From contig NZ_VRUA01000001.1 in NCBI RefSeq assembly GCF_008017535.1, positions 1 to 64,000 on the forward strand: a stretch of 64,000 bases of DNA, written 5' to 3'. This DNA is from Ottowia flava. GTDB lineage: Bacteria > Pseudomonadota > Gammaproteobacteria > Burkholderiales > Burkholderiaceae_C. The translations under genes and the position numbers were made by a program. This document shows positions 1 to 64,000 of the stretch, piece by piece (positions within the stretch are counted from its first letter, which is position 1; each line of letters begins with the position of its first letter). The notes beneath the pieces are model-generated. The model made no database searches. It was not told the DNA's origin and worked only from the letters and a program-made list of their open reading frames with translations.

Positions 1-176
1 GACGCCATTGTTCCTGCCGCACACCGCTCACGCCATTCGGGCTTGACCGGGGTTTTGAACACCATCCTTAGGCTCGCGCATTGCTTCTTTCATGACATGC
101 GGCGCGTCGGGCGCCGCATCGCCCATCTGGCATTGGGGTCGAAGCCCGCGCCGCCCAACGCCAACGCACGCCCGAG

Positions 177-1079
177 ATGACACGCTCCACGGTTCTCATC
201 GTCACGCCCCACCAGACCCAGTCGCTGGAAGTCGACACGCGCGTGCTGCGATGGCTCAAGCCCGCGCTGATCGGCCTGGCCTGCGCTTCGACGGTGCTGG
301 CCATTGGCCTCACGGCGGGCGGCGTGCATTACCTGCTGGCGCGCGCCGAACACCAGAGCGAACAAAGCGCGCGCCGCGCCGAGATCGACAGCCTGCGCAC
401 GCAGGTACATGACCTGAAGAACTTCACCTCGGCTGAAATCAACGCCAAGCTGGCGGCGCTGAAGAAGTCCGAACAGATGATCAGCGACCTGCAGGCCTAC
501 CTGGGCGCGCGCGGCGTCAACGTCAAGCCGGTTTCGATCGAACCGCCCAAGGGCGCGCCCAACCCCGCCGCCGGCGGACCGGCGGTGCCGGTCGCGCGCC
601 CGGTGCCATTCACCGGCAGCTTCGTGCGCGATGCCGGCGACCTGTTACAAACGCTGCAGTCGGTCCCGCTGGGTGTGCCCCACGATGGCGTGCTGAGCTC
701 ACAGTACGGCGGGCGGCCCAATCCGTTCACTGGCCGCGGCAGTGAATCGCACGGCGGCCTGGACTTCAAGGGCGCGACCGGCGACCCGGTGCGGGCGACG
801 GCGCGCGGCAAGGTCACACAGGCGGGCTGGCTGGGCGGCTATGGCAACGTGGTCACCGTCAGCCACGCCCTGGGCCACAGCACCGTCTACGCCCACCTTT
901 CGCGGGTGGATGTCAAGCCGGGTCAGCACATCGAGGCAGGCGCCACGGTGGGCCTGGTAGGCTCCACTGGCCGCTCCACCGGCCCGCATCTGCACTACGA
1001 AGTGCAATGGCGCGGCCAGCGCCTTGACCCCGAGCAGTACCTTGCGCTGACCGCGCCGGTAACCGCGCCCGCCCCCTGA
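177..1079 (+). CDS. M23 family (LytM-type) peptidoglycan endopeptidase, membrane-anchored
   Basis: Predicted zinc metallo-endopeptidase that cuts peptidoglycan cross-bridges in the periplasm. 300 residues. A short cytoplasmic N-terminus is followed by one membrane helix (about 28-54), a charged coiled-coil stretch (about 56-108), a proline-rich linker and an M23 domain (about 180-290). All zinc ligands and catalytic histidines of the family are visible: H192 and D196 in SHGGLDF, H240 in VYAHL and H271/H273 in PHLHYEV, so it should be active and not a LytM-type activator that has lost its zinc. ATG start at 177. The bactofilin gene follows after 21 bases; M23 peptidase plus bactofilin pairs are a known arrangement in which the filament localises wall remodelling. 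The 176 bases before it show no gene. Confidence 0.9.
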   Translation: MTRSTVLIVTPHQTQSLEVDTRVLRWLKPALIGLACASTVLAIGLTAGGVHYLLARAEHQSEQSARRAEIDSLRTQVHDLKNFTSAEINAKLAALKKSEQMISDLQAYLGARGVNVKPVSIEPPKGAPNPAAGGPAVPVARPVPFTGSFVRDAGDLLQTLQSVPLGVPHDGVLSSQYGGRPNPFTGRGSESHGGLDFKGATGDPVRATARGKVTQAGWLGGYGNVVTVSHALGHSTVYAHLSRVDVKPGQHIEAGATVGLVGSTGRSTGPHLHYEVQWRGQRLDPEQYLALTAPVTAPAP

Positions 1080-1100
1080 CCTGCGAAAGAGAGCTTCACC

Positions 1101-1559
1101 ATGTTCGGCTCCGGCAAAGACAAACCCTCTCCCCTTGCTACCCCTGCGGTCAGTGCCGCGGCCGGCAAGCAGATCGACACCCTGATCGCCGAGCAGTGCA
1201 CCCTGGAAGGTGATCTGACCACGCAGAATTCGGTCAAGGTCGACGGCCAGATCAAAGGCACGCTGCGCGCCGAAGGCCGCGCCATCATCGGCGAGACCGG
1301 CGTGGTCAAGGGCGACGTGCACGCGGCCGACCTGCTGGTGCTCGGCCGGCTGGAAGGCAACGTCTTCGCCCAGCGCCTGCACCTGCAGGCCAGCGCCAAC
1401 ATCCACGGCAACATCAGCACCGAAAGCCTGCAGGTCGACCCGGGTGCGCGCTACCACGGCAGCGTCAGCATGCAGGGCGACGCGGCCAGCGGCCCCACCG
1501 TGGTGCCCTTCACCGCGCCCGCCAGCGACGGCGCGCCGTCGCGCAGCGTCAAGGGCTGA
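1101..1559 (+). CDS. Bactofilin family polymer-forming protein
   Basis: Bactofilin (DUF583) cytoskeletal protein, 152 residues. The central beta-helix core (about 28-125) shows the family's repeating pattern of hydrophobic and glycine turns (DGQIKGTLRAEG, VVKGDVHAADLLVLGRLEGN). It is flanked by disordered alanine/proline-rich tails, as usual for the family. It is expected to polymerise on the inner membrane and position the neighbouring M23 peptidase. A GAGAG ribosome-binding site precedes the ATG, and the 21-base gap from the peptidase suggests one operon. Confidence 0.92.
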   Translation: MFGSGKDKPSPLATPAVSAAAGKQIDTLIAEQCTLEGDLTTQNSVKVDGQIKGTLRAEGRAIIGETGVVKGDVHAADLLVLGRLEGNVFAQRLHLQASANIHGNISTESLQVDPGARYHGSVSMQGDAASGPTVVPFTAPASDGAPSRSVKG

Positions 1560-1734
1560 TGCCCGCCGGGTGCGCCAAAACGCGCCCGACCTCCTCCGCC
1601 TCTAACATCCCCGCGCTCGTTGGCCCGCCGCGCAGCGGCCGGCGCCGTCTTTGCGCGACCCGCCTACGGCTGCGGTCATGGATTCGGGGTAAGCTGATCG
1701 GTTGTGGGCGCCACGTGCGCCGACAACGGGTGCT

Positions 1735-1847
1735 TCATAGCCAATCCCTAAAAATAGTTTAGCTAAAATGGATTGGACTATTTAATAGTTCTTTTCTAAG
1801 ATACACCCATTCCCAGATTTTTTCATCAACTCAGGAGAAGCAGCAGC
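1735..1847 (+). promoter_or_regulatory. AT-rich promoter/leader region of ahpC
   Basis: This block is clearly AT-rich against the surrounding GC-rich DNA. It holds an 11-bp palindrome CTATTTAATAG (1778-1788). One spacing-correct OxyR-like half site, ATAG-N7-CTAA, lies at 1785-1799. A plausible sigma-70 promoter has TTGGAC at 1773-1778 and TAAGAT at 1797-1802, 18 bases apart. A CAGGAG ribosome-binding site stands in front of ahpC. A full four-box OxyR site is not present, so OxyR control is inference from gene function plus this half match. Confidence 0.45.
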
Positions 1848-2420
1848 ATGTCAGCCCTCATCAACAGCAAAGTCCTCCCGTTCAAGACTCAGGCCTTCCA
1901 CAACGGCAAGTTCGAGGAAGTGACGGAGAAGAACCTGTCCAACGGCAAGAACTGGTCCGTGGTGATCTTCATGCCCGCCGCCTTCACCTTCAACTGCCCG
2001 ACCGAGATCGAAGACGCGGCCGACCACTACGCCGAGTTCCAGAAGGCCAACGCCGAGGTCTACATCGTCACCACCGACACGCACTTCTCGCACAAGGTGT
2101 GGCACGAGACCTCCGACGCCGTCGGCAAGGCCAAGTTCTTCCTGGTGGGCGACCCCACGCACCAGCTGACCAACAACTTCGGCGTGCACATCCCCGAAGA
2201 AGGTCTGGCCCTGCGCGGCACGTTCGTGATCGACCCCAGCGGCACGATCAAGACCATGGAAGTGCATTCCAACGAAATCGCCCGCGACGTGACGGAAACC
2301 CTGCGCAAGCTGAAGGCTGCCCAGTACACCGCCGCTCACCCGGGTGAAGTCTGCCCCGCCAAGTGGAAAGAAGGCGAGAAGACGCTCAAGCCCTCCATCG
2401 ACCTGGTTGGCAAGATCTAA
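1848..2420 (+). CDS. ahpC: Alkyl hydroperoxide reductase subunit C (2-Cys peroxiredoxin)
   Basis: Reduces hydrogen peroxide and organic hydroperoxides in the cytoplasm; AhpF, encoded next, regenerates it. 190 residues, normal length for the family. The peroxidatic cysteine is C50 in AAFTFNCPTE and the resolving cysteine is C169 in GEVCPAKW. The active-site loop reads FMPAAFTFNCPTE where enterobacterial AhpC has FYPADFTFVCPTE; as far as I recall this variant is usual in Burkholderiales and not a defect. ATG with an AGGAG site 10 bases upstream. A terminator-like hairpin follows, so ahpF is probably transcribed partly on its own. Confidence 0.95.
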   Translation: MSALINSKVLPFKTQAFHNGKFEEVTEKNLSNGKNWSVVIFMPAAFTFNCPTEIEDAADHYAEFQKANAEVYIVTTDTHFSHKVWHETSDAVGKAKFFLVGDPTHQLTNNFGVHIPEEGLALRGTFVIDPSGTIKTMEVHSNEIARDVTETLRKLKAAQYTAAHPGEVCPAKWKEGEKTLKPSIDLVGKI

Positions 2421-2466
2421 GGCTCCTCAGCCTGACTGCGCCTGCCGCCGAGCCGGCGCAAACTGA

Positions 2467-2512
2467 CCGGACGGCGACAGGGCCTGCGTGCCCTGCCGTC
2501 CGGTATTTTTTT
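2467..2512 (+). terminator. Rho-independent terminator after ahpC
   Basis: CCGGACGGC...GCCGTCCGG-type hairpin with a 3-base bulge in the left arm, followed by TATTTTTTT. It ends the ahpC transcript. Confidence 0.75.
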
Positions 2513-2518
2513 ACCTGC

Positions 2519-2577
2519 GATTTTCACAAGAATTCCGGCTCCTGCGCCCTATCCGTCAGCGCAGCCAGCTATCAACT
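2519..2577 (-). repeat. Dispersed ~60-bp element, copy 1 (before ahpF)
   Basis: Read on the minus strand it begins TTGATAGCTGGCTGCGC and ends with TTGTGAAAATCG. It fills most of the ahpC-ahpF gap and ends immediately before the ahpF ribosome-binding site. Confidence 0.75.
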
Positions 2578-2591
2578 CAGGAGCATCCACC

Positions 2592-4202
2592 ATGTTGGAC
2601 GACGACATCAAGCAACAACTCGCCGCCTACCTCGAGCGCGTTCAGCAGCCGTTCGAGATGGTGGCCACGCTCGGCGCGGACGACAAATCCACCGAAATGC
2701 GCGAACTGCTGGCAGAAATCGCCAGCATGCGCCCCGACAAGATCACCCTGCGCACCGACGGCAGCGACGCGCGCGTGCCTTCGTTCACGTTGCAGCGCGC
2801 CGGCAGCGACACGCACCTGCGCTTTGCCGCGATCCCGCTGGGCCACGAATTCACCTCGCTCATCCTGGCGCTGCTGTGGACCGGCGGCCACCCGCCGAAG
2901 GTCGAAGCCGACGTGATCGAGCAGATTCAGAACCTCGACGCCGATCTCGACTTCGAGATCTACATGAGCCTTTCCTGCCACAACTGCCCGGACGTGGTGC
3001 AGGCGCTGTCGCTCATGGCCATCAACAATCCGCGCGTCAAGACCACGGTGATCGACGGCGGCATGTTCCAGAAGGAAATCGAAGAGCGCGAGATCATGGG
3101 CGTGCCCACGGTCTACCTGAACGGCCAGTTCTTCGCCAACGGCCGCATGTCGGTCGAAGAAATCCTGCAGAAGGTCGACACCGGCGCCGCGAAGCGCGAC
3201 GCCGAAAAGCTGAGCGCCAAGGCGCCGTATGAAGTGCTGATCGTCGGCGGCGGCCCCGCTGGCGCGGCTGCGGCCATCTACGCGGCGCGCAAAGGCATCC
3301 GCACCGGCGTGGTGGCCGAGCGCTTTGGCGGCCAGGTCAACGACACGCTGGAAATCGCCAACTACCCTGGCGTGCCCGAAACCACCGGCCCGCAGTACGC
3401 CGCGCAGCTGGAGCAGCACGTGCGCAACTACGAGGTCGACATCATGAACACCCAGCGCGTGACCGGCCTGGTACCGGCCGAGCAACCGGGCGGCCTGATC
3501 ACCGTGCAGCTGGACAACGGCGGCACCCTGAAGAGCCGCAGCGTCGTGCTGGCCACCGGCGCGCGCTGGCGCAATGTGAACGTGCCGGGCGAGCAGGAAT
3601 ACAAGACCAAGGGCGTGGCCTACTGCCCGCACTGCGACGGCCCACTGTTCAAGGGCAAGGACGTGGCGGTGATCGGCGGTGGCAACTCTGGCGTCGAGGC
3701 GGCCATTGATTTGGCGGGCTTGGTCAAGCACGTGCACGTGGTCGAATTCATGCCCGAGCTGAAGGCCGACCAGGTGCTGGTCAACAAACTGCATTCGCTG
3801 CCCAACGTGACGGTGCACACCAACAAGCAGACGACCGAAATCCAGGGCACCGACGGCAAAGTCAGCGCGCTGGACTTCAAGTGCCGCGCCAAGGGCACGG
3901 AAACCACCGTGCCGCTGGAAGGCGTGTTCGTGCAGATCGGCCTGGTGCCCAACACCGAGTTTCTGGGCGACACGGTCAAGCGCAGCAAGTTCGGCGAGAT
4001 CGAGGTCGACGCGCGCGGCGCCACCAACGTGCCCGGCGTGTTTGCCGCCGGCGACTGCACCACGGTGCCGTACAAGCAGATCGTGGTCGCGGCCGGCGCC
4101 GGCTCAACGGCCGCGCTCAGCGCCTTCGACTACCTGATCCGCAACAGCGCCCCGGCCGACAACGCCGGCGCCGCAGCGGTCAAGGAAACGGTCACGGCCT
4201 GA
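2592..4202 (+). CDS. ahpF: Alkyl hydroperoxide reductase subunit F
   Basis: FAD flavoprotein that passes electrons from NADH to AhpC. 536 residues. It has an N-terminal tandem thioredoxin-fold domain (1-200) with the redox pair C129/C132 (SCHNC), then a thioredoxin-reductase-like part: FAD motif VGGGPAG near 218, redox pair C345/C348 in YCPHCDG, and NAD motif IGGGNSG. The cysteine numbering is identical to that of E. coli AhpF. CAGGAG ribosome-binding site directly abutting a copy of the dispersed element. It forms a functional unit with ahpC upstream. Confidence 0.96.
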
Positions 4203-4242
4203 GCCTGCGCAGGCTGAAGCGCAGGGCCTGCCCTGACGCTAC

Positions 4243-4281
4243 AAAGCCCCGCCCGGTGACAACCGGAGCGGGGCTTTTTTT
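4243..4281 (+). terminator. Rho-independent terminator after ahpF
   Basis: Ten-base perfect stem AAAGCCCCGC / GCGGGGCTTT with a 15-base loop, followed by a run of T. The A-run on the left also lets it work for the converging gene on the minus strand. Confidence 0.85.
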
Positions 4282-4363
4282 GGGTGGCTCGTGGCTAGCG
4301 CCACAGACATGTGACGCGTGATTTCGTGCCGTGGCCATGCCTCAAGGCATCGCCCACCGCTAT

Positions 4364-4420
4364 CACTAGAATAGCTGCCCGCGCTTTCTGCTGTAGCGCG
4401 GCAGCCCGTTTTCACCTGAA
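4364..4420 (+). repeat. Dispersed ~60-bp element, copy 2 (intergenic)
   Basis: Contains GAATAGCTGCCCGCGC, then TGTAGCGCGG and a tail TTTTCACCTGAAA. It lies in the gap between ahpF and the binding-protein gene. Confidence 0.75.
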
Positions 4421-4459
4421 AGTCACTCCAGGCGCCGCAGCCTCCTGGCGCCGCTCAGC

Positions 4460-5680
4460 TCACTTGTTCACCAGCGCGCAGCCACCGTCCTTCAGGCTCT
4501 GGAAGGCGACGTTGCCGGGGATGGTCTTGTTGATCTTCAGCAAGTCCCATTCGGCCTTCGACTCGCTCGGCTTCTTGGCTTCGACCAGGTACATGTCGTG
4601 CTGGAACAGGCCGTCGGCGCGGATGCGGCCTTTCGAGAAGCCATCGTCGATTTCCATCTTGCCCAGCTGTTCGCGCACCGCGTCGCTGTTGTCGGTGCCC
4701 ACGGCCTCCACGGCCTTCAGGTAGGTGCGCACGGCCGAGTACGTGCCGGCCTGGTCCATGTTGGGCATGGACTTGCGCTTGGCGTAAAAGCGCTTGCCCA
4801 GGTCGCGCGAGGCGTCGGTGCGGTCCCAGTAGTAGGCGGTGGTGAACTGCAGGCCCTGCGCCACCGGCAGGCCGAGCGAATGCACGTCGGTGATGAACAT
4901 CAGCAACGCCGCCACTTTCTGCCCGCCCTTGACGATGCCGAATTCGTTGGCCTGTTTAAGCGCGTTGAGCGTGTCGGACCCCGCGTTGGCCAGGCCGATG
5001 ACCTGCGCCTTCGAGCCCTGCGCCTGCAGCAAAAAGGACGAGAAATCGCTGGTGCCCAGCGGCGCGCGCACACCGCCCAGCACTTTGCCGCCTTTGGACT
5101 CGACCACCTTGGTGGCCTGGTCCTGCAGCGACTTGCCGAAGGTGTAGTCCGCGGCCACGAAGAACCACGACTTGCCGCCGCCGTCCACCACCGCGGCGGC
5201 CGTGCCCACCGCCACGGCGTGGGTGTTCCAGCTGTAGTGGATGCCGTACTTGCTGCACTGCGAGCCCGTGAGGTCGGGCGAGCCCGCGCCAGTGTTCATG
5301 GTGATGACCTTCTTGGCCGAGGCCACACCCTGCACCGCCAGGCCCAGCGCCGACTGGCCGAGGCCGGTGATCAGGTCCATCCCATCGCGGTCAATCCACT
5401 CGCGCGCCCGTGCCGACGACACGTCGGCTTTCTGCTGGTGGTCGGCCGACACCAGCTTGATCGGCACGCCGTGGATCTTGCCGCCGAACTCGTCGATGGC
5501 CAGCTGCGCGGCGGCCACGTCGCCCTCGCCCGTGAGGCTGGCGTAGGGGCCCGACATGTCGGTCAACACGCCGATCAGGATCTCGTTGCGGGAAAACTTG
5601 GGGTTGTCGGCCGCGCCGCCGGCCAAGGGCAGGCACAGGGCGGCCACGGCAACGGCGGGCACAAGGGGGCGAATCTTCAT
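4460..5680 (-). CDS. ABC transporter substrate-binding protein (branched-chain amino acid/LivK type)
   Basis: Periplasmic ligand-binding protein of the type I fold (Peripla_BP_6 / LivK-like), 406 residues. An N-terminal signal peptide ends about residue 23 (AGGAAD). The mature start ILIGVLTDMSGPYASLTGEG is typical of the family's first strand and ligand-binding loop. The gene stands alone: no permease or ATPase gene is nearby, so the transporter partner must be encoded elsewhere. Burkholderiales carry many such orphan binding proteins. A GAGGAGA ribosome-binding site precedes the ATG. The ligand cannot be told from sequence; amides, amino acids or aromatic acids are all possible. Confidence 0.88.
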   Translation of the reverse strand: MKIRPLVPAVAVAALCLPLAGGAADNPKFSRNEILIGVLTDMSGPYASLTGEGDVAAAQLAIDEFGGKIHGVPIKLVSADHQQKADVSSARAREWIDRDGMDLITGLGQSALGLAVQGVASAKKVITMNTGAGSPDLTGSQCSKYGIHYSWNTHAVAVGTAAAVVDGGGKSWFFVAADYTFGKSLQDQATKVVESKGGKVLGGVRAPLGTSDFSSFLLQAQGSKAQVIGLANAGSDTLNALKQANEFGIVKGGQKVAALLMFITDVHSLGLPVAQGLQFTTAYYWDRTDASRDLGKRFYAKRKSMPNMDQAGTYSAVRTYLKAVEAVGTDNSDAVREQLGKMEIDDGFSKGRIRADGLFQHDMYLVEAKKPSESKAEWDLLKINKTIPGNVAFQSLKDGGCALVNK

Positions 5681-5831
5681 GGTGTCTCCTCGAAGGGTGG
5701 ATACAGCTAGTGAGCGCTGTCCAAAAGCATTCTAGGGAGGGGTTTGACGGCCCCGAGTAGCGCTGGCGACAGGCGTGTGCCTGGCGGGCGAATCGCCGGT
5801 TCTGCGCCACCGCACCGCTTGTCGATTGCTT

Positions 5832-5885
5832 CTAGTTTGATAGCTGCTTGCGCTTTCCAGTCCTGGGTCAAAGCGACTTTTATCC
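5832..5885 (+). repeat. Dispersed ~60-bp element, copy 3 (intergenic)
   Basis: Begins GTTTGATAGCTGCTTGCGC, close to the family core, with a diverged right half containing GGTCAAAGCG. It lies in the 271-base gap between hemY and the binding-protein gene. Confidence 0.75.
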
Positions 5886-5951
5886 CGATTCTCGGCGGCG
5901 AACGCACCCTCAGATACAGGGCTCAGTAAAACCCTGCGTCAGGCGTCGGCG

Positions 5952-7232
5952 TCAGGCGCCGGCGGCGTGCTTCCAGGCTTCGGCGGCGGCCGTGGCGTCG
6001 CCGCGCTGCTCGGCCAGCTCGGCCAGCGCGCGCCATGCCCGCGCGCGCAGTTCGGCGTCCTGCAGACCGCGCACCGCCTGGGTCAGCAGCAACTGGGCCT
6101 TGCCCCACAGACCGCGGTGCAGGCAGGCCATGCCAGCCAGGTACTGCAGGGTGGCGTCGCGCGGGTGGGCCTGGTGCGCAGCCTCGACGCGCGCCAACCA
6201 TTGCTGGTCGGCCGCATCGCCGGTGGGCGCCATGCCGGCCTCCAGCACGCGCGCCAGACGGGCGCGGTGGGCGGGCGAAAACGATTCGGGGAGTGCCAGC
6301 ATTTCGCCCCACACCGGGCGCAGCCAGTCGCGCACGACGGCGTGGTCGCCACCCAGGTTCAGCAGGCGCTGCGCCGCGCGCAAAGCCAGTTCGGGCATGG
6401 CGCGCTCGGCCGGCTCCAGCGCGGCCCAGAGCTGCTGCAGTTCGGCGGCGTCGCGCGCTTGGGTGATCTGGTCGGCGGCCAGGCCGCGCACCACAGTGCC
6501 GGCGGCGTCGCGCGAAAAGGCGCCGTGCTTGGCCAGCAGGCGCGCGGTGTCCAGGGCCTCGCGCTGGCGCCCGGCCTGGCGCGCAGCCTTGAGTTTGATG
6601 CGCAGCGCGGCGGTGCGGCGTGTGGCGCCTGCGGGCAATTCGTCCAGCCGGGCCATGGCGGCTCCGGGGTCGCGGTCGTGCAGCGCCCAGCGGGCGGCGC
6701 GCAGCAGCACACCTTCGCGCAGCTCGGGCAACGCACCGTGCGCGCTCGCGCGGTCCAGTGCCAGGGCCAGGTGGTGATCGCGCGTGCTCTGATCCTGCAG
6801 CGCATGGGCGCTTTCGGCCACCGTCAGGTGTGCCAGTGTGCGCAGGCTCGCTCGGTGCGGCAGCACGTCGCCTGCCTCGCGCAGCGCCTGTTCGCGCGCC
6901 AGCGCGGCCTCAGCCGACTTGCGCGCGCGCAGGTAGCGGCCGGCGCCGAACTGGGTCATGGCGTCCATCATCGACGTGTGGGCCGCGCGTTCGCGCTGTT
7001 GCGAGCGCCAGCGCCGCGCCTGGCGGGGCAGCTCGAACAGCGCCGCGAACGCCCGCAGCGCGAAATGCAGCAGCACGAACAGCGCCACCAGCAGCAGCAG
7101 CAGCAGGTTGACCGACATGTCGACGCGGTGCGGCGGCCAGAAGATGGTGACCGTCCCGTCGTTGTCGCCCGCAAACAGCGCCAGCGCCACCGCGGCACTG
7201 AACAGACCCATCAGCCACAGGGCGGCGCGCAT
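5952..7232 (-). CDS. hemY: Heme biosynthesis protein HemY (TPR membrane protein)
   Basis: 426 residues. Two N-terminal membrane helices (about 4-22 and 40-62) with the HemY_N signature around GTVTIFWPPHRVDMS, then a soluble TPR-like helical region to the C-terminus. This is the proteobacterial HemY of the hemCDXY cluster, not the Gram-positive coproporphyrinogen oxidase that shares the symbol. Its biochemical role is not settled; it is linked to late porphyrin handling. It starts 5 bases after the hemX stop, so it is the last gene of the hemC-D-X-Y operon. Confidence 0.9.
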   Translation of the reverse strand: MRAALWLMGLFSAAVALALFAGDNDGTVTIFWPPHRVDMSVNLLLLLLVALFVLLHFALRAFAALFELPRQARRWRSQQRERAAHTSMMDAMTQFGAGRYLRARKSAEAALAREQALREAGDVLPHRASLRTLAHLTVAESAHALQDQSTRDHHLALALDRASAHGALPELREGVLLRAARWALHDRDPGAAMARLDELPAGATRRTAALRIKLKAARQAGRQREALDTARLLAKHGAFSRDAAGTVVRGLAADQITQARDAAELQQLWAALEPAERAMPELALRAAQRLLNLGGDHAVVRDWLRPVWGEMLALPESFSPAHRARLARVLEAGMAPTGDAADQQWLARVEAAHQAHPRDATLQYLAGMACLHRGLWGKAQLLLTQAVRGLQDAELRARAWRALAELAEQRGDATAAAEAWKHAAGA

Positions 7233-7237
7233 GGTGC

Positions 7238-8416
7238 TCAGTTGCTCCGGGCCGGCTCGGCCGCGGCGACGTGGCCGAGGGCCAGCAGCGATTCGTCCAC
7301 CCGCGGCAGGTCGGCCGAGCGCGTCTGGGACTGCACCTGCTGCAGCAGGGTCGCCGCGGCCTGGGTGCGGCGCGAAGCCGGGTCAAACCAGGTGCCCAAG
7401 GCGGTGCTGGCGGCCGACAGGTCGTTGCGCGCCGCTTCGTACTGGCGCGCCAGGATGCCCAGGCGCGCGCCCTGCAGCCGCAGCTTGAGGTTTTCGCGCA
7501 CGAAGAAGGCCTGGTCGGGGCTGAGCATGGTGGCTTCGGGCCGCTCGATGCGGCGCACGCGCAGCAGGCTTTCCGTTTCGCTGCGCACGTTGGCCCACAG
7601 CCGTCCCCACCAGCTGGTCGGCTCGGCCGCGGCCGGCTCGCGCGCGCGGGCCACGCCGCTGGGGCGGCCGACTTCGTTGGCCACCGGCAGATCGTCGGCC
7701 TGGCGCAGCAGCTGGTCGATGCGGCCGAGCAGGCCCGCGGTGTCGGCCACGGTGGCGGCCTTGACGCGCTCCAGGTCGCGCGCGACGGCGCGCGCCACCG
7801 GCGCCAGCCGCGGGTCCTGCGAGCGGCCCAGGCGCCGCTCGGCGGTGCGCAAGGCGGCCAGCAGCGGCTCGGTACTGCCGGTCAGCTGCGTCTGGTCCTG
7901 GGCCAGGCGCAGCGCGGTTTCCAGATCGACGGCCAGGTTCTCGTCGCGGGCGCGCGAAGCGCTGTGCGCCAGCTCTTCCAGCTGGGTGCGGTAGGCCGCC
8001 ATGTCGGCCACGCGCGCGTCGAGCGCGGCCAGCTTGGCGGCGCTGTCGCGCACGGCGTCGTCCGCATGGCGGGCCAGCGCGCGCGCTTCGACCGACTGGC
8101 TGCCAGCGTCGGCGTTCTGGCGCGCCAGCGCTTCCTGCATGCCGTTGACCTTCTGCCACAGCAGCACCGACACCGTCAGCGCCACGATCGCCACCATCCA
8201 GCCAGCCACGACGGCGGGCGGAAAGGCACTGCGCTGGGGTTGGCCGGGCAACGGCCCGCCAGGGCCCAGCGGCGGCGCGACCGGCGGCGAAACGGGGGGC
8301 GCAGCGGGCGGCAGCGCTTCCGGCGCGATGGGCGGCGGAGGCCAGGCACCGGACGCCTGGGGCACCGACGGCAGCGCAGAAGGCGGCGTCGAGGTGTCGG
8401 AATCAGGCGTTGTCAT
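7238..8416 (-). CDS. hemX: HemX-like membrane protein (uroporphyrinogen-III C-methyltransferase-like annotation)
   Basis: 392 residues. A proline-rich cytoplasmic N-terminus (1-65) is followed by one membrane helix (about 67-88), a periplasmic coiled coil (about 90-140) and the HemX domain with the conserved stretch WWGRLWANVRSE near 260 and LSPDQAFFVRENLKLRLQGA near 300. The family is often annotated as a methyltransferase but lacks the SAM-binding fold. A scaffold or regulatory role in heme synthesis is more likely. Its ATG overlaps the end of hemD by 14 bases, which indicates translational coupling. Confidence 0.88.
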   Translation of the reverse strand: MTTPDSDTSTPPSALPSVPQASGAWPPPPIAPEALPPAAPPVSPPVAPPLGPGGPLPGQPQRSAFPPAVVAGWMVAIVALTVSVLLWQKVNGMQEALARQNADAGSQSVEARALARHADDAVRDSAAKLAALDARVADMAAYRTQLEELAHSASRARDENLAVDLETALRLAQDQTQLTGSTEPLLAALRTAERRLGRSQDPRLAPVARAVARDLERVKAATVADTAGLLGRIDQLLRQADDLPVANEVGRPSGVARAREPAAAEPTSWWGRLWANVRSETESLLRVRRIERPEATMLSPDQAFFVRENLKLRLQGARLGILARQYEAARNDLSAASTALGTWFDPASRRTQAAATLLQQVQSQTRSADLPRVDESLLALGHVAAAEPARSN

Positions 8417-9227
8417 GCAGCGATTTTATCGACGCGGCAACGGCGTCCAGCGTGGGTCGCGACGCCGTCACGCGACCGAAACCGGCCGCGTGCGCGGCCT
8501 CGGCGATGCGCGGGTGCGTTGCGATTGCGCGCGCCCCGGCCCAGTCCTGCGCCGGCAGCGCCTCGCGCAGGTTGGCGATGGCTTCCGAGCTGCTGAACAA
8601 CCACACGCTGCCGTCGTGCGCGGCGGCCTTAGCGCGCGCGGTCCACGGCCCATCGCCTGGAGGCGCCGTGCGGCGGTAGGCGGCCACCTCTTCCACGGCC
8701 GCGCCCACGGCGCGCAGCTGCGTGGCCAGCCAGTCGCGCCCCGTCGGCCGGCCTTCGGCATCCCCGCCGCGCACGATCAGCACGCGCAGCCCGGGGCGCA
8801 TCTGGCCTGCGACTTGCGCCCAAAGTGATTCGGAGTCGAACTGCGGTGCGTCGGGCGCCGGCTCGTCGATCCGGTCGGGCGGCCAGCCGGCTTCGACCAG
8901 CGCCGCCGTGGTGCCTGGGCCGGGCGACCAAGCTCTTGTTTCAATAGCTGCTTGCGCAGGTGGTTGTAGGGCCGGCGCCGCATTTTCTTCAAAAAAACCG
9001 CGCACGGCGTTGGGGCTGACGAACATCACTACGGCGACTTCCGCCAGCGCGGCTCGGGCCGCGGTCAGCGCCGGCGAGTCCCGCAAGGGCACGATGTCGA
9101 TCAGCGGCAAGGCTTCGGCCGCGATGCCCTGCGCTGCCAGTGCCCGGGCCCAGCGGTCGGCCTCGGGCGCGGGGCGCGTGACCAGCACGCGCGGGGCGCC
9201 GGCCGCGGGCGGCTGGGTAGGGCTCAA
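8403..9227 (-). CDS. hemD: Uroporphyrinogen-III synthase
   Basis: Cyclises hydroxymethylbilane to uroporphyrinogen III with inversion of ring D. 274 residues with the two-lobe HemD fold: RVLVTRP at the N-terminus, [15 protein letters not shown] near 103, LIVRGG and SSSEAI in the second lobe. The start is a TTG that overlaps the hemC stop (TTGA). Residues about 77-97 (including [10 protein letters not shown]) are encoded by a copy of the dispersed element inserted in frame just before the conserved GPGT turn. This is the loop where family members vary, so the protein is probably still active. Confidence 0.92.
8938..8997 (+). repeat. Dispersed ~60-bp element, copy 4 (inside hemD)
   Basis: TTCAATAGCTGCTTGCGC, then TGTAGGGCCGG and a tail ATTTTCTTCAAAAAAAC. 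It lies antisense to hemD and leaves the hemD frame open. Confidence 0.85.
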
Positions 9228-10144
9228 TGCGCGCCGCCGGCGCCCAGCGCCTCGGCCACGCGCTGGCCCAGGGCTTCGGCCTCGGCCAGGGTGGCGACGT
9301 CGCCTTCGGCCTCGGCGCGCACCAGTTGCGGCGCGCCTTCCGGGTCGCCCCAGGCGCCGCGCAGGTGCAGGCGCTGCCCACTGAGCGTGGCGTGCGCCGC
9401 CAGCGGCATGGAGCAGCTGCCGCCCAGGGCGCGGCTGACGGCGCGCTCGGCCGCCACCGCCAGCCAGGTCGGCCTGTCGACCAGCGGCGCCAGCGCCTCG
9501 GCCACGTCGCTGCGGTCGGCGCGGATCTCGATGCCCAGCGCACCCTGCCCGGCCGCGGGCAGCATCTCGTCGGTGCTGAAGATGTGGCGGATGCGGTCGC
9601 CCTGGCCCAGGCGCTTCAGCCCCGCAGCGGCCAGCACGATGCCAGCGTACTGCCCTTCGTCCAGCTTGCGCAGACGGGTGTCGAGGTTGCCACGCAGCGG
9701 CTCGATGCGGACATCGTTGCGCTCCAACTTCGATAGCGCCTCGCGCAGCAGTACCGTGCGCCGCAGGCTAGATGTACCAATGACGGCACCCTGCGGCAAA
9801 TCGGCCAGACCGGCACAGCCGGCCGACACCCAGGCGTCGCGCGGGTCTTCGCGCTGCATGACACAGGCCAGGGCAAAGCCTTCGGGCAGCTCCATCGGCA
9901 CGTCTTTGAGCGAATGCACGGCCAGCTGGGCGCGGCCTTCCTGCAGCGCGGTTTCCAGCTCCTTGACGAACAGGCCTTTGCCACCGACCTTGCTCAGCGT
10001 GCGGTCCAGGATCTGGTCGCCGCGCGTGGTCATGCCCAGCAGGTCAACGCTGTGGCCGCGCGCGCCCAGCAGCGCCTGCACATGCTCGGCCTGCCACAGG
10101 GCAAGGCGGCTTTCACGGGTGGCAATGGTCAGCAGCAGGGGCAT
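9224..10144 (-). CDS. hemC: Hydroxymethylbilane synthase (porphobilinogen deaminase)
   Basis: Polymerises four porphobilinogen units into hydroxymethylbilane in the cytoplasm. 306 residues from the chosen ATG, which gives the family N-terminus [17 protein letters not shown]; an upstream in-frame ATG at 10252 would add 36 residues unlike the family. The catalytic aspartate is D81 in HSLKDVP. The dipyrromethane cofactor cysteine is C244 in GGSCSMP. The stop overlaps the hemD start. No clear Shine-Dalgarno sequence is visible. Confidence 0.93.
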
Positions 10145-10294
10145 AGCGAAACGGCTCGGTTCATCAATTGGCGAAGCTCGCAATGGTACCCGCCGACATG
10201 TGCGGCCCGCCTTGCGACAGCGCAGGAAGTGGGCAGCCAGTGGGCGCAGCACGCCAGCGCCGCGGTGCCGGCCGGAACGCGGCCGGGCAGCGCC

Positions 10295-11041
10295 CTACTC
10301 GCCCAGCGATTCGCGCAACGCGGCCACCTGGCGGCGCGAGACCATCAGCACCTCGTCGATGCCGGCCAGGCGCACGGCCCAGCCGTCGCCCTCGACCGGG
10401 TCGTGCTGGCGCACCAGGGCGCGGATGGCGCCGCGGGCGACCAGCGCGTTGCGGTGGATGCGCACGAAGCGCGGCGGCAAGCGCTCGGCCAATTGGGCCA
10501 GGCTGTCGTCCAGCACATAGGTCGCAGCTGCCGTGCGCACGGTGATGTACTTGAGCTCCGCCTTGAAATAGAGCACCTCGCTCACCGGCACCCGCAGGGT
10601 GCGGCCCCGCTCGTGGATGACCAGCCATTGTTCTTCAGACAAATCGGGCTCTGGCCCTGCATGGACCTGCGCAAGCCGCTCCACTTTTTGAAGCGCCGCC
10701 TGCAGGCGCTCGCGCCGCACCGGCTTGGTGAGGTAGTCCACCGCGTCGATCTCGAAGGCCTTGACCGCGTGTTCGGCGTGGGCGGTGACGAAGACCACCG
10801 CCGGCGGCTGCGGCAGCCGCGCCAGCGTTTCAGCCAGCGTCATGCCATCGGTGCCTGGCATGTGGATGTCGAGCAGCACCAGGTCAAAGTGCGCCCGGCC
10901 CACCAGGGCCAAGGCCTGGGCGGCGCCGTCGGCCTCGCCCCCCACGGCGGCGGCGGGCGAATGGCAATCGCCCAGCAGCGTGCGCAGGCGCGCGCGCGCC
11001 AGAGGCTCGTCGTCGACGATCAACACGTTCAGGGCGGTCAT
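10295..11041 (-). CDS. algR: LytTR-family response regulator (AlgR-like)
   Basis: 248 residues. Receiver domain (1-120) with phospho-acceptor D58 in LVLLDIHMPG and the conserved lysine in YLTKPV. A LytTR DNA-binding domain follows (about 140-245; VRIHRNALVARGAI). The start MTALNVLIVDDEP matches the family; a longer open frame to 11311 is non-homologous. The order argH / algZ / algR / hemC / hemD is the same as around algR in Pseudomonas, which supports the name. There AlgR controls alginate, type IV pili and virulence; targets here are unknown. Confidence 0.88.
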   Translation of the reverse strand: MTALNVLIVDDEPLARARLRTLLGDCHSPAAAVGGEADGAAQALALVGRAHFDLVLLDIHMPGTDGMTLAETLARLPQPPAVVFVTAHAEHAVKAFEIDAVDYLTKPVRRERLQAALQKVERLAQVHAGPEPDLSEEQWLVIHERGRTLRVPVSEVLYFKAELKYITVRTAAATYVLDDSLAQLAERLPPRFVRIHRNALVARGAIRALVRQHDPVEGDGWAVRLAGIDEVLMVSRRQVAALRESLGE

Positions 11042-11171
11042 GGGGCGATCGTGGCGTTCACCGGGCCGCGCGTTACGGGGCAACATGCGCCCGAGTCTGC
11101 CCCAGCGGCAGCGGCCAGGCGCCTTGCACGGCCGTGGGCAGGTGCACTTCGCAAAGGGAGCGTGACCGGCT

Positions 11172-12230
11172 TCACGCGCGTGTCGCTTTCTCGGGCATAG
11201 GCACCTCGATCCGTGCCTGGTACACCCCATCGACCAGCGCGGTGCGAAAGCCACCGTGCAGGTCGTGCAGAAGCTTGAGGCGCGAACGCACGTTAGCCAG
11301 CGCAATGCCATGGCCAGCGGCGCCCTGCCCTGCTGGCACGGTGTTGGTCACCTTGATCAGCGCAATCGGCCCGCGCAGCTGGGTCGACACGCGCAGCTGC
11401 GCACCGTGGGGGCTCGGCTCGACGCCATGCTTGACGGCGTTTTCGACGAGCGGCTGCAGGATCAGGGGCGGTAGGCGCGCGTCATTCACGCGATCATCAA
11501 GCGCCCATTCGATCCGCAGGCGCCGCCCGAAACGCACCTGTTCGATCTCGAGGTAGCGCCGTGCCAGCTCGATTTCCTGCCCGACCGTGGAGCTGCCCTC
11601 CTGATCGGTCAGGGCGTGGCGAAACAGGTCGGCCAGGTCTTCCAGGATCAATTCCGCCTTGGCCGGCTCGGCGCGCACCAGCGCGATCGCGCTGTTGAGC
11701 GTGTTGAACAGGAAGTGCGGGCGGATGCGCGACTGCAGTTCTGCTAGCCGCGCCGTGGTCGCCGCAGGTGTGCGACCGCGCACGCGCCACACCAGCGCCG
11801 CCACCAACCCGGCCGCCAGCAGCGCGCCGGTGCAGGTGCTGGCCAGCCACGGCGGCGAGCCGGTCACCCGCAGCAGCGCCAGCATCGCACACGCGTACAG
11901 CCCGGCGAGCCCGCCCAAAGCCACGCCAGCCGTCATCTGCCCCACCTCGCTCAGCCGCGCCAGAGGGCGCTTGAGCGCGCAGCCGACGATCAGCCAGAGC
12001 AAGGTCGCAGGCAAGACACCTGCGGTGAGCAGCGATACCCGCGTCAGCCAGTCGGCGGCGCTGTCGGCCGCGTACATGACGGCGACGGCCACCACCACCT
12101 CGACATAGAGCACCGCACGCAGCACCACGCCGACCTGGCAGGCGTCAAACACCAACGCAGGCGCGGCCGGTGCCGGCGGTCGGCGGCGGGCGCGTTCAAC
12201 GAAGGTCGATAGAATTTGGGAATCGTCCAT
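11172..12230 (-). CDS. algZ: AlgZ/FimS-like sensor histidine kinase (LytS-type)
   Basis: 352 residues. Four to five predicted membrane helices (about 38-56, 66-88, 100-122, 130-150) precede a His_kinase domain (PF06580) with phospho-histidine H172 in IRPHFLFNTLNS, and an ATPase domain with N264 in PLVENAVKHG and a glycine loop GHGIALANVRSRL. No periplasmic sensor domain is seen, as in AlgZ/FimS. It is the presumed partner of the AlgR-like regulator 130 bases downstream. The ATG at 12230 gives MDDSQILSTF; the longer frame runs into the argH promoter region. Confidence 0.85.
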   Translation of the reverse strand: MDDSQILSTFVERARRRPPAPAAPALVFDACQVGVVLRAVLYVEVVVAVAVMYAADSAADWLTRVSLLTAGVLPATLLWLIVGCALKRPLARLSEVGQMTAGVALGGLAGLYACAMLALLRVTGSPPWLASTCTGALLAAGLVAALVWRVRGRTPAATTARLAELQSRIRPHFLFNTLNSAIALVRAEPAKAELILEDLADLFRHALTDQEGSSTVGQEIELARRYLEIEQVRFGRRLRIEWALDDRVNDARLPPLILQPLVENAVKHGVEPSPHGAQLRVSTQLRGPIALIKVTNTVPAGQGAAGHGIALANVRSRLKLLHDLHGGFRTALVDGVYQARIEVPMPEKATRA

Positions 12231-12348
12231 GGGTCCCGGCAGTGGCGCCTCAGTGTAGGCCGTGCACCTGCGCGTTGGTCCACCCAGGCGCGCCGCCCGT
12301 CGACTCGCCGTGCGGCTTGCCCGGCCTTTTATCCAGATCCCTCCACGC
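12231..12348. promoter_or_regulatory. Divergent intergenic region algZ / argH
   Basis: 118 bases between the two divergent start codons. It must carry both promoters, but no convincing boxes were picked out by eye. Confidence 0.4.
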
Positions 12349-13785
<1,437 letters not shown>

Positions 13786-13830
13786 TTTGTACTGCGCCAA
13801 AGCAGTAGGTAGTCAGCAGTAGGAAGTTCG

Positions 13831-14826
13831 ATGGACCCAGCCACAGCAGTTCCCCAGGTCGCGGTCGTCATCCCCAGCTACAAGGTCAAGCGGCACGTGA
13901 TGGACGTGATCGCGCGCATCGGCTCGGAGGTCTCCCGCATCTACGTCGTGGACGATCAATGCCCGGACGGCTCGGGTGAATTCGTTGAAGGCCAGAACAC
14001 CGATGACAGGGTCCGGGTGATCTTTCATGCCGAGAATCAGGGCGTGGGCGGCGCCGTCCTGTCCGGCTATCAGGCTGCCATCGATGAGGGCATGGACATC
14101 ATCGTGAAGATCGACGGCGACGGTCAGATGGACCCGGCGCTGTTGCCGCAGTTCATTGCGCCGCTGATCGCGGGCGACGCGGACTACGCCAAGGGCAACC
14201 GATTCTTCCATCTGGACGAACTTCACCAGATGCCGCGCACGCGGCAGTTCGGAAACGCCGTGCTCTCGTTCATGAGCAAATTTTCGACGGGCTACTGGAG
14301 TCTGTTCGATCCCACCAATGGGTACACGGCCATTCAAGCGCGTGTAGCCAGCCACCTGCCTTTCGACAAGGTTAGCCGTCGGTATTTTTTTGAAACTGAC
14401 ATGCTTTTTCGGCTCAACACCTTGCGAGCGCTGGTGGTCGACATTCCAATGGACGCCAACTACGGGGATGAGGAAAGCAATCTGAAAATCAAGAAAATTC
14501 TCCCTGAATTTCTCAAAAAGCACATCTCCAATTTTTTCCGTCGAATTTTCTATAACTATTATCTCCGCGATCTTTCTCTTGCATCGCTTGAATTACCCTT
14601 GGGCATCGCCATGGTCCTTTTTGGCCTAGTATTCGGTATTACGCATTGGATATCTGCTGTTCAAAACAACATCGCATCGACCGCGGGAACGGTCATGTTG
14701 GCAGCCCTGCCATTGATTCTAGGCGTGCAGCTTCTGTTGGCATTTTTGGGCGCCGACATTGCAAATCAACCGCAGAGGCCCATCTTTCGATCCCTTGCGA
14801 TCCGCAAAAAAACCGGTTTAAAATGA
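13831..14826 (+). CDS. Family 2 glycosyltransferase with C-terminal membrane helices (GtrB/dolichyl-phosphate sugar synthase-like)
   Basis: 331 residues. A GT-A nucleotide-sugar domain (about 8-235) begins VAVVIPSYK and has VVDDQCPDGSGE and the metal-binding KIDGDGQMDP. Two predicted membrane helices follow (about 250-273 and 285-310). This domain order matches GtrB/Dpm1-type enzymes that load a sugar onto undecaprenyl phosphate. RBS AGGAAG lies before the ATG. The stop overlaps the next ATG (ATGA). Codon use becomes AT-richer toward the 3' end, unlike the flanking argH and A2M genes, which suggests transfer. Confidence 0.82.
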   Translation: MDPATAVPQVAVVIPSYKVKRHVMDVIARIGSEVSRIYVVDDQCPDGSGEFVEGQNTDDRVRVIFHAENQGVGGAVLSGYQAAIDEGMDIIVKIDGDGQMDPALLPQFIAPLIAGDADYAKGNRFFHLDELHQMPRTRQFGNAVLSFMSKFSTGYWSLFDPTNGYTAIQARVASHLPFDKVSRRYFFETDMLFRLNTLRALVVDIPMDANYGDEESNLKIKKILPEFLKKHISNFFRRIFYNYYLRDLSLASLELPLGIAMVLFGLVFGITHWISAVQNNIASTAGTVMLAALPLILGVQLLLAFLGADIANQPQRPIFRSLAIRKKTGLK

Positions 14827-15176
14827 GCTTTTCAGTATATTTTTTGGGATTGATCTGCGTTCTGGGCATCGCGGCAGGTCAACTCATGTTCAAGTTGACC
14901 GCTAATGCGATCAACTCTGCCGGCACCCTATTCAGCCTTGCGCCGCTCGCCTGGTTTAGCGCCACCATCGCACTGTACGGCATTACCTCCATCGGCTGGG
15001 TTCTTGTCTTGAGAAATGCCGATCTTGGCAAGATTTATCCGATGATGGCTCTGGCATTTGTCTTGGTCCCACTGGCGAGCCATATTATGTTTGGCGAACA
15101 ATTCCCTAAAGGTTTTTATCTCGGCACAGCATTCCTAATTGCTGGCCTGCTTATCATTTTTGCAAGCACAAAATAA
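14823..15176 (+). CDS. Small four-helix EamA/SMR-like membrane protein (possible lipid-sugar flippase subunit)
   Basis: 117 residues, four predicted membrane helices (about 4-20, 36-56, 66-86, 96-114). QLMFKLTANA near the start and GKIYPMMALAFVLVPLASH near the middle resemble the ArnE/ArnF and EamA half-transporters. Its ATG overlaps the glycosyltransferase stop, so the two are translationally coupled. From position and size it may flip the lipid-linked sugar made by the upstream enzyme, the role that GtrA has in Gtr systems; that is inference. Confidence 0.7.
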   Translation: MSFSVYFLGLICVLGIAAGQLMFKLTANAINSAGTLFSLAPLAWFSATIALYGITSIGWVLVLRNADLGKIYPMMALAFVLVPLASHIMFGEQFPKGFYLGTAFLIAGLLIIFASTK

Positions 15177-15203
15177 TTAAAACCTTCGACGAATGAGAAA
15201 AAA

Positions 15204-16628
15204 TTGACAGAGGCGCCGATCCACCACCTCAGCCCGCGCGGCTTGCGCCAATTGATCTTTTGGTGGATTGTCGCCATGCTGTGTGCGGCCTTGTTTATTC
15301 GATTGACTCCGCCCTTTCAATCGCCGGACGAGAACGTCCATTTGCTTAGGGCGGCGATGCTGGCCAACGGCCAGATCCTGCTGCAGCCTTCCACTGATCC
15401 CAATATTCGCGACAGCGGATTCGTCAACAACGACTTTGCCGATTTCGCAGAGTACGGCGCACGGTCGCGGCCCTTCTACGGAACAGAGCATGATAACGGT
15501 TCAGCTAGGTTTTCAGTGTCGAACATCGCGCAAAACCACGATTGGTCCGGAAAAATGGTATTGGCCAATGCAGGAGGCACTGGTTACTACACGCCATTCA
15601 TCTACATCCCACATGCCGCGGGGATTTGGATTTCAAACCAGCTGAACCTCAACTTATTGGCCAGCTACGAACTCACTCGGGCCCTTGTAGCGGGACTCTC
15701 GATTACTCTTGCATTTTTTGCCTGTAGTTTTTGGCGACCCAATGTGCTCGTCTTGATGCTGCTCTTGACGCCCATGTCGCTCTTTCAGTGGACCGCCCCC
15801 ACTGTCGATGGTCTGGCCGCGGCACTTTTACTGCTTTTGCTTGGCCTTTGGATCAAGCTCTTTACATCTCCAGACGGTTGCCGCCTGCGCGACGAAGTGT
15901 TTCTCTACGGGATCGTATTCATCCTTTGTACTACGCGCACGCACCTGCTCACCACGCTGATGATTCCTCTGTCCTTACTTTATCACCGCTTCACCTGGCG
16001 TCGGTTAGCAGCGCTGACAGCGTTGGTGGTGTGCGTTCTGGGCTGGCAAGTTTATGCCGCAAGCGTGTCCGGGCAAACATTTTTAAAACGGCATCATTCG
16101 ACCCAAGAAATCATTCTTCTCTATCTACAGAACCCTGGAGAGTTTTTTTCCGCATTATGGAGGACCTGGCACTTCGAGCCGCTCGCCAAGTTTGTCCAAC
16201 AAGGTTTTGTTGGCCTGCTGGGATGGTCGGATGCGCCGCTTTCGTCCACCAAAACAAGGAACATTTATGGCTTTCTGTATGCCGGTACCGTGGTGACGAT
16301 TTTGGCAGGTCTTCCTTGGAGAAAGGCTTACGACGGGATTCGTGCAAGCGGCATCGTGATGGCGATGTGCAGCGTATTGATTGCCTACTTCGCCCTGGCC
16401 GTCGGATTCAACACCTACCCTACGCTCTTGATCGACGGCATACAAGGCAGATACTTGATCCCTGTTGCAGTTTTGGCGGCTTGTTCCTTGGGGCCTATCA
16501 CGGCAGGAGTACGTCAATATAAGAGTTCTGAACTGGTGCTCTTGACACTTTTCATTCCCTACTCGGTCTATTCGCTGGTAGAGCTGTTGATGCGCTACTT
16601 CGGCACGTCACCGTTTGGACGCTATTGA
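15204..16628 (+). CDS. DUF2142-like polytopic membrane protein (putative sugar transferase)
   Basis: 474 residues, about ten predicted membrane helices. The first periplasmic loop has PPFQSPDENVHLLRA near 36-50, the signature I associate with DUF2142 membrane proteins, which sit in glycan clusters. The start is a TTG at 15204; no strong ribosome-binding site is visible. It follows the EamA-like gene by 27 bases. It is AT-richer than the chromosome around it. By analogy with three-gene Gtr cassettes it could be the specific enzyme that moves the lipid-linked sugar onto a periplasmic glycan. The substrate is unknown. Confidence 0.68.
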   Translation: MTEAPIHHLSPRGLRQLIFWWIVAMLCAALFIRLTPPFQSPDENVHLLRAAMLANGQILLQPSTDPNIRDSGFVNNDFADFAEYGARSRPFYGTEHDNGSARFSVSNIAQNHDWSGKMVLANAGGTGYYTPFIYIPHAAGIWISNQLNLNLLASYELTRALVAGLSITLAFFACSFWRPNVLVLMLLLTPMSLFQWTAPTVDGLAAALLLLLLGLWIKLFTSPDGCRLRDEVFLYGIVFILCTTRTHLLTTLMIPLSLLYHRFTWRRLAALTALVVCVLGWQVYAASVSGQTFLKRHHSTQEIILLYLQNPGEFFSALWRTWHFEPLAKFVQQGFVGLLGWSDAPLSSTKTRNIYGFLYAGTVVTILAGLPWRKAYDGIRASGIVMAMCSVLIAYFALAVGFNTYPTLLIDGIQGRYLIPVAVLAACSLGPITAGVRQYKSSELVLLTLFIPYSVYSLVELLMRYFGTSPFGRY

Positions 16629-16761
16629 GCTCAAAGCTGCACGCAAGGGCACTGCGTCTGGTTTAGGAGCAAAGTGGCCCAGCCCTCCCTGCACTTAGCG
16701 GCGATGTTCCGACTGTCCGACGTTATATTGCCATCGCGTGCCAACAATGCATGGCACCTTT

Positions 16762-18028
16762 GGGCACCTCTCAAAACCTCCCCATAGTTCCAGCAGACCC
16801 CAGACTGCGATAAATTGACCTCATGATCACCCCCCGCAGCGCCCTGAAGTTCGATCTATTCTCCGAAGCCTCACGCAAACGCAAGATCGACGAAGGGGGC
16901 GATCCGCTGCAGGTGATTGCTCAGCACATCGACTTCACCGCACTGGCTGCCTTGGTCGATGCCTTCACCCTGCGTGGCGATGGCCGCAAGGGCGGGCGGC
17001 CCGCCTATCCCACTGAGGTGATGGTGCGCATTCTGGTCTTGAAGCGCCTGTACAACCTCTCAGACGAGCAGATGGAGTACCAGTTGCTGGATCGTATGAG
17101 CTACCAGCGCTTTTGCCTGCTGCAAGACTGCATGAATGTCCCTGACCGCAACACCATCTGGCGCTTTGGCGAGCGCATTGGTGTGCAGGGGGCAACAGCC
17201 TTGCTGCAAGGGGTCGATGCCCAATTGCACCGCCATGGCTACATCGCCCGAGGCGGTCAAGCCATTGATGCCACCTTGGTGCCAGCGCCTCGTCAACGCA
17301 TCAGCAAGGATGAGCGTGAGCAACTCAATTCAGGCCAGAAGCCCGACTGGAGTGACACCAAGCGCCGCTACAAAGACACCGACGCCACCCACACCAAGAA
17401 ACATGGCAAGAGCTACTTTGGCTACAAGCTCAGCGTGAGCGTCGATCACAAACATGGCTTCATCCGGGGCGTTGTCACGGGCACCGCCAGCGAGCACGAT
17501 GGGCACCACTTTGACGAGGTGCTGGACCCGCACAACACCGGCAAAGAAGTGAACGCAGACAAAGCCTACCCCAGCGCACAGCGCCGGGAAATGCTCAGGG
17601 TTCTGGGCTTCAAAGACGGCATGCAACGCAAAGCCCAAGCGGGCAAGCCGCTCTCCGACTGCCAAAAGAGGCGCAACCAGCGCATCGCCAAGAAGCGGGC
17701 CAAGGTCGAGCATGTGTTTGCAGGCATCCGCCACATGGGGGGCAAGTTCGTGCGCTCGATTGGACAAGTCCGCGCATCAACAACGATGACCCTGATGGCC
17801 GCTTGCTACAACTTGAAGCGCCTGGCATCGTTCCTCGATCGCAAGGTGGATGCGTTCTACAAAGCCAAGCCCTCAAAGATGCAGATGCGTCTGAAGGCAG
17901 CGTAAGGCGCAAAGAGGGGGCCGAAAAGGCCTGAAATTGCGCAAAATTCAATCAAATCGCGGGATCTGTGTGGTTGAAGCCTCGCATTCTGAATTGGGCG
18001 GAAATTTATAGGGTTGTGAGAGCTTCCC
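16762..18028 (+). mobile_element. Complete IS5-family insertion sequence (1267 bp)
   Basis: The left end reads GGGCACCTCTCAAAACCTCC (16762-16781). The right end, read inward on the minus strand, is GGGAAGCTCTCACAACCCTA (18028-18009). These match at 14 of 20 positions. The element is flanked by a 4-bp direct repeat CTTT (16758-16761 and 18029-18032), the target-duplication size of the IS5 group. One transposase gene fills it. The right end is 13 bases from the ribosome-binding site of the alpha-2-macroglobulin gene. Confidence 0.82.
16823..17905 (+). CDS. IS5-family DDE transposase
   Basis: 360 residues. N-terminal DNA-binding region with GGRPAYPTEVMVRILVLKRL, then a DDE catalytic core with D149 (QAIDATLV), D246 (VNADKAYP) and E296 (KVEHVFAG), the last in the Y/R-containing region typical of IS5. 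The length is normal and no frameshift is seen, so the element may be mobile. It is transcribed toward the A2M gene, so read-through could feed that gene. Confidence 0.93.
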   Translation: MITPRSALKFDLFSEASRKRKIDEGGDPLQVIAQHIDFTALAALVDAFTLRGDGRKGGRPAYPTEVMVRILVLKRLYNLSDEQMEYQLLDRMSYQRFCLLQDCMNVPDRNTIWRFGERIGVQGATALLQGVDAQLHRHGYIARGGQAIDATLVPAPRQRISKDEREQLNSGQKPDWSDTKRRYKDTDATHTKKHGKSYFGYKLSVSVDHKHGFIRGVVTGTASEHDGHHFDEVLDPHNTGKEVNADKAYPSAQRREMLRVLGFKDGMQRKAQAGKPLSDCQKRRNQRIAKKRAKVEHVFAGIRHMGGKFVRSIGQVRASTTMTLMAACYNLKRLASFLDRKVDAFYKAKPSKMQMRLKAA

Positions 18029-18054
18029 CTTTAGTCAATTTGAGGAGTGTGTGC

Positions 18055-21000
18055 TTGATTCGGACATTCATCTCAAGCCGGCGCGCCGCGGGCATGGCCT
18101 TTGTGTTTTTGCTGGGCGCGTCATCGGCTTCTGCTTTCACAACCACGTCCTTAACCCCCCAGGGCGAAGTCGCCTCCGTTCGCCAAGTGGTGGCCAAATT
18201 CAGCGACGACGTGGTCAAGTTCGGCGACCCCAAGGCGCCGGCGCCGTTCAGTGTCAGCTGCGACAATGCCGAGGCGTCCAAGGGGCAGGCGCGATGGAAC
18301 AGTGCGCGCGAATGGGTCTACGACTTTGCGGCCGACCTTCCGCCGGGCGTGCGCTGTCGGGTTGAACCGATTTCTGGGTTCAAATCGGCCTCTGGCGCAG
18401 TACTGACAAGCGCAAGCAGCTATCAATTTAATACTGGCGGTCCATTTGTTCAGCGCGTCACGCCGTCGACCTCGCAACCGATCGAAGAGGACCAGGTGTT
18501 CGTGCTGCGGCTCAACGGCGCCGCCACGACGGAAAGCCTGCAGAACAATCTGTGGTGTCAGGTCGACGGGTTAGGTGAGCAGGTGCCGGTGCGCATGGTG
18601 ACCGGCGAGCCGCGCACCGTGCTGCTCAAGGCCTTGCACATGCAGGTTGAGGCCGAGAAAGCGCCGGGTCGCTATGTGACGCTGTCCTGCAATCGCCGCC
18701 TGACACCCGCCAGCCGCGTGCAACTGGTGTACGGCAGAGGCGTCGCCACGCCCAGCGGCGTCATCAACCACGTGGAAAAGCGCTACGCCTTCAAGGTGCG
18801 TGAGCCCTTCACCGCCAGCATGACGTGCGAGCGCGAGAACGCGCAGGCGGCCTGCATGCCGATCCGTCCCATCACGCTGCGCTTCAGCGCACCGGTGCCT
18901 CGGCGCCTGGCTGGCGAGGTGCGCCTGCGCGCGGACAAGGCGGAGTACCGGCCGGTGTTTGACGAAAGCCTCGACGCCGATGCCCTGGTTGACGAAGTGC
19001 GCTTTCCGGCGCCGCTGCCCGAGCGCACCGCGCTCAAGCTGAGCCTGCCGCCCGACCTCAAGGACGCCAGCGGCCGCGCGCTGGCCAATGCCTCGGGCTT
19101 TCCGATGTCGCTCGCGACCGCCCCGCTGCCGCCGCTGGCCAAGTTCGCCGCCGCCCCGTTCGGCGTGGTCGAGCGCTTTGCCGAAGGCAAGAACAGCACG
19201 CCGCTGATGCCTGTGACGCTGCGCTATGTCGAGCCCGCACTGGCCGCCCAAGGCCTGCAGATCGGTCGCGTGCAACCGCAGAGCGACGCCGAGATCATTG
19301 CCTGGTTCACGCGGGTGCAGCGTTTTGACCAGTTCATGGTGCCGCGCAAGGTCGCGGCGGCCGAAGTGCGCCAGATGCTTCCCAAACCGGTCAGCGAGCC
19401 AACAGAGGACTACATCGAGGCGCGCAGCGTGTCGCTGCTGCAGGGCGCGCCGGATGTCCAGCGCCTTGCGCTGCCGCCTGCACCGGGTGGCAGCGAGCGG
19501 CCGTTTGAGGTGGTGGGCATCCCGCTCACGCCGGGCTTTCATGTGGTGGAGATTGCCTCGCAGCGCCTGGGCAGCTCGCTCTTGGATCCAAAGTATGGCG
19601 CCCAGCGCACGATGTATGTGCGCAGCTCTGCCCTGGTCACCAATTTGGGCGTGCATTTCAAGCTGGGGCGCGAGAACGCGCTGGCCTGGGTCACCACGCT
19701 GGACACCGGCAAGCCGGTGGCCGGCGCGGCGGTGCGCGTGTCTACCTGCGCCGGCAAGGAAGTGGCCACCGCCACCACCGACGCCAAGGGCATTGCCCGC
19801 TTCAAGGGGATTGCGGCCCAGGCGCCGCAATGCGGCCAGGACGGCGACTACGTCGGCGACTTCCAGCAGGCGTACTTCGTCAGCGCACGGGCCGACAACG
19901 CCGGTGCGCAGGACATGGCCTTCACCTGGTCGTCGTGGCAGAGCGGCATCGAGCCCTGGCGCTTCAATGTGCCCACCAACCGCGACGACCTGCCTAACCT
20001 GCGCGCCCACACGGTGTTCGACCGCAGCCTGCTGCGCGCCGGCGAAACGGTGTCGATGAAACACGTGCTGCGCACCGAAACCAGCGCCGGCTTCGGCCTG
20101 CCCAAGGCCAGCCCAGCCACGCTGGTCATCACCCACGTCGGCAGCGGACAGGAATTCACCCAGCCGCTTGCCTGGCGCGCCACCGCCAGCGGCGGGCGCA
20201 GCGCCGAAAGCACGATGGCCATCCCGCCTGCGGCCAAGCTCGGGGTCTACCAAGTCTCGCTGCGCACGCCCGCGCCCGCGCAGGGCGAAGCCGGCAACGA
20301 CATGCCGCAGGAGATCGCCACCGGCCAATTCCGCGTCGAGGAATTCCGCCTGCCGGTGCTTCAGGGCAGCGTTGGGCCACAGTCGAAGGAGCCGCTCGTA
20401 TCCGCCAGCAGCGTACCGACGCAGGTGCAGGTCAGCTATGTGTCGGGCGGGCCAGCCGGCGCGCTGCCGGTGCGCGTGTCGGCACTGACGCGCAACAAGA
20501 GCGTGAACTTCAAAGACTACGACGAATTCAGCTTTGAGCCGCCCCGACCTGCCGATACGCCCCAGGGCGGCGATGGCGAAGAAGAAAGCACCGCCCAGGA
20601 AGACCAGCAGGTGGTGGCCGACAAGCTGCCGCTCACGCTCGACCGCAATGGCCAGGGCCAGTTGACCATTCAGGGCCTCAAGCCCTCGCCACGCCCGCGC
20701 GATCTGTTGATCGAGGCCACGTTTGCGGACCCGAATGGCGAGATACAGACCCTGCGCGGCACGCGCACGCTGTGGCCGGCGTCGGTCGTCCCGGGCATCA
20801 AGGCCGAACGCTGGGCCTCGACCGAGCAGGCGGCCAAGCTGCACGCCGTCGCGCTCGACCTGCAGGGCAAGCCGATCGCCGGCGTCCCGCTGGACGTCAA
20901 GGCCGTGGCCCGCACCACCACCACCAGCCGCAAGCGCATGGTCGGCGGCTTCTACACCTACGACAACCGCACCGAAACCAAGGACCTGGGCACCGTCTGC

Positions 21001-24000
21001 ACCGGCACCAGCGACGCGCGCGGCCTGGTCGTGTGCGATGTCAAGCTCGCGCAGGCAGGCGAGGTCGAACTGGTCGTCAACGCGCGCGATGCGCAGGGCC
21101 ATGCTGCACAGGCCGCCACGTCGGTCTGGGTCACGCAACAGGGTGAACTCTGGTTCGGCGGCGAAAACCACGACCGCATGGACGTGCTGGCCGAGAAAAA
21201 GAGCTATGAGCCGGGTGACACCGCGCGCTTTCAGGTGCGCATGCCGTTCCGCCAGGCCACGGCCCTGGTCGCGGTCGAGCGCGAAGGCATCCTGCACACC
21301 GAAGTGGTCGAGCTGCGCGGCGACGACCCCACCGTCAGCCTGAAGGTCGACCCGGCCTGGGGCCCGAACGTCTACGTCAGCGTGTTGGCGCTGCGTGGGC
21401 GCCTGTACGACGTGCCCTGGTACAGCTTCTTCACCTGGGGCTACAAGTCGCCACGCGCCTGGTGGCAGGCGTTCTGGCACGACAGCAAGGACTTCGTCGC
21501 GCCGACCGCGCTGGTCGACCTCAGCAAGCCGGCCTTCCGCCTGGGCATGGCCGAAATCCGCATCGGCACCGCCCAGCACGCGCTCAACGTCGCCGTCAAG
21601 GCCGATCAGGAGCGCTACCCCGTGCGCGGCAAGGCGCGCGTGACGGTGACCGTGAAGCGCCCCGACGGCCAGCCCGCTGCGGGTGCCGAAGTCGCCCTCG
21701 CCGCGGTCGACCAAGCCCTGCTCGAACTGATGCCCAACCGCAGCTGGAACCTGCTTGAGGCCATGATGCAGCGCCGCGCCTGGGGTGTGGAAACTGCCAC
21801 CGCGCAGATGGAAATCGTTGGCCGGCGCCACTACGGCCGCAAGGCCGTGCCCACGGGCGGTGACGGCGGCGGCCGCAGCCCCACGCGCGAGCTGTTCGAC
21901 ACCCTGCTGCTGTGGCAGCCGCACCTGAAACTGGACGCCCAGGGCAGCGCCGTGGTCGAGGTGCCGCTGAACGACAGCCTGACCAGCTTCCAGATCGTGG
22001 CGGTGGCAGACGAAGGCCTGGGCCTGTTCGGCACCGGCCAGACCACCATCCGCGCCACGCAGGACCTGCAGATCATCAGCGGGCTGCCGCCGCTGGTGCG
22101 CGAGGGCGACCAGTTCCGCGCTCAGCTCACGCTGCGCAACACCACAGCCAAGCCGATGAAAGTCGAAGTCACACCGCGCGCCAGCCTGATCGAGCTGGCC
22201 GCCCAGACCGTCGACATCCCCGCAGGCGAAGCGCGCGAGGTGCAGTGGGATGTGACTGCCCCCGAACAGCCGGTCAGCGGCCGCGTCGACGCCCTACAGT
22301 GGGAAGTGCAAGCGCGCGACACCGACAGCGGCGTGCGGGACGCGCTCAAGCTCAGCCAGCGCATCGTGCCCGCGGTGCCGCTCACCGTGCGCCAGGCCAC
22401 GCTGGTGCAGCTGGCCGCGCCCTACTCGCTGGCCGTCGCCGCACCCGCCGACGCGCTGCCGGCCGGCGGCGCCAAGCGCGGCGGCGTGCAGATCGCGCTG
22501 CAGCCCAAGCTGGCTGACGGCCTCCCCGGCGTGCGCGACTGGTTCGCGCGCTACCCCTACAGCTGCCTGGAGCAGACCGCCAGCAAGGCGATCGGTCTGG
22601 GTGACGACCAGCTGTGGCAGCGCACCACGGCGCAGCTGCCTGGCTACCTGGACGAAGACGGCCTGGCCTACTACTTCCCGCCGCGCGGCGGCGAGACGCA
22701 CCAGGGCAGCGACACCCTCACCGCCTGGCTGCTGGCCGCCACGCACGAGGCCGCGCAGCTGAAACCCGGCTTCACCCTGCCCGACGCCGCGCGCGCGCAG
22801 ATGCTGGCCGGGCTGGCCAGCTTTGTCGAAGGCAAGATCGAGCGCAAGCACTGGTCGCCGCGCGACGACCTGGACGTGCGCAAGCTCGCCGCCATCGAGG
22901 CGCTGTCGCGCTACGGCGCCGCACGCCCGGGCATGCTCAGCAGCCTGACCATCGCGCCCAACCAGTGGCCGACGAGCGCGCTGATCGACTGGATGAACAT
23001 CCTCAAGCGCGTCCAGGGCATACCCAATCAGCGCGACCAGCTATCACAAGCAGAGCAGATCCTGCGTACGCGCCTGACCGTGCAGGGCACGCGGCTGGGC
23101 TTTTCGACCGAGAAGGACGACCACTGGTGGTGGCTGATGGCCGGCGGCGACGTCAACAGCGCGCGCCTGCTGCTGACGGTGATGGACAACCCGGCCTGGA
23201 AGGACGAGCTGGGCCGCCTGGTCACCGGCTTCATCGCGCGCCAGCAGAACGGCGCCTGGAACACGACCACCGCCAACCTGTGGGGCGGCCTGGCCCTGCA
23301 GCAGTTCTCGCGCCAGCACGAGTCCGAACCCGTCACCGGCAGCACCCGCGCCACGTTGGGCAGCGCCTCGGCCGACATCGACTGGGCCAAGGTCACGCGG
23401 CGCACCGCGGCCGACGCGCAGGGCGCCCCGGCCAGCACCCGCACGGGCGCGCCCGCGGGTTCCGACACGCTGACCAACAACCGGGCGCTGCTGCCCTGGG
23501 CCACCGGGGCCGATGCGACCCTGGCCGTCACCCACACCGGCACCGGCAAGCCCTGGCTCACGCTGCAGGCGCTGGCCGCGGTGCCGCTCAAGGCGCCGTT
23601 CTCCGCCGGCTACCAGATCAAGAAGACCGTCACCGCGGTGGAACAGGCCAACAAGCAGTTGCCCGAAGGCCAGTACTCGCGCGGCGACGTGCTGCGCGTG
23701 ACGCTGGACGTGACCGGCGCCAGCGACATGACCTGGGTGGCCGTCAGCGACCCGATCCCCGCCGGCGCCACCATCCTGGGCGGCGGGCTGGGCCGCGATT
23801 CGACCCTGGCCACGCTGGGCGAGAAGATCGGCCGCACCACCCTGCCCGCGTTCGAGGAACGCAGCTTCGAAGCCTTCCGCGCGTACTACCAGTACCTGCC
23901 CAAGGGCACGGCCAAGCTGGAATACACGGTGCGGCTGAACAACGCCGGCAGCTTTCAGTTGCCGCCGACCCGCGTTGAAGCGTTGTACGCGCCCGAGATG

Positions 24001-24045
24001 TACGGCGAGGCGCCGAATGCGCGACTGTCGGTGAAGCTGCCGTGA
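18055..24045 (+). CDS. Bacterial alpha-2-macroglobulin (thioester protease trap)
   Basis: 1996 residues from a TTG start with a GAGGAG site 7 bases upstream. This start gives a clean signal peptide cut after A27 (SSASA/FT). No lipobox is present, so it is probably soluble in the periplasm or held there by partners, unlike lipoprotein YfhM of E. coli. MG-type beta domains run through the N-terminal two thirds. The bait/A2M region lies around 1220-1350. The thioester motif CLEQ starts at C1504 in SCLEQTASK, followed by the helical thioester domain. The protein is thought to trap foreign proteases that breach the outer membrane and to work with PBP1C, encoded nearby. A dispersed-element copy codes residues about 107-126. 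An IS5 element stands directly upstream. Confidence 0.92.
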   Translation: MIRTFISSRRAAGMAFVFLLGASSASAFTTTSLTPQGEVASVRQVVAKFSDDVVKFGDPKAPAPFSVSCDNAEASKGQARWNSAREWVYDFAADLPPGVRCRVEPISGFKSASGAVLTSASSYQFNTGGPFVQRVTPSTSQPIEEDQVFVLRLNGAATTESLQNNLWCQVDGLGEQVPVRMVTGEPRTVLLKALHMQVEAEKAPGRYVTLSCNRRLTPASRVQLVYGRGVATPSGVINHVEKRYAFKVREPFTASMTCERENAQAACMPIRPITLRFSAPVPRRLAGEVRLRADKAEYRPVFDESLDADALVDEVRFPAPLPERTALKLSLPPDLKDASGRALANASGFPMSLATAPLPPLAKFAAAPFGVVERFAEGKNSTPLMPVTLRYVEPALAAQGLQIGRVQPQSDAEIIAWFTRVQRFDQFMVPRKVAAAEVRQMLPKPVSEPTEDYIEARSVSLLQGAPDVQRLALPPAPGGSERPFEVVGIPLTPGFHVVEIASQRLGSSLLDPKYGAQRTMYVRSSALVTNLGVHFKLGRENALAWVTTLDTGKPVAGAAVRVSTCAGKEVATATTDAKGIARFKGIAAQAPQCGQDGDYVGDFQQAYFVSARADNAGAQDMAFTWSSWQSGIEPWRFNVPTNRDDLPNLRAHTVFDRSLLRAGETVSMKHVLRTETSAGFGLPKASPATLVITHVGSGQEFTQPLAWRATASGGRSAESTMAIPPAAKLGVYQVSLRTPAPAQGEAGNDMPQEIATGQFRVEEFRLPVLQGSVGPQSKEPLVSASSVPTQVQVSYVSGGPAGALPVRVSALTRNKSVNFKDYDEFSFEPPRPADTPQGGDGEEESTAQEDQQVVADKLPLTLDRNGQGQLTIQGLKPSPRPRDLLIEATFADPNGEIQTLRGTRTLWPASVVPGIKAERWASTEQAAKLHAVALDLQGKPIAGVPLDVKAVARTTTTSRKRMVGGFYTYDNRTETKDLGTVCTGTSDARGLVVCDVKLAQAGEVELVVNARDAQGHAAQAATSVWVTQQGELWFGGENHDRMDVLAEKKSYEPGDTARFQVRMPFRQATALVAVEREGILHTEVVELRGDDPTVSLKVDPAWGPNVYVSVLALRGRLYDVPWYSFFTWGYKSPRAWWQAFWHDSKDFVAPTALVDLSKPAFRLGMAEIRIGTAQHALNVAVKADQERYPVRGKARVTVTVKRPDGQPAAGAEVALAAVDQALLELMPNRSWNLLEAMMQRRAWGVETATAQMEIVGRRHYGRKAVPTGGDGGGRSPTRELFDTLLLWQPHLKLDAQGSAVVEVPLNDSLTSFQIVAVADEGLGLFGTGQTTIRATQDLQIISGLPPLVREGDQFRAQLTLRNTTAKPMKVEVTPRASLIELAAQTVDIPAGEAREVQWDVTAPEQPVSGRVDALQWEVQARDTDSGVRDALKLSQRIVPAVPLTVRQATLVQLAAPYSLAVAAPADALPAGGAKRGGVQIALQPKLADGLPGVRDWFARYPYSCLEQTASKAIGLGDDQLWQRTTAQLPGYLDEDGLAYYFPPRGGETHQGSDTLTAWLLAATHEAAQLKPGFTLPDAARAQMLAGLASFVEGKIERKHWSPRDDLDVRKLAAIEALSRYGAARPGMLSSLTIAPNQWPTSALIDWMNILKRVQGIPNQRDQLSQAEQILRTRLTVQGTRLGFSTEKDDHWWWLMAGGDVNSARLLLTVMDNPAWKDELGRLVTGFIARQQNGAWNTTTANLWGGLALQQFSRQHESEPVTGSTRATLGSASADIDWAKVTRRTAADAQGAPASTRTGAPAGSDTLTNNRALLPWATGADATLAVTHTGTGKPWLTLQALAAVPLKAPFSAGYQIKKTVTAVEQANKQLPEGQYSRGDVLRVTLDVTGASDMTWVAVSDPIPAGATILGGGLGRDSTLATLGEKIGRTTLPAFEERSFEAFRAYYQYLPKGTAKLEYTVRLNNAGSFQLPPTRVEALYAPEMYGEAPNARLSVKLP
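18376..18432 (-). repeat. Dispersed ~60-bp element, copy 5 (inside the A2M gene)
   Basis: On the minus strand it reads AAATTGATAGCTGCTTGCGC, then CTGCGCCAGAGGCC and GATTTGAACCC. It is antisense to the gene and in a different reading frame from the hemD copy (encodes VLTSASSYQFN). The A2M frame stays open. Confidence 0.8.
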
Positions 24046-24127
24046 CATCCTCAGCGGCCTGGCCGGGGGCGCACCGCCGCCCCGCGGGCGCAGGCCAGCG
24101 CCGCTGGAGCCGAAGACGGTGTGCCTG

Positions 24128-24190
24128 TAAAAATTCCAGGCGTTTCATGCCCTCAGCCCTACAGCCACCTGCGCAAGCAGCTCTTCTTTT
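24128..24190 (-). repeat. Dispersed ~60-bp element, copy 6 (intergenic)
   Basis: On the minus strand: AAAGAAGAGCTGCTTGCGC, then GGCTGTAGGGCTGAGGGC and TGGAATTTTTAC. It lies in the gap between the converging A2M and GAF genes, with no terminator hairpin recognised there. Confidence 0.75.
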
Positions 24191-24251
24191 GGTAGCTGAA
24201 TTGGCGGCGCGCCTGGGCCTCTGGCGCCGCCGCGTACGCTTCTCCGGGCCC

Positions 24252-24920
24252 CTAGCGCGCGGGCACTTCCTCGTTGCGCATGCGCGCGTCGAGCAACATC
24301 ACGGTCTGGCGGGCGAGCAACTCGAGCGTGCGCACCTGCACCGGGGTCAAGTCGCGCGGCACGGTGTCGGCCACGCTGACGGCGCCCATCGACACGGCGC
24401 CAGCGGTCATGAACGGCGCACCCGCATAGAAGCGGATGCAGGGCGGCTCGTTCACCAGGGCAAGGCGGTTGAAGCGCGCGTCGGCCCGGGCATCGGGCAC
24501 CACCAGCACGTCGGGCATCCCGCCAACCGCGTGCGTGCAGAACGAGGCGTCGCGCGCCAGCTTCTTCAGCTCCGCGCCGACGATGGCCTGAAACCAGACC
24601 GCCTCGCCATCCATCATCGACACGGCGGCGATGGGGGTTTCACAGATGCGCGCCGCGGTTTCGGCCACGTACTGCAGGGCCGACATGCCGCGCGCCTGCA
24701 GCAGCGCCAGGCTGCGGCGCTCGGACTCGTCGCGTGCGCCGTCCGCGCCATCGGCCAAGTCGGCCAGCAACACGGTCGGCTCCCACGCGCCGGCCGCGCC
24801 CCGCGGTGCCGGTGGCGCCGGCGCGAACAACTGCGTTTCGGCATCCCCGATCGGCGCAGGCGTGCCGCGGCCCACCTCCACTGGGGTGCGGCGAAGCATT
24901 TTGACCAGCCAATCGAACAT
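24252..24920 (-). CDS. GAF domain-containing protein
   Basis: 222 residues. A low-complexity N-terminus (1-70) is followed by one GAF domain (about 75-215) with ARICETPIAAVSMMD, FCTHAVGGMPDVLVVPDA and IRFYAGAPF. These are the features of the GAF subgroup seen beside diguanylate cyclases and kinases, but no output domain is attached. The ligand is unknown. It lies between the A2M and pbpC genes on the opposite strand and starts about 200 bases from the pbpC start, so the two promoters may overlap. Confidence 0.82.
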   Translation of the reverse strand: MFDWLVKMLRRTPVEVGRGTPAPIGDAETQLFAPAPPAPRGAAGAWEPTVLLADLADGADGARDESERRSLALLQARGMSALQYVAETAARICETPIAAVSMMDGEAVWFQAIVGAELKKLARDASFCTHAVGGMPDVLVVPDARADARFNRLALVNEPPCIRFYAGAPFMTAGAVSMGAVSVADTVPRDLTPVQVRTLELLARQTVMLLDARMRNEEVPAR

Positions 24921-25123
24921 GATGGATGCAGTCTGGGGTATGCGGTTGGCAACCCCCTATAGGCGCAATGGTGACTTTCGTGTGCGATTATTCCTTACGT
25001 TTTTTTACAGGGCCAGCCCCTTCGCAATGGCCCCACGGCCGTGAAGCATTCCATTGCTCGTGGTGGGGACAACTACATAGGGGTGTATTCACCCAATTGC
25101 ATGTGCGCAATGACATTCATGCA

Positions 25124-27412
25124 GTGAAGGGTGCGCGCCCAGCCGCTTCTACGCGCGCGCGCAAATTGGTCGCAGCGGCACTGCTGGGCTGGCTGCTGTC
25201 CGGTATGGCGGGTGCCCAAACCTTCGACGCCCTGCGCGCCGAACACCGCCCGTCCGACACGCAAATCCTCGACCGCCGCGGCGAGCCCCTGCAGCGCCTG
25301 CGCACCGACACCCGCGTGCGCCGAGGCGACTGGGTGCCGTTGGCGCGCATATCGCCCGCGCTGCGCCAGGCGCTGGTGCTGTCGGAAGACAAGCGCTTTT
25401 ACGAACATGCTGGCGTGGACTGGCGCGCCGTCAGCGCCGCCGCGTGGGCCAACCTGTGGCACACCCGCACGCGCGGTGCGTCCACGCTGACGATGCAGCT
25501 GGCTGGCCTGCTGGACGACGATTTGCGCCTGGGCACGGGCGGGCGGTCGATCCGCCAGAAGATCGGCCAGGCCGTGATGGCCACGCGGCTGGAGACGCAG
25601 TGGCGCAAAGACGAGATCCTGGAGGCCTACCTCAACCTCGTGCCCTTCCGCGGCGAGCTGGTCGGCATCGACGCGCTGTCGCGCACCCTGTTCGCCAAGG
25701 CGCCACACGGCCTGCAAGACCACGAAGCCGCCATCGCCGCCGCCCTGGTGCGCGCCCCCAATGCCCACCCGGCCCTGGTGGCCGAACGCGCCTGCGGCGT
25801 GCTGAAGGACATGCGCGGCCCGCAGGCCCAGGTCGACTGCGTGGCGCTGGACATGCAGACCGAGATGGCCCTGTCGCGCCGCGCTTTTGCGCCCAGCGAC
25901 GGCGTGGCGCCCCACGCCGCGCGCCGCGTGCTGGCCGCCTGGCGCGCCGCCCACGCGGGCGAGCCCCTGCCCGCCAGCCTGCGCAGCACGCTGGACGCGC
26001 GCGTGCAGCGCCTGGCCCTGCAAACGCTGACGCAGCACGTCAAAGAGCTACACGGCCGCAACGTCGAAGACGGCGCCGTCGTCGTGCTGGACAACGCCAG
26101 CGGCGACGTGCTGGCCTGGGTCGGCTCCACCGGCGCTTTGAGTGCAGCTGCCGAGGTCGACGGCGTGCTGGCCCCGCGCCAGCCCGCCAGCACGCTCAAG
26201 CCCTTTCTGTACGCGCAGGCGATTGCCGAGCGGCGGCTGACCGCCGCATCGCTCATCGACGATTCCCCCGCCGCGCTGCAAACCGGCAGCGGCCTGTACA
26301 TCCCGCAGAACTACGACCGGCGCTTCAAAGGCTGGGTGTCGGCGCGCACCGCACTGGCGTCGTCGCTGAACGTGCCGGCCGTGCGCACCCTGGTCATGGT
26401 GTCGCCCGACGCGTTTGCACACCAGCTGCGCGCCCTGGGCATCGGCCTGCGCGAAGGCGGCGACTACTACGGCTACAGCCTGGCGCTGGGCAGCGCTGAA
26501 ATGCCGCTGCTGCAGCTCACCAACGCCTACCGCGCGCTGGCCAACGACGGGCGCTTCAGCCTCACGGCGCTGCTGCCGGGTGGCCCGGCGCCGCAGTTCA
26601 AACAGGTGCTGGATGCGGCCGCCAGCTTCATCGTCAGCGACATCCTGGCCGACACCAACGCCCGCGCGCCCACCTTCGGCTCCGACTCGCTGCTGGCCAC
26701 GCGCTTTTGGACCGCCGTCAAGACCGGCACCAGCAAGGACATGCGCGACAACTGGGCCGTGGGCTACAGCCAGCGCTACACCGTCGGCGTGTGGGTCGGC
26801 AACGCCAGCGGCGCCGCCATGTGGGACGTCAGCGGCACCAGCGGCGCCGCGCCCGTCTGGGCCGCCCTGATGCGCGCCCTGCACGGCCCCGGCGCCGCGC
26901 CATCGCGCGCCCCCACCCCGCCCGCTGGCGTGGTTGCGCAGCGCGTCAGCTTTGGCAATGGGCTGGAGGCGGCGCGCAGCGAATGGTTCATCCCCGGCAC
27001 GCAGCAGGCGCTATTTGCTATCGAATCAGAAGCTGGCCGCGCAGATGGCTCTAGGGCCAGTGGCCCAAAAGGCTCAAAAAATTCAATTGGGAACAGCGCC
27101 AGCGACGACGCCATCGCCCCGCGCATCACCGCCCCGCAAGACGGCACCACCCTCGCGCTCGACCCCGACATCCCCCCCGCGCGCCAACGCCTGACCCTGA
27201 GCGCCGAAGCCGGCAGCGCCCCCCCGGCCCAGCTGCGCTGGTGGATCGGCGAACGCGAAATCGGCCGCGGAGAACGCGCCCAATGGCTCCCCTGGCCCGG
27301 TCGCCACACCGTGCAGCTGCGCGACGCGCAAGGGCGTGTGCACGATGAAAGGCGGGTGGAGGTCAGGGGCGCCACCGTCAAAGCGCCAGACGCCCGCCGC
27401 ACACCGCGCTGA
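25124..27412 (+). CDS. pbpC: Penicillin-binding protein 1C (bifunctional transglycosylase/transpeptidase)
   Basis: About 762 residues. Single N-terminal hydrophobic segment (about 15-31), GT51 transglycosylase with E88 in SEDKRFYEHAGVD, GASTLTMQLAG and RQKIGQAVMA. The transpeptidase domain has the serine in PASTLKPF, SSLN and KTGTS, and a C-terminal BiPBP_C domain follows. The start is uncertain: GTG 25124 gives a compact signal/anchor; GTG 25103 and an ATG at 24926 are also in frame, and no good ribosome-binding site marks any. Pairing with a macroglobulin gene is a known conserved arrangement. A dispersed-element copy codes residues about 631-653 in the linker before BiPBP_C. Confidence 0.9.
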   Translation: MKGARPAASTRARKLVAAALLGWLLSGMAGAQTFDALRAEHRPSDTQILDRRGEPLQRLRTDTRVRRGDWVPLARISPALRQALVLSEDKRFYEHAGVDWRAVSAAAWANLWHTRTRGASTLTMQLAGLLDDDLRLGTGGRSIRQKIGQAVMATRLETQWRKDEILEAYLNLVPFRGELVGIDALSRTLFAKAPHGLQDHEAAIAAALVRAPNAHPALVAERACGVLKDMRGPQAQVDCVALDMQTEMALSRRAFAPSDGVAPHAARRVLAAWRAAHAGEPLPASLRSTLDARVQRLALQTLTQHVKELHGRNVEDGAVVVLDNASGDVLAWVGSTGALSAAAEVDGVLAPRQPASTLKPFLYAQAIAERRLTAASLIDDSPAALQTGSGLYIPQNYDRRFKGWVSARTALASSLNVPAVRTLVMVSPDAFAHQLRALGIGLREGGDYYGYSLALGSAEMPLLQLTNAYRALANDGRFSLTALLPGGPAPQFKQVLDAAASFIVSDILADTNARAPTFGSDSLLATRFWTAVKTGTSKDMRDNWAVGYSQRYTVGVWVGNASGAAMWDVSGTSGAAPVWAALMRALHGPGAAPSRAPTPPAGVVAQRVSFGNGLEAARSEWFIPGTQQALFAIESEAGRADGSRASGPKGSKNSIGNSASDDAIAPRITAPQDGTTLALDPDIPPARQRLTLSAEAGSAPPAQLRWWIGEREIGRGERAQWLPWPGRHTVQLRDAQGRVHDERRVEVRGATVKAPDARRTPR
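27018..27082 (+). repeat. Dispersed ~60-bp element, copy 7 (inside pbpC)
   Basis: TATCGAATCAGAAGCTGGCC, GCGCAGATGGCTCTAGGGCC and the tail GGCTCAAAAAATTC. Sense orientation to pbpC; it encodes the peptide GRADGSRASGP. Confidence 0.8.
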
Positions 27413-27567
27413 CGCGCCGAGGAGCCGCTCGCTCGTCCGCTGAGCGAGCAAGCCCATCGGCCTGTCTGTCTTCTTCCAGCACACGAACGAAAGGCCCGCT
27501 GGCCGCGCCGTTTTCGCGCACGGCCTACACTCGTTTGGGTTTTTTCCCAGGCTTTGCGGCGCTTTTC

Positions 27568-28959
27568 ATGTCCGACTTCGACTTCGACCTTTTCATCATC
27601 GGCGGCGGCTCCGGCGGCGTGCGGGCGGCGCGGTTTGCGGCGCAGCGCGGGGCGCGCGTGGGGGTGGCCGAAAGCGGGCGCATGGGCGGCACTTGCGTGA
27701 ACGTGGGCTGCATTCCCAAAAAGCTCTACAGCTTTGCCGCGCACTACGCTGAAAGCTTTGCCGAATCGCGCGGCTTTGGCTGGCAGTTGCCGGGCACGCC
27801 GACGCTCGACTGGGCGACGCTGAAGGCCAACCGCGCGACCGAGATCACGCGGCTGAACGGCATTTACGACGGCATCGTGGCCGGTGCAGGGGCCGAGCGC
27901 CTGCAGGGCCACGCCAGCCTGGTCGACGCGCACGCGGTGGCGGTGCAACTGGACGCGGGCCCTGAGCGGCGCGTGACCGCGCGCCACATCCTGATCGCCA
28001 CCGGCGGCACGCCTTTCAAGCCGGACCTGCCCGGCGCCGAGCTGGCGGTGGTGTCGGACGACGTGTTCGACTTGCCCACCTTCCCCCAACGCCTGGTGGT
28101 GGTGGGCGGCGGCTACATCGGTTGCGAGATGGCCAGCATCTTCCACGGCCTGGGCGCGGCGGTGACGCTGGTGTACCGGGGCGAGCAGGTGCTGCGCGGC
28201 TTTGACGAAGAGGTGCGCACCTTCACCGCGGGCGAAATGGCCAAGGCCGGCGTTCAGATCCGCACCGGCACCGACGTGCAGCGCATCGAAGCGCTGGCGG
28301 ACGGCGCGCGCCGCCTGCACCTGACCGACGGCAGCACGCTGGACGCCGACGTGGTGCTGTACGCCACCGGCCGCCGCCCGAATGTGGACCGCCTGAACCT
28401 CGCCGCCGTGGGCGTGCGCCAGACCAAGAACGGCCACATCGAGGTGGACGAGCACTTCACCACCAGCGTGCCCAGCGTCTTCGCGCTGGGCGACGCCATC
28501 GGCCGCAAAGACCTGACGCCGGTGGCGCTGGGTGAAGCCATGGTGCTGGTCGACCACCTGTTCGGCCCCGCGCCCGGCAAGCCCGCGCGCGAGCCGCTGG
28601 ACTACGCGCTGATCCCCACCGCCGTCTTCACCCACCCGCCGATCGGCACCGTGGGCGTGGGCGAGGAAGACGCGCGCAAGCAGTACGGCGCCATCCGCGT
28701 GTTCCGCAGCGACTTCAAGCCACTGAAACACACGCTGAGCGGCAGCACCGAGCGCACGCTGGTCAAGCTGATCGTCGACGCGGCGACCGACCGCGTGGTG
28801 GGCCTGCACATGGTCGGCGCCGAGGCCGGCGAGATCGTGCAAGGCTTTGCCGTCGCCTTGCAATGCGGCGCGACCAAGGCGCAGTTCGACCGCACGGTGG
28901 GCATCCACCCGACCACGGCAGAAGAGTTCGTCACGCTGCGCGAAGTCACCAGGCTCTGA
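27568..28959 (+). CDS. gor: Glutathione-disulfide reductase
   Basis: FAD- and NADPH-dependent reduction of oxidised glutathione in the cytoplasm. 463 residues. FAD motif IIGGGSGGVRAAR at the N-terminus, redox disulfide C43/C48 in GGTCVNVGCIPKK, a second dinucleotide motif VVGGGYIGCEMA, and the C-terminal HPTTAEE that supplies the catalytic His/Glu of the other subunit. ATG at 27568 (MSDFDFDLF) gives the family N-terminus; an in-frame ATG 33 bases upstream does not. A copy of the dispersed element begins at the base after the stop codon. Confidence 0.94.
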   Translation: MSDFDFDLFIIGGGSGGVRAARFAAQRGARVGVAESGRMGGTCVNVGCIPKKLYSFAAHYAESFAESRGFGWQLPGTPTLDWATLKANRATEITRLNGIYDGIVAGAGAERLQGHASLVDAHAVAVQLDAGPERRVTARHILIATGGTPFKPDLPGAELAVVSDDVFDLPTFPQRLVVVGGGYIGCEMASIFHGLGAAVTLVYRGEQVLRGFDEEVRTFTAGEMAKAGVQIRTGTDVQRIEALADGARRLHLTDGSTLDADVVLYATGRRPNVDRLNLAAVGVRQTKNGHIEVDEHFTTSVPSVFALGDAIGRKDLTPVALGEAMVLVDHLFGPAPGKPAREPLDYALIPTAVFTHPPIGTVGVGEEDARKQYGAIRVFRSDFKPLKHTLSGSTERTLVKLIVDAATDRVVGLHMVGAEAGEIVQGFAVALQCGATKAQFDRTVGIHPTTAEEFVTLREVTRL

Positions 28960-29011
28960 TTTTCATAGCTGCCTGCGCTCGTCTGGCGGGGGCTGAAGCC
29001 GCTTTTTGACC
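28960..29011 (+). repeat. Dispersed ~60-bp element, copy 8 (directly after gor stop)
   Basis: TTTTCATAGCTGCCTGCGC, a diverged middle and CTTTTTGACC. It abuts the gor TGA. Confidence 0.7.
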
Positions 29012-29372
29012 TTGATGGGCGATTCGGTCGGGTCAACGCACCCCCGCCATCGGGTCAACCTGAGCGGGGGTGGGTCGCGCACCCGGGCGACGGATACGCC
29101 CCCGTGATTCAGGTGCTTTTCTAGTTTCTTGGTTCGCCCCCGGCCGCAGCCACCCCGCGCCGGCCACACGCGCACCCTGCGCTGTCTGTTCATCCGCGAT
29201 GCCAGGTCAATTGGCACCCAACCAAGGGTTTTTCCCAGGCATGGCGGTCACGTCAATGCCAACTCAAAGATAGACAAGACCGTCCACCAAAAGTTGGAAT
29301 AGGGGTGGGTAACGTATGTATACAAGCCAGCCCCGCCCCCGGGGATTCGCTGCTCACCCTTGGCGCCACACC
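28960..29372. other. Non-coding gap between gor and the IPTL-CTERM gene
   Basis: 413 bases without a credible gene. It holds element copy 8, a 9-bp inverted repeat CACCCCCGC / GCGGGGGTG (29039-29047 and 29064-29072) without a T-run, and a short direct repeat CGGGTCAAC. The last 110 bases are less GC-rich and should contain the promoter of the downstream gene, but no boxes are convincing. Confidence 0.6.
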
Positions 29373-31601
29373 ATGCACCTCGCTCCCTCGTCTTTGAGCC
29401 AGATCCTGCCGCGCCGCTCGCATCGCATGGCCACCGCCTTGCTGTTGGCACTGGCCGGCACTTCGACCACCTCGGCCGCGGCCCTGTCGTCGTCTGCCCC
29501 CAGCACCGAACAGGTGCAAAAGGCCTTGGGCGGACTGGGCGTGCCGTTTGAGGCCAACACCGGCCAGTGGGATGCCGGCGTGGCCTACCTGGCCAAGACC
29601 TTTGCCGGCAACGTGGTGGTGATGCGCGATGGCCGCATCGTCTACGACTTGCCGGGCAAGGTGCTTGAGTCGGCCGCGGCCAAGACGTCGGATTTGCCCA
29701 AGGAGCGCCAGCAGCCCACCGAGCGCGGCCCCGGCTGGCGCCTGAGCGAGACGCTGGTGGGCGCACTGCCGCTGTCGCCCCAGGGCCAGCAGCAGGCGGC
29801 CACCCAGGTCAGCCGCTTCACGCCGCAAGGCAGCTACCACAGCGTCACCTACCAGAGCATCCAGATGGGCCAGGCCTGGCCGGGCATCGCGCTGGAGCTG
29901 GCCGCGCGCGGCAACAACGTGGAGAAGCTCTTTCACGTCGCCCCCGGCGCCGATGCGCGCCAGATCCAGTTGCAAGTCGGTGGTGCCCAAGCCCTGACGC
30001 TGGGCAGCGACGGCAGCCTGATCGCCAGCACCGGCAACGGCGATGTGGCCTACACCCCGCCCGTGGCCTGGCAGACCATCGAGGGGCAACGCGTGCCGGT
30101 GCCAGTGCGCTATGCGCTGCTGGACAAGCAGGCGGGCCAGCGCGGCAAGCCAGCCGCCAAAGCCATCCATGCCAACCGCACCTCCGCCAGCGCCCGCTAC
30201 GGCTTTACCCTGGGCGCGCACGATCCGGCGTACCCCCTGACCATCGATCCGCTGCTGCAGAGTACGTACCTGGGGGGAGGAAGCGACGACCGGATCACCG
30301 CCCTGGCCGTGGCCCCCCAAAGCGACGGCAGCTTTGACGTGATCGTGGCGGGCTATACCACCTCCTCCGACCTGCCCTGCGCCGCCGGCAGCACCACCGC
30401 CTCCAGCGCGCTCAACCCCACCTGCCGCCAGGATGGGGCTCAGAAGGTCTACAAGGGCGGCCTCTGGGATGGCTTCGTGGCCCGCCTCTCGGGCGACTTG
30501 CGCACCCTGCGGCAGAGCACTTACCTGGGGGGCGGAGGCTACGACCTCATCACCGCCCTGGCCGTGGCCCCCCAAAGCGACGGCAGCTTTGAGGTGATCG
30601 TGGGCGGCTATACCTATTCCACCAACCTGCCCTGCGCCGCCGGCAGCACCATCGCGTCCAGCGCGCAAACCCCCACCTGCCCCCAGGATGGGGCGCAGAG
30701 GGTCCTCAAGGGTATCGCCGACGGTTTCGTGGCCCGCCTCTCGGGCGATCTGCGCGCCGTGTCGCCCCAAACTCTCACCTTCCACGCACCCAACCCGGCC
30801 AGCCGGCCCTTGGTGCCGGGCGGCAGCGTGGCCTTCGGCGCCGCCACGGCCAGCTCTGGCCTGCCGGTGAGTTACAGCGCCGGCCCGGCCGGCGTGTGCA
30901 CGCTGGCCGATCCAGCCGTGTCCACGCTGACGATGGTGGGCGTAGGCACCTGCACGGTGGTGGCGCGCCAGGCGGGCAATGCGCAGTGGCAACCGGCCGA
31001 GGATGTGTCGCAGACGCTGACGTTCACCGCTCAGACCGACTGGACGGGCCCGGTGCCGGGCATGACGGGCAGCGGTGGTGTGGCGGTGACGGGTGGCAGC
31101 GCCACCTGCACGCTGGACACGTCGGCGGCCACGGGCTTTGTGGCTTCGCCCGGTGCGGCGGCCGAGGCGGAGCTGCAAGCGCTGCACCCGGGGGCGACGC
31201 TGCCTTATGGCGCCTTCACCTTGCGCGCCAGTGGTTGCGCGGGCGATACGCTGACGGTGACGATCACCTACCCTGAGCCGCTGCCGGCAGGCCTGGTGCT
31301 GCTGAAGTGGGGCCCGCCGGCCGCGGGCGCTGCACAGGCCTGGTTTGCCCCGCCGGGGCTGAACCTGTCGGCTTCCCGCCGGACGGTGAGTTACCTATTG
31401 GACGACGATGGCGCGGGCGACAGCGAAACCGTCGCAGCCGGCGTGATCATCGACCCGTTCGCCCCGGTGCTGCTAGCGGCCGTGCCGGTAGCGGTGCCGA
31501 CGCTAGGCCAGTGGGCGCTGATCCTGCTGGGCGGGCTGATCGGCGCGCTGGGGCTGCGCCGCTGGCCGGTGGGGGCTGCGCTGCGCGGCGGGGGGCGCTG
31601 A
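29373..31601 (+). CDS. IPTL-CTERM surface protein with beta-propeller (SBBP-type) repeats
   Basis: 742 residues, exported. Signal peptide about 1-36 (MATALLLALAG core). A DUF7948-like N-terminal domain starts at FEANTGQW. Two near-identical 85-residue SBBP-type repeats follow (DNA 30261-30515 and 30516-30767; STYLGGG, ALAVAPQSDGSF, DGFVARLSGDLR). Next come an Ig-like segment, a choice-of-anchor-U-like domain rich in DDDGAGDSET, and a C-terminal sorting tail: VPTLGQWALILLGG, helix, then LRRW and basic residues. IPTL-CTERM tails are thought to be handled by a dedicated membrane peptidase. The ligand or adhesive role is unknown. The two DNA repeats are similar enough to recombine. Confidence 0.82.
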   Translation: MHLAPSSLSQILPRRSHRMATALLLALAGTSTTSAAALSSSAPSTEQVQKALGGLGVPFEANTGQWDAGVAYLAKTFAGNVVVMRDGRIVYDLPGKVLESAAAKTSDLPKERQQPTERGPGWRLSETLVGALPLSPQGQQQAATQVSRFTPQGSYHSVTYQSIQMGQAWPGIALELAARGNNVEKLFHVAPGADARQIQLQVGGAQALTLGSDGSLIASTGNGDVAYTPPVAWQTIEGQRVPVPVRYALLDKQAGQRGKPAAKAIHANRTSASARYGFTLGAHDPAYPLTIDPLLQSTYLGGGSDDRITALAVAPQSDGSFDVIVAGYTTSSDLPCAAGSTTASSALNPTCRQDGAQKVYKGGLWDGFVARLSGDLRTLRQSTYLGGGGYDLITALAVAPQSDGSFEVIVGGYTYSTNLPCAAGSTIASSAQTPTCPQDGAQRVLKGIADGFVARLSGDLRAVSPQTLTFHAPNPASRPLVPGGSVAFGAATASSGLPVSYSAGPAGVCTLADPAVSTLTMVGVGTCTVVARQAGNAQWQPAEDVSQTLTFTAQTDWTGPVPGMTGSGGVAVTGGSATCTLDTSAATGFVASPGAAAEAELQALHPGATLPYGAFTLRASGCAGDTLTVTITYPEPLPAGLVLLKWGPPAAGAAQAWFAPPGLNLSASRRTVSYLLDDDGAGDSETVAAGVIIDPFAPVLLAAVPVAVPTLGQWALILLGGLIGALGLRRWPVGAALRGGGR

Positions 31602-31663
31602 GGCAGCAGCGGGTAACTTGAGGTGACTAAGCCAAGGGCCTGCGGACCCTTTGCTTTGCTATG

Positions 31664-31720
31664 GATTGGGTAGCTGCCTGCGCTGATGGGTGTAGGGCTG
31701 GCGGGCGAAATCACCTAAAA
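31664..31720 (+). repeat. Dispersed ~60-bp element, copy 9
   Basis: ATTGGGTAGCTGCCTGCGC, GGTGTAGGGCTGGCGGGC, tail TCACCTAAAAC. First of two copies in the gap between the IPTL-CTERM gene and dedA. Confidence 0.8.
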
Positions 31721-31776
31721 CTGCACGGTGCCAGGCAGCGCGGCCAATCGCGCATGCGCGGCGCCCGAATCACTTG

Positions 31777-31832
31777 CATTTTGATAGCTACTCGCGCTGA
31801 TGGTTGTAAGGCCTGCGGCCTAAAAAGCTCAC
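31777..31832 (+). repeat. Dispersed ~60-bp element, copy 10
   Basis: CATTTTGATAGCTACTCGCGC, GGTTGTAAGGCCTGCGGCC, tail AAAAAGCTCACAA. Same orientation as copy 9, 113 bases further on. Confidence 0.8.
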
Positions 31833-31896
31833 AATCCGCCAGTTCAGGCCACGACAGCGCGTCCGAACCGGCGCCCCCTTCAGCCAGCCACGGCGT

Positions 31897-32473
31897 TCAG
31901 CCACCCGTGCTGTCTACCCGCCGCTGCGCGCGGCGCCGCCGCCAATGCCACAGCGCCGCCGCCAGCATGACGACCAGCAGCGCCAGCCCGGCCCAGTGTT
32001 CGGCGTGTTCGATGCCGTGCAGCGCGCGCTCGGCCGCGTGGCCGAACAGCCAGCCAGCGCCGGCCACGGCCACGCCCCAGACGGCGGCGCCGAGCGCGTT
32101 GAAGGCGACAAAGCGCTGCCAAGGCAGGCGCGTGGTGCCCAGCAGGATCGGCCCGGCGATGCGCAGGCCGTACATGAAGCGCACACCCACCACCATGCCC
32201 GCGCCCCAGCGCGCCAGGCCCTGGTTCAGCCGGTCGCGGTAGGCGCCCAGCTGCGGCCAGCGCGCCAGCACCGCCGGCCCGTGGCGCCGGCCCAGGGCGA
32301 ACAGCGCCACGTCGCTCAGGGCGCCCATGGCCGCGCCCAGCGCCATCACCGTGGGCAGGGCCGTGGCGCGCCGCCAGCCCGGCCAGGATCAGCACGGTTT
32401 CGCCTTCCAGCAGGCAGCCCAGGGCCACGGCCCAGTAGCCGTACTGGGCGATTAGGTGGTTCAGGTGTTCCAC
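31897..32473 (-). pseudogene. DedA family membrane protein, frameshifted
   Basis: DedA proteins are inner-membrane lipid scramblase/transport-related proteins of about 200 residues. Here the N-terminal part (GTG start at 32473; NHLIAQYGYWAVALG, LEGETVLILAGLAA) is in one frame and the rest (LPTVMALGAAMGALSDVA, FMYGLRIAGPILLGTTRLPW) is in another. The shift falls around 32372-32385 and is explained by one extra base. Joined, the product would be about 192 residues with the usual helices. The start lies inside the end of the HAD gene, a coupling that suggests the gene was once expressed. A sequencing error in this GC-rich run cannot be excluded. Confidence 0.75.
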
Positions 32474-33228
32474 GGTGCGCCGGTGGCCGCATCGGGGCCG
32501 CTGGCGCCCAGTTGCCGCGCCAGGTCGGTCAGGCTGGCGGCGTGCAGGTCGTTCTCGGCGCGCGGCGACACGTCCTTGGGCCGTGCGGCGCCGAATTCCA
32601 GCGGCCGTTCGATGTATGCGGTGCGCAGGCCGCACGCGCGGGCGCCGGCCAGGTCGTCGTGGTGGGCGGCGACCAGCATGACGGCGTCGGGCGGCACGTC
32701 GAAGGTGCGCGCCACGCCCAGGTAGGTGGCCGGATCGGGCTTGTAGGCGCGAAAGACCTCGGCGCTCAGCACCGCGTCCCACGGCAGGCCGGCGCGCTTG
32801 GCCATGCGGGTCAGCAGGTCGAGGTTGCCGTTGGACAGGCTGACGACGATGAAACGCTGCTTCAGCTGGCCCAGGCCGGCCACGCTGTCGGGCCACGGCT
32901 GCAGACGGTGCCACACGCGGTTGAGGTGGGCGCGCGCGGCTTCATGAAGGTGCGCCAGGCCAAAGCGCGGCAGCAGCGTCTCCAGAATCTGGCGGTGCAG
33001 CGCGTCGATCAGCGTCCAGGGCTGCTCGCCGCGCATCACGGCGGCCATGGCGGGTGCGTAGCCGGCGCGCCAGGCGGTGGCGAAGGCGTCGGCGTCCACG
33101 TCCGGGACCAGCGCCTGCAGTTCGCGCACGATGCTGCCGTGCCAGTCGACCACGGTGCCGAAGATGTCGAAGGCCAGCACTTGCACGGTGTCGGCCAGGG
33201 GGGAAAGGTTAGCAGCGGGGTCGGACAT
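32461..33228 (-). CDS. HAD superfamily hydrolase, haloacid dehalogenase type II
   Basis: 255 residues. Nucleophile D21 in LAFDIFGTVVDWH, motif II serine in VVSLSNGNLDLL, motif III lysine in YKPDPATYLGV, and AAHHDDLAGARACGL. This pattern fits the type II (S)-2-haloacid dehalogenase group, although many members act on phosphate esters and the substrate cannot be set by sequence alone. ATG at 33228. It is divergent from the hydroxy-acid oxidase gene with a 113-base shared region. A dehalogenase that yields 2-hydroxy acids next to an oxidase of 2-hydroxy acids is a suggestive pairing. Confidence 0.82.
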   Translation of the reverse strand: MSDPAANLSPLADTVQVLAFDIFGTVVDWHGSIVRELQALVPDVDADAFATAWRAGYAPAMAAVMRGEQPWTLIDALHRQILETLLPRFGLAHLHEAARAHLNRVWHRLQPWPDSVAGLGQLKQRFIVVSLSNGNLDLLTRMAKRAGLPWDAVLSAEVFRAYKPDPATYLGVARTFDVPPDAVMLVAAHHDDLAGARACGLRTAYIERPLEFGAARPKDVSPRAENDLHAASLTDLARQLGASGPDAATGAPWNT

Positions 33229-33341
33229 GGGGCGCGTGCTCGGGGCGGTGGGGCCTGCAGTATCGCCGGCCAAACGCGCCGCGGTGTCAGGCAAATGCAC
33301 GCGTGCAGGCGCTACGATGGCGCCACTGAGGAGCCGCCCGA

Positions 33342-34505
33342 ATGCCCGACCTGTCCAAAATCACCTGCATCGAAGACCTGCGCGTGATCGCCCAACGCCG
33401 CGTGCCGCGCATGTTCTACGACTACGCCGATTCCGGCTCGTACACCGAAGGCACTTACCGCGCCAACCAGGCGGACTTCCAGCCCATCCAGTTGCGCCAG
33501 CGCGTCGCCATCAACATGGAAGGCCGCAGCACGGCCACCACCATGATCGGCCAGCACGTGGCCATGCCGGTGGCCATTGCGCCGACGGGCCTGACCGGCA
33601 TGCAGCACGCCGACGGCGAGATTCTGGCGGCGCGCGCGGCCAAGAAGGCGGGCATCCCGTTCACGCTGTCGACGATGAGCATCTGCTCGATCGAAGACGT
33701 GGCCCAACACGCGGGCCCGGGCTTCTGGTTCCAGCTGTACGTGATGCGCGACCGCGACTTCATCGAAAGGCTGATCGACCGCGCCAAGGCCGCCGGCTGC
33801 GGCGCGCTGGTGATCACGCTGGATTTGCAAATCCTCGGCCAGCGCCACAAGGACATCAAAAACGGCTTGTCCACCCCGCCCAAGCCAACCCTTGCCAACC
33901 TGATCAACCTGGCGACCAAACCGGCCTGGTGCCTGGGCATGCTGGGCACGCCGCGGCGCAAGTTCGGCAACATCCACGGCCACGTCAAAGGCGTGACCGA
34001 CATGAGCAACCTGGGCGCCTGGACGGCCGGGCAGTTTGACCCGCGCCTGAACTGGGGCGACGTCGAATGGATCAAGAACCGCTGGGGCGGCAAGATCATC
34101 ATCAAAGGCATCATGGAGCCCGAAGACGCGCGCCTGGCCGTCGACAGCGGCGCCGACGCGCTGATCGTCAGCAACCACGGCGGCCGCCAGCTGGACGGCG
34201 CGCCCTCGGCCATCCACGCCCTGCCCGCCATCGTCGACGCGGTGGGCAATCAAATCGAAGTGCACATGGACAGCGGCATCCGCAGCGGGCAGGACGTGCT
34301 GAAAGCCTGGGCGCTGGGCGCACGCGGCACCTACATCGGCCGCGCCTTCCTGTACGGCCTGGGCGCCGCGGGCGAAGCGGGCGTCAGCAAGGCGCTGGAG
34401 ATCATCCAGAAAGAGCTGGACACCACCATGGCCTTCTGCGGCCACACGCAGATCGGCCAAGTGGACCAAAGCATCCTGCGGCCGGGGACGTACCCAACGG
34501 CCTGA
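33342..34505 (+). CDS. FMN-dependent alpha-hydroxy-acid oxidase/dehydrogenase (LldD-like)
   Basis: Oxidises L-2-hydroxy acids such as lactate to 2-oxo acids and passes electrons to FMN and then to quinone or oxygen. 387 residues, normal for the family. TIM-barrel with MPVAIAPTGLTGM, FQLYVMRDRDF and the active-site signature SNHGGRQLDGAPS with catalytic H279. A GAGGAG-like site precedes the ATG. It is probably membrane-associated in the LldD manner, since a family-variable loop (about 175-225) is present. Lactate is the likely substrate but mandelate or glycolate-type substrates are possible. Confidence 0.88.
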   Translation: MPDLSKITCIEDLRVIAQRRVPRMFYDYADSGSYTEGTYRANQADFQPIQLRQRVAINMEGRSTATTMIGQHVAMPVAIAPTGLTGMQHADGEILAARAAKKAGIPFTLSTMSICSIEDVAQHAGPGFWFQLYVMRDRDFIERLIDRAKAAGCGALVITLDLQILGQRHKDIKNGLSTPPKPTLANLINLATKPAWCLGMLGTPRRKFGNIHGHVKGVTDMSNLGAWTAGQFDPRLNWGDVEWIKNRWGGKIIIKGIMEPEDARLAVDSGADALIVSNHGGRQLDGAPSAIHALPAIVDAVGNQIEVHMDSGIRSGQDVLKAWALGARGTYIGRAFLYGLGAAGEAGVSKALEIIQKELDTTMAFCGHTQIGQVDQSILRPGTYPTA

Positions 34506-34853
34506 GGCCGGTGGGCAGGCAGCCCAGCACGCACCCGGCGCTTCGCGCAGGCGCGCAGGAGCGCGGCCCCGGCCGGTGCTGCCACGCTGGCTTCCTCATC
34601 GCCGTAACCGTAGCCACGCGCGTCGGCGTGGCTGCCGCCTTGCGCCCCCCGGCCCGCCTGTGGCCGACGCGGCAAGCACGGCCCTCGCCGCGCATCGCCC
34701 GCTGCGCCAGGGCGACAGCGGTCGTGGAACGCGCCGCCGTCCACCTACGTTTTGTTGCAGCGCCCCTGCCGCCCTCGAACATACTCCCTGCCAGTTATTT
34801 AGCAACGTGGACCCCCACGGTCCGCGCCGTCTGATTTCAGGAGGAACCCCGTC
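34506..34853. other. Non-coding gap before the YiiG lipoprotein gene
   Basis: 348 bases with no credible gene. The last 70 bases are AT-richer (CCAGTTATTTAGCAACG) and hold the AGGAGG ribosome-binding site of the downstream gene; the rest shows no structure I can name. Confidence 0.6.
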
Positions 34854-35912
34854 ATGACCCGATACCCATCCCGCCCCCTGCACGGCTGGCCCGTGGCCGC
34901 CACCGCCCTGGCGCTGGCCGCGCTGAGCGCTTGCGGCGAGAAAACCGCCCCGGCACCCGCGCCCGCACCGGCCCCTGCGGCGGCCCCTGCGCCAACAGCG
35001 CCGCCCGCACCACCCGCACCGAAAGCCCCACCGGCACCGCAAGCCAAGGCCCCTGCGTCGGAATCCCAGAAGCTGAACGAGTACGTGGCCTGCTACAACG
35101 GCGCCGACAGCCGCGCGCACGACGCCATGAACCGCTACCGCCGGTGGGTGCAGGACATGAAGACCGGCCCCACGGGCAAGGAGCGCAACGTCCTCGGCGT
35201 CTACACCGTGTCCGACCACAGCGTGAAGGCATGCGCCAAGCTGCCCGAGTTGGCCGACGCCGCCCCGCCCCTGCCCGAGCTGGACCAGGCCGCCAAGCCC
35301 TACGCCGCCGCCCTCACCGCCTGGGCCGGCACGCTGGCAGAAGCCGACAAGTACTACAGCCGCCAGGACTACAAGGACGACAAAATGGCCAAGGGCAAGG
35401 CCATGCACGCCGACCTGGTCAAGCATTTCGAGGCCTTCGACACCGCGTCCAAAGCCTTCAGCCAGGCGCTGGAAACCGCCAACGACAAGCGCCAGACCGA
35501 ACAGCTGGCCGAGCTGGAAAAGTCCGAAGGCCGCAAGTTCAACTACTGGCACATCGCCACCATGATGAACGCCAAGAAGCTGACCAAGCTGATCAGCGAA
35601 GACAGCTTCGACGTCGACCAGGCCAGCGCCGCGCTGAAGGCCTTCGAAGACGCCGCCCAGGGCCTGACCGACTTCGCCAAGCAGGCGCCCAAGGACGAGC
35701 TGCCGATGATGTATTCGTCCATGGGCTCGGCCGTGGAGGACTTCCTGGTCGCCGCCAAGCAGCGCATCCGCCGCGTGCGCGACAAGGTGCCTTACAGCCA
35801 GGGCGAGAAGATGAACCTGGGCGGTGGCGGCGGCTGGATGGTCAACGGCTCGCCCGACGCGCTGGTGCGCAAGTACAACGACCTGATCGGCGCCAGCAAC
35901 CGGCTGCGCTGA
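34854..35912 (+). CDS. YiiG family lipoprotein (DUF3829)
   Basis: 352 residues. Lipoprotein signal with lipobox LSAC, acylated cysteine C27, then an alanine/proline-rich tether (30-62) and a helical DUF3829 domain (about 70-345; YVACYNGADSRAHDAMNRYR, NYWHIATMMNAKKL). The domain is all-helical and periplasmic; no function is established. A strong AGGAGG site lies upstream of the ATG. It stands alone; the next gene converges on it. Two direct copies of ACGCAGCGGCGCG follow the stop. Confidence 0.85.
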   Translation: MTRYPSRPLHGWPVAATALALAALSACGEKTAPAPAPAPAPAAAPAPTAPPAPPAPKAPPAPQAKAPASESQKLNEYVACYNGADSRAHDAMNRYRRWVQDMKTGPTGKERNVLGVYTVSDHSVKACAKLPELADAAPPLPELDQAAKPYAAALTAWAGTLAEADKYYSRQDYKDDKMAKGKAMHADLVKHFEAFDTASKAFSQALETANDKRQTEQLAELEKSEGRKFNYWHIATMMNAKKLTKLISEDSFDVDQASAALKAFEDAAQGLTDFAKQAPKDELPMMYSSMGSAVEDFLVAAKQRIRRVRDKVPYSQGEKMNLGGGGGWMVNGSPDALVRKYNDLIGASNRLR

Positions 35913-35979
35913 CGCACGCAGCGGCGCGTCGCTGACCACGCAGCGGCGCGGCCCAGGCGCACGCTGCCACTCTGCCCGC

Positions 35980-36423
35980 TCAGCGCTTCTTCTTCGCCGC
36001 CACGCGCGCCGCGTTCTGGGCCACGTTGTGCGCCACCGCAGCGCGCACCAAGGCCTGCAAGGCGCCCGCGTCCAGCGCCTCGCCCTCCCGCACATCGATC
36101 GCGCGCCGCTGGTTGCCGTCCAGACTGGCGTTGAACAGCCCGGCCGGGTCGGGCAAGGCCGCGCCTTCGGCAAACGTCAGCTTCAGCTTGTCCTTGTACA
36201 CCTCGCCCGTGCACAGGATGCCGCCGCACGACCACACCGGCACGCCCGCCGGGTTGCTGGGCTTGACCCATTTCACGGCTTCGGCGATGGCCGGGTCGGC
36301 CGCCCGAATCCATTGGCGCAGCTGCGCCAGCGCCGGGCCGCGCCAGTCGGCCAGCGCCGCGATCTTCTGGTCGATGCGCCGCGCGGCGTCGGCCGCGCCG
36401 TCGTCCATTGGGGTTAGGGTCAT
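35980..36423 (-). CDS. DUF1801 domain-containing protein
   Basis: 147 residues. DUF1801 fold (about 20-120) with DWRGPALAQLRQWI, EAVKWVKPSNPAG and LTFAEGAALPDP. This small soluble family is related to iron-chaperone frataxin-like folds (YdhG/YyaC group), but the function is not known. The ATG at 36423 is chosen because GGAGG stands 7 bases upstream; the frame is open further up to 36630 but the extra part looks non-coding. The C-terminus is lysine/arginine-rich. Confidence 0.85.
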   Translation of the reverse strand: MTLTPMDDGAADAARRIDQKIAALADWRGPALAQLRQWIRAADPAIAEAVKWVKPSNPAGVPVWSCGGILCTGEVYKDKLKLTFAEGAALPDPAGLFNASLDGNQRRAIDVREGEALDAGALQALVRAAVAHNVAQNAARVAAKKKR

Positions 36424-37102
36424 CGCAAAACCTCCGGCCAAATCAAGGGAAACGACGCTAACAGAGCGCTGCCGTGTCCTGCAAGCGGTGGCTGCAAACG
36501 CCAGGAAAAGCGCCTGCTGCGCCTCAGGCGCCACGCCACCCCGGCCATGGAGCGTTCGAGGCTGCCCAGCAACGAGGCGAGCGCAGCGGGTGACAGAGCA
36601 GGTTTTCGAATAAAAATCGAGTTCCGCCATACAACCATCAGCGCAGGCAGCTACTCAATTCATAGCTAATGACTGGCCACGCGTGATCGCCAAGGGCCTG
36701 GGCACGGGCCTGAACGGAGGCCGGAGCACGCACGCACCGACTGCACTGCGGCAACACGGGCTCGGACGCTCACCCGAAGCGCCCTTCCCGCCAATCGGCC
36801 TTCGCCCGGCTGCTCTCGCCGACCGGTGTGAACGCCGCCCCGCCTGCCCCCGACCGGTGCAACCGTCGACGCTGCCCTGGTCACCGCCCCCGCGCAGACC
36901 TAAGCCAAAAGGTTTCGCCGCCGCCCGACCCGCGCAAAAAGCCGGTCAAAACCTGTCGTTTATTTGCCAACTTTGTCACGTTTGCAGGCCCGCTGTCAGC
37001 CAGGTGGGGTTCAATCGGTGCATCGCCCGGCGCACACCGCCACCGCGCAACTTCTGTTTACATATCAAGCACTTAACCCAAGTTTCGGGAGCGAACCACA
37101 CC
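36424..37102. other. Non-coding gap upstream of the porin gene
   Basis: 679 bases. It contains element copy 11 (36602-36660) and a long porin leader. The last 150 bases are AT-richer, with CTGTTTACATATCAAGC just before the CGGGAG ribosome-binding site. A long, probably regulated 5' leader is common for major porins, but no small RNA target or riboswitch could be identified by eye. Confidence 0.55.
36602..36660 (-). repeat. Dispersed ~60-bp element, copy 11 (intergenic)
   Basis: On the minus strand: AATTGAGTAGCTGCCTGCGC, TGATGGTTGTATGGCGG and the tail TTTTATTCGAAAACC. Confidence 0.8.
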
Positions 37103-38098
37103 ATGAAAAAGACCCTGATTTCCCTCGCCGTGCTGGCCGCCAGCACCGGCGCTTTCGCGCAATCGTCTGTGACGCTGTATGGGACGGCAGATGCAGGCGT
37201 GGGCAAGTTGGGACATGGCAAAGTCGGCATGCAAGGCAATACCGCGGTCAACACCAGCAACAGCTATCTGGGCTTTCGCGGGACGGAAGATCTGGGTGGT
37301 GGCCTGAAGGCGGGCTTCCAGTTCGAGCAGGGCATCAATCTGAAAGACGGCAGCACGGACGACAAGGCGAACTATTCGATACCGACCATTTGGCAACGAC
37401 AGGCCAATTTGTGGCTTGGCGGCAATTGGGGCACGTTCCGCCTGGGTCGTGCCTTCTCGCCCAGCCGCAACGCCTTCGCGGCGTGGGACATCACGGGGGA
37501 CGCGAACAACTCGGTGGCTGCCGCGAGCTACGGGAATCTTGGCGGCAACGGCCCGCGCAACAGCAGCCAGTTCAGCTACAAGACGCCCGACTTTGGCGGC
37601 TTCGCGGCCGAACTGGGTTACGTGTTCAAACCCGACAACGGCGGCCGTGCCAAGGTCGATCTCGGCCTGACCTATATCAATGGGCCGCTGAGTGCCGGCG
37701 TGTCCTACAACAAAGAGAAAAATTCCAAAGCCAACTACGCTCTGGGTGCGCAGTACCGCTTCGGCATGTTTGCGCTTGCCGCGGGCTACCACCATATTGA
37801 AAACGGTGGCTACAACGATGACATTACCGGTCAACCCATTGCTGGCGCTGTGGGCCGTGGTAGTGGTGTGTCGCTGGGTGGTAAAGCCAATTTCGGTGCG
37901 GCCAGCGTGACGGTTGGCCTGACTCGAGACACGAAGTCGGAGTACGTTGTCAACAACATCAAGTACAAAGGCAGGAAGAACACCAATGGGCTGGTTGAGG
38001 GGCGCTATGCGTTCTCCAAACGCACCTTTGTCTATGCTAACTACCTGCGTGTAGACCGCACCAACAGCTACGGTGTTGGCATGCGCCACGATTTCTGA
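37103..38098 (+). CDS. Gram-negative general porin
   Basis: 331 residues. Signal peptide cut after A20 (STGAFA/QSS), mature start SSVTLYGTADAGVG, family pattern YLGFRGTEDLGGGLKAGFQ and WLGGNWGTFRLGR, and the C-terminal phenylalanine (GMRHDF) needed for outer-membrane assembly. This is the Omp32/OmpC-like trimeric 16-strand porin of Comamonadaceae, expected to be anion-selective and abundant. ATG with CGGGAG upstream. A double terminator follows. Confidence 0.93.
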   Translation: MKKTLISLAVLAASTGAFAQSSVTLYGTADAGVGKLGHGKVGMQGNTAVNTSNSYLGFRGTEDLGGGLKAGFQFEQGINLKDGSTDDKANYSIPTIWQRQANLWLGGNWGTFRLGRAFSPSRNAFAAWDITGDANNSVAAASYGNLGGNGPRNSSQFSYKTPDFGGFAAELGYVFKPDNGGRAKVDLGLTYINGPLSAGVSYNKEKNSKANYALGAQYRFGMFALAAGYHHIENGGYNDDITGQPIAGAVGRGSGVSLGGKANFGAASVTVGLTRDTKSEYVVNNIKYKGRKNTNGLVEGRYAFSKRTFVYANYLRVDRTNSYGVGMRHDF

Positions 38099-38153
38099 CG
38101 CCGCTTGAGCGTTGCGCCTGCGCCCGCCGCAGGCGCTTCGTAAAAAAGAACAG

Positions 38154-38175
38154 CCCGCACATCGCGGGTTTTTTT
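38154..38175 (+). terminator. Rho-independent terminator after porin gene
   Basis: CCCGC-acatc-GCGGG stem followed by seven T and preceded by an A-run. A GC-rich inverted repeat (GCGCCTGCG / CGCAGGCGC) lies just upstream. Confidence 0.8.
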
Positions 38176-38249
38176 GCGCCCCCAGGGGCGCGCTCAGGTC
38201 GCGCCAGCGGCGGCAAGCGCGCAAGGCACGCCCGTCGGAGAAAGGCGGC

Positions 38250-38312
38250 GTTTTTCAATGAAATCGCCCTCCAGCGCTAGAGTCACCAGCGCGGCCAGCT
38301 ATCAAATGAATA
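38250..38312 (-). repeat. Dispersed ~60-bp element, copy 12 (intergenic)
   Basis: On the minus strand: CATTTGATAGCTGGCCGCGC, GACTCTAGCGCTGG and the tail GATTTCATTGAAAAACG. It lies in the 314-base gap between the porin and methyltransferase genes, which otherwise holds only the porin terminator. Confidence 0.8.
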
Positions 38313-38412
38313 GTATTTCGCGCAACAAATCGATTGACCCGCGGGTGGGTTCGGTGGAAGCGGCGCGCCTCCAACCGGTGACGGGCCGCCGCGCTGGCCG
38401 CCCTCTCGCCCC

Positions 38413-38886
38413 TCACACCCAACGCCGCACACGCTCCGCATAGCGGGTGAAATGCTCGCCAAAGCGTTCGCGCAAGATGCGTTCTTCCGGCTGGATCTGC
38501 AGCGCGTTCAGCACCCACACGAACAACGGCAGCACGACCAGGCTGGCGGCGTTGCCCAGGTAGGCGGCCCAGCCGATGAGCACCATCAGCATGCCCAGGT
38601 ACATGGGGTTGCGGGTGATGGCGAAGACGCCGGTTTGCACCAGGGTGCTGGCGCGCTGGGGCGCGAGCGGGTTGATGGTGGTGCGGGCGCGGCGGAATTC
38701 GACGACGCCGGCCAGCGCGATGCAGCCGCCGGCCAGCGCCAGGCCAATGGCGGCGCCCACACCGAACGGGTAGGCGCCCGTGGGCCACAGCTGGGCGGCC
38801 GGAAACGTGCGCGCCAGCCACCACATGAGGCCGATGCCGGCCAGGTCGATGACGGGCGGGGGGATGCGGTGTTCGAGCCAGCGCAT
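38413..38886 (-). CDS. Isoprenylcysteine carboxyl methyltransferase (ICMT/PEMT-like) family membrane protein
   Basis: 157 residues, four predicted membrane helices. The C-terminal half has the family signature TGVFAITRNPMYLG and then EERILRERFGEHFTRYAERVRRW, which binds SAM at the membrane surface. Bacterial members methylate small lipid-like or unknown substrates; no prenylated target is known. ATG at 38886. No operon partner: 340 empty bases separate it from the next gene. Confidence 0.85.
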   Translation of the reverse strand: MRWLEHRIPPPVIDLAGIGLMWWLARTFPAAQLWPTGAYPFGVGAAIGLALAGGCIALAGVVEFRRARTTINPLAPQRASTLVQTGVFAITRNPMYLGMLMVLIGWAAYLGNAASLVVLPLFVWVLNALQIQPEERILRERFGEHFTRYAERVRRWV

Positions 38887-39226
38887 GGGAATTCAGGCCT
38901 TGTGGGGAAGGCACCGCTGCGGCGGTGCGATGGGCGAAGGCGCGGCAGACGGGTCTGCGCGTGGGCATGGCGCGTGCTGCGCGCACTGTGCCGGGAAGTC
39001 GTGCGCAGGTGCCGAGGCGCCGTTCGCAGATGCCACCAAAGCCCTGCCCTGCGCCCGCCCACGGCTGGCGGCGCGGCTCGCGCACGCGCTCGCCTTGTAT
39101 GTCCACGATGTGCCGTACGCCCGATGAAAAGCGCCGCGGCCCACCAACGGCCCGCCAAGGCGGGTGATGGTGAGGCGCGGCGCGGGCATGGACTGCTCCT
39201 GAAAAAGAAGCTGGCTGCGCAGGCGC
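38887..39226. other. Gap between the ICMT-like and DUF349 genes
   Basis: 340 bases of uniformly GC-rich sequence. I see no gene, hairpin with T-run or repeat in it. Confidence 0.55.
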
Positions 39227-42200
39227 TTACTTGCGCATCAGCACTTTCAGTGCGTTTTGCAGGCGGCGGGCGGTGGCTTCATCGTGCGGTGTGGCCAGGA
39301 CTTTGCCGGTGTCGGCGGCCCAGGTGTCGGCGGGCGACGGGTCGTTGCGGCGGGTCAGCAGTTGCAGCTGCAGCGCGCGGCGGGCGTCCAGGTGCTCGGC
39401 GGGCGTGGGCACGTCGGCGGCCATTTCCAGGCGCAGCAGGGCTTCGGGCGCGCTGCCTTGCGGCGCGGCCTGCACGGCCTGCACCCAGGCGGTGCGGGTG
39501 CTGCCGCTGACGCCCTTGCCCAGCTCTTGCGCGCTGGGCAGTTTGTCGGCCTGGCGGTCGGCCCAGGCGCCCATGAGTTGCGTCAGCGTTTCGCCGTGCG
39601 CTTGCGCGGCCAGTTTGCGCAACTGGGCCTGGGCGTGTTCGACGGCGTCGCGCTGGGCGCGGAAGGCGGCGTCGCCCAGGCGCGGGCCGCGGTCTTCGCG
39701 CGGCCCGCGGTCGCCGAAGCGGCCACCACCGTCGCGGCGGTCACCAAAACGGCCGCCTCGGTCGCCACCAGGGCCACCGCGGTTGTCGCGCCCACCGGGG
39801 CCACCGCGGCCGTCGCGGCGGTCACCGAACTTGCCGCCACGGCCCGCGGGGGCGGGCTCGGCGCGCTTGGCGCCAGGGCGGTCGTCGCCGCGCATGGCGA
39901 TGACGGGTTTGGGTGGCGCCTTGGGCGGTGCGGCGGGGGCCGGCGTTTCAGCCGCGGGCGCGTCGGTGGCTTCGCCTTCGGCGGCCGGGGCGGCATCCGC
40001 TGCGTTTTCTGTAGCTGGTTGCGCAGATTCCGCGCCGGTTTCAGGCGCTTTTTCTTCCGAGGCGGCGGGTGCTGGTGCGGCAGCAGCGGGTGCGGCGGCC
40101 GGTGCCGGCTGGGCGCGCGTGGCGGCTTCCAGCGCAGCCATGGCGGCGCGGATGCGGGCGGCATCGCCACTGGCGTTGGCTTCTTCCAGCGCCTTGGCGG
40201 CGTCGAGCACGGCGCGGTCGTGCGCGCTCATGGCGGCGGCGTGCTTTTCGCGGTCAACGGTCTTGCGGTTGAAGGCGTCGTCGATCGGCTTGCGGAAGGC
40301 GTCCCACAGCTTTTGTTCGTGCTTGCGGTCCAGCGGCACGGCCTGCGCTTCGGCCTGCCAGCGCTGCTGCAGCGACTTGACGGCGTCGATGCGCAGCTGC
40401 GGCGCGGCGCCCAGCTCTTCGGCCTCGGCGATTAGGCCCTGGCGGCGCGCGGTGCTGTGCTTTTGCGCGGTTTCCAGCGGCGCGGCGGCGGCGTGGATGG
40501 CTTCCTTCCACTTGCCCTGCAGTTCGCCAAAAGCCTTTTCGCTCAGGTGGCCGGCGTTGCGCCAACGGTCGGAGAACTGGTGGATCTGGCGGTTGAAGGC
40601 CTTCCAGTCGGTGCCCTCGCCCGCACCGGCGTGCGCGGCGCCGAAGGCCTTGACCTCGTCGATCAGTGCCATGCGCTGCGACTTGTGTTCGGCCGCTTCG
40701 GCGCGGACCTTGGTCAGCCATTCGTCGACGTGCTTGTGCGCGGCGTTGATGGCGCGGTCAAAACGCTTCCACAGGCCGTGGTTGGGCGCGCCGCCCTGGT
40801 CGGCGGCCTTCCATTCGTCGCGCAGCTTGCGGATGGTGTCCTGCAGCTTGCGACCGCCCATGGCGGGCACGAGTTCGTAGCCGGGCTCCAGCGCTTCGGC
40901 GGCGGGCGCGGCCTTGGGCGCGGCGGCGGCCGCGTCTTCGGCGGCGCCGGCCTGTTCGGTGGCCGTGGTGGCGGCGTTGGCTTCGGCGTTCTGCGCGTTG
41001 GCGCTGGCGTCGGCGGGCGCGTTCACTTGATGGGCGGCGGCCTGCGCGTCTTCCATCGCACCGGCTTCTTCGGTGGCGCGGGTGGCGGCGTTGGCCTCGG
41101 CGCTGGCGGCGGCCGAATCGGCGGCCGGTTCAGCGGGTTTTCCGGCGTCAGCGCTAGAACCGTCTGCGCCGGCAGCTGCGTTTTCTGTAGCAGCGGCGGC
41201 TTCGGCTTGGCCGGCGGCTTCGGTCGCCGTGGTGGCGGTGTTGGCCTCGGCGCTGGCAGCGGCGGACGTGGCTTGCGCGTCCTGCGCGGCGCCGGCTTGC
41301 TCGGTCGCGGTGGTGGCTTCGTTGGCCTGGGCGCTGGCGTCGGCGGCGCCCTTGATCTTGCGCTTGACCATCAGCGCCTCGGCCTTGGCGACCAGCTGTT
41401 CGCGCACCTTGTCGGCGCTCCAGCGCTGCCAGCCTTCCAGCTCGCCCGCGGACACCAGCGTGGCGTGCACGCGCGCTTCGAGCGCGTCGTCGATCAGGCG
41501 GCCATGCGCCTTGAGCGACTGGCGCAGCGCCTGCGTGGCGCTGTGCATGTTCTTGGTGTGGCCGGCGGTGACGGCCTGCTCCAGCAGCTTGACGCCGGCT
41601 TCAACGGCCTTTTGCGCGGCGTTGCGCTGCTCGGGGTCGACGCGCGGCTTGGCGGCGGGTTTGGCGGCGTCTTCGGTGCCAGCGGCGGCGACGGGCGCTT
41701 CACCGCGCGCGGCGCGCAGCTCGTCGGCCCACACCGGTACGGGCGGCAGCGGCGCGGCCTTGTCGGTAGCCGCCGCGGTGGCCTGCGCCAGCGCGGCGAC
41801 GAAGGCGTCGCGCACGGCCGTCAGTTGGGCCTGCGCGGCTTCGAGTTGCGGCGGGTAGCGCACGTCCACGCTCAACCACTGCGGGTCGGCCAGCAGCAGG
41901 CGCGCGTGGCTGCGCCACTGTTCGACGTCGGTGGCGAGACCGGCTTGCTGCGCCTGCGCGTCGGCCAGCGGCTTGGTGGACAGCAGCTCGATGCGCTGCG
42001 CCAGCATGACGGCGGCTTCGCGCTGCACCATCACGCGCTGCTGCAGGTCTTCGACCTTCTTGACGCGGTCGACCAGCTGCGCGCGCAGGCTGGCCAGCGG
42101 CTCGCGCGACAGCGGCGCGCCGGCCTTGGCGGCGTCGCGCTGCCAGGCCAGGGAGTCGGCGATGTTCAGGCGCGCGGCCTGCAGCAGGGCCTGGGCCTTG

Positions 42201-42502
42201 GCTTCCCATTCGGCGGCGACCGCCTCCTGGCCCTTGGCGCGGCGCAGCTCTTCGAGCTTTTCACGCAAGGCCTTGGCCGCGCCTTTGTCCTTGGACGACA
42301 GTTCCTTGTAGACCTCTTGCATCTGGTCGGGCGTGGGGTCGCTGGCCAGCCAATCGCGTACGCGCTGGGCGCGTTCGCCCGAAGTGGCGGCGGAAAACAC
42401 GCCGCCCGTCATGGCGTCGAGCGGGTGCGCTTCAACGGCCTTGGGCGCGGGTGCGGCGGCCTCGGGCTGGGGGTCTTTGGGTTCGCGAGAGAAGGGAAAC
42501 AT
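39227..42502 (-). CDS. DUF349 domain-containing protein with repeat linker and RGG-like tail region
   Basis: 1091 residues. Helical DUF349-type coiled-coil domains lie in the N-terminal 370 residues and again around 540-740 (KLRDEWKAADQGG, WKAFNRQIHQFSDRWRNAG). They are separated by a low-complexity linker (about 385-530) with four degenerate copies of a unit like ANAATTATEQAGAAEDAQA. A second disordered part (about 780-950) ends in RGG-type repeats (FGDRRDGRGG, GGRFGDRGPR), which suggests nucleic-acid contact. Two dispersed-element copies code parts of the disordered regions. DUF349 proteins have no settled function. Alone, on the minus strand, downstream of the DUF748 gene. Confidence 0.8.
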   Translation of the reverse strand: MFPFSREPKDPQPEAAAPAPKAVEAHPLDAMTGGVFSAATSGERAQRVRDWLASDPTPDQMQEVYKELSSKDKGAAKALREKLEELRRAKGQEAVAAEWEAKAQALLQAARLNIADSLAWQRDAAKAGAPLSREPLASLRAQLVDRVKKVEDLQQRVMVQREAAVMLAQRIELLSTKPLADAQAQQAGLATDVEQWRSHARLLLADPQWLSVDVRYPPQLEAAQAQLTAVRDAFVAALAQATAAATDKAAPLPPVPVWADELRAARGEAPVAAAGTEDAAKPAAKPRVDPEQRNAAQKAVEAGVKLLEQAVTAGHTKNMHSATQALRQSLKAHGRLIDDALEARVHATLVSAGELEGWQRWSADKVREQLVAKAEALMVKRKIKGAADASAQANEATTATEQAGAAQDAQATSAAASAEANTATTATEAAGQAEAAAATENAAAGADGSSADAGKPAEPAADSAAASAEANAATRATEEAGAMEDAQAAAHQVNAPADASANAQNAEANAATTATEQAGAAEDAAAAAPKAAPAAEALEPGYELVPAMGGRKLQDTIRKLRDEWKAADQGGAPNHGLWKRFDRAINAAHKHVDEWLTKVRAEAAEHKSQRMALIDEVKAFGAAHAGAGEGTDWKAFNRQIHQFSDRWRNAGHLSEKAFGELQGKWKEAIHAAAAPLETAQKHSTARRQGLIAEAEELGAAPQLRIDAVKSLQQRWQAEAQAVPLDRKHEQKLWDAFRKPIDDAFNRKTVDREKHAAAMSAHDRAVLDAAKALEEANASGDAARIRAAMAALEAATRAQPAPAAAPAAAAPAPAASEEKAPETGAESAQPATENAADAAPAAEGEATDAPAAETPAPAAPPKAPPKPVIAMRGDDRPGAKRAEPAPAGRGGKFGDRRDGRGGPGGRDNRGGPGGDRGGRFGDRRDGGGRFGDRGPREDRGPRLGDAAFRAQRDAVEHAQAQLRKLAAQAHGETLTQLMGAWADRQADKLPSAQELGKGVSGSTRTAWVQAVQAAPQGSAPEALLRLEMAADVPTPAEHLDARRALQLQLLTRRNDPSPADTWAADTGKVLATPHDEATARRLQNALKVLMRK
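40004..40060 (+). repeat. Dispersed ~60-bp element, copy 13 (inside DUF349 gene)
   Basis: GTTTTCTGTAGCTGGTTGCGC, diverged middle, GGCGCTTTTTCTTCCG. It is antisense to the gene and encodes ESAQPATE in the same frame as the hemD copy. Confidence 0.65.
41128..41188 (-). repeat. Dispersed element, copy 14 (degenerate, inside DUF349 gene)
   Basis: On the minus strand: GCAGCTGCCGGCGCAGACGG, TTCTAGCGCTGACGCCGG. It encodes AGADGSSADAG in the same frame as the pbpC and DUF748 copies. Degenerate, so moderate confidence. Confidence 0.5.
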
Positions 42503-42730
42503 GGCTATGGAATCGATCGTTGGCGCGCGCAGACACGGCGCGCCCGGAACTGGGTATTTTCACCCGGAAATGCTTCAGCCCTGCGGGCGAGGTGTGACCA
42601 CGGCACCGATGGACCCATGCCGGGCCCTTCCCACGGTCATCGGCGGGGCACATCGCGCCGATGACAGAGGCCGATCAGGGCCATCGGCCGGCACGCCGCA
42701 GGGCCGTTGGGCAACCCTGGCGCGGCGCCC

Positions 42731-45700
42731 TCAGCGGGCGCTCAGGTTCAGTTCGGCCCGCGGCGACCAGGCGCTGCGGGTCGCGCCCTCCGCCCCGCTG
42801 GCCGCGCTGGCGGGCGCGTCGGCGGCCGTGGCCTGCTTCGCCGGCTGCGCCCCGCTGCGCGCGGCGCCCAGGAACACGCGGTCGGTCGGCAGCTTGCGCG
42901 CGGCCAGGTAGTCCTTGACGGCGACGCCGCGCTGCGTGGCCAGTTGGCGCATGGCGTCTTCGCCGACCTCGATCTGGGCCATCAGCAGCGCCTCCATCTC
43001 GGCCACCGGGATGTCCTTTTGCAGGCCGATGGCGTTGCGCGGCTTGCCCGGCAGGTCGGCGCGGCGGTACAGGCGGCGCAGCAGCTGCGGGTATTCGGCG
43101 TCGGTCACCGTCACCGCGGCCGCGGCGCCCGAGGCGGCGCCCGCTGGCGCACTCGCGCCCGTCGCGGGGGCCGCAGCCGCTACAGATTCCGAAGCTGCCT
43201 GCGCTGGTGTGGCGCTGGCTGCACCCTGATTCGCCCGTTTTTCCGCGGCGACCAGGGTCTTCAGCCGTTCGCGCTTGTAGCCTTCGCGCTCGGCCGCCAG
43301 GCTGGAGGTGCCGACCACCGTCAGCTTCAGCGTCGGCCGGTCGGTCAGCGCCTTGGCGACCTTGTCGAGCTGCTCGCGCGCCTTGGCGTTCAGCTGCGCA
43401 CTGCCGGGCGCGAAGGCCACGTTCGACATGTCGTCGCCCGGCCCGCCGCCGAGCGCGCGAGCCAGCAGCGTGAACGGCGCGGTGATGGCCTTGCCGATGA
43501 TGTTGATGATGGCCTTGACGATGATCGGCCCGACCGAGAACTGCGGGTCGTTCAGCGAGCCGCTGATCGGCAAGTCCAGATCGATCACGCCCTTGCTGTC
43601 GGCCAGCAGCGCCGTGGCCAGCTTGACCGGCAGGCTGGCGGGCGCCCCGGCGACGGCTTCGCCGAATTCCAGCTGGTTCAGCACCAGCTTGTTGGTGGCC
43701 GTGAGGCGCCCGTCGGGCTCGACCTTGTAGGCCACGTCCATGCTGAGCTTGCCGCGCTCGATGCCGTGGCCGGCGTACTTGACCGAATACGGCGACAGCG
43801 GCGGCAGCTCCAGATCGCTGACCTTGGCCTGGATGTCCAGCGCCAGCGGCTTGGCCAGCGGGTTGAGCTTGCCGCGGATGTCCAGGCCGGCGGTGCCTTC
43901 AGCGCGGCCGGTCAGCTCCAGATCGGCCATCTGCGGTGCGCCACCCGGAGGCACCGAACTGAAGGCGCTGAGCGAGCCGTTCAGCTCGGTCAAATCGGCC
44001 GAATAGTTGGGCCGGATGAAGCGGTCGGAGAAGAACACCTTGCCGTTGCTCAGCTTCACCGGGCCAAAGCGGATGACCGGCGCGTTCGGATCAACCTGTT
44101 GAACGATTGGGGCTGCGACCGTCGCTGGACCTGCGGCGGCAGCTACAGAACCTGTAGCGTCACCGCTGTTCTCGCCGGCCGCGGGCTGGCCGACGGCGGC
44201 ACTGCGCGTGGCCACTGGCGCGGCAGCGGCGGTGACCGTGGCGTCGCCGTCCTTGGACTTGACCAGATCCTGCAGGTTGATGCGGCCATTGGGGTGGATC
44301 AGCAGGCGGGCGTAGAAGTCGGACAGCTGCGTGTCCTTCACGTCGACCTGAAGCGGCTTGCCGGGATCCAGCTGCACGTCCACGCCGCCCAGGCGCAGTT
44401 GCTTCCAGCTGAGCAGTTCTTCGCCCAGGCCGCCGGCGCGGTCGGCCCCGGCGCCGGGTGCCAGCGGGGCTTGCGATCCGCCCGAGGCGCGCGCCACGGC
44501 GCTTGCCTGATCACCGCGGGCCGCCGCCGGGCGCGCCGGACCGGTGGCCGTGGTGGTGCGGCTGCCGCCCAGGTTGCGGTGCGTGGTCGATGCCGGCGCG
44601 CCGGGCGCGGGCGGTGCGTCGGCACCGCCGCTGGCGGCGCTGCCGGGCCGGCTGTGGGTGCGCAGCTCTTCCACCAGCGCGTCGCCAGTGACGCGGGCGC
44701 GCGGGCCCTGCGCGGTCTGCGTGAAGTCGACCTTGCCCTTGAAGCTGGTGTCGGCGCGCAGGATGTCGATGTTCAGCGCCTCGCCAAAGTACGGCTCGAA
44801 GGCGTGCACCGGCAGGCGCACCGCGTCGACCTGCCCCTGCGCGCTGAGCGCGGGCAGCACACCGACCTGGCCGCGCCAGGACAGGCGCCCGGGGTCGGAC
44901 CGGCCCGCACCCAGGCGGGTGACCAGGGCCACCTGCATCGGCTGGGCGGCGTTCAGGTCGATCTGCTTGGCCGTCAGGTGCAGTTGGGTCAGCTCGGCGC
45001 GCACCGGCTCGGCCATGGCCAGGTCCTGCCAGCCGACGTTGCCGTCGTCCACCGCGAGTTCGGCGACCTGCACCTTCCAGGGAAAGTCGGTCTTGGGGCC
45101 CTTGCTGGCCGCGGCGGGCGACTTGGCAGCGGGCTTGCCCTTGTCCGCGGCCGGCTCGCCTGCGGGTTGGCGCAACCAGCGCTCGAACATCAGGCGCTGC
45201 TCGGCGTCGCGCGCCACGTCGATCTGCGGCTTTTGCAGCGCGACCTTGCCGACGGTGACGGCGCGGCTGCGCAGGTCGACTAGCACCTGGTCCAGCGCCA
45301 ATTCGTCCACGCTGCCCAGCACGCCCGGAGCGCGGGCACGGCTGCGGGCACCGCGCGCCGGCGCGGCGGGCGCCGTGGCGCCGCTCTCGTCGGTCAGCAG
45401 CAGGTGGCTGAGCACCAGGCGATCGGCGGCGACCTTGAGCTCAGGCGGCAGGTCGACGGCCTTGGGCGGCGCCCATTGCAGGCCGACGTGGGCGTCGAGG
45501 TTGCCGGTCAGCTGCGGCACCAGGTGCGGCGCCAGGTAGGGCGCGGCCAGCGCCAGCGGCAGCGCGGCGATGCGGGCGTTGACCTCGGCGCCTTGCAGGC
45601 TGGCCGTACCCTGGAATTCCAGCGAAGGCACGGCGCCCAGGGCCGAGGCGTGCACGGTGGACACCGGCGCCGAGGCCGCGCCTGCGGGCGCTGCGGCGGT

Positions 45701-47404
45701 CTGGAGATGTGGTGGGGTGTCGGCTTTGGCGCCAGCCTTGGGTTGGGCGCCGGCCTTCGCGTCGTCGGTCTTGGCAACCGCCTTGCCGCCGGCTTTGGCG
45801 GCCTTCGCGTCCGCCTTGGCGGCGGCTTTGGTGGCCGGCTTGGCGGTCGCTGGCGCGGGCAAGGCCTTGGTCAGCCCTTCGGTGCCGACCAGCGCGGCCG
45901 AGCCGTTGAAGGCCACGGCCTGTGCCATCGGCCAGGCGATGCGCTGGGCGGCCAGCTCGACCTCGTTCAGGCGCACGGTGGCGGCGGCGCTGGTGTCGCT
46001 CAGCGTGGTGTCGTCGGTCACATCGACCGTGCCGCCGTGCACGGCCAGTTCGTCGACCTGCACCTTCCAGACCGGGGCCGCCGATTTGGCGCCGGTGGCC
46101 GCAGCCGATGCGCCGGACGCGCGCCGGGCGGCCTCGGACGCGGGCGATGCGGGGGTCAGCACAGAAGCAGACGCCGTTGCGGAGGCGGGCGCGGCCGGCG
46201 GCGCTGCGCTGGCGGCGCTGACCGGCGATTTGGCATCCAATGTGCCTTCAGCCCTACTGCCATCTGCGCGGGCAGCTACTGTTTGAGGAGTTTTTGCTGC
46301 CGACTCCGACACCAGCAGGTTGATGCGCCCGCCCTTGTCGCGGCGCACGGCGACGTGCGGGTTGGTCAAATCGACCTTGGCCAGGTGGATCTTGCCTTCC
46401 AGCGGCCGCACGTCGGCCAGTTGCACCTTCAGGCCGTCGAAGGCCACGGCGTCGGCGCCCTGCCCGTCCTTGGCCTTCAGACCGCTGACCTCCAGCCCGC
46501 CCAGGACGCGCAAGCTGGGCTGCGGCGTCTGCTCGAAGCCCAGGCGCAGGTCGGCATCCAGCGTGGCCGCTTCCAGCTTGATCGGCAGGCCGGCCGGCAC
46601 GTAGCCCAGGTAGGGCGCCAGATCGAGCTTGCTGAACCGGAAGGCGGCGTCGGTCTGGCGCGAATCGGTGAAGGGCAGCGCCGAGGCGCTGGAGTCGAAC
46701 GCGCTGCCGTTGGCGACAAAGGCCAGCTTGGGCTGCACCTTGATCTCGCGCTGCGACGGCAGGTTGCTGATGAAAGGCACGTTCAGATGCAGATCGCGCA
46801 CCTGGTGCTGGCGCCCGACGGTCTGGTCGTCAAAGTCGATCTGGCCGCCCTGCACCTGGATGTTGTAGAGGGCAAAGCGCGCCGGATCGCCCGGCTCGGC
46901 CGGTTGTGGGCGCGCGGCGAACTTGGCCAGGATGTCGTCGATGTCGTAGTGGCCGTTGCCCAGGTGCTTGAGGCGCAGGACCGGCGCATCGACCTGGATC
47001 GCGTCCATCACCGGCGCCAGGCGGACCAGCGATTCGATGTCGGCGTCCACGTAAGCGCGCTGGATCTGCACCTGCGGCGGGGCGCCCGCAGCGCCGGCCA
47101 CAGCCAGGTTGCGCAGCGTGAGTTCTAGCGTCCAGGGCTTGAAGTCGACCTCGCCAATGGTCACGGCGCGGCCCAGCTGTTCGCTGGCGATCTTCTGCGC
47201 CTGCCATTTCAAAAGCGGCGGCACGGCCAGCCAGCCGACGGCCCACAGGCCGAGCACACCGGTCACCGTCCAGACCGCGCGGCGCGCCCAGCGGTTGGCG
47301 GGAAGGTGGCGCTTCAACCGCCCGCCTACGGGGCGTTGGGGCGGCGCAGTTGGCGGTGCGGCGGAGGGGGTGGACTCGGGGGATTCGCTGGCGCCAGACG
47401 TCAT
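42731..47404 (-). CDS. Large DUF748/AsmA-like envelope protein with OmpA-like C-terminal part
   Basis: 1557 residues. Cytoplasmic basic N-terminus, one membrane helix (about 42-66), then a very long periplasmic part with AsmA-like repeats (EVDFKPWTLELTLRNLAV near 90; ELNGSLSAFSS and GRAEGTAGLDIRGKLNPLAK near 1140-1180; ISGSLNDPQFSVGP near 1280). An OmpA-like segment follows (NVAFAPGSAQLNAKAREQLD near 1325). AsmA-like bridge proteins move lipids across the periplasm; DUF748 members may do the same, which is inference. Several alanine/proline-rich inserts interrupt the fold, and three are built from dispersed-element copies. ATG at 47404. Confidence 0.85.
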   Translation of the reverse strand: MTSGASESPESTPSAAPPTAPPQRPVGGRLKRHLPANRWARRAVWTVTGVLGLWAVGWLAVPPLLKWQAQKIASEQLGRAVTIGEVDFKPWTLELTLRNLAVAGAAGAPPQVQIQRAYVDADIESLVRLAPVMDAIQVDAPVLRLKHLGNGHYDIDDILAKFAARPQPAEPGDPARFALYNIQVQGGQIDFDDQTVGRQHQVRDLHLNVPFISNLPSQREIKVQPKLAFVANGSAFDSSASALPFTDSRQTDAAFRFSKLDLAPYLGYVPAGLPIKLEAATLDADLRLGFEQTPQPSLRVLGGLEVSGLKAKDGQGADAVAFDGLKVQLADVRPLEGKIHLAKVDLTNPHVAVRRDKGGRINLLVSESAAKTPQTVAARADGSRAEGTLDAKSPVSAASAAPPAAPASATASASVLTPASPASEAARRASGASAAATGAKSAAPVWKVQVDELAVHGGTVDVTDDTTLSDTSAAATVRLNEVELAAQRIAWPMAQAVAFNGSAALVGTEGLTKALPAPATAKPATKAAAKADAKAAKAGGKAVAKTDDAKAGAQPKAGAKADTPPHLQTAAAPAGAASAPVSTVHASALGAVPSLEFQGTASLQGAEVNARIAALPLALAAPYLAPHLVPQLTGNLDAHVGLQWAPPKAVDLPPELKVAADRLVLSHLLLTDESGATAPAAPARGARSRARAPGVLGSVDELALDQVLVDLRSRAVTVGKVALQKPQIDVARDAEQRLMFERWLRQPAGEPAADKGKPAAKSPAAASKGPKTDFPWKVQVAELAVDDGNVGWQDLAMAEPVRAELTQLHLTAKQIDLNAAQPMQVALVTRLGAGRSDPGRLSWRGQVGVLPALSAQGQVDAVRLPVHAFEPYFGEALNIDILRADTSFKGKVDFTQTAQGPRARVTGDALVEELRTHSRPGSAASGGADAPPAPGAPASTTHRNLGGSRTTTATGPARPAAARGDQASAVARASGGSQAPLAPGAGADRAGGLGEELLSWKQLRLGGVDVQLDPGKPLQVDVKDTQLSDFYARLLIHPNGRINLQDLVKSKDGDATVTAAAAPVATRSAAVGQPAAGENSGDATGSVAAAAGPATVAAPIVQQVDPNAPVIRFGPVKLSNGKVFFSDRFIRPNYSADLTELNGSLSAFSSVPPGGAPQMADLELTGRAEGTAGLDIRGKLNPLAKPLALDIQAKVSDLELPPLSPYSVKYAGHGIERGKLSMDVAYKVEPDGRLTATNKLVLNQLEFGEAVAGAPASLPVKLATALLADSKGVIDLDLPISGSLNDPQFSVGPIIVKAIINIIGKAITAPFTLLARALGGGPGDDMSNVAFAPGSAQLNAKAREQLDKVAKALTDRPTLKLTVVGTSSLAAEREGYKRERLKTLVAAEKRANQGAASATPAQAASESVAAAAPATGASAPAGAASGAAAAVTVTDAEYPQLLRRLYRRADLPGKPRNAIGLQKDIPVAEMEALLMAQIEVGEDAMRQLATQRGVAVKDYLAARKLPTDRVFLGAARSGAQPAKQATAADAPASAASGAEGATRSAWSPRAELNLSAR
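43182..43245 (+). repeat. Dispersed ~60-bp element, copy 15 (inside DUF748 gene)
   Basis: AGATTCCGAAGCTGCCTGCG, GGCGCTGGCTGC, tail GATTCGCCCGTTTTTC. Antisense to the gene; it encodes TPAQAASE in the same frame as the hemD copy. Confidence 0.65.
44098..44152 (-). repeat. Dispersed element, copy 16 (degenerate, inside DUF748 gene)
   Basis: On the minus strand: TTCTGTAGCTGCCGCCGC, then a diverged middle and ATCGTTCAACAGG. Degenerate; the left half and the end fit best. Confidence 0.4.
46230..46290 (-). repeat. Dispersed ~60-bp element, copy 17 (inside DUF748 gene)
   Basis: On the minus strand: CAAACAGTAGCTGCCCGCGC, AGATGGCAGTAGGGCTG, tail GGCACATTGGATG. Sense to the gene; it encodes ARADGSRAEGT. 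Confidence 0.8.
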
Positions 47405-47592
47405 GAGCGCATTGTCGCCGCAGGGTCAAGCCCTGTTGCCGAACCACGTCAGAACCTGGCAACCCAATGCAACTGGGGCGCACATCTGTGCGGGATATCA
47501 CACGCAGGTGCGCTGCACGCCACACTCCCTCTTCCCCCGCGCAGCGGTTGCGGCTAGCGGCGCCGCGTGAAAACAGGGTGTGCAGAGCGAGG

Positions 47593-47634
47593 AAAGCCCG
47601 GCTTCGAGGCCTGGGGCCTGCCCGCCGGGCTTTC
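47593..47634. terminator. Terminator-like hairpin
   Basis: Ten-base perfect stem AAAGCCCGGC / GCCGGGCTTT with a 21-base loop and only a short T-run (TTTCT). No gene obviously ends here on either strand, so its purpose is unclear. Confidence 0.45.
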
Positions 47635-48015
47635 TAGGCAGTGTGGCAAAAGCGCCGTGATCTGCCGGTTTTCCGCACAGGAAAGCTGGTTGTTTCCAGA
47701 TGCGGGAAGGCAAGGATTGCCTTCAATGGATGGCTGGAGGTGGGCCCATTCTGCTGCATCGTCTGCAACTGACCGGCTCCTGTCAGCCTGATGCCCGAGT
47801 AGCTCGGACGGTCTCACTTTAGAAGCGGATCAGTGCGCACGCCAACGGAAAAATTCAATATGCCGCTTCAGTCAGATTGGGCAACTCAATCGGTTGGTGC
47901 CCGCTCGCTTGCCAACGCCGCGCTGCGGCGCTTGTGGCGGGTAAACCCGTGGTTTCGATGGGCTGGCATCGGGGTTTTTTATGCGTTTTTAGAATTTCAA
48001 CTCCAGTTTTTTAGC

Positions 48016-48044
48016 TTGACCGGCCATATAGAGGATCCTAAAAT
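48016..48044 (+). promoter_or_regulatory. Sigma-70 promoter of the lytic transglycosylase gene
   Basis: TTGACC (48016-48021), 17-base spacer, TAAAAT (48039-48044): five of six matches in each box at ideal spacing, inside an AT-rich block. Predicted transcription start near 48051, which leaves a leader of about 230 bases. Confidence 0.65.
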
Positions 48045-48137
48045 CCACCGATTCCGACCAAATTGGTAGGAGATAGAGATCCTGACTTGCTGCCGATCCC
48101 CGGCAAGCCGTGCGGCCAACGCCCACACGATGCGTCA

Positions 48138-48169
48138 GTGCCTTGGGTCAGCGACCGTCTGACCGGCAC
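48138..48169 (+). other. Leader hairpin upstream of the lytic transglycosylase gene
   Basis: Two stacked stems, GTGCC/GGCAC and GGTCAG/CTGACC, with a 3-base bulge and a 7-base loop. It lies in the untranslated leader and has no T-run, so it is not a terminator. It matches no riboswitch class I could recognise. Confidence 0.5.
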
Positions 48170-48278
48170 CGCCCACGGCCATGGACTGAAGTGCAGGACG
48201 CCCCCGCAGTACCCGTTCGCTCCTGAGGCGCTTGGCCCCATGGACGGTGCGTGCGGGGACGTCATGACAAGGAGTGCT

Positions 48279-49097
48279 ATGACAGCCAAAGCGAGATTCG
48301 CCGCAGTGGGACGCGGCGCTCGAACCTTCGCCACCGATGTGGCCGAAGGTTTTTTTGAGATCACCCACAACAGCCTGGCCCTCCTCGGGGTGGCCGTCGT
48401 CGTTATCGCGGCCCTGCTGGCGACCCGCCCCGACCTGCGTGCGCAGGGCGAAGAGCGCCTGACCAGCTGGTTGACCGCCCGCAAGGTGGCCGCCATGGGC
48501 ATCCAGCCCGAGCTGGGCGCCATCGAGCGTGCCACCGCCGCCAACCCGAGCGATCTGCCGCGCGAGCAGGCCACGGTGGCGCTGTGGATCGCCAAAAAGT
48601 ACCGCGTCGCGCCCGAGCCCGTCGCCGCGCTGGTGGCCGAGGCCTATGAAGTCGGCCGCGCCAACAAGCTCGACCCCACCCTGATCCTGGCCGTGATGGC
48701 GATCGAATCCAGCTTCAACCCCTTCGCGCAAAGCCCCGTGGGCGCGCAGGGCCTGATGCAGGTGATGACCGAAATCCATTCCGACAAGTACCAGCACTTC
48801 GGCGGGCAGTACGCAGCGTTCGACCCCAAGACCAACCTGCGCGTCGGCGTCAAGGTGCTGCAGGAATGCATCGCCCGCGCCGGCTCGGTCGAGGCCGGCC
48901 TGAAGTGGTACGTCGGCGCCGCCAACCTGCCCTCCGACAGCGGCTACGCCGACAAGGTGCTGGCCGAGCACGGCCGCCTGTACCAAGTGGCCAAGGGCAA
49001 GCCCATGCCGACCAGCCCGGGGCTGCGCGCCGAGGCCAGACCAGCGCCTGCCCCGGTCAAAACGGTCGACGCGGTCAAGGTGGCGTCGATTTCCTGA
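48279..49097 (+). CDS. Membrane-anchored lytic transglycosylase (SLT domain)
   Basis: 272 residues. One membrane helix (about 32-48) and a periplasmic SLT domain (about 120-245) with catalytic E143 in MAIESSFNPFAQSPVGAQGLMQVM, which I give in full only up to the family signature AIESSFNP...GLMQVM. It cleaves glycan strands to 1,6-anhydro ends. The ATG at 48279 has AAGGAG just upstream; another in-frame ATG at 48264 would add five residues. It has its own promoter and terminator, so it is monocistronic. Confidence 0.88.
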   Translation: MTAKARFAAVGRGARTFATDVAEGFFEITHNSLALLGVAVVVIAALLATRPDLRAQGEERLTSWLTARKVAAMGIQPELGAIERATAANPSDLPREQATVALWIAKKYRVAPEPVAALVAEAYEVGRANKLDPTLILAVMAIESSFNPFAQSPVGAQGLMQVMTEIHSDKYQHFGGQYAAFDPKTNLRVGVKVLQECIARAGSVEAGLKWYVGAANLPSDSGYADKVLAEHGRLYQVAKGKPMPTSPGLRAEARPAPAPVKTVDAVKVASIS

Positions 49098-49412
49098 CAC
49101 GTCGGCCACGCTGCCGCCAGAACGGGCCCTTTCGGGCCCATTTTCTTTTTTTGCACAAGTCTTCTCAGCCGTCACTGGCGCGCTGCACTGGTCGCTTCGT
49201 CGGCTAAACTCTCGCGCGTGCGCAACTGGCGATAGGCCCGCCCCTGGCGGAGCCGACGTGGATTTCCGGTCGATGCTTTCGACCACCCACCACGGGGAAG
49301 CGCGCCGCCCGCTGAGAACCTTTCTTCTCGCGCGGCGTTTTCCGCCGTTCGCCTGGGCAGCCCTGGTTGGCTTTGCGCGCCGATCCGGGATCACCTTGCA
49401 CCAAGGACTGCC
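49098..49412. other. Leader/promoter region of glyA
   Basis: 315 bases that hold the upstream terminator and then about 260 bases before glyA. Pyrimidine-rich hairpin-forming stretches are present (GAACCTTTCTTCTCGCGCG), but no known glycine, SAM or folate riboswitch core could be matched by eye. Confidence 0.5.
49124..49152 (+). terminator. Rho-independent terminator after the lytic transglycosylase gene
   Basis: Perfect GGGCCC-TTTC-GGGCCC stem followed by ATTTTCTTTTTTT. Confidence 0.85.
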
Positions 49413-50663
49413 ATGTTCAACCGCAGCACCCATCCCCTGTCTTCCGTTGACGCCGACGTCTGGGCCGCGATCCAGAAAGAGCACCAGCGCCAGGAAGACC
49501 ACATCGAGCTGATCGCCAGCGAAAACTACACCTCGCCCGCCGTGCTGGCCGCCCAGGGCAGCCAGCTGACCAACAAGTACGCCGAGGGCTACCCCGGCCG
49601 CCGCTACTACGGCGGTTGCGAGTACGTCGACATCGTCGAGCAGCTGGCCATCGACCGCGTCAAGCAGCTCTTCGGCGCCGAAGCCGCCAACGTGCAGCCG
49701 CACTGCGGCGCCAGCGCCAACATCGCTGCCTTTATGGCGTTCTTGAAGCCCGGCGACACCATCATGGGCATGAGCCTGGCCGAAGGCGGCCACCTGACGC
49801 ACGGCATGCCGCTGAACATGTCCGGCAAGTGGTTCAACGTGGTCAGCTACGGCCTGAACGACCAAGAAGCCATCGACTACGACGCGATGGAGAAAAAGGC
49901 GCACGAGACCAAGCCCAAGCTGATCATCGCGGGTGCCTCGGCCTACAGCCTCGAAATCGACTTCGCGCGCTTTGCCAAGGTGGCCAAGGACGTGGGCGCG
50001 ATCTTCATGGTCGACATGGCGCACTACGCCGGCCTGATTGCCGGTGGCGAATACCCCAACCCCGTGCCGCACGCCGACGTGGTCACCAGCACCACGCACA
50101 AGAGCCTGCGCGGCCCCCGCGCCGGTTTCATCCTGATGAAGGCCGAGCACGAAAAGGCGATCAACAGCGCCGTCTTCCCCGGCCTGCAGGGCGGCCCGCT
50201 GATGCACGTCATCGCGGCCAAGGCTGTCGCCTTCAAGGAAGCGCTGGCGCCCGAGTTCAAGCAGTACGCCAAGCAGGTGAAAGCCAACGCCAAGGTCGTG
50301 GCCGACACCCTGACCGAGCGCGGCCTGCGCATCGTCAGCGGCGGCACGCAAAGCCACGTCATGCTGGTGGATCTGCGCCCCAAGGGCATCACCGGCAAAG
50401 AAGCGGAAGCGGTGCTGGGCAGCGCCCACATGACGATCAACAAGAACGCCATCCCCAACGACCCGGAAAAGCCGATGGTGACCAGCGGTATCCGCGTAGG
50501 CACGCCCGCCATGACCACGCGCGGCTTCAAGGAAGACGAGGCCCGCGCCACGGCCCACCTGATCGCCGACGTGCTGGACAAGCCCAAGGACGAAGCCAAC
50601 CTGGCCACCGTGCGCGCCAAGGTGGCCGAGCTGACCAAGAAATTCCCGGTCTACGGCGGCTGA
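49413..50663 (+). CDS. glyA: Serine hydroxymethyltransferase
   Basis: PLP enzyme that converts serine and tetrahydrofolate to glycine and methylene-tetrahydrofolate. 416 residues, normal length. PLP lysine K230 in [12 protein letters not shown], substrate-binding [10 protein letters not shown] near 30 and the GGHLTHG loop. ATG at 49413 (MFNRSTHPL), with a weak ribosome-binding site (AAGGA). A terminator follows; nrdR lies next with a dispersed-element copy between, the glyA-nrdR order common in Burkholderiales. Confidence 0.97.
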
Positions 50664-50684
50664 TCCTTCGCCTGGGCCGACACC

Positions 50685-50717
50685 ACGGCGCCGCTCCGTC
50701 AGGACGGCGCCGTTTTT
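50685..50717 (+). terminator. Rho-independent terminator after glyA
   Basis: ACGGCGCC / GGCGCCGT perfect 8-bp stem with a 13-base loop, followed by TTTTT. Confidence 0.8.
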
Positions 50718-50736
50718 CCAGGTCTGATTCGCTGCT

Positions 50737-50794
50737 ATATTGATAGCTGGCTGCGCAGATGGCTGTAGCGCTGCAAGCCGTTTTGATTCAAAAC
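50737..50794 (+). repeat. Dispersed ~60-bp element, copy 18 (before nrdR)
   Basis: ATATTGATAGCTGGCTGCGC, AGATGGCTGTAGCGCTG, tail GTTTTGATTCAAAACC. One of the best preserved copies. It occupies the position where the nrdR promoter and ribosome-binding site are expected. Confidence 0.85.
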
Positions 50795-50808
50795 CACCGG
50801 TTCCACGC

Positions 50809-51258
50809 ATGCACTGCCCCTTCTGCGCCCACACCGAAACCCAGGTCGTCGACACCCGCGTGGCCGACGACGGCGGCTTCGTGCGGCGGCGGCGCCAGTG
50901 CGGGCACTGCGGCAAGCGCTTCACCACCTACGAGCGCCCGGATGTCAGCTTCCCCAGCATCGTCAAAAAAGACGGCCGGCGCGTGGCGTTCGAGCGCGCC
51001 AAGCTGCAGGGCTCGCTCGACCTCGCGCTGCGCAAGCGCCCGGTCAGCACCGAACAGATCGACGGCGCCATCGAGCGCATCGAAGAAAAGCTGCTGGCCA
51101 CCGGCGCGCGCGAAGTGCCTTCTGCGCGCCTGGGCGAGCTGGTCATGCGCGAACTGAAAAAGCTCGACAAGGTCGCCTACGTGCGCTTTGCCAGCGTGTA
51201 CCGCAGCTTCGAGGATATCGACGAATTCCGCGCGCTGGTGGACGAGGTGCGGCGCTGA
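50809..51258 (+). CDS. nrdR: Transcriptional repressor NrdR
   Basis: Zinc-ribbon/ATP-cone repressor of ribonucleotide reductase genes. 149 residues. Zinc ligands C3, C6, C31 and C34 ([13 protein letters not shown]), then the ATP-cone (about 49-139). ATG at 50809; no Shine-Dalgarno sequence is visible because a copy of the dispersed element ends 14 bases upstream. The next ATG directly follows the stop codon, so the TonB-like gene is co-translated. Confidence 0.96.
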
Positions 51259-52068
51259 ATGCAGTCGCAGGCGGTGCCAGCGTGGCCGTCGCCACCGTTG
51301 CGGCCGTCGGGTCCATCTCCGACCGCGTGGGCCGCGGCACTGGCTGGCGCGCTGGTGCTGCACGCCGTACTGCTGCTGTGGACGCAGCGCGTCGAGGTTC
51401 GCCCGCCCGCGCAGTCCCGGCCCGCTGCCTGGCACGTCAGCTTTCGCACCGCGGCTGCGCCTGCGCCGGCCACGGCGCCCGCCCCAATACCTGCGCCGGT
51501 CGCGCCCGTCCCGCTGCCGCCTGAACCCGCCACCACGCCGGCGCCCAGCCCCCAGCCGCGCCCGCGCGTTCGCCCCGCGCCGAAACCGCCGCGCCCAGCG
51601 CCGCCCCCCGCGGTCGCGCCGGAGCCACCCGCCGAGCCGCCGCAACCGCCCGCGTCCAGCGCCCTGCCCGACACATCGCGCACCGCGCGCGCCCAGGGCG
51701 GCTGGTTGGAGGCGACCAACGCCGACCAGGCGCCCGCCCCCATCGACAACACCTGGCGCCTGGCCGACGGCCCCTGGCCCTCGACGCACCCGCGCGTGCT
51801 GCTGCAGCTGTGGATCTCGTCCGAGGGCGTGATCGAGCGCTACGAGCTGCTGGGCGACGCCGCCCAGGACCGCGCCGTGCGGGCGCTGATCGCCCCCATC
51901 ATCGAAACGCCGATGACGCCCGCCATGATCGGCCGCGTACCCGTGCCCAGCACCATGCGCATTGAGCTGTGGGAGGGCGACGCGGGCGCGCCCGACTTCA
52001 TCGGCCCGCTGGCGCGGGACACCGTGCGTGGCATGGGCGCCGCAGGACGCGCAGCTTCGCCCCCATGA
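51259..52068 (+). CDS. TonB-like proline-rich membrane-anchored protein
   Basis: 269 residues. One N-terminal membrane helix (about 25-43), a proline/alanine-rich periplasmic spacer (about 55-140) and a C-terminal region (about 175-250; VLLQLWISSEGVIERYELLG) with the weak pattern of a TonB C-terminal domain. No exbB/exbD or receptor gene is near, so energy transduction is not shown. It could instead be a scaffold that spans the periplasm. The ATG is directly after the nrdR stop. Confidence 0.6.
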   Translation: MQSQAVPAWPSPPLRPSGPSPTAWAAALAGALVLHAVLLLWTQRVEVRPPAQSRPAAWHVSFRTAAAPAPATAPAPIPAPVAPVPLPPEPATTPAPSPQPRPRVRPAPKPPRPAPPPAVAPEPPAEPPQPPASSALPDTSRTARAQGGWLEATNADQAPAPIDNTWRLADGPWPSTHPRVLLQLWISSEGVIERYELLGDAAQDRAVRALIAPIIETPMTPAMIGRVPVPSTMRIELWEGDAGAPDFIGPLARDTVRGMGAAGRAASPP

Positions 52069-52087
52069 GCTGGCAGCGAAGATCAGG

Positions 52088-52150
52088 CGAATTTTTCATA
52101 AAAATAGGCCTCAAGCGCTACAATCACCTGCGCGGACAGCTATGCTTTTG
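52088..52150 (-). repeat. Dispersed ~60-bp element, copy 19 (intergenic)
   Basis: On the minus strand: AAAAGCATAGCTGTCCGCGC, GATTGTAGCGCTTGAGGCC, tail TTTTTATGAAAAATTCG. It fills the gap between the converging TonB-like and XRE genes. Confidence 0.8.
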
Positions 52151-52167
52151 CTAGCAACCGGGAACAC

Positions 52168-53037
52168 TCAACCCACCGTTGCTTCAGCCTGAGCGCGCAG
52201 CGTGGCCTCGGTCGCCGCGTCGGCGGGGTAGAACAGCTCCACCGTCAGTTCCGCCAGCGTCACGTCGCGCGGCGAGCCGAACGTGGCCTGTGTCGTGAAC
52301 ATCGACAGCTGGCCGCCCTGCCCGTCCGCCAGCACGCAGTGGATCAGCAGCGATTCGGCGTAGCCGTGGCGCTGCGCCGGCGCTCCGTCGCGCAGCGCGA
52401 TCACGTTGGGGTAGGCGGCGATTTCTTCGGCCAGCGCGGCGAGCGCCGGATCGTCCGTGGCTGCGCGGGCGCGTTCCAGCTCGTGCAACAGGTGCTCCGC
52501 CCATTCGGCGAAGTTCAGCGTGTGGGCGGCAAAGCCGTCGGGGTGCAGGCTGGCGCGCAGCATGTTGATCGGCGTGGTGGCCAGCGCGGGCGGCAGCAGC
52601 GCCAGCATGCCTTGCGCGGCGGTGTTGGCCAGCACCACGTTCCAGTGCCGGTCGAGCGCGAGGCCGGGGTACGGGTCGTGCGCGGCCAGCAGGCGTTGCA
52701 GGGCGGCGCGCACGGCCTGCATGTCGGGCGCGTCCAGCGAAGTTTCGGCGTAGCGCGGGGCGTAGCCGGCGGCCAGCAGCAGGTCGTTGCGCTCGCGCAG
52801 GGGCACGGCCAGGTGTTCGCTCATGGACAGCAGCAGCTCCGGGCTAGGCCGCGAGCGGCCGGTTTCGACAAAGCTCAGGTGGCGCGGCGAGATGCCCACG
52901 TCCAGCGCCAGGGCAAGCTGGCTGAGCTTGCGGCGCTGGCGCCATTCGCGCAGCAGCGGGCCGACATCGCGGCGCGCCGCCGTGCGCAGGCCGTGCGGCG
53001 CGCCGCGGCCGGGGTGGGCGGAAGGCATGGCGCTCAT
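52168..53037 (-). CDS. XRE-family transcriptional regulator with MmyB-like C-terminal domain
   Basis: 289 residues. Helix-turn-helix (about 28-80; LREWRQRRKLSQLALALDVG, SRPSPELLLSMSEHLAVP), then an MmyB-like ligand-binding domain (about 95-270; ALDRHWNVVLANTAAQGML). MmyB-like regulators bind fatty-acyl ligands in Streptomyces; targets here are unknown. The ATG at 53037 overlaps the stop of the c-subunit gene (ATGA), so it is translationally coupled to it. Its most likely target is its own operon; that is inference. Confidence 0.85.
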   Translation of the reverse strand: MSAMPSAHPGRGAPHGLRTAARRDVGPLLREWRQRRKLSQLALALDVGISPRHLSFVETGRSRPSPELLLSMSEHLAVPLRERNDLLLAAGYAPRYAETSLDAPDMQAVRAALQRLLAAHDPYPGLALDRHWNVVLANTAAQGMLALLPPALATTPINMLRASLHPDGFAAHTLNFAEWAEHLLHELERARAATDDPALAALAEEIAAYPNVIALRDGAPAQRHGYAESLLIHCVLADGQGGQLSMFTTQATFGSPRDVTLAELTVELFYPADAATEATLRAQAEATVG

Positions 53038-53273
53038 CCCTTGAACGGGTTGGCGGTGGCGAACCACAGGCCGATTCCGGTCGCGATGATGAAGGCGCCG
53101 TCCAGCAGACCGGCGGCGATGAAGAAGCGCCCTTGCAGCTCGGTGCCCAACTCGGGCTGGCGCGCACTGGCGTCCAGCAGGTGCGCGGCGGCCAGGCCGA
53201 TGCCGATGCAGGACGCCGCGGCGGGCACGCCGACGATGAAGGCGACGGCCAGGGGAAGCAGGTCGAAGTTCAT
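53034..53273 (-). CDS. Orphan F0F1-type ATP synthase subunit c paralogue
   Basis: 79 residues, two membrane helices (about 6-30 and 52-74) joined by the polar loop SARQPEL with the conserved R38-Q39-P40 that contacts the F1 stalk. Proton-binding carboxylate D58 is kept in GLLDGAFIIATG, and ANPF ends the second helix as in Burkholderiales AtpE. Glycine-rich GIGLAAA in helix 1 fits c-ring packing. No other atp gene is within the window, so this is a second, stand-alone copy or a remnant of a second ATPase. AGGAG site upstream; it overlaps the XRE gene. Confidence 0.82.
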   Translation of the reverse strand: MNFDLLPLAVAFIVGVPAAASCIGIGLAAAHLLDASARQPELGTELQGRFFIAAGLLDGAFIIATGIGLWFATANPFKG

Positions 53274-53325
53274 GGTGATCTCCTAGAACAAGGGGCAGTG
53301 TCGCCCCAAAACGGTGGGTGCAGCG

Positions 53326-53748
53326 TCAGGCGCCGGCCGGGCGCAGGGCAAGCGCGGCGCGCGAGCGGCGCAGGCCCCACCATTGCAGCTCGGCAAACAC
53401 CACGACGATCAGCGCGTGCAGCACCAGGTAGGCGCGGCCCCAGCCATTGGCCTGCGCGCCCACGTCGCCCAGCAGCAGCGTGATCGCCGCCAGCGCCCAC
53501 AAGGCGTTGCCACCGATCACGGCCCAGACGGCGCCGGCGCCCAGCCCGTCGGCGCGGCCCAGCCAGATCAGGCCGACGCCCCAACCAAGCAGGAACACGC
53601 CGGTACCCAGCAACAGCGCGGAAGGCAGCGCCAGCCACGACGCCAGCAGCGCACCGGCCAGCAGGTGGACAGCGGCGACGGCCAGGCCCATGGCGCCGTC
53701 CGCCAGCAGCACCTGGCGCAGGAAAGAGGTGGGATGGGTGTGCTTCAT
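53326..53748 (-). CDS. Four-helix membrane protein of unknown function
   Basis: 140 residues, four predicted membrane helices (about 12-35, 38-60, 68-90, 100-122) and a basic C-terminal tail. I do not recognise the family. It precedes the orphan c-subunit gene by 52 bases on the same strand, with a clear AGGAG ribosome-binding site of its own. It could be an assembly helper for the c-subunit in the way AtpI is, but it shows no AtpI motif. Confidence 0.72.
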   Translation of the reverse strand: MKHTHPTSFLRQVLLADGAMGLAVAAVHLLAGALLASWLALPSALLLGTGVFLLGWGVGLIWLGRADGLGAGAVWAVIGGNALWALAAITLLLGDVGAQANGWGRAYLVLHALIVVVFAELQWWGLRRSRAALALRPAGA

Positions 53749-53865
53749 GCGGTTTCTCCTGTCACGGTGGGCAGACCCCCTTGGTCTGCCCTGTGTAGCA
53801 GTTTCCGCAGGCGGCGGCTGCGCGGCAATTACCCGTCAGGTAAGGCGCTTGTGCCGGAGCCGGGC

Positions 53866-53894
53866 AAAAAAAAGCCCCCGACACAGGTCGGAGG
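53866..53894 (-). terminator. Rho-independent terminator after trxC
   Basis: On the minus strand: CCTCCGAC-ctgt-GTCGGGGG stem followed by CTTTTTTTT. Confidence 0.8.
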
Positions 53895-53922
53895 CAGGCA
53901 GGTCTGAGGACCTGGGAAGGGG

Positions 53923-54378
53923 TCAACCCGGCGGCGTGTGCGCCTTGACCCAGTGCGCGATCTGCGCTGGGTTGGTCATGGCACCGGGCTGGCGGGCGAC
54001 TTCCTTGCCGCCCACGAACAGCGCCAGCGTCGGGATGCTGCGGATATTGAAGCGCGTGCCCAGGGCGGGCGCGGCTTCGGTGTCGACCTTGGCCACGCGC
54101 ACGTGCGGCTCCAGTTCGGCGGCGGCTTTTTCATAGGCGGGCGCCATCATGCGGCAGGGGCCGCACCAGGGCGCCCAGAAGTCGACCAGCACGGGGATCT
54201 GGTTGCGGCCGATCTGCTTGTCGAAAGCCGTCACGTCGTTCAGCGCCACCGGGTGGCCGGTGAACAGGGGCTGCTTGCACTGGCCACAGGTGGGGTCGCT
54301 GCCGAGTTGTTCGGCGCGCACGCGGTTGGTGGTCTGGCAGTGGGGGCAAACGATGTGCAGGGCTTCGGCTTCGCTCAC
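53923..54378 (-). CDS. trxC: Thioredoxin 2
   Basis: Cytoplasmic thiol-disulfide reductase with a zinc finger. 151 residues. Zinc ligands C11, C14, C31 and C34 in the N-terminus and the active site C72/C75 in APWCGPCRMM. Starts with GTG at 54378, with GGAG 8 bases upstream. TrxC is often under OxyR control, but no OxyR box is seen here. It lies 13 bases after a small unknown gene on the same strand and ends at a strong terminator. Confidence 0.95.
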   Translation of the reverse strand: MSEAEALHIVCPHCQTTNRVRAEQLGSDPTCGQCKQPLFTGHPVALNDVTAFDKQIGRNQIPVLVDFWAPWCGPCRMMAPAYEKAAAELEPHVRVAKVDTEAAPALGTRFNIRSIPTLALFVGGKEVARQPGAMTNPAQIAHWVKAHTPPG

Positions 54379-54391
54379 GGCAATCTCCGGG

Positions 54392-54745
54392 TTAGGCGGC
54401 AGGGGCGGCGTCGGGGGCCGCGCTGTCGGCGGCGGGGCCCGACGGCGTGCGGCGTGCGGTGTCGATCGCCTTGCGGGCCTGCAGTTCGGCGTTCATGGCG
54501 GCGTCGAGCTGAGAGCGGCACAGGCCGGCCTCGTTGTAGAACATGTTTTCGTACACGGTGGCCGCAGCCGGGCTTTCGTCGAGCAGCGGTTGCCAGTCGA
54601 CGCTGTCGTCGGATAGGAATTCGACCAGCCGAGCGACCACGGTGCGGTACTGGTGCGCGTCGACGGGGACGCGGCTCGCATCCAGCCGCTCCAGCAATTG
54701 CGCCAGCACGGCCGCGGTTCGAGAGGGGGATTGCAGGGTTTTCAT
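54392..54745 (-). CDS. Conserved hypothetical small helical protein
   Basis: 117 residues, not recognised. Predicted all-helical and cytoplasmic: no signal peptide or membrane helix. Notable conserved-looking stretch YRTVVARLVEFLSDDSVDWQ and an alanine-rich C-terminal tail. The ATG at 54745 (MKTLQSPSRT) is chosen over an upstream ATG at 54820, as the extra part looks random. Same strand and 13 bases before trxC, so probably co-transcribed with it. Confidence 0.6.
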   Translation of the reverse strand: MKTLQSPSRTAAVLAQLLERLDASRVPVDAHQYRTVVARLVEFLSDDSVDWQPLLDESPAAATVYENMFYNEAGLCRSQLDAAMNAELQARKAIDTARRTPSGPAADSAAPDAAPAA

Positions 54746-54851
54746 AGGTCTGCACGTGGGGGCGGTGCGGGCCATTGCAAGGGCGAGGGATGCCCCGGAA
54801 ACACGCTCGAAAGCCCGCACGATCCTCCGCCATTTCGGCCGATTTTTACTT

Positions 54852-54912
54852 CTATTTTGATAGCTGCTTGCGCAGTTCTATCTAGGGCTGGAGACCGATT
54901 TGGCTTGAATTC
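54852..54912 (+). repeat. Dispersed ~60-bp element, copy 20 (forms 3' end of the DUF3820 gene)
   Basis: TATTTTGATAGCTGCTTGCGC without its first base, TCTAGGGCTGG, tail GATTTGGCTTGAATTC. The DUF3820 stop codon and its last 8-10 codons lie inside it. Confidence 0.85.
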
Positions 54913-55174
54913 CGGCAGCGCCACCGCGCAGGGGTTGCAGTAGCGCCCGCGCGCCGGCCTGGTCGACCTCGTGCATCAGCGCCAGCAGGCGGCCAATCTC
55001 GCCCTTGGGAAAGCCCTGGCGCGCAAACCAGTCCAGGTAGGCGCTGGGCAGATCGGCCAGCAGCCGGCCCTTGTACTTGCCGTACGGCATGGACAGGGTG
55101 ACCAGGCGCTCCAGCTGCGCCGACGCGCCGGGCGGCGCAGCGCCCTGCTCTGCCGCGCCCTCGCCCTGCACCAC
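54878..55174 (-). CDS. DUF3820 family protein
   Basis: 98 residues. The DUF3820 core (about 28-75) reads LSMPYGKYKGRLLADLPSAY and LDWFARQGFPKGEIGRLL, which fits the family pattern of small soluble proteins; function unknown. Starts with GTG at 55174, seven bases after the aminotransferase stop, so probably translated with it. The last residues (AKSVSSPR) and the TAG stop are supplied by a copy of the dispersed element, so the native C-terminus has been replaced. Confidence 0.8.
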   Translation of the reverse strand: MVQGEGAAEQGAAPPGASAQLERLVTLSMPYGKYKGRLLADLPSAYLDWFARQGFPKGEIGRLLALMHEVDQAGARALLQPLRGGAAGIQAKSVSSPR

Positions 55175-55180
55175 GACCGG

Positions 55181-56380
55181 TCAGCCCAGCGCCTTGACCA
55201 GGCGGTGCACGCCTTCGCGGATCTTGGCATCGTCGGCAGTGGCGAAGGACAGGCGCAGTGTGGCCGGGTCGGCGTTGCTGGCGTAGAAGGGCGCGCCCGG
55301 CACGAAGGCCACGCCCTCGGCCACGGCGCGCTCGTTCCACGCTTTGGCGTCTTTCAACGCGCCGCCAGCGCCCGTGAGGCGCGCCCACACGAACAAGCCG
55401 CCCTGCGGTCGCACAAACTCGAGCCGGTCGCCCAGGCCAGCGCTGAGCGCGTCGCACATGGTGCGGGCGCGCTGGCCGTAGGCGGCGCGCGCGTGGTCAA
55501 GCGTGGCTGCCATGCGGCCCGCGGCCAGGTACTGCGCGGCGGTGGTCTGCGCCAGCGTGCTGCTGTTGGCGTCGCTGAACTGCTTGCACATGACGGTGCG
55601 CGCCAGCAGATCGGGCGGTGCAATCAGCCAGCCCAGGCGCAGGCCGGCGGACAGAATCTTGGACAGCGAGCCGCAGTGCACCAGGTAGCCGCGGCTGCCC
55701 GGCACCTCTTGCGACAGCGCCAGCAGGGTGGGCGGCGGCGGTGCGTCAAAGTACAGATCGCCATAGGGGTCGTCTTCGATCACCAGGGTCTGGGTGCGCG
55801 CGGCCATTTCCAGCACACGCCTGCGGCGCTCCAGCGTCAGCGTGGCGCCGCTCGGGTTGCCGAAGGTGGGGATGAGGTAGACCAGCTTCGGCTGGTGCTG
55901 CTCGACCAGCTTTTCCAGCACATCGACCCGCACGCCGTCGGCGTCGATCGGCGCGGTGATGACCTCGGCACCATAGAGACGGAAACACTGGATGGCGGCC
56001 AGAAAGGTCGGCCCTTCGACGATGACCTTGTCGCCGGGCGAGATCATGCATTTGGCCAGCAGGTCCATGCCCTGCTGGCTGCCGGTGGTGACGATGAGTT
56101 GCTCGGCCTTGACGTCAGTCGCGCCCTTGGCCCGCATGAAGGCGGTCAGCTGTTCGCGCAGTGGCATGTAGCCTTCGGTCGCGCCGTAGGCCAGCGCGGC
56201 GGCGGTGTCTTGCTTGAGCGCCGCGTTGGCCGCCTCGGTGATGCCGGGCGCATCGCACAGCGTCACATCGGGAAAGCCGCCGGCAAAACTGACGATGCCG
56301 GGCTTGCCCAGCAGCTTGAAGAGTTCACGAATGGCGGAAGTTTCGACGTTGTCGAGGCGTTGGGCAAAGGTCAGGGGCAT
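55181..56380 (-). CDS. PLP-dependent aminotransferase (class I/II, MocR/LysN-like)
   Basis: 399 residues, fold type I. GATEGYMPLREQL near 67, FGNPSGAT with N175, D203/D204 in IEDDPYGDLY, and PLP lysine K241 in CGSLSKILSAG. It resembles 2-aminoadipate or valine-pyruvate-type aminotransferases with broad specificity. No DNA-binding domain is attached, so it is an enzyme and not a MocR regulator. Substrate unknown. ATG at 56380; forms a unit with the DUF3820 gene. Confidence 0.87.
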   Translation of the reverse strand: MPLTFAQRLDNVETSAIRELFKLLGKPGIVSFAGGFPDVTLCDAPGITEAANAALKQDTAAALAYGATEGYMPLREQLTAFMRAKGATDVKAEQLIVTTGSQQGMDLLAKCMISPGDKVIVEGPTFLAAIQCFRLYGAEVITAPIDADGVRVDVLEKLVEQHQPKLVYLIPTFGNPSGATLTLERRRRVLEMAARTQTLVIEDDPYGDLYFDAPPPPTLLALSQEVPGSRGYLVHCGSLSKILSAGLRLGWLIAPPDLLARTVMCKQFSDANSSTLAQTTAAQYLAAGRMAATLDHARAAYGQRARTMCDALSAGLGDRLEFVRPQGGLFVWARLTGAGGALKDAKAWNERAVAEGVAFVPGAPFYASNADPATLRLSFATADDAKIREGVHRLVKALG

Positions 56381-56531
56381 CGGTGCGCTCTATGGGGTCG
56401 TGCAGAGACCGGGAATGTTAGCGCGTGGCTGTAACCATCCGGTCGGGCGTCTTGGCCACGGCGCTCACGACCGCACCCGGCGGTGGCCCCACGTCTCGCG
56501 CCTGGCTGTCGGGGCGCGTCAAGAGATCGGT

Positions 56532-57536
56532 TTAGCGCGGCGAGGCGGCGTTCTCGGTCGTCGGCTCCGCAGAAGGCAGTGCCAGCGTCGCGGTTGATTC
56601 ACCCACCACCGCTGGCAACGCCGACGGCGCAGACAAAGGCACCGCAATGCGCTGGTGGCCATGCAAGGCCACATACTGCCCATCCAGCCACAGCGCAACC
56701 GGCCAGTTGTTGGCCCGCAAAACGTGCTGCTCACGCTGCAGCTGATCGACCGTGCTGACCTGGCGCAGACCGGGCGCCCGCTTGAACGCCCGTTCGACGA
56801 ATGCGATGTTGCGCGGCTCGTATTTGGTGGGAGCCTTGTCTTCAGCGCCCACGATCAACACGTCGCCGCGGGTTTGCATTGCCGGCAGCAGCACCTCGTT
56901 GAGCGCCCGGGGTGTCAAGGTGTCGCAGCCAAGCAGGTAGAGATTGGGCGCCGCATCGGTCTGGTTCAGGCTGACGGACAGCAGTTGGTGCATCTGCTGC
57001 CTGGACAGCGACACCAGCTCGCCGGCGAAGAACCCGTTCTCGTGGTGCCCCGACACCACAACGGAATGCCAGCGCCGGCCGTCGGTCACCAGGTCGTTCA
57101 GCTCGTTCAGCAAGGTGTCGCCCACATAACCTTCCAGCGCGGCCACCCGATCAAGCTCGCTCTGGCGCAGTCCATCGCCCACGGCATCGCAGGCGGCGGC
57201 ATTGGTACCGGGCTCGTCGGTCGCGCAATCGAGCGCCAGCTTGGTCAGGCGCTCGTTCTCGGTGCTGGCACGTGAGGCCCGCTCGCGCTGTGCCTGCGGC
57301 AGGCGCGCGTACGACGGAATGATCCACAGTTTTTCGCCGGGCGCCAGCGTGCGCTGCACCGCCTGGATTTCTGGGGGCGCATTGTTGGTATCGACAAACA
57401 GCACGTCCGCTGCAGCGGGGTGGCTCATCGCCCACACCATGCCGACCGCCACCAAGGTGCGAAGAAGGAAAGGCAGGTGTGAACGGGCTCCTGCCCCGTC
57501 CCCTGCAGCGAACGCAATGCTTCTGGAGTGCTTCAT
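56532..57536 (-). CDS. Secreted caspase-fold-like protein
   Basis: 334 residues. N-terminal signal peptide with a long n-region and hydrophobic core LLRTLVAVGMVWA, cut near AAA/DVLF. Two motifs suggest a clan CD (caspase/CHAT) fold: a beta strand ending in a histidine, VVVSGHHENGFFAG (H164/H165), and about 40 residues later a strand ending in a cysteine, NLYLLGCDTLTP (C204). The spacing and glycine context match the His-Cys dyad of that clan. The C-terminal 60 residues look disordered. No partner gene is obvious; it lies alone between the aminotransferase and nth. Not recognised as a named family; peptidase activity is inference. Confidence 0.6.
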   Translation of the reverse strand: MKHSRSIAFAAGDGAGARSHLPFLLRTLVAVGMVWAMSHPAAADVLFVDTNNAPPEIQAVQRTLAPGEKLWIIPSYARLPQAQRERASRASTENERLTKLALDCATDEPGTNAAACDAVGDGLRQSELDRVAALEGYVGDTLLNELNDLVTDGRRWHSVVVSGHHENGFFAGELVSLSRQQMHQLLSVSLNQTDAAPNLYLLGCDTLTPRALNEVLLPAMQTRGDVLIVGAEDKAPTKYEPRNIAFVERAFKRAPGLRQVSTVDQLQREQHVLRANNWPVALWLDGQYVALHGHQRIAVPLSAPSALPAVVGESTATLALPSAEPTTENAASPR

Positions 57537-57720
57537 TTTTTGGAGCGCTGGACAGACGCACCCATTCTCCACAACCCGCGTGCTTGTGTCCGGGGCGATG
57601 CGGCAAACTGCATCTTTTGTTCCCTGAGCGGCAATGCGTCACACGGGATCGGCACCGCCACCACAGTCGATGCTGTAGACCCCGTTCGACGACAACCGCC
57701 CCCTGGTCACGGACCCACGC

Positions 57721-58362
57721 ATGACACCGCAACAGATCGACACCTTCTTCGCCACGCTGCAGGCCGCCAACCCGATGCCCGCCAGTGAGCTGGAATACAC
57801 CAGCGTGTTCGAACTTCTGACTGCGGTTCTGCTGTCCGCCCAGGCCACCGACGTCGGCGTCAACAAGGCGACGCGGCGCCTCTTTCCCGTAGCCAACACG
57901 CCAGCGACGATCCTTGCGCTGGGCCAGGAGGGGCTCGAAAGCCACATCCGAACGATCGGGCTGTATCGCAGCAAGGCCAAGCACTTGCTGGAAACCTGCC
58001 GCATCCTGGTCGAACGCCACGGCGGTGAAGTGCCGGGCACCCGCGCCGAACTGGAAGCCCTACCGGGCGTTGGCCGCAAGACCGCCAATGTCGTCCTGAA
58101 CGTCGCCTTTGGCGAGCCGACCATGGCGGTGGATACGCATATCTTTCGTGTGAGCAATCGGACGGGGCTTGCGCCAGGCAAGACGCCGCTGGCCGTGGAA
58201 TTGAAACTGCTCGAGCGTGTGCCCGAAAAATACCTGCCCCACGCCCACCATTGGCTCATCCTGCACGGCCGCTACGTCTGTCAGGCGCGCCGCCCGAAGT
58301 GCTGGGAATGCGCGGTGGCGAGCTGCTGCGATTTCGAACCGAAAGTCCGCGCAGAGCGCTGA
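57721..58362 (+). CDS. nth: Endonuclease III (DNA glycosylase/AP lyase)
   Basis: Removes oxidised pyrimidines from DNA. 213 residues. Helix-hairpin-helix LPGVGRKTANV with catalytic K120, D138 in MAVDTHIFRV, and a [4Fe-4S] cluster loop with cysteines 187, 194, 197 and 203 in the family spacing C-X6-C-X2-C-X5-C. The numbering agrees with E. coli Nth. ATG at 57721. Monocistronic as far as can be seen. Confidence 0.96.
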   Translation: MTPQQIDTFFATLQAANPMPASELEYTSVFELLTAVLLSAQATDVGVNKATRRLFPVANTPATILALGQEGLESHIRTIGLYRSKAKHLLETCRILVERHGGEVPGTRAELEALPGVGRKTANVVLNVAFGEPTMAVDTHIFRVSNRTGLAPGKTPLAVELKLLERVPEKYLPHAHHWLILHGRYVCQARRPKCWECAVASCCDFEPKVRAER

Positions 58363-58659
58363 CCCGCCATCGATCCTCCAGCCGAATCGAGCTTGCTGAT
58401 TCGGCGCCGCTCGCGGCCGGGGTCGCGCTGCGCACCAGCTGCCAGGAAACTACACAGGGTACTCATGCGGTGTGGTCGGGGCATTTTCCGTATGCCTCGG
58501 CTTCCAACCAATACGGCACGCAGGCTGCGGATCGAAGCTGCTCGTCGCAACAGGGTTGAGTGACCAAGATGCTGATTGGCAGCCTGTCCGGAGGTCCTAG
58601 GGAAAACCCGAGAAAAGACCGCAGGATTGATTTGCTCCCTCTAGCCTGCTCGTTCACAA

Positions 58660-58678
58660 ATTTCCAATATATGGAAAT
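58660..58678. promoter_or_regulatory. Candidate operator palindrome
   Basis: Perfect 7-bp arms ATTTCCA / TGGAAAT around an ATATA centre. The TTCC-N-GGAA form is like IclR-type operators. It lies in the only AT-rich patch upstream of the catabolic operon. No regulator gene is within the window. Confidence 0.5.
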
Positions 58679-58706
58679 CTAGATTCAGAATAAGGAACAT
58701 CCTACG

Positions 58707-58769
58707 ATGAAACGCTTCTGGTCGTTGAATCGCGATGTCCTCTCCTTCTGCCGCTCGGTTTCATTCTGA
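58707..58769 (+). other. Possible 20-codon leader ORF
   Basis: ATG to TGA, 20 codons (begins MKRFWSLNRD), with AAGGA 11 bases upstream. It could be a leader peptide or the remnant of a lost gene start; nothing confirms translation. Confidence 0.25.
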
Positions 58770-58949
58770 AACGCCGCGCCCGCACCGACGCCCTGATCGG
58801 TGCGTCATACCGGTACTGGCTCTGAATTTCGGCGCGCGTGCCCTTTCACTTGCAGCCCGATTGAGGATCGCGCCACTGGCAGGCAGCAATTTCCGCAGCC
58901 GAGTTGCTGCCCGCACATCTGGCCGACCAGTCCAACTGAAAGTCTGCCG

Positions 58950-61334
58950 ATGAAAACCGACCCATCTCCGCAAGTCGTGGCTGCGCATCCCGCGCGCCCT
59001 GAGCCGCGACTGACCGCCGCTCATTGGGGCGTCTACGAAGCTGTGGGAGAAGGCGACGCGATGCACCTGAAGGGTTTCGTGGGCGATCCCTCACCCTCAC
59101 CCATCGGGCTGTCGATGTTGGACGCTGCGCGCGGGCCGGTGCGGGTGCGCCGCCCCGTCGCGCGGCAGAGCTGGCTGGCGGCGCGGCGCGCCGGACAGCC
59201 GCAGGTGCACGGCGAGCGCCGCGGCGACGAGCCTTTCGTCGAAGTCTCGTGGGAAGAGGCGCTGGACCTTGTCGCGCACGCCATCGAAGAAGTCCGCAGC
59301 GAGCATGGCAACGAATCGATTTTTGGCGGCTCCTACGGCTGGTCAAGCGCTGGGCGTTTTCACCACGCCCAGAGTCAGGTGCACCGCTTTCTGAACAGCG
59401 TGGGCGGCTATGTGCGCCATGCCGATTCGTACAGCCTGGGCGCCGCGCGGGTTCTGCTGCCACACATCGTCGCGCCGATCGACGAGCTCTTCGTCAAGCA
59501 CACCAGCTGGCGTGTCATGGCGCGCCATACGCAACTGTTCGTGACATTCGGCGGTGTTCCGGCAAAGAATGCCCAAGTCAGCTCGGGTGGCGCCACGGCG
59601 CATGTCGTGGATCAAGGCCTGCGCGACATGGCGTCGGCGGGTGTGCGTTTCATCAATGTGAGCCCGGTGTCGGACAACCTGGATACGGGCGGTCCGGTCG
59701 AATGGCTGCCGATCCGACCGCACGCGGACACGGCGCTCATCCTGGCGTTGTGCCACACGCTCCTGACGGCCGAGTTGCACGACCGGACCTTCCTCAGCAC
59801 GCATTGCGTCGGATTCAACAAGGTCGAAGCTTACCTGCTTGGCCACACCGACGGCCAACCCAAGGACGCCACCTGGGCCGCCGCGCTGACCGAGTTGCCC
59901 GTTGGCCGCATCATCGCGCTTACGCACGACATGGCGGCTGCGCGCACGATGCTGAACATCTCGTGGTCACTGCAGCGCTCGCACCATGGCGAACAACCGT
60001 TCTGGGCGCTGATCACGCTGGCGGCGATGCTGGGGCAGATCGGTCTGGCGGGCGGCGGCTTTGGCGTGGGCTACGGCACCACGAACATGATCGGTAACGA
60101 CAACCTGCGCATCCCCGGCCCCACGCTGCCGCAGGGCCGCAATGCGGTGGGCGCTTTCATTCCGGTGGCGCGCATCGCCGACATGCTCGAGCGACCCGGT
60201 GAGGCGTTCGACTACAACGGTGCTCGGCACCGCTACCCCGACATTCACCTGATCTACTGGGCGGGTGGCAACCCGTTTCACCACCATCAGGATCTGAACC
60301 GCCTGCACCGGGCGTGGCAGACCAAACCGCGGACGATCATCGTACACGAGCAGTACTGGACGCCGACCGCCAAGCTCGCCGACGTGGTGCTGCCAGCCAC
60401 CACCTCTTTGGAGCGTGAGGACATCGGCTACGCCTCACGTGAGCGCTTCATGATCGCCATGAAACCACTCCTCGCGCCTGTGGATGGCGCACGCGACGAC
60501 TACGCCATCTTCTGCGATCTGTCGGCGCGGCTGGGGGCATTTGACGCCTTCACCGAAGGCCGCGACGCCCATGGGTGGTTGCAATGGATGTACGCGGAGT
60601 CCCGCAACAAATGCCGGGAGGCTGGCGTGAACCTGCCGGACTTCGGCACCTTCTGGCGCCAGGGCACGATCGATCTGGCCGAACCAGAAGCCGAGGTCGT
60701 GATGTTCGCGGACTTCCGCACCGATCCGCTCGCGCACCCCTTGAACACGCCCAGCGGCAAGTTGGAGCTGTTCAGCGAGCGCATCGCTTCATTCGGCTAT
60801 GCCGACTGCCCCGGTCAGGCCACGTGGATGGAGCCTGTGGAATGGCTTGGCAATGCCGCAAGCGACCGGCACACACTGCATCTGTTGAGCGACCAGCCCC
60901 ACACCAAACTGCACAGTCAACTTGATCACGCCGCCTACAGCCAGGCCAACAAGGTCGGCGGCCGCGAGCCGGTCACGCTTTCACCGCAGGATGCCGCTGC
61001 CCGTGGATTGACCGATGGCGACGTTGTGCGCATCTTCAACGCGCGCGGCAGTTGCCTCGCTGCCGTGCGCATCTCGGACGCGCTGCGCACGGGGGTAGCG
61101 CGCCTGTCCACCGGCGCCTGGTACGACCCGGCCTCTTGGCGCGCGGGCGCCATCGGGCCCGACAAGCACGGCAATCCCAACGTGCTGACGTTGGACATGG
61201 GCGCGTCGAGCCTGTCTCAGGGTTGCATCGCGCAGACCTGTCTGGTGCAAATCGAACGCTACGACGGCCCGCCACTGGCGCCCACCCCGTACCAGCTTCC
61301 CGAGATCGTGGCGGACTTGGAGCCTGCAGCATGA
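58950..61334 (+). CDS. Molybdopterin-dependent oxidoreductase (BisC/TorA/DMSO-reductase family)
   Basis: 794 residues with a bis-MGD molybdenum cofactor fold. The substrate-side molybdenum ligand is the serine in GGSYGWSSAGR, as in BisC, TorA and DorA. Other family stretches: TAAHWGVYEA at the N-terminus, YWAGGNPFHHHQDLNRL and EQYWTPTAKLADVVLPATT in the middle, and SLSQGCIAQTCLVQ at the C-terminus. No Tat or Sec signal and no N-terminal iron-sulfur cysteines, so it is cytoplasmic like BisC. ATG at 58950 with a weak GAAAG site. Followed by a Bug binding protein and a CoA ligase, which suggests catabolism of an imported acid; the reaction is unknown. Confidence 0.87.
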   Translation: MKTDPSPQVVAAHPARPEPRLTAAHWGVYEAVGEGDAMHLKGFVGDPSPSPIGLSMLDAARGPVRVRRPVARQSWLAARRAGQPQVHGERRGDEPFVEVSWEEALDLVAHAIEEVRSEHGNESIFGGSYGWSSAGRFHHAQSQVHRFLNSVGGYVRHADSYSLGAARVLLPHIVAPIDELFVKHTSWRVMARHTQLFVTFGGVPAKNAQVSSGGATAHVVDQGLRDMASAGVRFINVSPVSDNLDTGGPVEWLPIRPHADTALILALCHTLLTAELHDRTFLSTHCVGFNKVEAYLLGHTDGQPKDATWAAALTELPVGRIIALTHDMAAARTMLNISWSLQRSHHGEQPFWALITLAAMLGQIGLAGGGFGVGYGTTNMIGNDNLRIPGPTLPQGRNAVGAFIPVARIADMLERPGEAFDYNGARHRYPDIHLIYWAGGNPFHHHQDLNRLHRAWQTKPRTIIVHEQYWTPTAKLADVVLPATTSLEREDIGYASRERFMIAMKPLLAPVDGARDDYAIFCDLSARLGAFDAFTEGRDAHGWLQWMYAESRNKCREAGVNLPDFGTFWRQGTIDLAEPEAEVVMFADFRTDPLAHPLNTPSGKLELFSERIASFGYADCPGQATWMEPVEWLGNAASDRHTLHLLSDQPHTKLHSQLDHAAYSQANKVGGREPVTLSPQDAAARGLTDGDVVRIFNARGSCLAAVRISDALRTGVARLSTGAWYDPASWRAGAIGPDKHGNPNVLTLDMGASSLSQGCIAQTCLVQIERYDGPPLAPTPYQLPEIVADLEPAA

Positions 61335-61416
61335 CTTCGCATGAGTGCGATGGCCCCAGTGAGCAACTGCGCCAACCATCCCGATCTTTCACATCAATTT
61401 TTTTCAGGAGACACCC

Positions 61417-62397
61417 ATGACCCGACCCGATAGATCACGATTGCTGGTTCCGCTGGCCTTGTTCGCGCCATCACTGCTGCTCCCGGCGGCCGCACGAGCG
61501 CAGGCCCCGTGGCCTTCTCAGCCCATCAGACTCGTGGTTCCGTTCCCGCCTGGCGGCTCGTCCGACATCCTGGGCCGCTTGATTGCCGAGCACCTTGGCA
61601 AGACGCTCAACGCCAACTTTTTCGTGGACAACAAGCCGGGAGGAACGACACAGATCGGCACCGATTTCGTTGCCGCTGCGCCACCCGACGGCCAGACCCT
61701 GTTGCTGGGAGCGGCCTCGAGTTTTACCGTGCTGCCGCACCTGCGCAAGCTCCATTATTCGATCGACAGCTTCGAGTGCGCCGGCGGCATTGCCGACTAC
61801 ATCGCCGTGATGGCGGTGCGCAAGACACTGCCCGTGAAGTCGGTCAAGGAATTCATCGCCTACGCGAAGGAAAACCCGGGCAAGCTGTCGTTCGGCTCGG
61901 CGGGCGAAGCCTCAGCGGGCCATGTTTACGGTCTGACACTGGCGCGAGACACGGGCACCAAATTCCTGCATGTCCCGTTCCGCGGCTCGGCCGCCGCCGT
62001 GAATGCCTTGGTTGCAGGCGAGATCGATTTCATTATCGATGGCGCCGTCACGCCCATGGTGAAGGCCGACCGCGTCGAGCCCCTCTGCGTGATGTACCGC
62101 AAGCGCCATCCGGATCTGCCCAAGGTGCCCACGCTGCACGAAGCCGGGTTTGACATCTCCACATCGAAGGGCGCGGGCTGGGGCCTGCTCGCGCCCAAGG
62201 GCACGCCCGCGTCCGTCATGGACAAACTGTCCGAAGGACTCGAAAAGGTGCTACAGCAAAAGTCGGTTCAGGACGCGCTGATCCGTGCGAACTCCATCGC
62301 TTCGTGGCAAACGCCCGAGCAATTCCGCCAGGCCACTGCCGCCGATTACAAGATGAATGGCGAGTTGCTGCCGTCCATCGGCATCCGCGGCAGCTGA
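61417..62397 (+). CDS. Bug family (TctC-type) tripartite tricarboxylate transporter substrate-binding protein
   Basis: 326 residues. Signal peptide cut after A29 (ARA/QAPWP), mature start WPSQPIRLVVPFPPGGSSD with the family's first-strand motif, and KPGGTTQIGTDFVA. Binds a small carboxylate in the periplasm. CAGGAG upstream of the ATG. No TctA/TctB genes are near, as is usual for the many Bug proteins of Burkholderiales. Ligand unknown, but the neighbours suggest an organic acid that becomes CoA-activated. Confidence 0.92.
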   Translation: MTRPDRSRLLVPLALFAPSLLLPAAARAQAPWPSQPIRLVVPFPPGGSSDILGRLIAEHLGKTLNANFFVDNKPGGTTQIGTDFVAAAPPDGQTLLLGAASSFTVLPHLRKLHYSIDSFECAGGIADYIAVMAVRKTLPVKSVKEFIAYAKENPGKLSFGSAGEASAGHVYGLTLARDTGTKFLHVPFRGSAAAVNALVAGEIDFIIDGAVTPMVKADRVEPLCVMYRKRHPDLPKVPTLHEAGFDISTSKGAGWGLLAPKGTPASVMDKLSEGLEKVLQQKSVQDALIRANSIASWQTPEQFRQATAADYKMNGELLPSIGIRGS

Positions 62398-62416
62398 CCC
62401 CGGTGACCACCCTCCC

Positions 62417-64000
62417 ATGGACCACTTGAACGATCCCTCTATGACGACAGTGCCTGCTCCCCACCAGACGGTGCGTGAAATCCTCCATCCTCAGAGCGTC
62501 GCCATCGTCGGCGCGTCCGACAGCGAAGCCAAATGGGGGGGCCGATTGCTGCGCTATATGCTCCGCCACCGTCACGACGGCCCGCTCTACCCCATCAATG
62601 CGCGCGCGACCGAGCTGATGGGCTTGCCGGCCTATCCGTCTGTGCGCGACTGTCCGGGCTCCGTCGATCTCGCCATCCTATTGGTACCGCGAGAGCACAT
62701 TCGTGCCGCCATCGAAGACTGCATCGCCAAGAAGGTCGGTTGCGCACTGTGCATCACCGCCGGCTTCGCCGAGACAGGCCCCGAAGGCCGCGCCGACGAG
62801 GAAGAACTCGTCGCGCTTGCGCGCAGCGGCGGCGTGCGCCTGATCGGCCCCAACTGCATGGGCCTGATGAACGCGCACCACAACCTGTGCGCCACCACGG
62901 GCGTGGTCATGGGCAGCATCGAGCAGTTGCCGCGCGGCGGCATTGGCATGGCCAGCCAGAGTGGTGCGCTCATGGGCGCGATGATCTCGCGCGGCATCGA
63001 CGTGGGCGCTGGCTTCTCGTCTACCATTTCCGTGGGCAACCAGGCGGATCTGGGCCTGAACGACTTCTTCGAGTACCTGATCGACGACCCGCTGACCGAC
63101 GTCATCTGTCTGTACATGGAGGGTGTGAAGGACGCCGAACGCTTTACCGCCTTGCTGGCGCGCGCAGCGGCCGCGGGCAAGCCGGTCTGCATCGCCAAGT
63201 CCGGCCGCAGCGAAGCCGGCGCGAAAGCAGCTGCGTCGCACACAGCCAGCTTGGCGGGCGCTTGGCCCGCGTTCGAGGCGACCTGTCGCCGCTGGGGCGT
63301 CTACCTGTTCGAGAACATCTACGATCTGCTGCAAGGCGCCCAGCTTCTCCAGCGTGGCAAGCGCTGCCATACGAACCAGGTTGCGGTGTTCTCGGGCTCG
63401 GGCGGCGGTGGGGCATTGCTGGTCGATGCGCTTGAAGCACACGGGCTGGCACTGCCGGCGCTCTCCGCCGAGACCGAAGCCGCGGTTGCCGACGTCCTGC
63501 CCGCCACGCATCGTCAGTTGCCGTTCGACTTTGGCATGCTGAACCACATGGTGCCGCCCGATCCGGACGTGGCAGGCGGTTCGGTCGGCATTGCGCTGGA
63601 TCGTGCCATGCACGACCCGGCGGTGGGCGCGGGCATGCTGCTGCTAACCACGCAACCAGGGCAGGAGCGCGTCGTTGAAGCCGCCATCGCCGCGGCCGAC
63701 CGCAGCGACAAGCCGCTGCTGTTCGTTCAGGGCGCCGGCAACCACGGCGACATCGCGCGCCGCATGCTGCGCGATGCGGGTCAGGGCTACTTCGACAGCA
63801 CGCACGATGCACTGGCGGTGCTGCAGGCATTCGCCGAGCGCACCGAACCTGAACCACCCGCGTGCGCGGCCGCGCCACCCGCGCTGCCCGTTGACCTGAA
63901 ACCAGGGTTCCAGACCGAGCCGGCAGCACGCCGCTTGCTGGAGGCAGCGGGCATTCCTACCACGCGCTGGCGGGAAGCCACGGATGTCGATGGCGCTGTG
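62417..64000 (+). CDS. ADP-forming acyl-CoA ligase (acetate-CoA ligase family), partial
   Basis: 528 codons, open at the right edge of the window. CoA-binding domain (about 20-150; VAIVGASDSEAKWGG), succinyl-CoA-ligase-like domains (about 155-465) with the phospho-histidine loop ASHTASLAGAW, and the start of the ATP-grasp part (ARRLLEAAGIPTT) where the window ends. It would convert a carboxylate, CoA and ATP to acyl-CoA, ADP and phosphate. Either of two in-frame ATGs (62417, 62441) could be the start; no ribosome-binding site decides. It lies 19 bases after the Bug gene and is the third gene of the operon. Confidence 0.88.
   Translation, partial: MDHLNDPSMTTVPAPHQTVREILHPQSVAIVGASDSEAKWGGRLLRYMLRHRHDGPLYPINARATELMGLPAYPSVRDCPGSVDLAILLVPREHIRAAIEDCIAKKVGCALCITAGFAETGPEGRADEEELVALARSGGVRLIGPNCMGLMNAHHNLCATTGVVMGSIEQLPRGGIGMASQSGALMGAMISRGIDVGAGFSSTISVGNQADLGLNDFFEYLIDDPLTDVICLYMEGVKDAERFTALLARAAAAGKPVCIAKSGRSEAGAKAAASHTASLAGAWPAFEATCRRWGVYLFENIYDLLQGAQLLQRGKRCHTNQVAVFSGSGGGGALLVDALEAHGLALPALSAETEAAVADVLPATHRQLPFDFGMLNHMVPPDPDVAGGSVGIALDRAMHDPAVGAGMLLLTTQPGQERVVEAAIAAADRSDKPLLFVQGAGNHGDIARRMLRDAGQGYFDSTHDALAVLQAFAERTEPEPPACAAAPPALPVDLKPGFQTEPAARRLLEAAGIPTTRWREATDVDGAV

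What the first reader, a model, noticed from the sequence alone, without database searches (positions are those of the whole stretch)
8938..46290. The element is inserted in frame in unrelated proteins and gives them shared peptides
Seen directly: sense-strand insertions encode GRADGSRASGP in PBP1C (27018), ARADGSRAEGT in the DUF748 protein (46230) and AGADGSSADAG in the DUF349 protein (41128), all in the same reading frame. Antisense insertions encode PPAQAAIE in HemD (8938), ESAQPATE in the DUF349 protein (40004) and TPAQAASE in the DUF748 protein (43182), again in one common frame. The A2M gene uses another frame. Non-homologous proteins thus share peptides from one DNA source, the behaviour known for Rickettsia palindromic elements, here with a different sequence and host.
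Basis: partly seen in the sequence, partly recalled or inferred. Interest (0 to 1): 0.75.

Follow-up and report, generated by a model that had tools for sequence, protein, structure and literature searches.

The report
Genome-wide DNA motif with species dialects
A DNA motif of about 68 letters recurs hundreds of times in this bacterium, between genes and in frame inside unrelated genes; it looks less like jumping DNA than like a signal kept in place and re-spelled in each species, perhaps a tag for taking up DNA from its own kind.

Summary
In 864 kb of the host (Ottowia-like, Comamonadaceae) a ~68-bp element has 212 copies (1 in reversed sequence). Of 199 copies >=14 bits, 40 lie inside genes, in one frame per orientation (17 of 20 sense, 18 of 20 antisense), giving unrelated proteins ADGSRA- or ALQPxAQAA-type peptides. 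In sense, stop codons suffice to explain the frame.

The motif sits at the same place in HemD, A2M and PBP1C of other genera. A2M and PurK keep their length where it is absent; HemD, carboxyltransferase, GlmU and PBP1C show net gains of about 5 to 26 residues. Copies show no arm covariation and almost no copy lineages. Genomes differ in consensus: 24 of 33 mapped copies have a congener counterpart, in the same orientation, and six of seven genic pairs follow each genome's dialect.

Best explanation: a motif evolving in place under genome-wide pressure, most like a DNA uptake signal; uptake is untested. Rivals: a chromosomal binding site, or old REP/RPE-like elements.

The parts
8943..8985 (+). 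motif copy in hemD (gene on - strand 8403-9227; motif antisense, peptide ..[11 protein letters not shown])
   Evidence: 40.8 bits; same place in other genera; net +5 aa against genera g2, g6, g8
10641..10680 (-). motif-like copy in the linker of a LytTR response regulator (gene - strand; sense, phase 1)
   Evidence: 30.9 bits; linker 45-48 aa in 28 of 30 sequences; no called G011 copy
18382..18423 (-). motif copy in the A2M gene (17968-24045 +; antisense, phase 0, the exceptional frame)
   Evidence: 18.3 bits; segment 22-24 aa in 30 of 30, exact core in 9 of 30
24149..24182 (-). motif copy between the A2M and PBP1C genes
   Evidence: 32.2 bits; G011 copy in the same gap and orientation
27030..27067 (+). 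motif copy in pbpC / PBP1C (24926-27412 +), linker between transpeptidase and BiPBP_C domains; sense, peptide AGRADGSRASGP
   Evidence: 34.4 bits; domains; exact or one-mismatch core in 7 of 14 relatives; no called G011 copy
40012..40029 (+). weak candidate copy in the DUF349 gene (39227-42502 -), antisense
   Evidence: 14.2 bits; Ala-rich linker; no called G011 copy; not secure
41141..41177 (-). motif copy in the DUF349 gene, sense (AGADGSSADAG)
   Evidence: 26.4 bits; dialect shift against G011
43192..43209 (+). weak candidate copy in the DUF748 gene (42731-47404 -), antisense
   Evidence: 9.6 bits, near the background of the reversed control; not secure
46239..46279 (-). motif copy in the DUF748 gene, sense (ARADGSRAEGT)
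   Evidence: 40.2 bits; DUF748 domain 36-1510; dialect shift against G011
2551..2572 (-). weaker motif copy in the gap before the gene at 2592
   Evidence: 13.7 bits; G011 copy in the same gap and orientation
4370..4412 (+). motif copy outside called genes
   Evidence: 27.0 bits; genes
31670..31711 (+). motif copy outside called genes
   Evidence: 34.2 bits
31784..31822 (+). second motif copy in the same gap
   Evidence: 29.4 bits
36622..36655 (-). motif copy outside called genes
   Evidence: 27.5 bits
38261..38302 (-). motif copy outside called genes
   Evidence: 36.9 bits
50743..50784 (+). motif copy outside called genes
   Evidence: 42.2 bits; G011 copy in the same gap and orientation
52102..52143 (-). 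motif copy outside called genes
   Evidence: 38.1 bits
54860..54901 (+). motif copy that overlaps the 3' end of a short called ORF (54878-55174 -)
   Evidence: 38.2 bits; ORF; G011 copy in the same gap and orientation

Best explanation
The element is a linear DNA signal: a near-invariant core AGCTGNNNGCGC, an 11-base spacer, a second GC half-site and AT-rich tracts on both sides, about 68 bp in all. It is kept at several hundred permissive sites of a Comamonadaceae chromosome. Shown here: it sits at conserved positions and orientations, it is spelled in a genome-specific dialect at those positions including inside genes, it has no paired-arm covariation and almost no copy lineages, at some genes it comes and goes without a length change, and it is patchy within the family. 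Inferred: a sequence-specific factor of each lineage reads it, and copies that fit that factor are favoured at every tolerant site, so sites evolve by point mutation toward the current dialect and decay together when the system is lost. The factor I think most likely is the DNA-uptake machinery of natural transformation: DNA holding the motif is preferentially taken up and recombined, which spreads good spellings by molecular drive. Proteins carry the peptides ADGSRA.. or ALQPxAQAA.. because the signal is tolerated in loops and linkers in the frames that stay open.
For: Abundance: 212 copies >=12 bits in 864 kb against 1 in the reversed sequence; 448 exact ATAGCTGNNNGCGC in the genome against 3 for the backwards pattern. 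Position and orientation: 24 of 33 colinear copies have a G011 counterpart, 26 of 26 pairs in the same orientation. Dialects: consensus differs in own, G011, G014, G023, G032 and G031, and a further one was fitted for G005; matrices from intergenic copies alone assign internal copies to their own genome in 34 of 40 (own), 26 of 28 (G011) and 5 of 6 (G032); of 7 orthologous genic pairs, 6 own copies and 7 G011 copies prefer their own dialect. Core identity of orthologous pairs is 0.649, against 0.578 for random cross-species pairs and 0.66 for copies within a genome. No excess of arm pairing in 212 own and 116 G011 copies. In 199 own copies the mean identity is 0.575 and the maximum 0.844, against maxima of 0.750-0.812 in column shuffles; mutual information beyond 3 bases is 0.0268 against 0.025. 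No length change at A2M and PurK, little at LytTR. Joint state: relatives with <=1 core mismatch in HemD, A2M or PBP1C have higher genome-wide counts (one-sided p 0.0017 for 26 relatives, 0.00039 for 25, 0.02 for 14; not corrected for kinship). Known uptake signals behave so: USS evolve by point mutation and are not inserted elements (PMC7811141, section 8), DUS have dialects (PMC3630211, passages), and intragenic uptake sequences have orientation and location biases (PMC2346458, passages). Acidovorax temperans and Verminephrobacter eiseniae show species-specific transformation or selective uptake; the passages I saw name no sequence (PMC4212676).
Against: No uptake was measured and no receptor was sought. 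At 68 bp the motif is much longer than a DUS. Over the whole element orthologous pairs keep some likeness of their own: 0.611 against 0.507 (random cross) and 0.558/0.548 (within own/G011). G014 internal copies go to their own dialect in only 5 of 12, G032 intergenic copies left out one by one in only 5 of 13, and the own A2M copy does not follow the own dialect. ComEC is found in 52 of 60 genomes, motif-rich and motif-poor, so it does not discriminate. Spacing is no more even than one copy per intergenic gap predicts. Pairwise identity varies more than in column shuffles (sd 0.0666 against at most 0.0569), and G011 holds near-duplicates (maximum 0.891). Sharp ends of the conserved stretch and net length gains in GlmU, PBP1C, HemD and carboxyltransferase fit an inserted unit better. 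G011 and G014 copies were called with models trained on those genomes, so copies off dialect may be missed: 9 of 33 sites have no called counterpart.
Confidence: 0.45

Rival explanations
1. A genome-wide binding site of a chromosomal protein (nucleoid structure, topology, segregation or repair) whose specificity drifts, with direct selection at every site.
For: Motif without covariation, dialects, conserved positions, rarity in divergent gaps (11 copies, 97 gaps >=60 bp, against 52 copies, 84 convergent gaps) and AT tracts on both sides fit equally well. One copy per gap fits too.
Against: Near-absence in many congeners (within the family 17 of 36 genomes have >=100 exact cores and 17 have <=20, some of the latter incomplete assemblies) is odd for a housekeeping site. 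No strong strand bias on the contigs (117 to 95).
Confidence: 0.27
2. An old mobile element of the REP/RAYT, MITE or Rickettsia-palindromic kind, inserted in the family's ancestor, its copies now relics or occasionally moved.
For: Element-like boundaries, 3'-end and intergenic preference as in REPs (PMC3733652 passages), net gains in GlmU, PBP1C, HemD and carboxyltransferase. The own Y1 transposase gene has a copy just downstream and one beyond its upstream neighbour, in opposite orientation; 7 of 718 own genes have copies in opposite orientation within 500 bp of both ends.
Against: No arm covariation, almost no copy lineages, no length difference near +68 bp at the 9 mapped sites without a G011 copy, no length change at A2M and PurK. 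PF01797 is found in 14 of 17 motif-rich and 13 of 17 motif-poor family genomes and is missing from motif-rich G017 (99% complete, 392 exact cores). Relics do not explain a changed dialect at old sites.
Confidence: 0.18
3. A transcription-terminating or RNA-processing element at gene ends.
For: Enriched in convergent gaps.
Against: Tandem gaps hold near-equal numbers in both orientations (47 same, 44 opposite), arms do not covary, 40 of 199 copies are inside genes, no Rfam family reaches its threshold in the window.
Confidence: 0.06
4. Ordinary Ala-rich linkers that resemble each other by chance.
For: The weak hits in DUF349 (40012) and DUF748 (43192) lie in such linkers and score 14.2 and 9.6 bits.
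Against: 212 hits >=12 bits in 864 kb against 1 in reversed sequence, and 154 of 199 copies >=14 bits are intergenic.
Confidence: 0.02

Closest known systems
DNA uptake sequences of Neisseriaceae (DUS) and uptake signal sequences of Pasteurellaceae (USS)
   Same: Hundreds of copies in both orientations, in genes and between them; core shared by species dialects; USS carry AT tracts beside the core; USS evolve by point mutation rather than insertion; intragenic orientation biases (PMC3630211 and PMC2346458: passages; PMC7811141: passages and section 8).
   Different: Length about 68 bp, two GC half-sites, another family, no uptake test, no receptor known.
Spaced motif pairs GCTTAT(N)5AAGCG of Acidovorax ebreus and ATAGCT(N)22CAAAAG of Polaromonas naphthalenivorans (PMC5217627, passages and section 13)
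   Same: The first fits the 11-base spacer between two GCGC half-sites, and a G032 copy printed contains it exactly; the second starts with the left core ATAGCT. 114 and 125 copies, mostly intergenic, 5 and 18 in genes; 4 of 107 intergenic copies of the first are divergent. Both genera are listed as Comamonadaceae in Table 2 of PMC3110155.
   Different: Reported as two separate unexplained motifs; that section describes no link between them, no dialects, no orthologous sites, no peptides. The right half CAAAAG matches none of the dialects I saw. Identity with this element was not tested on those genomes.
Rickettsia palindromic elements
   Same: Unrelated proteins share peptides from one repeated DNA (PMC10969869, passages).
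   Different: RPEs are described there as ~150 bp inserted units of ten families; here no paired arms, no unit-sized insertion at several sites, genome-specific re-spelling.
GTAG/CGTC REPs with RAYT transposases
   Same: Short, abundant, mostly downstream of genes, some inside genes (PMC3733652, passages).
   Different: Arm pairing is not maintained here and presence does not follow PF01797.
Beta-proteobacterial repeat element BRE (PMC3110155, outline, passages and section 14)
   Same: Found in Bordetella and Comamonadaceae, some copies inside coding sequences.

Membership tests
DNA uptake signals (DUS/USS) | Preferential uptake or transformation of DNA holding the motif | not testable with these tools
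   Needs an uptake assay; species-specific transformation or uptake in two Comamonadaceae is in PMC4212676 (passages)
DNA uptake signals (DUS/USS) | Strong over-representation in the genome, both strands | tested here: met
   448 exact cores (241 forward, 207 reverse) against 3 for the backwards pattern
DNA uptake signals (DUS/USS) | Evolves by point mutation, not insertion | tested here: inconclusive
   Met at A2M and PurK, nearly at LytTR; net gains at GlmU, PBP1C, HemD, carboxyltransferase
DNA uptake signals (DUS/USS) | Lineage-specific dialects | tested here: met
   weak for G014 internal copies (5 of 12) and G032 intergenic copies (5 of 13)
DNA uptake signals (DUS/USS) | A cognate receptor (ComP-like pilin) | not tested
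   No receptor search was made; ComEC alone is uninformative
Rickettsia palindromic elements | Palindrome with maintained pairing | tested here: not met
   No excess of arm pairing over expectation in 212 own and 116 G011 copies
Rickettsia palindromic elements | Inserted in frame as a unit | tested here: inconclusive
   Not at A2M and PurK, hardly at LytTR; possible at PBP1C and GlmU
REP/RAYT | RAYT (PF01797) present with the repeat | tested here: not met
   14 of 17 motif-rich and 13 of 17 motif-poor family genomes match at E<=0.001; motif-rich G016, G017 and G020 do not (G016 and G020 86% and 76% complete, G017 99%)
BRE | Sequence match to BRE | not tested
   The text read gives no BRE sequence; its alignment is a figure, which is not held

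The most novel reading that the evidence does not exclude
Comamonadaceae hold a further, independent family of self-recognition DNA uptake signals: a long two-half-site motif whose dialects shift lineage by lineage, rewriting hundreds of orthologous sites and with them short peptide stretches of dozens of unrelated proteins.
Probability: 0.4. Interest if true: 0.88.

Novelty: new variant of a known kind. Interest (0 to 1): 0.7.

Why it matters
If it is an uptake signal, species-specific transformation in this family gets its missing sequence, and shared peptides in unrelated proteins become a by-product of DNA-level drive. Even without that function, a 68-bp motif that keeps its positions while its spelling changes genome-wide is a clear natural case for separating copying, gene conversion and selection, and a warning that shared peptides between non-homologous proteins need not mean inserted selfish DNA.

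Tried and rejected
Hairpin or structured RNA: no Rfam match at the gathering threshold in the window and no covariation in either genome tested. RAYT dependence: PF01797 does not track the motif. The copies near the own Y1 gene looked like a REP-transposon layout, but a neighbouring ORF lies between the gene and the upstream copy, so I do not count it; the same place in more genomes could not be fetched. Even spacing as a mark of uptake signals: striking against a base-wise null but gone against a one-copy-per-gap null. Element-free stretches as mobile islands: of 43 genes called in the two longest (34 and 25 kb) I scanned 10; they include sigma-70, primase, polysaccharide and type II secretion genes and no transposase, so inconclusive. 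Paper search by the motif's letters: none of the 30 papers listed of 156 is on Comamonadaceae by title and start of abstract.

Corrections made while checking: my working note says 25 of 33 colinear copies have a G011 copy; recounted it is 24 of 33 (26 pairs). The A2M test left out genome G027 by oversight; one search repeats it with G027 (p 0.00039 in place of 0.00057).

Rows dropped before counts: three of 30 HemD loci without the anchor; of 18 HemD pieces fetched one was not found and one carries the segment, so 16 enter the length count; the own genome and relatives of other families were left out of the tests; own copies under 14 bits were left out. Core mismatch values were entered by hand, genome counts, and the PF01797 tallies.
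Full report
What is there. The window is from an Ottowia-like member of the Comamonadaceae: the DUF748 protein finds three named Ottowia records at 66, 72 and 76% identity in their best segments. Iterated profile search in the window, then in 864 kb of the same genome (C1 1-464 kb and C12 1-400 kb, about a fifth of it), gave 212 copies at >=12 bits against 1 in the reversed sequence. Base frequencies of the 199 copies >=14 bits show a conserved stretch of about 68 bp with clear ends: an AT-rich left part with GCTAT, a core AGCTGCYTGCGC of which AGCT and GCGC are 97-100% invariant, an 11-base spacer, a second half-site GSGC, GGAGGCC, and two AT-rich tracts about 10 bases apart on the right. No Rfam family reaches its threshold in the window.

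The observation. The claim that unrelated proteins share peptides is right and general: among internal copies >=24 bits, most sense copies carry ADGSRA-like peptides and most antisense copies ALQPxAQAA-like ones; the LytTR copy and one copy in C12 (2398) read in other frames and do not. Pfam hits of 20 host proteins outside the window point, by my naming, to GyrA, GlmU, SelB, a dihydrolipoamide acyltransferase, two ABC-F-like ATPases and several RNA-modification enzymes. By my reading of those tables about half of the 20 copies lie outside a Pfam domain or at its edge and about half inside. Frames: 17 of 20 sense and 18 of 20 antisense internal copies share one phase. In sense this is what stop codons allow; in antisense a preference remains.

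Where copies lie. With a simple codon-usage gene caller (85% coding), 199 copies split into 40 internal, 5 partial, 52 convergent, 91 tandem (47 same and 44 opposite orientation), 11 divergent. Gaps >=60 bp number 84 convergent, 297 tandem and 97 divergent. So copies avoid divergent gaps and coding sequence, have no orientation bias in tandem gaps, and rarely share a gap; spacing adds nothing beyond one copy per gap.

Insertion or not. A2M: 30 of 30 sequences have a 22-24-residue segment at the site, four of them from other families, while 9 of 30 carry the exact core. PurK: same length in 29 of 29 orthologues from other families. LytTR: 45-48 residues between anchors in 28 of 30 and 55-56 in two. 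HemD: exact core at the identical offset in 9 of 26 anchored relatives and one mismatch in 4, exact in genera g3 and g5; against 16 sequences without the segment the net gain is +5 in 8 (g2, g6 and g8 among them), range -2 to +8. Carboxyltransferase: +7 or +8 in 16 of 18, of which only four are above 50% identity and the rest may be paralogues. GlmU: +11 in 5 of 5. PBP1C: +22 to +26 by my count against three outgroups; among congeners the linker varies freely. At the nine mapped sites where G011 has no called copy, no length difference is near +68 bp. The sites therefore do not in general look like one unit inserted and carried; some may be.

Dialects. Models trained on each genome give different consensus sequences. 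33 own copies could be placed between colinear flanks in 400 kb of the congener G011; 24 have a G011 copy there, 26 pairs in all, every pair in the same orientation. Orthologous cores are 0.649 identical, random cross-species pairs 0.578, copies within a genome 0.66. In the spacer the figures are 0.402, 0.323 and 0.556 (own) or 0.414 (G011). Over the whole element they are 0.611, 0.507 and 0.558/0.548, so some likeness of the site's own remains. Matrices trained on intergenic copies only assign internal copies to the own genome in 34 of 40, to G011 in 26 of 28, to G032 in 5 of 6, but to G014 in only 5 of 12; left-out intergenic copies are assigned rightly in 146 of 154, 80 of 85, 15 of 17 (G014) and only 5 of 13 (G032). 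Of seven genic orthologous pairs, six own copies and seven G011 copies prefer their own dialect; the exception is the own A2M copy, which also uses another reading frame. Intergenic co-occurrence alone could partly be chance, since convergent gaps are often occupied; the genic pairs and the orientations are not so explained.

Not a copied family, not a hairpin. Arms show no excess pairing in 212 own or 116 G011 copies. The 199 own copies have mean pairwise identity 0.575 and maximum 0.844, column shuffles maxima of 0.750-0.812; mutual information beyond three bases is 0.0268 against 0.025. Against a perfect matrix: the spread of identities is larger than in shuffles (sd 0.0666 against at most 0.0569), neighbouring bases depend on each other, and G011 holds near-duplicates (maximum 0.891).

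Distribution. Exact ATAGCTGNNNGCGC: own 448, G011 569, G014 610; within the family 17 of 36 genomes have >=100, 17 have <=20 (some incomplete) and two lie between; in 24 genomes of other families 0 to 7. Relatives with the core in HemD, A2M or PBP1C have higher counts (kinship not corrected). PF01797 (14 of 17 rich, 13 of 17 poor) and ComEC do not follow this pattern.

Mechanism. A linear motif that is invariant in its core, re-spelled genome by genome at fixed sites and missing from whole genomes calls for a sequence-reading factor and a pressure at each site. Gene conversion among copies is unlikely at 58% identity and would leave linkage, which is nearly absent. The known class with these habits is the uptake signal of naturally transformable bacteria (PMC7811141, PMC3630211, PMC2346458; passages, and section 8 of the first). 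The family has documented species-specific transformation (PMC4212676, passages). This is an inference by analogy. A chromosomal binding protein would explain nearly as much.

Prior print. PMC5217627 (section 13) lists GCTTAT(N)5AAGCG (114 copies, Acidovorax ebreus) and ATAGCT(N)22CAAAAG (125 copies, Polaromonas naphthalenivorans) as unexplained motifs. The first matches a G032 copy of this element exactly; the second shares only its left half. Among the papers listed (20 of 294; 30 of 156; 15 of 140; 12 of 22; 12 of 869; 6 of 248) I saw, by title, start of abstract and the passages read, none that names an uptake signal in this family; the library holds open-licence papers only.

Noticed in passing
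window 30252-30457 and 30507-30712: Direct 206-nt repeat, 87% identical, inside the ORF with DUF7948 and an IPTL-CTERM motif (29316-31601).
   Followed up: no
window 40887-41360: Ala-rich 90-nt degenerate repeats in the DUF349 gene, which make weak motif hits there hard to judge.
   Followed up: partly
L053 and L061 (G018, G025), HemD region: Extra in-frame stretches with the peptide GSDH beside the motif segment; possibly another repeat.
   Followed up: no
G005 C1 60-160 kb (L208-L212): A strongly diverged dialect: GCGC, 11-base spacer ending CCACTA, then GGAC; 11 hits >=10 bits in 100 kb.
   Followed up: partly
G000 C1 364337-398717 and C12 165812-191215: Longest motif-free stretches (34 and 25 kb); 10 proteins scanned include polysaccharide and type II secretion genes.
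   Followed up: partly
L196 2228-2269, 2891-3685, 3691-3732: The one Y1 transposase match of the genome has a motif copy just downstream and another beyond its upstream neighbour, in opposite orientation.
   Followed up: partly
G004, G007, G012 (congeners): 5 to 13 exact cores in 4.3 to 7.0 Mb, while other congeners have hundreds: perhaps genome-wide loss.
   Followed up: partly
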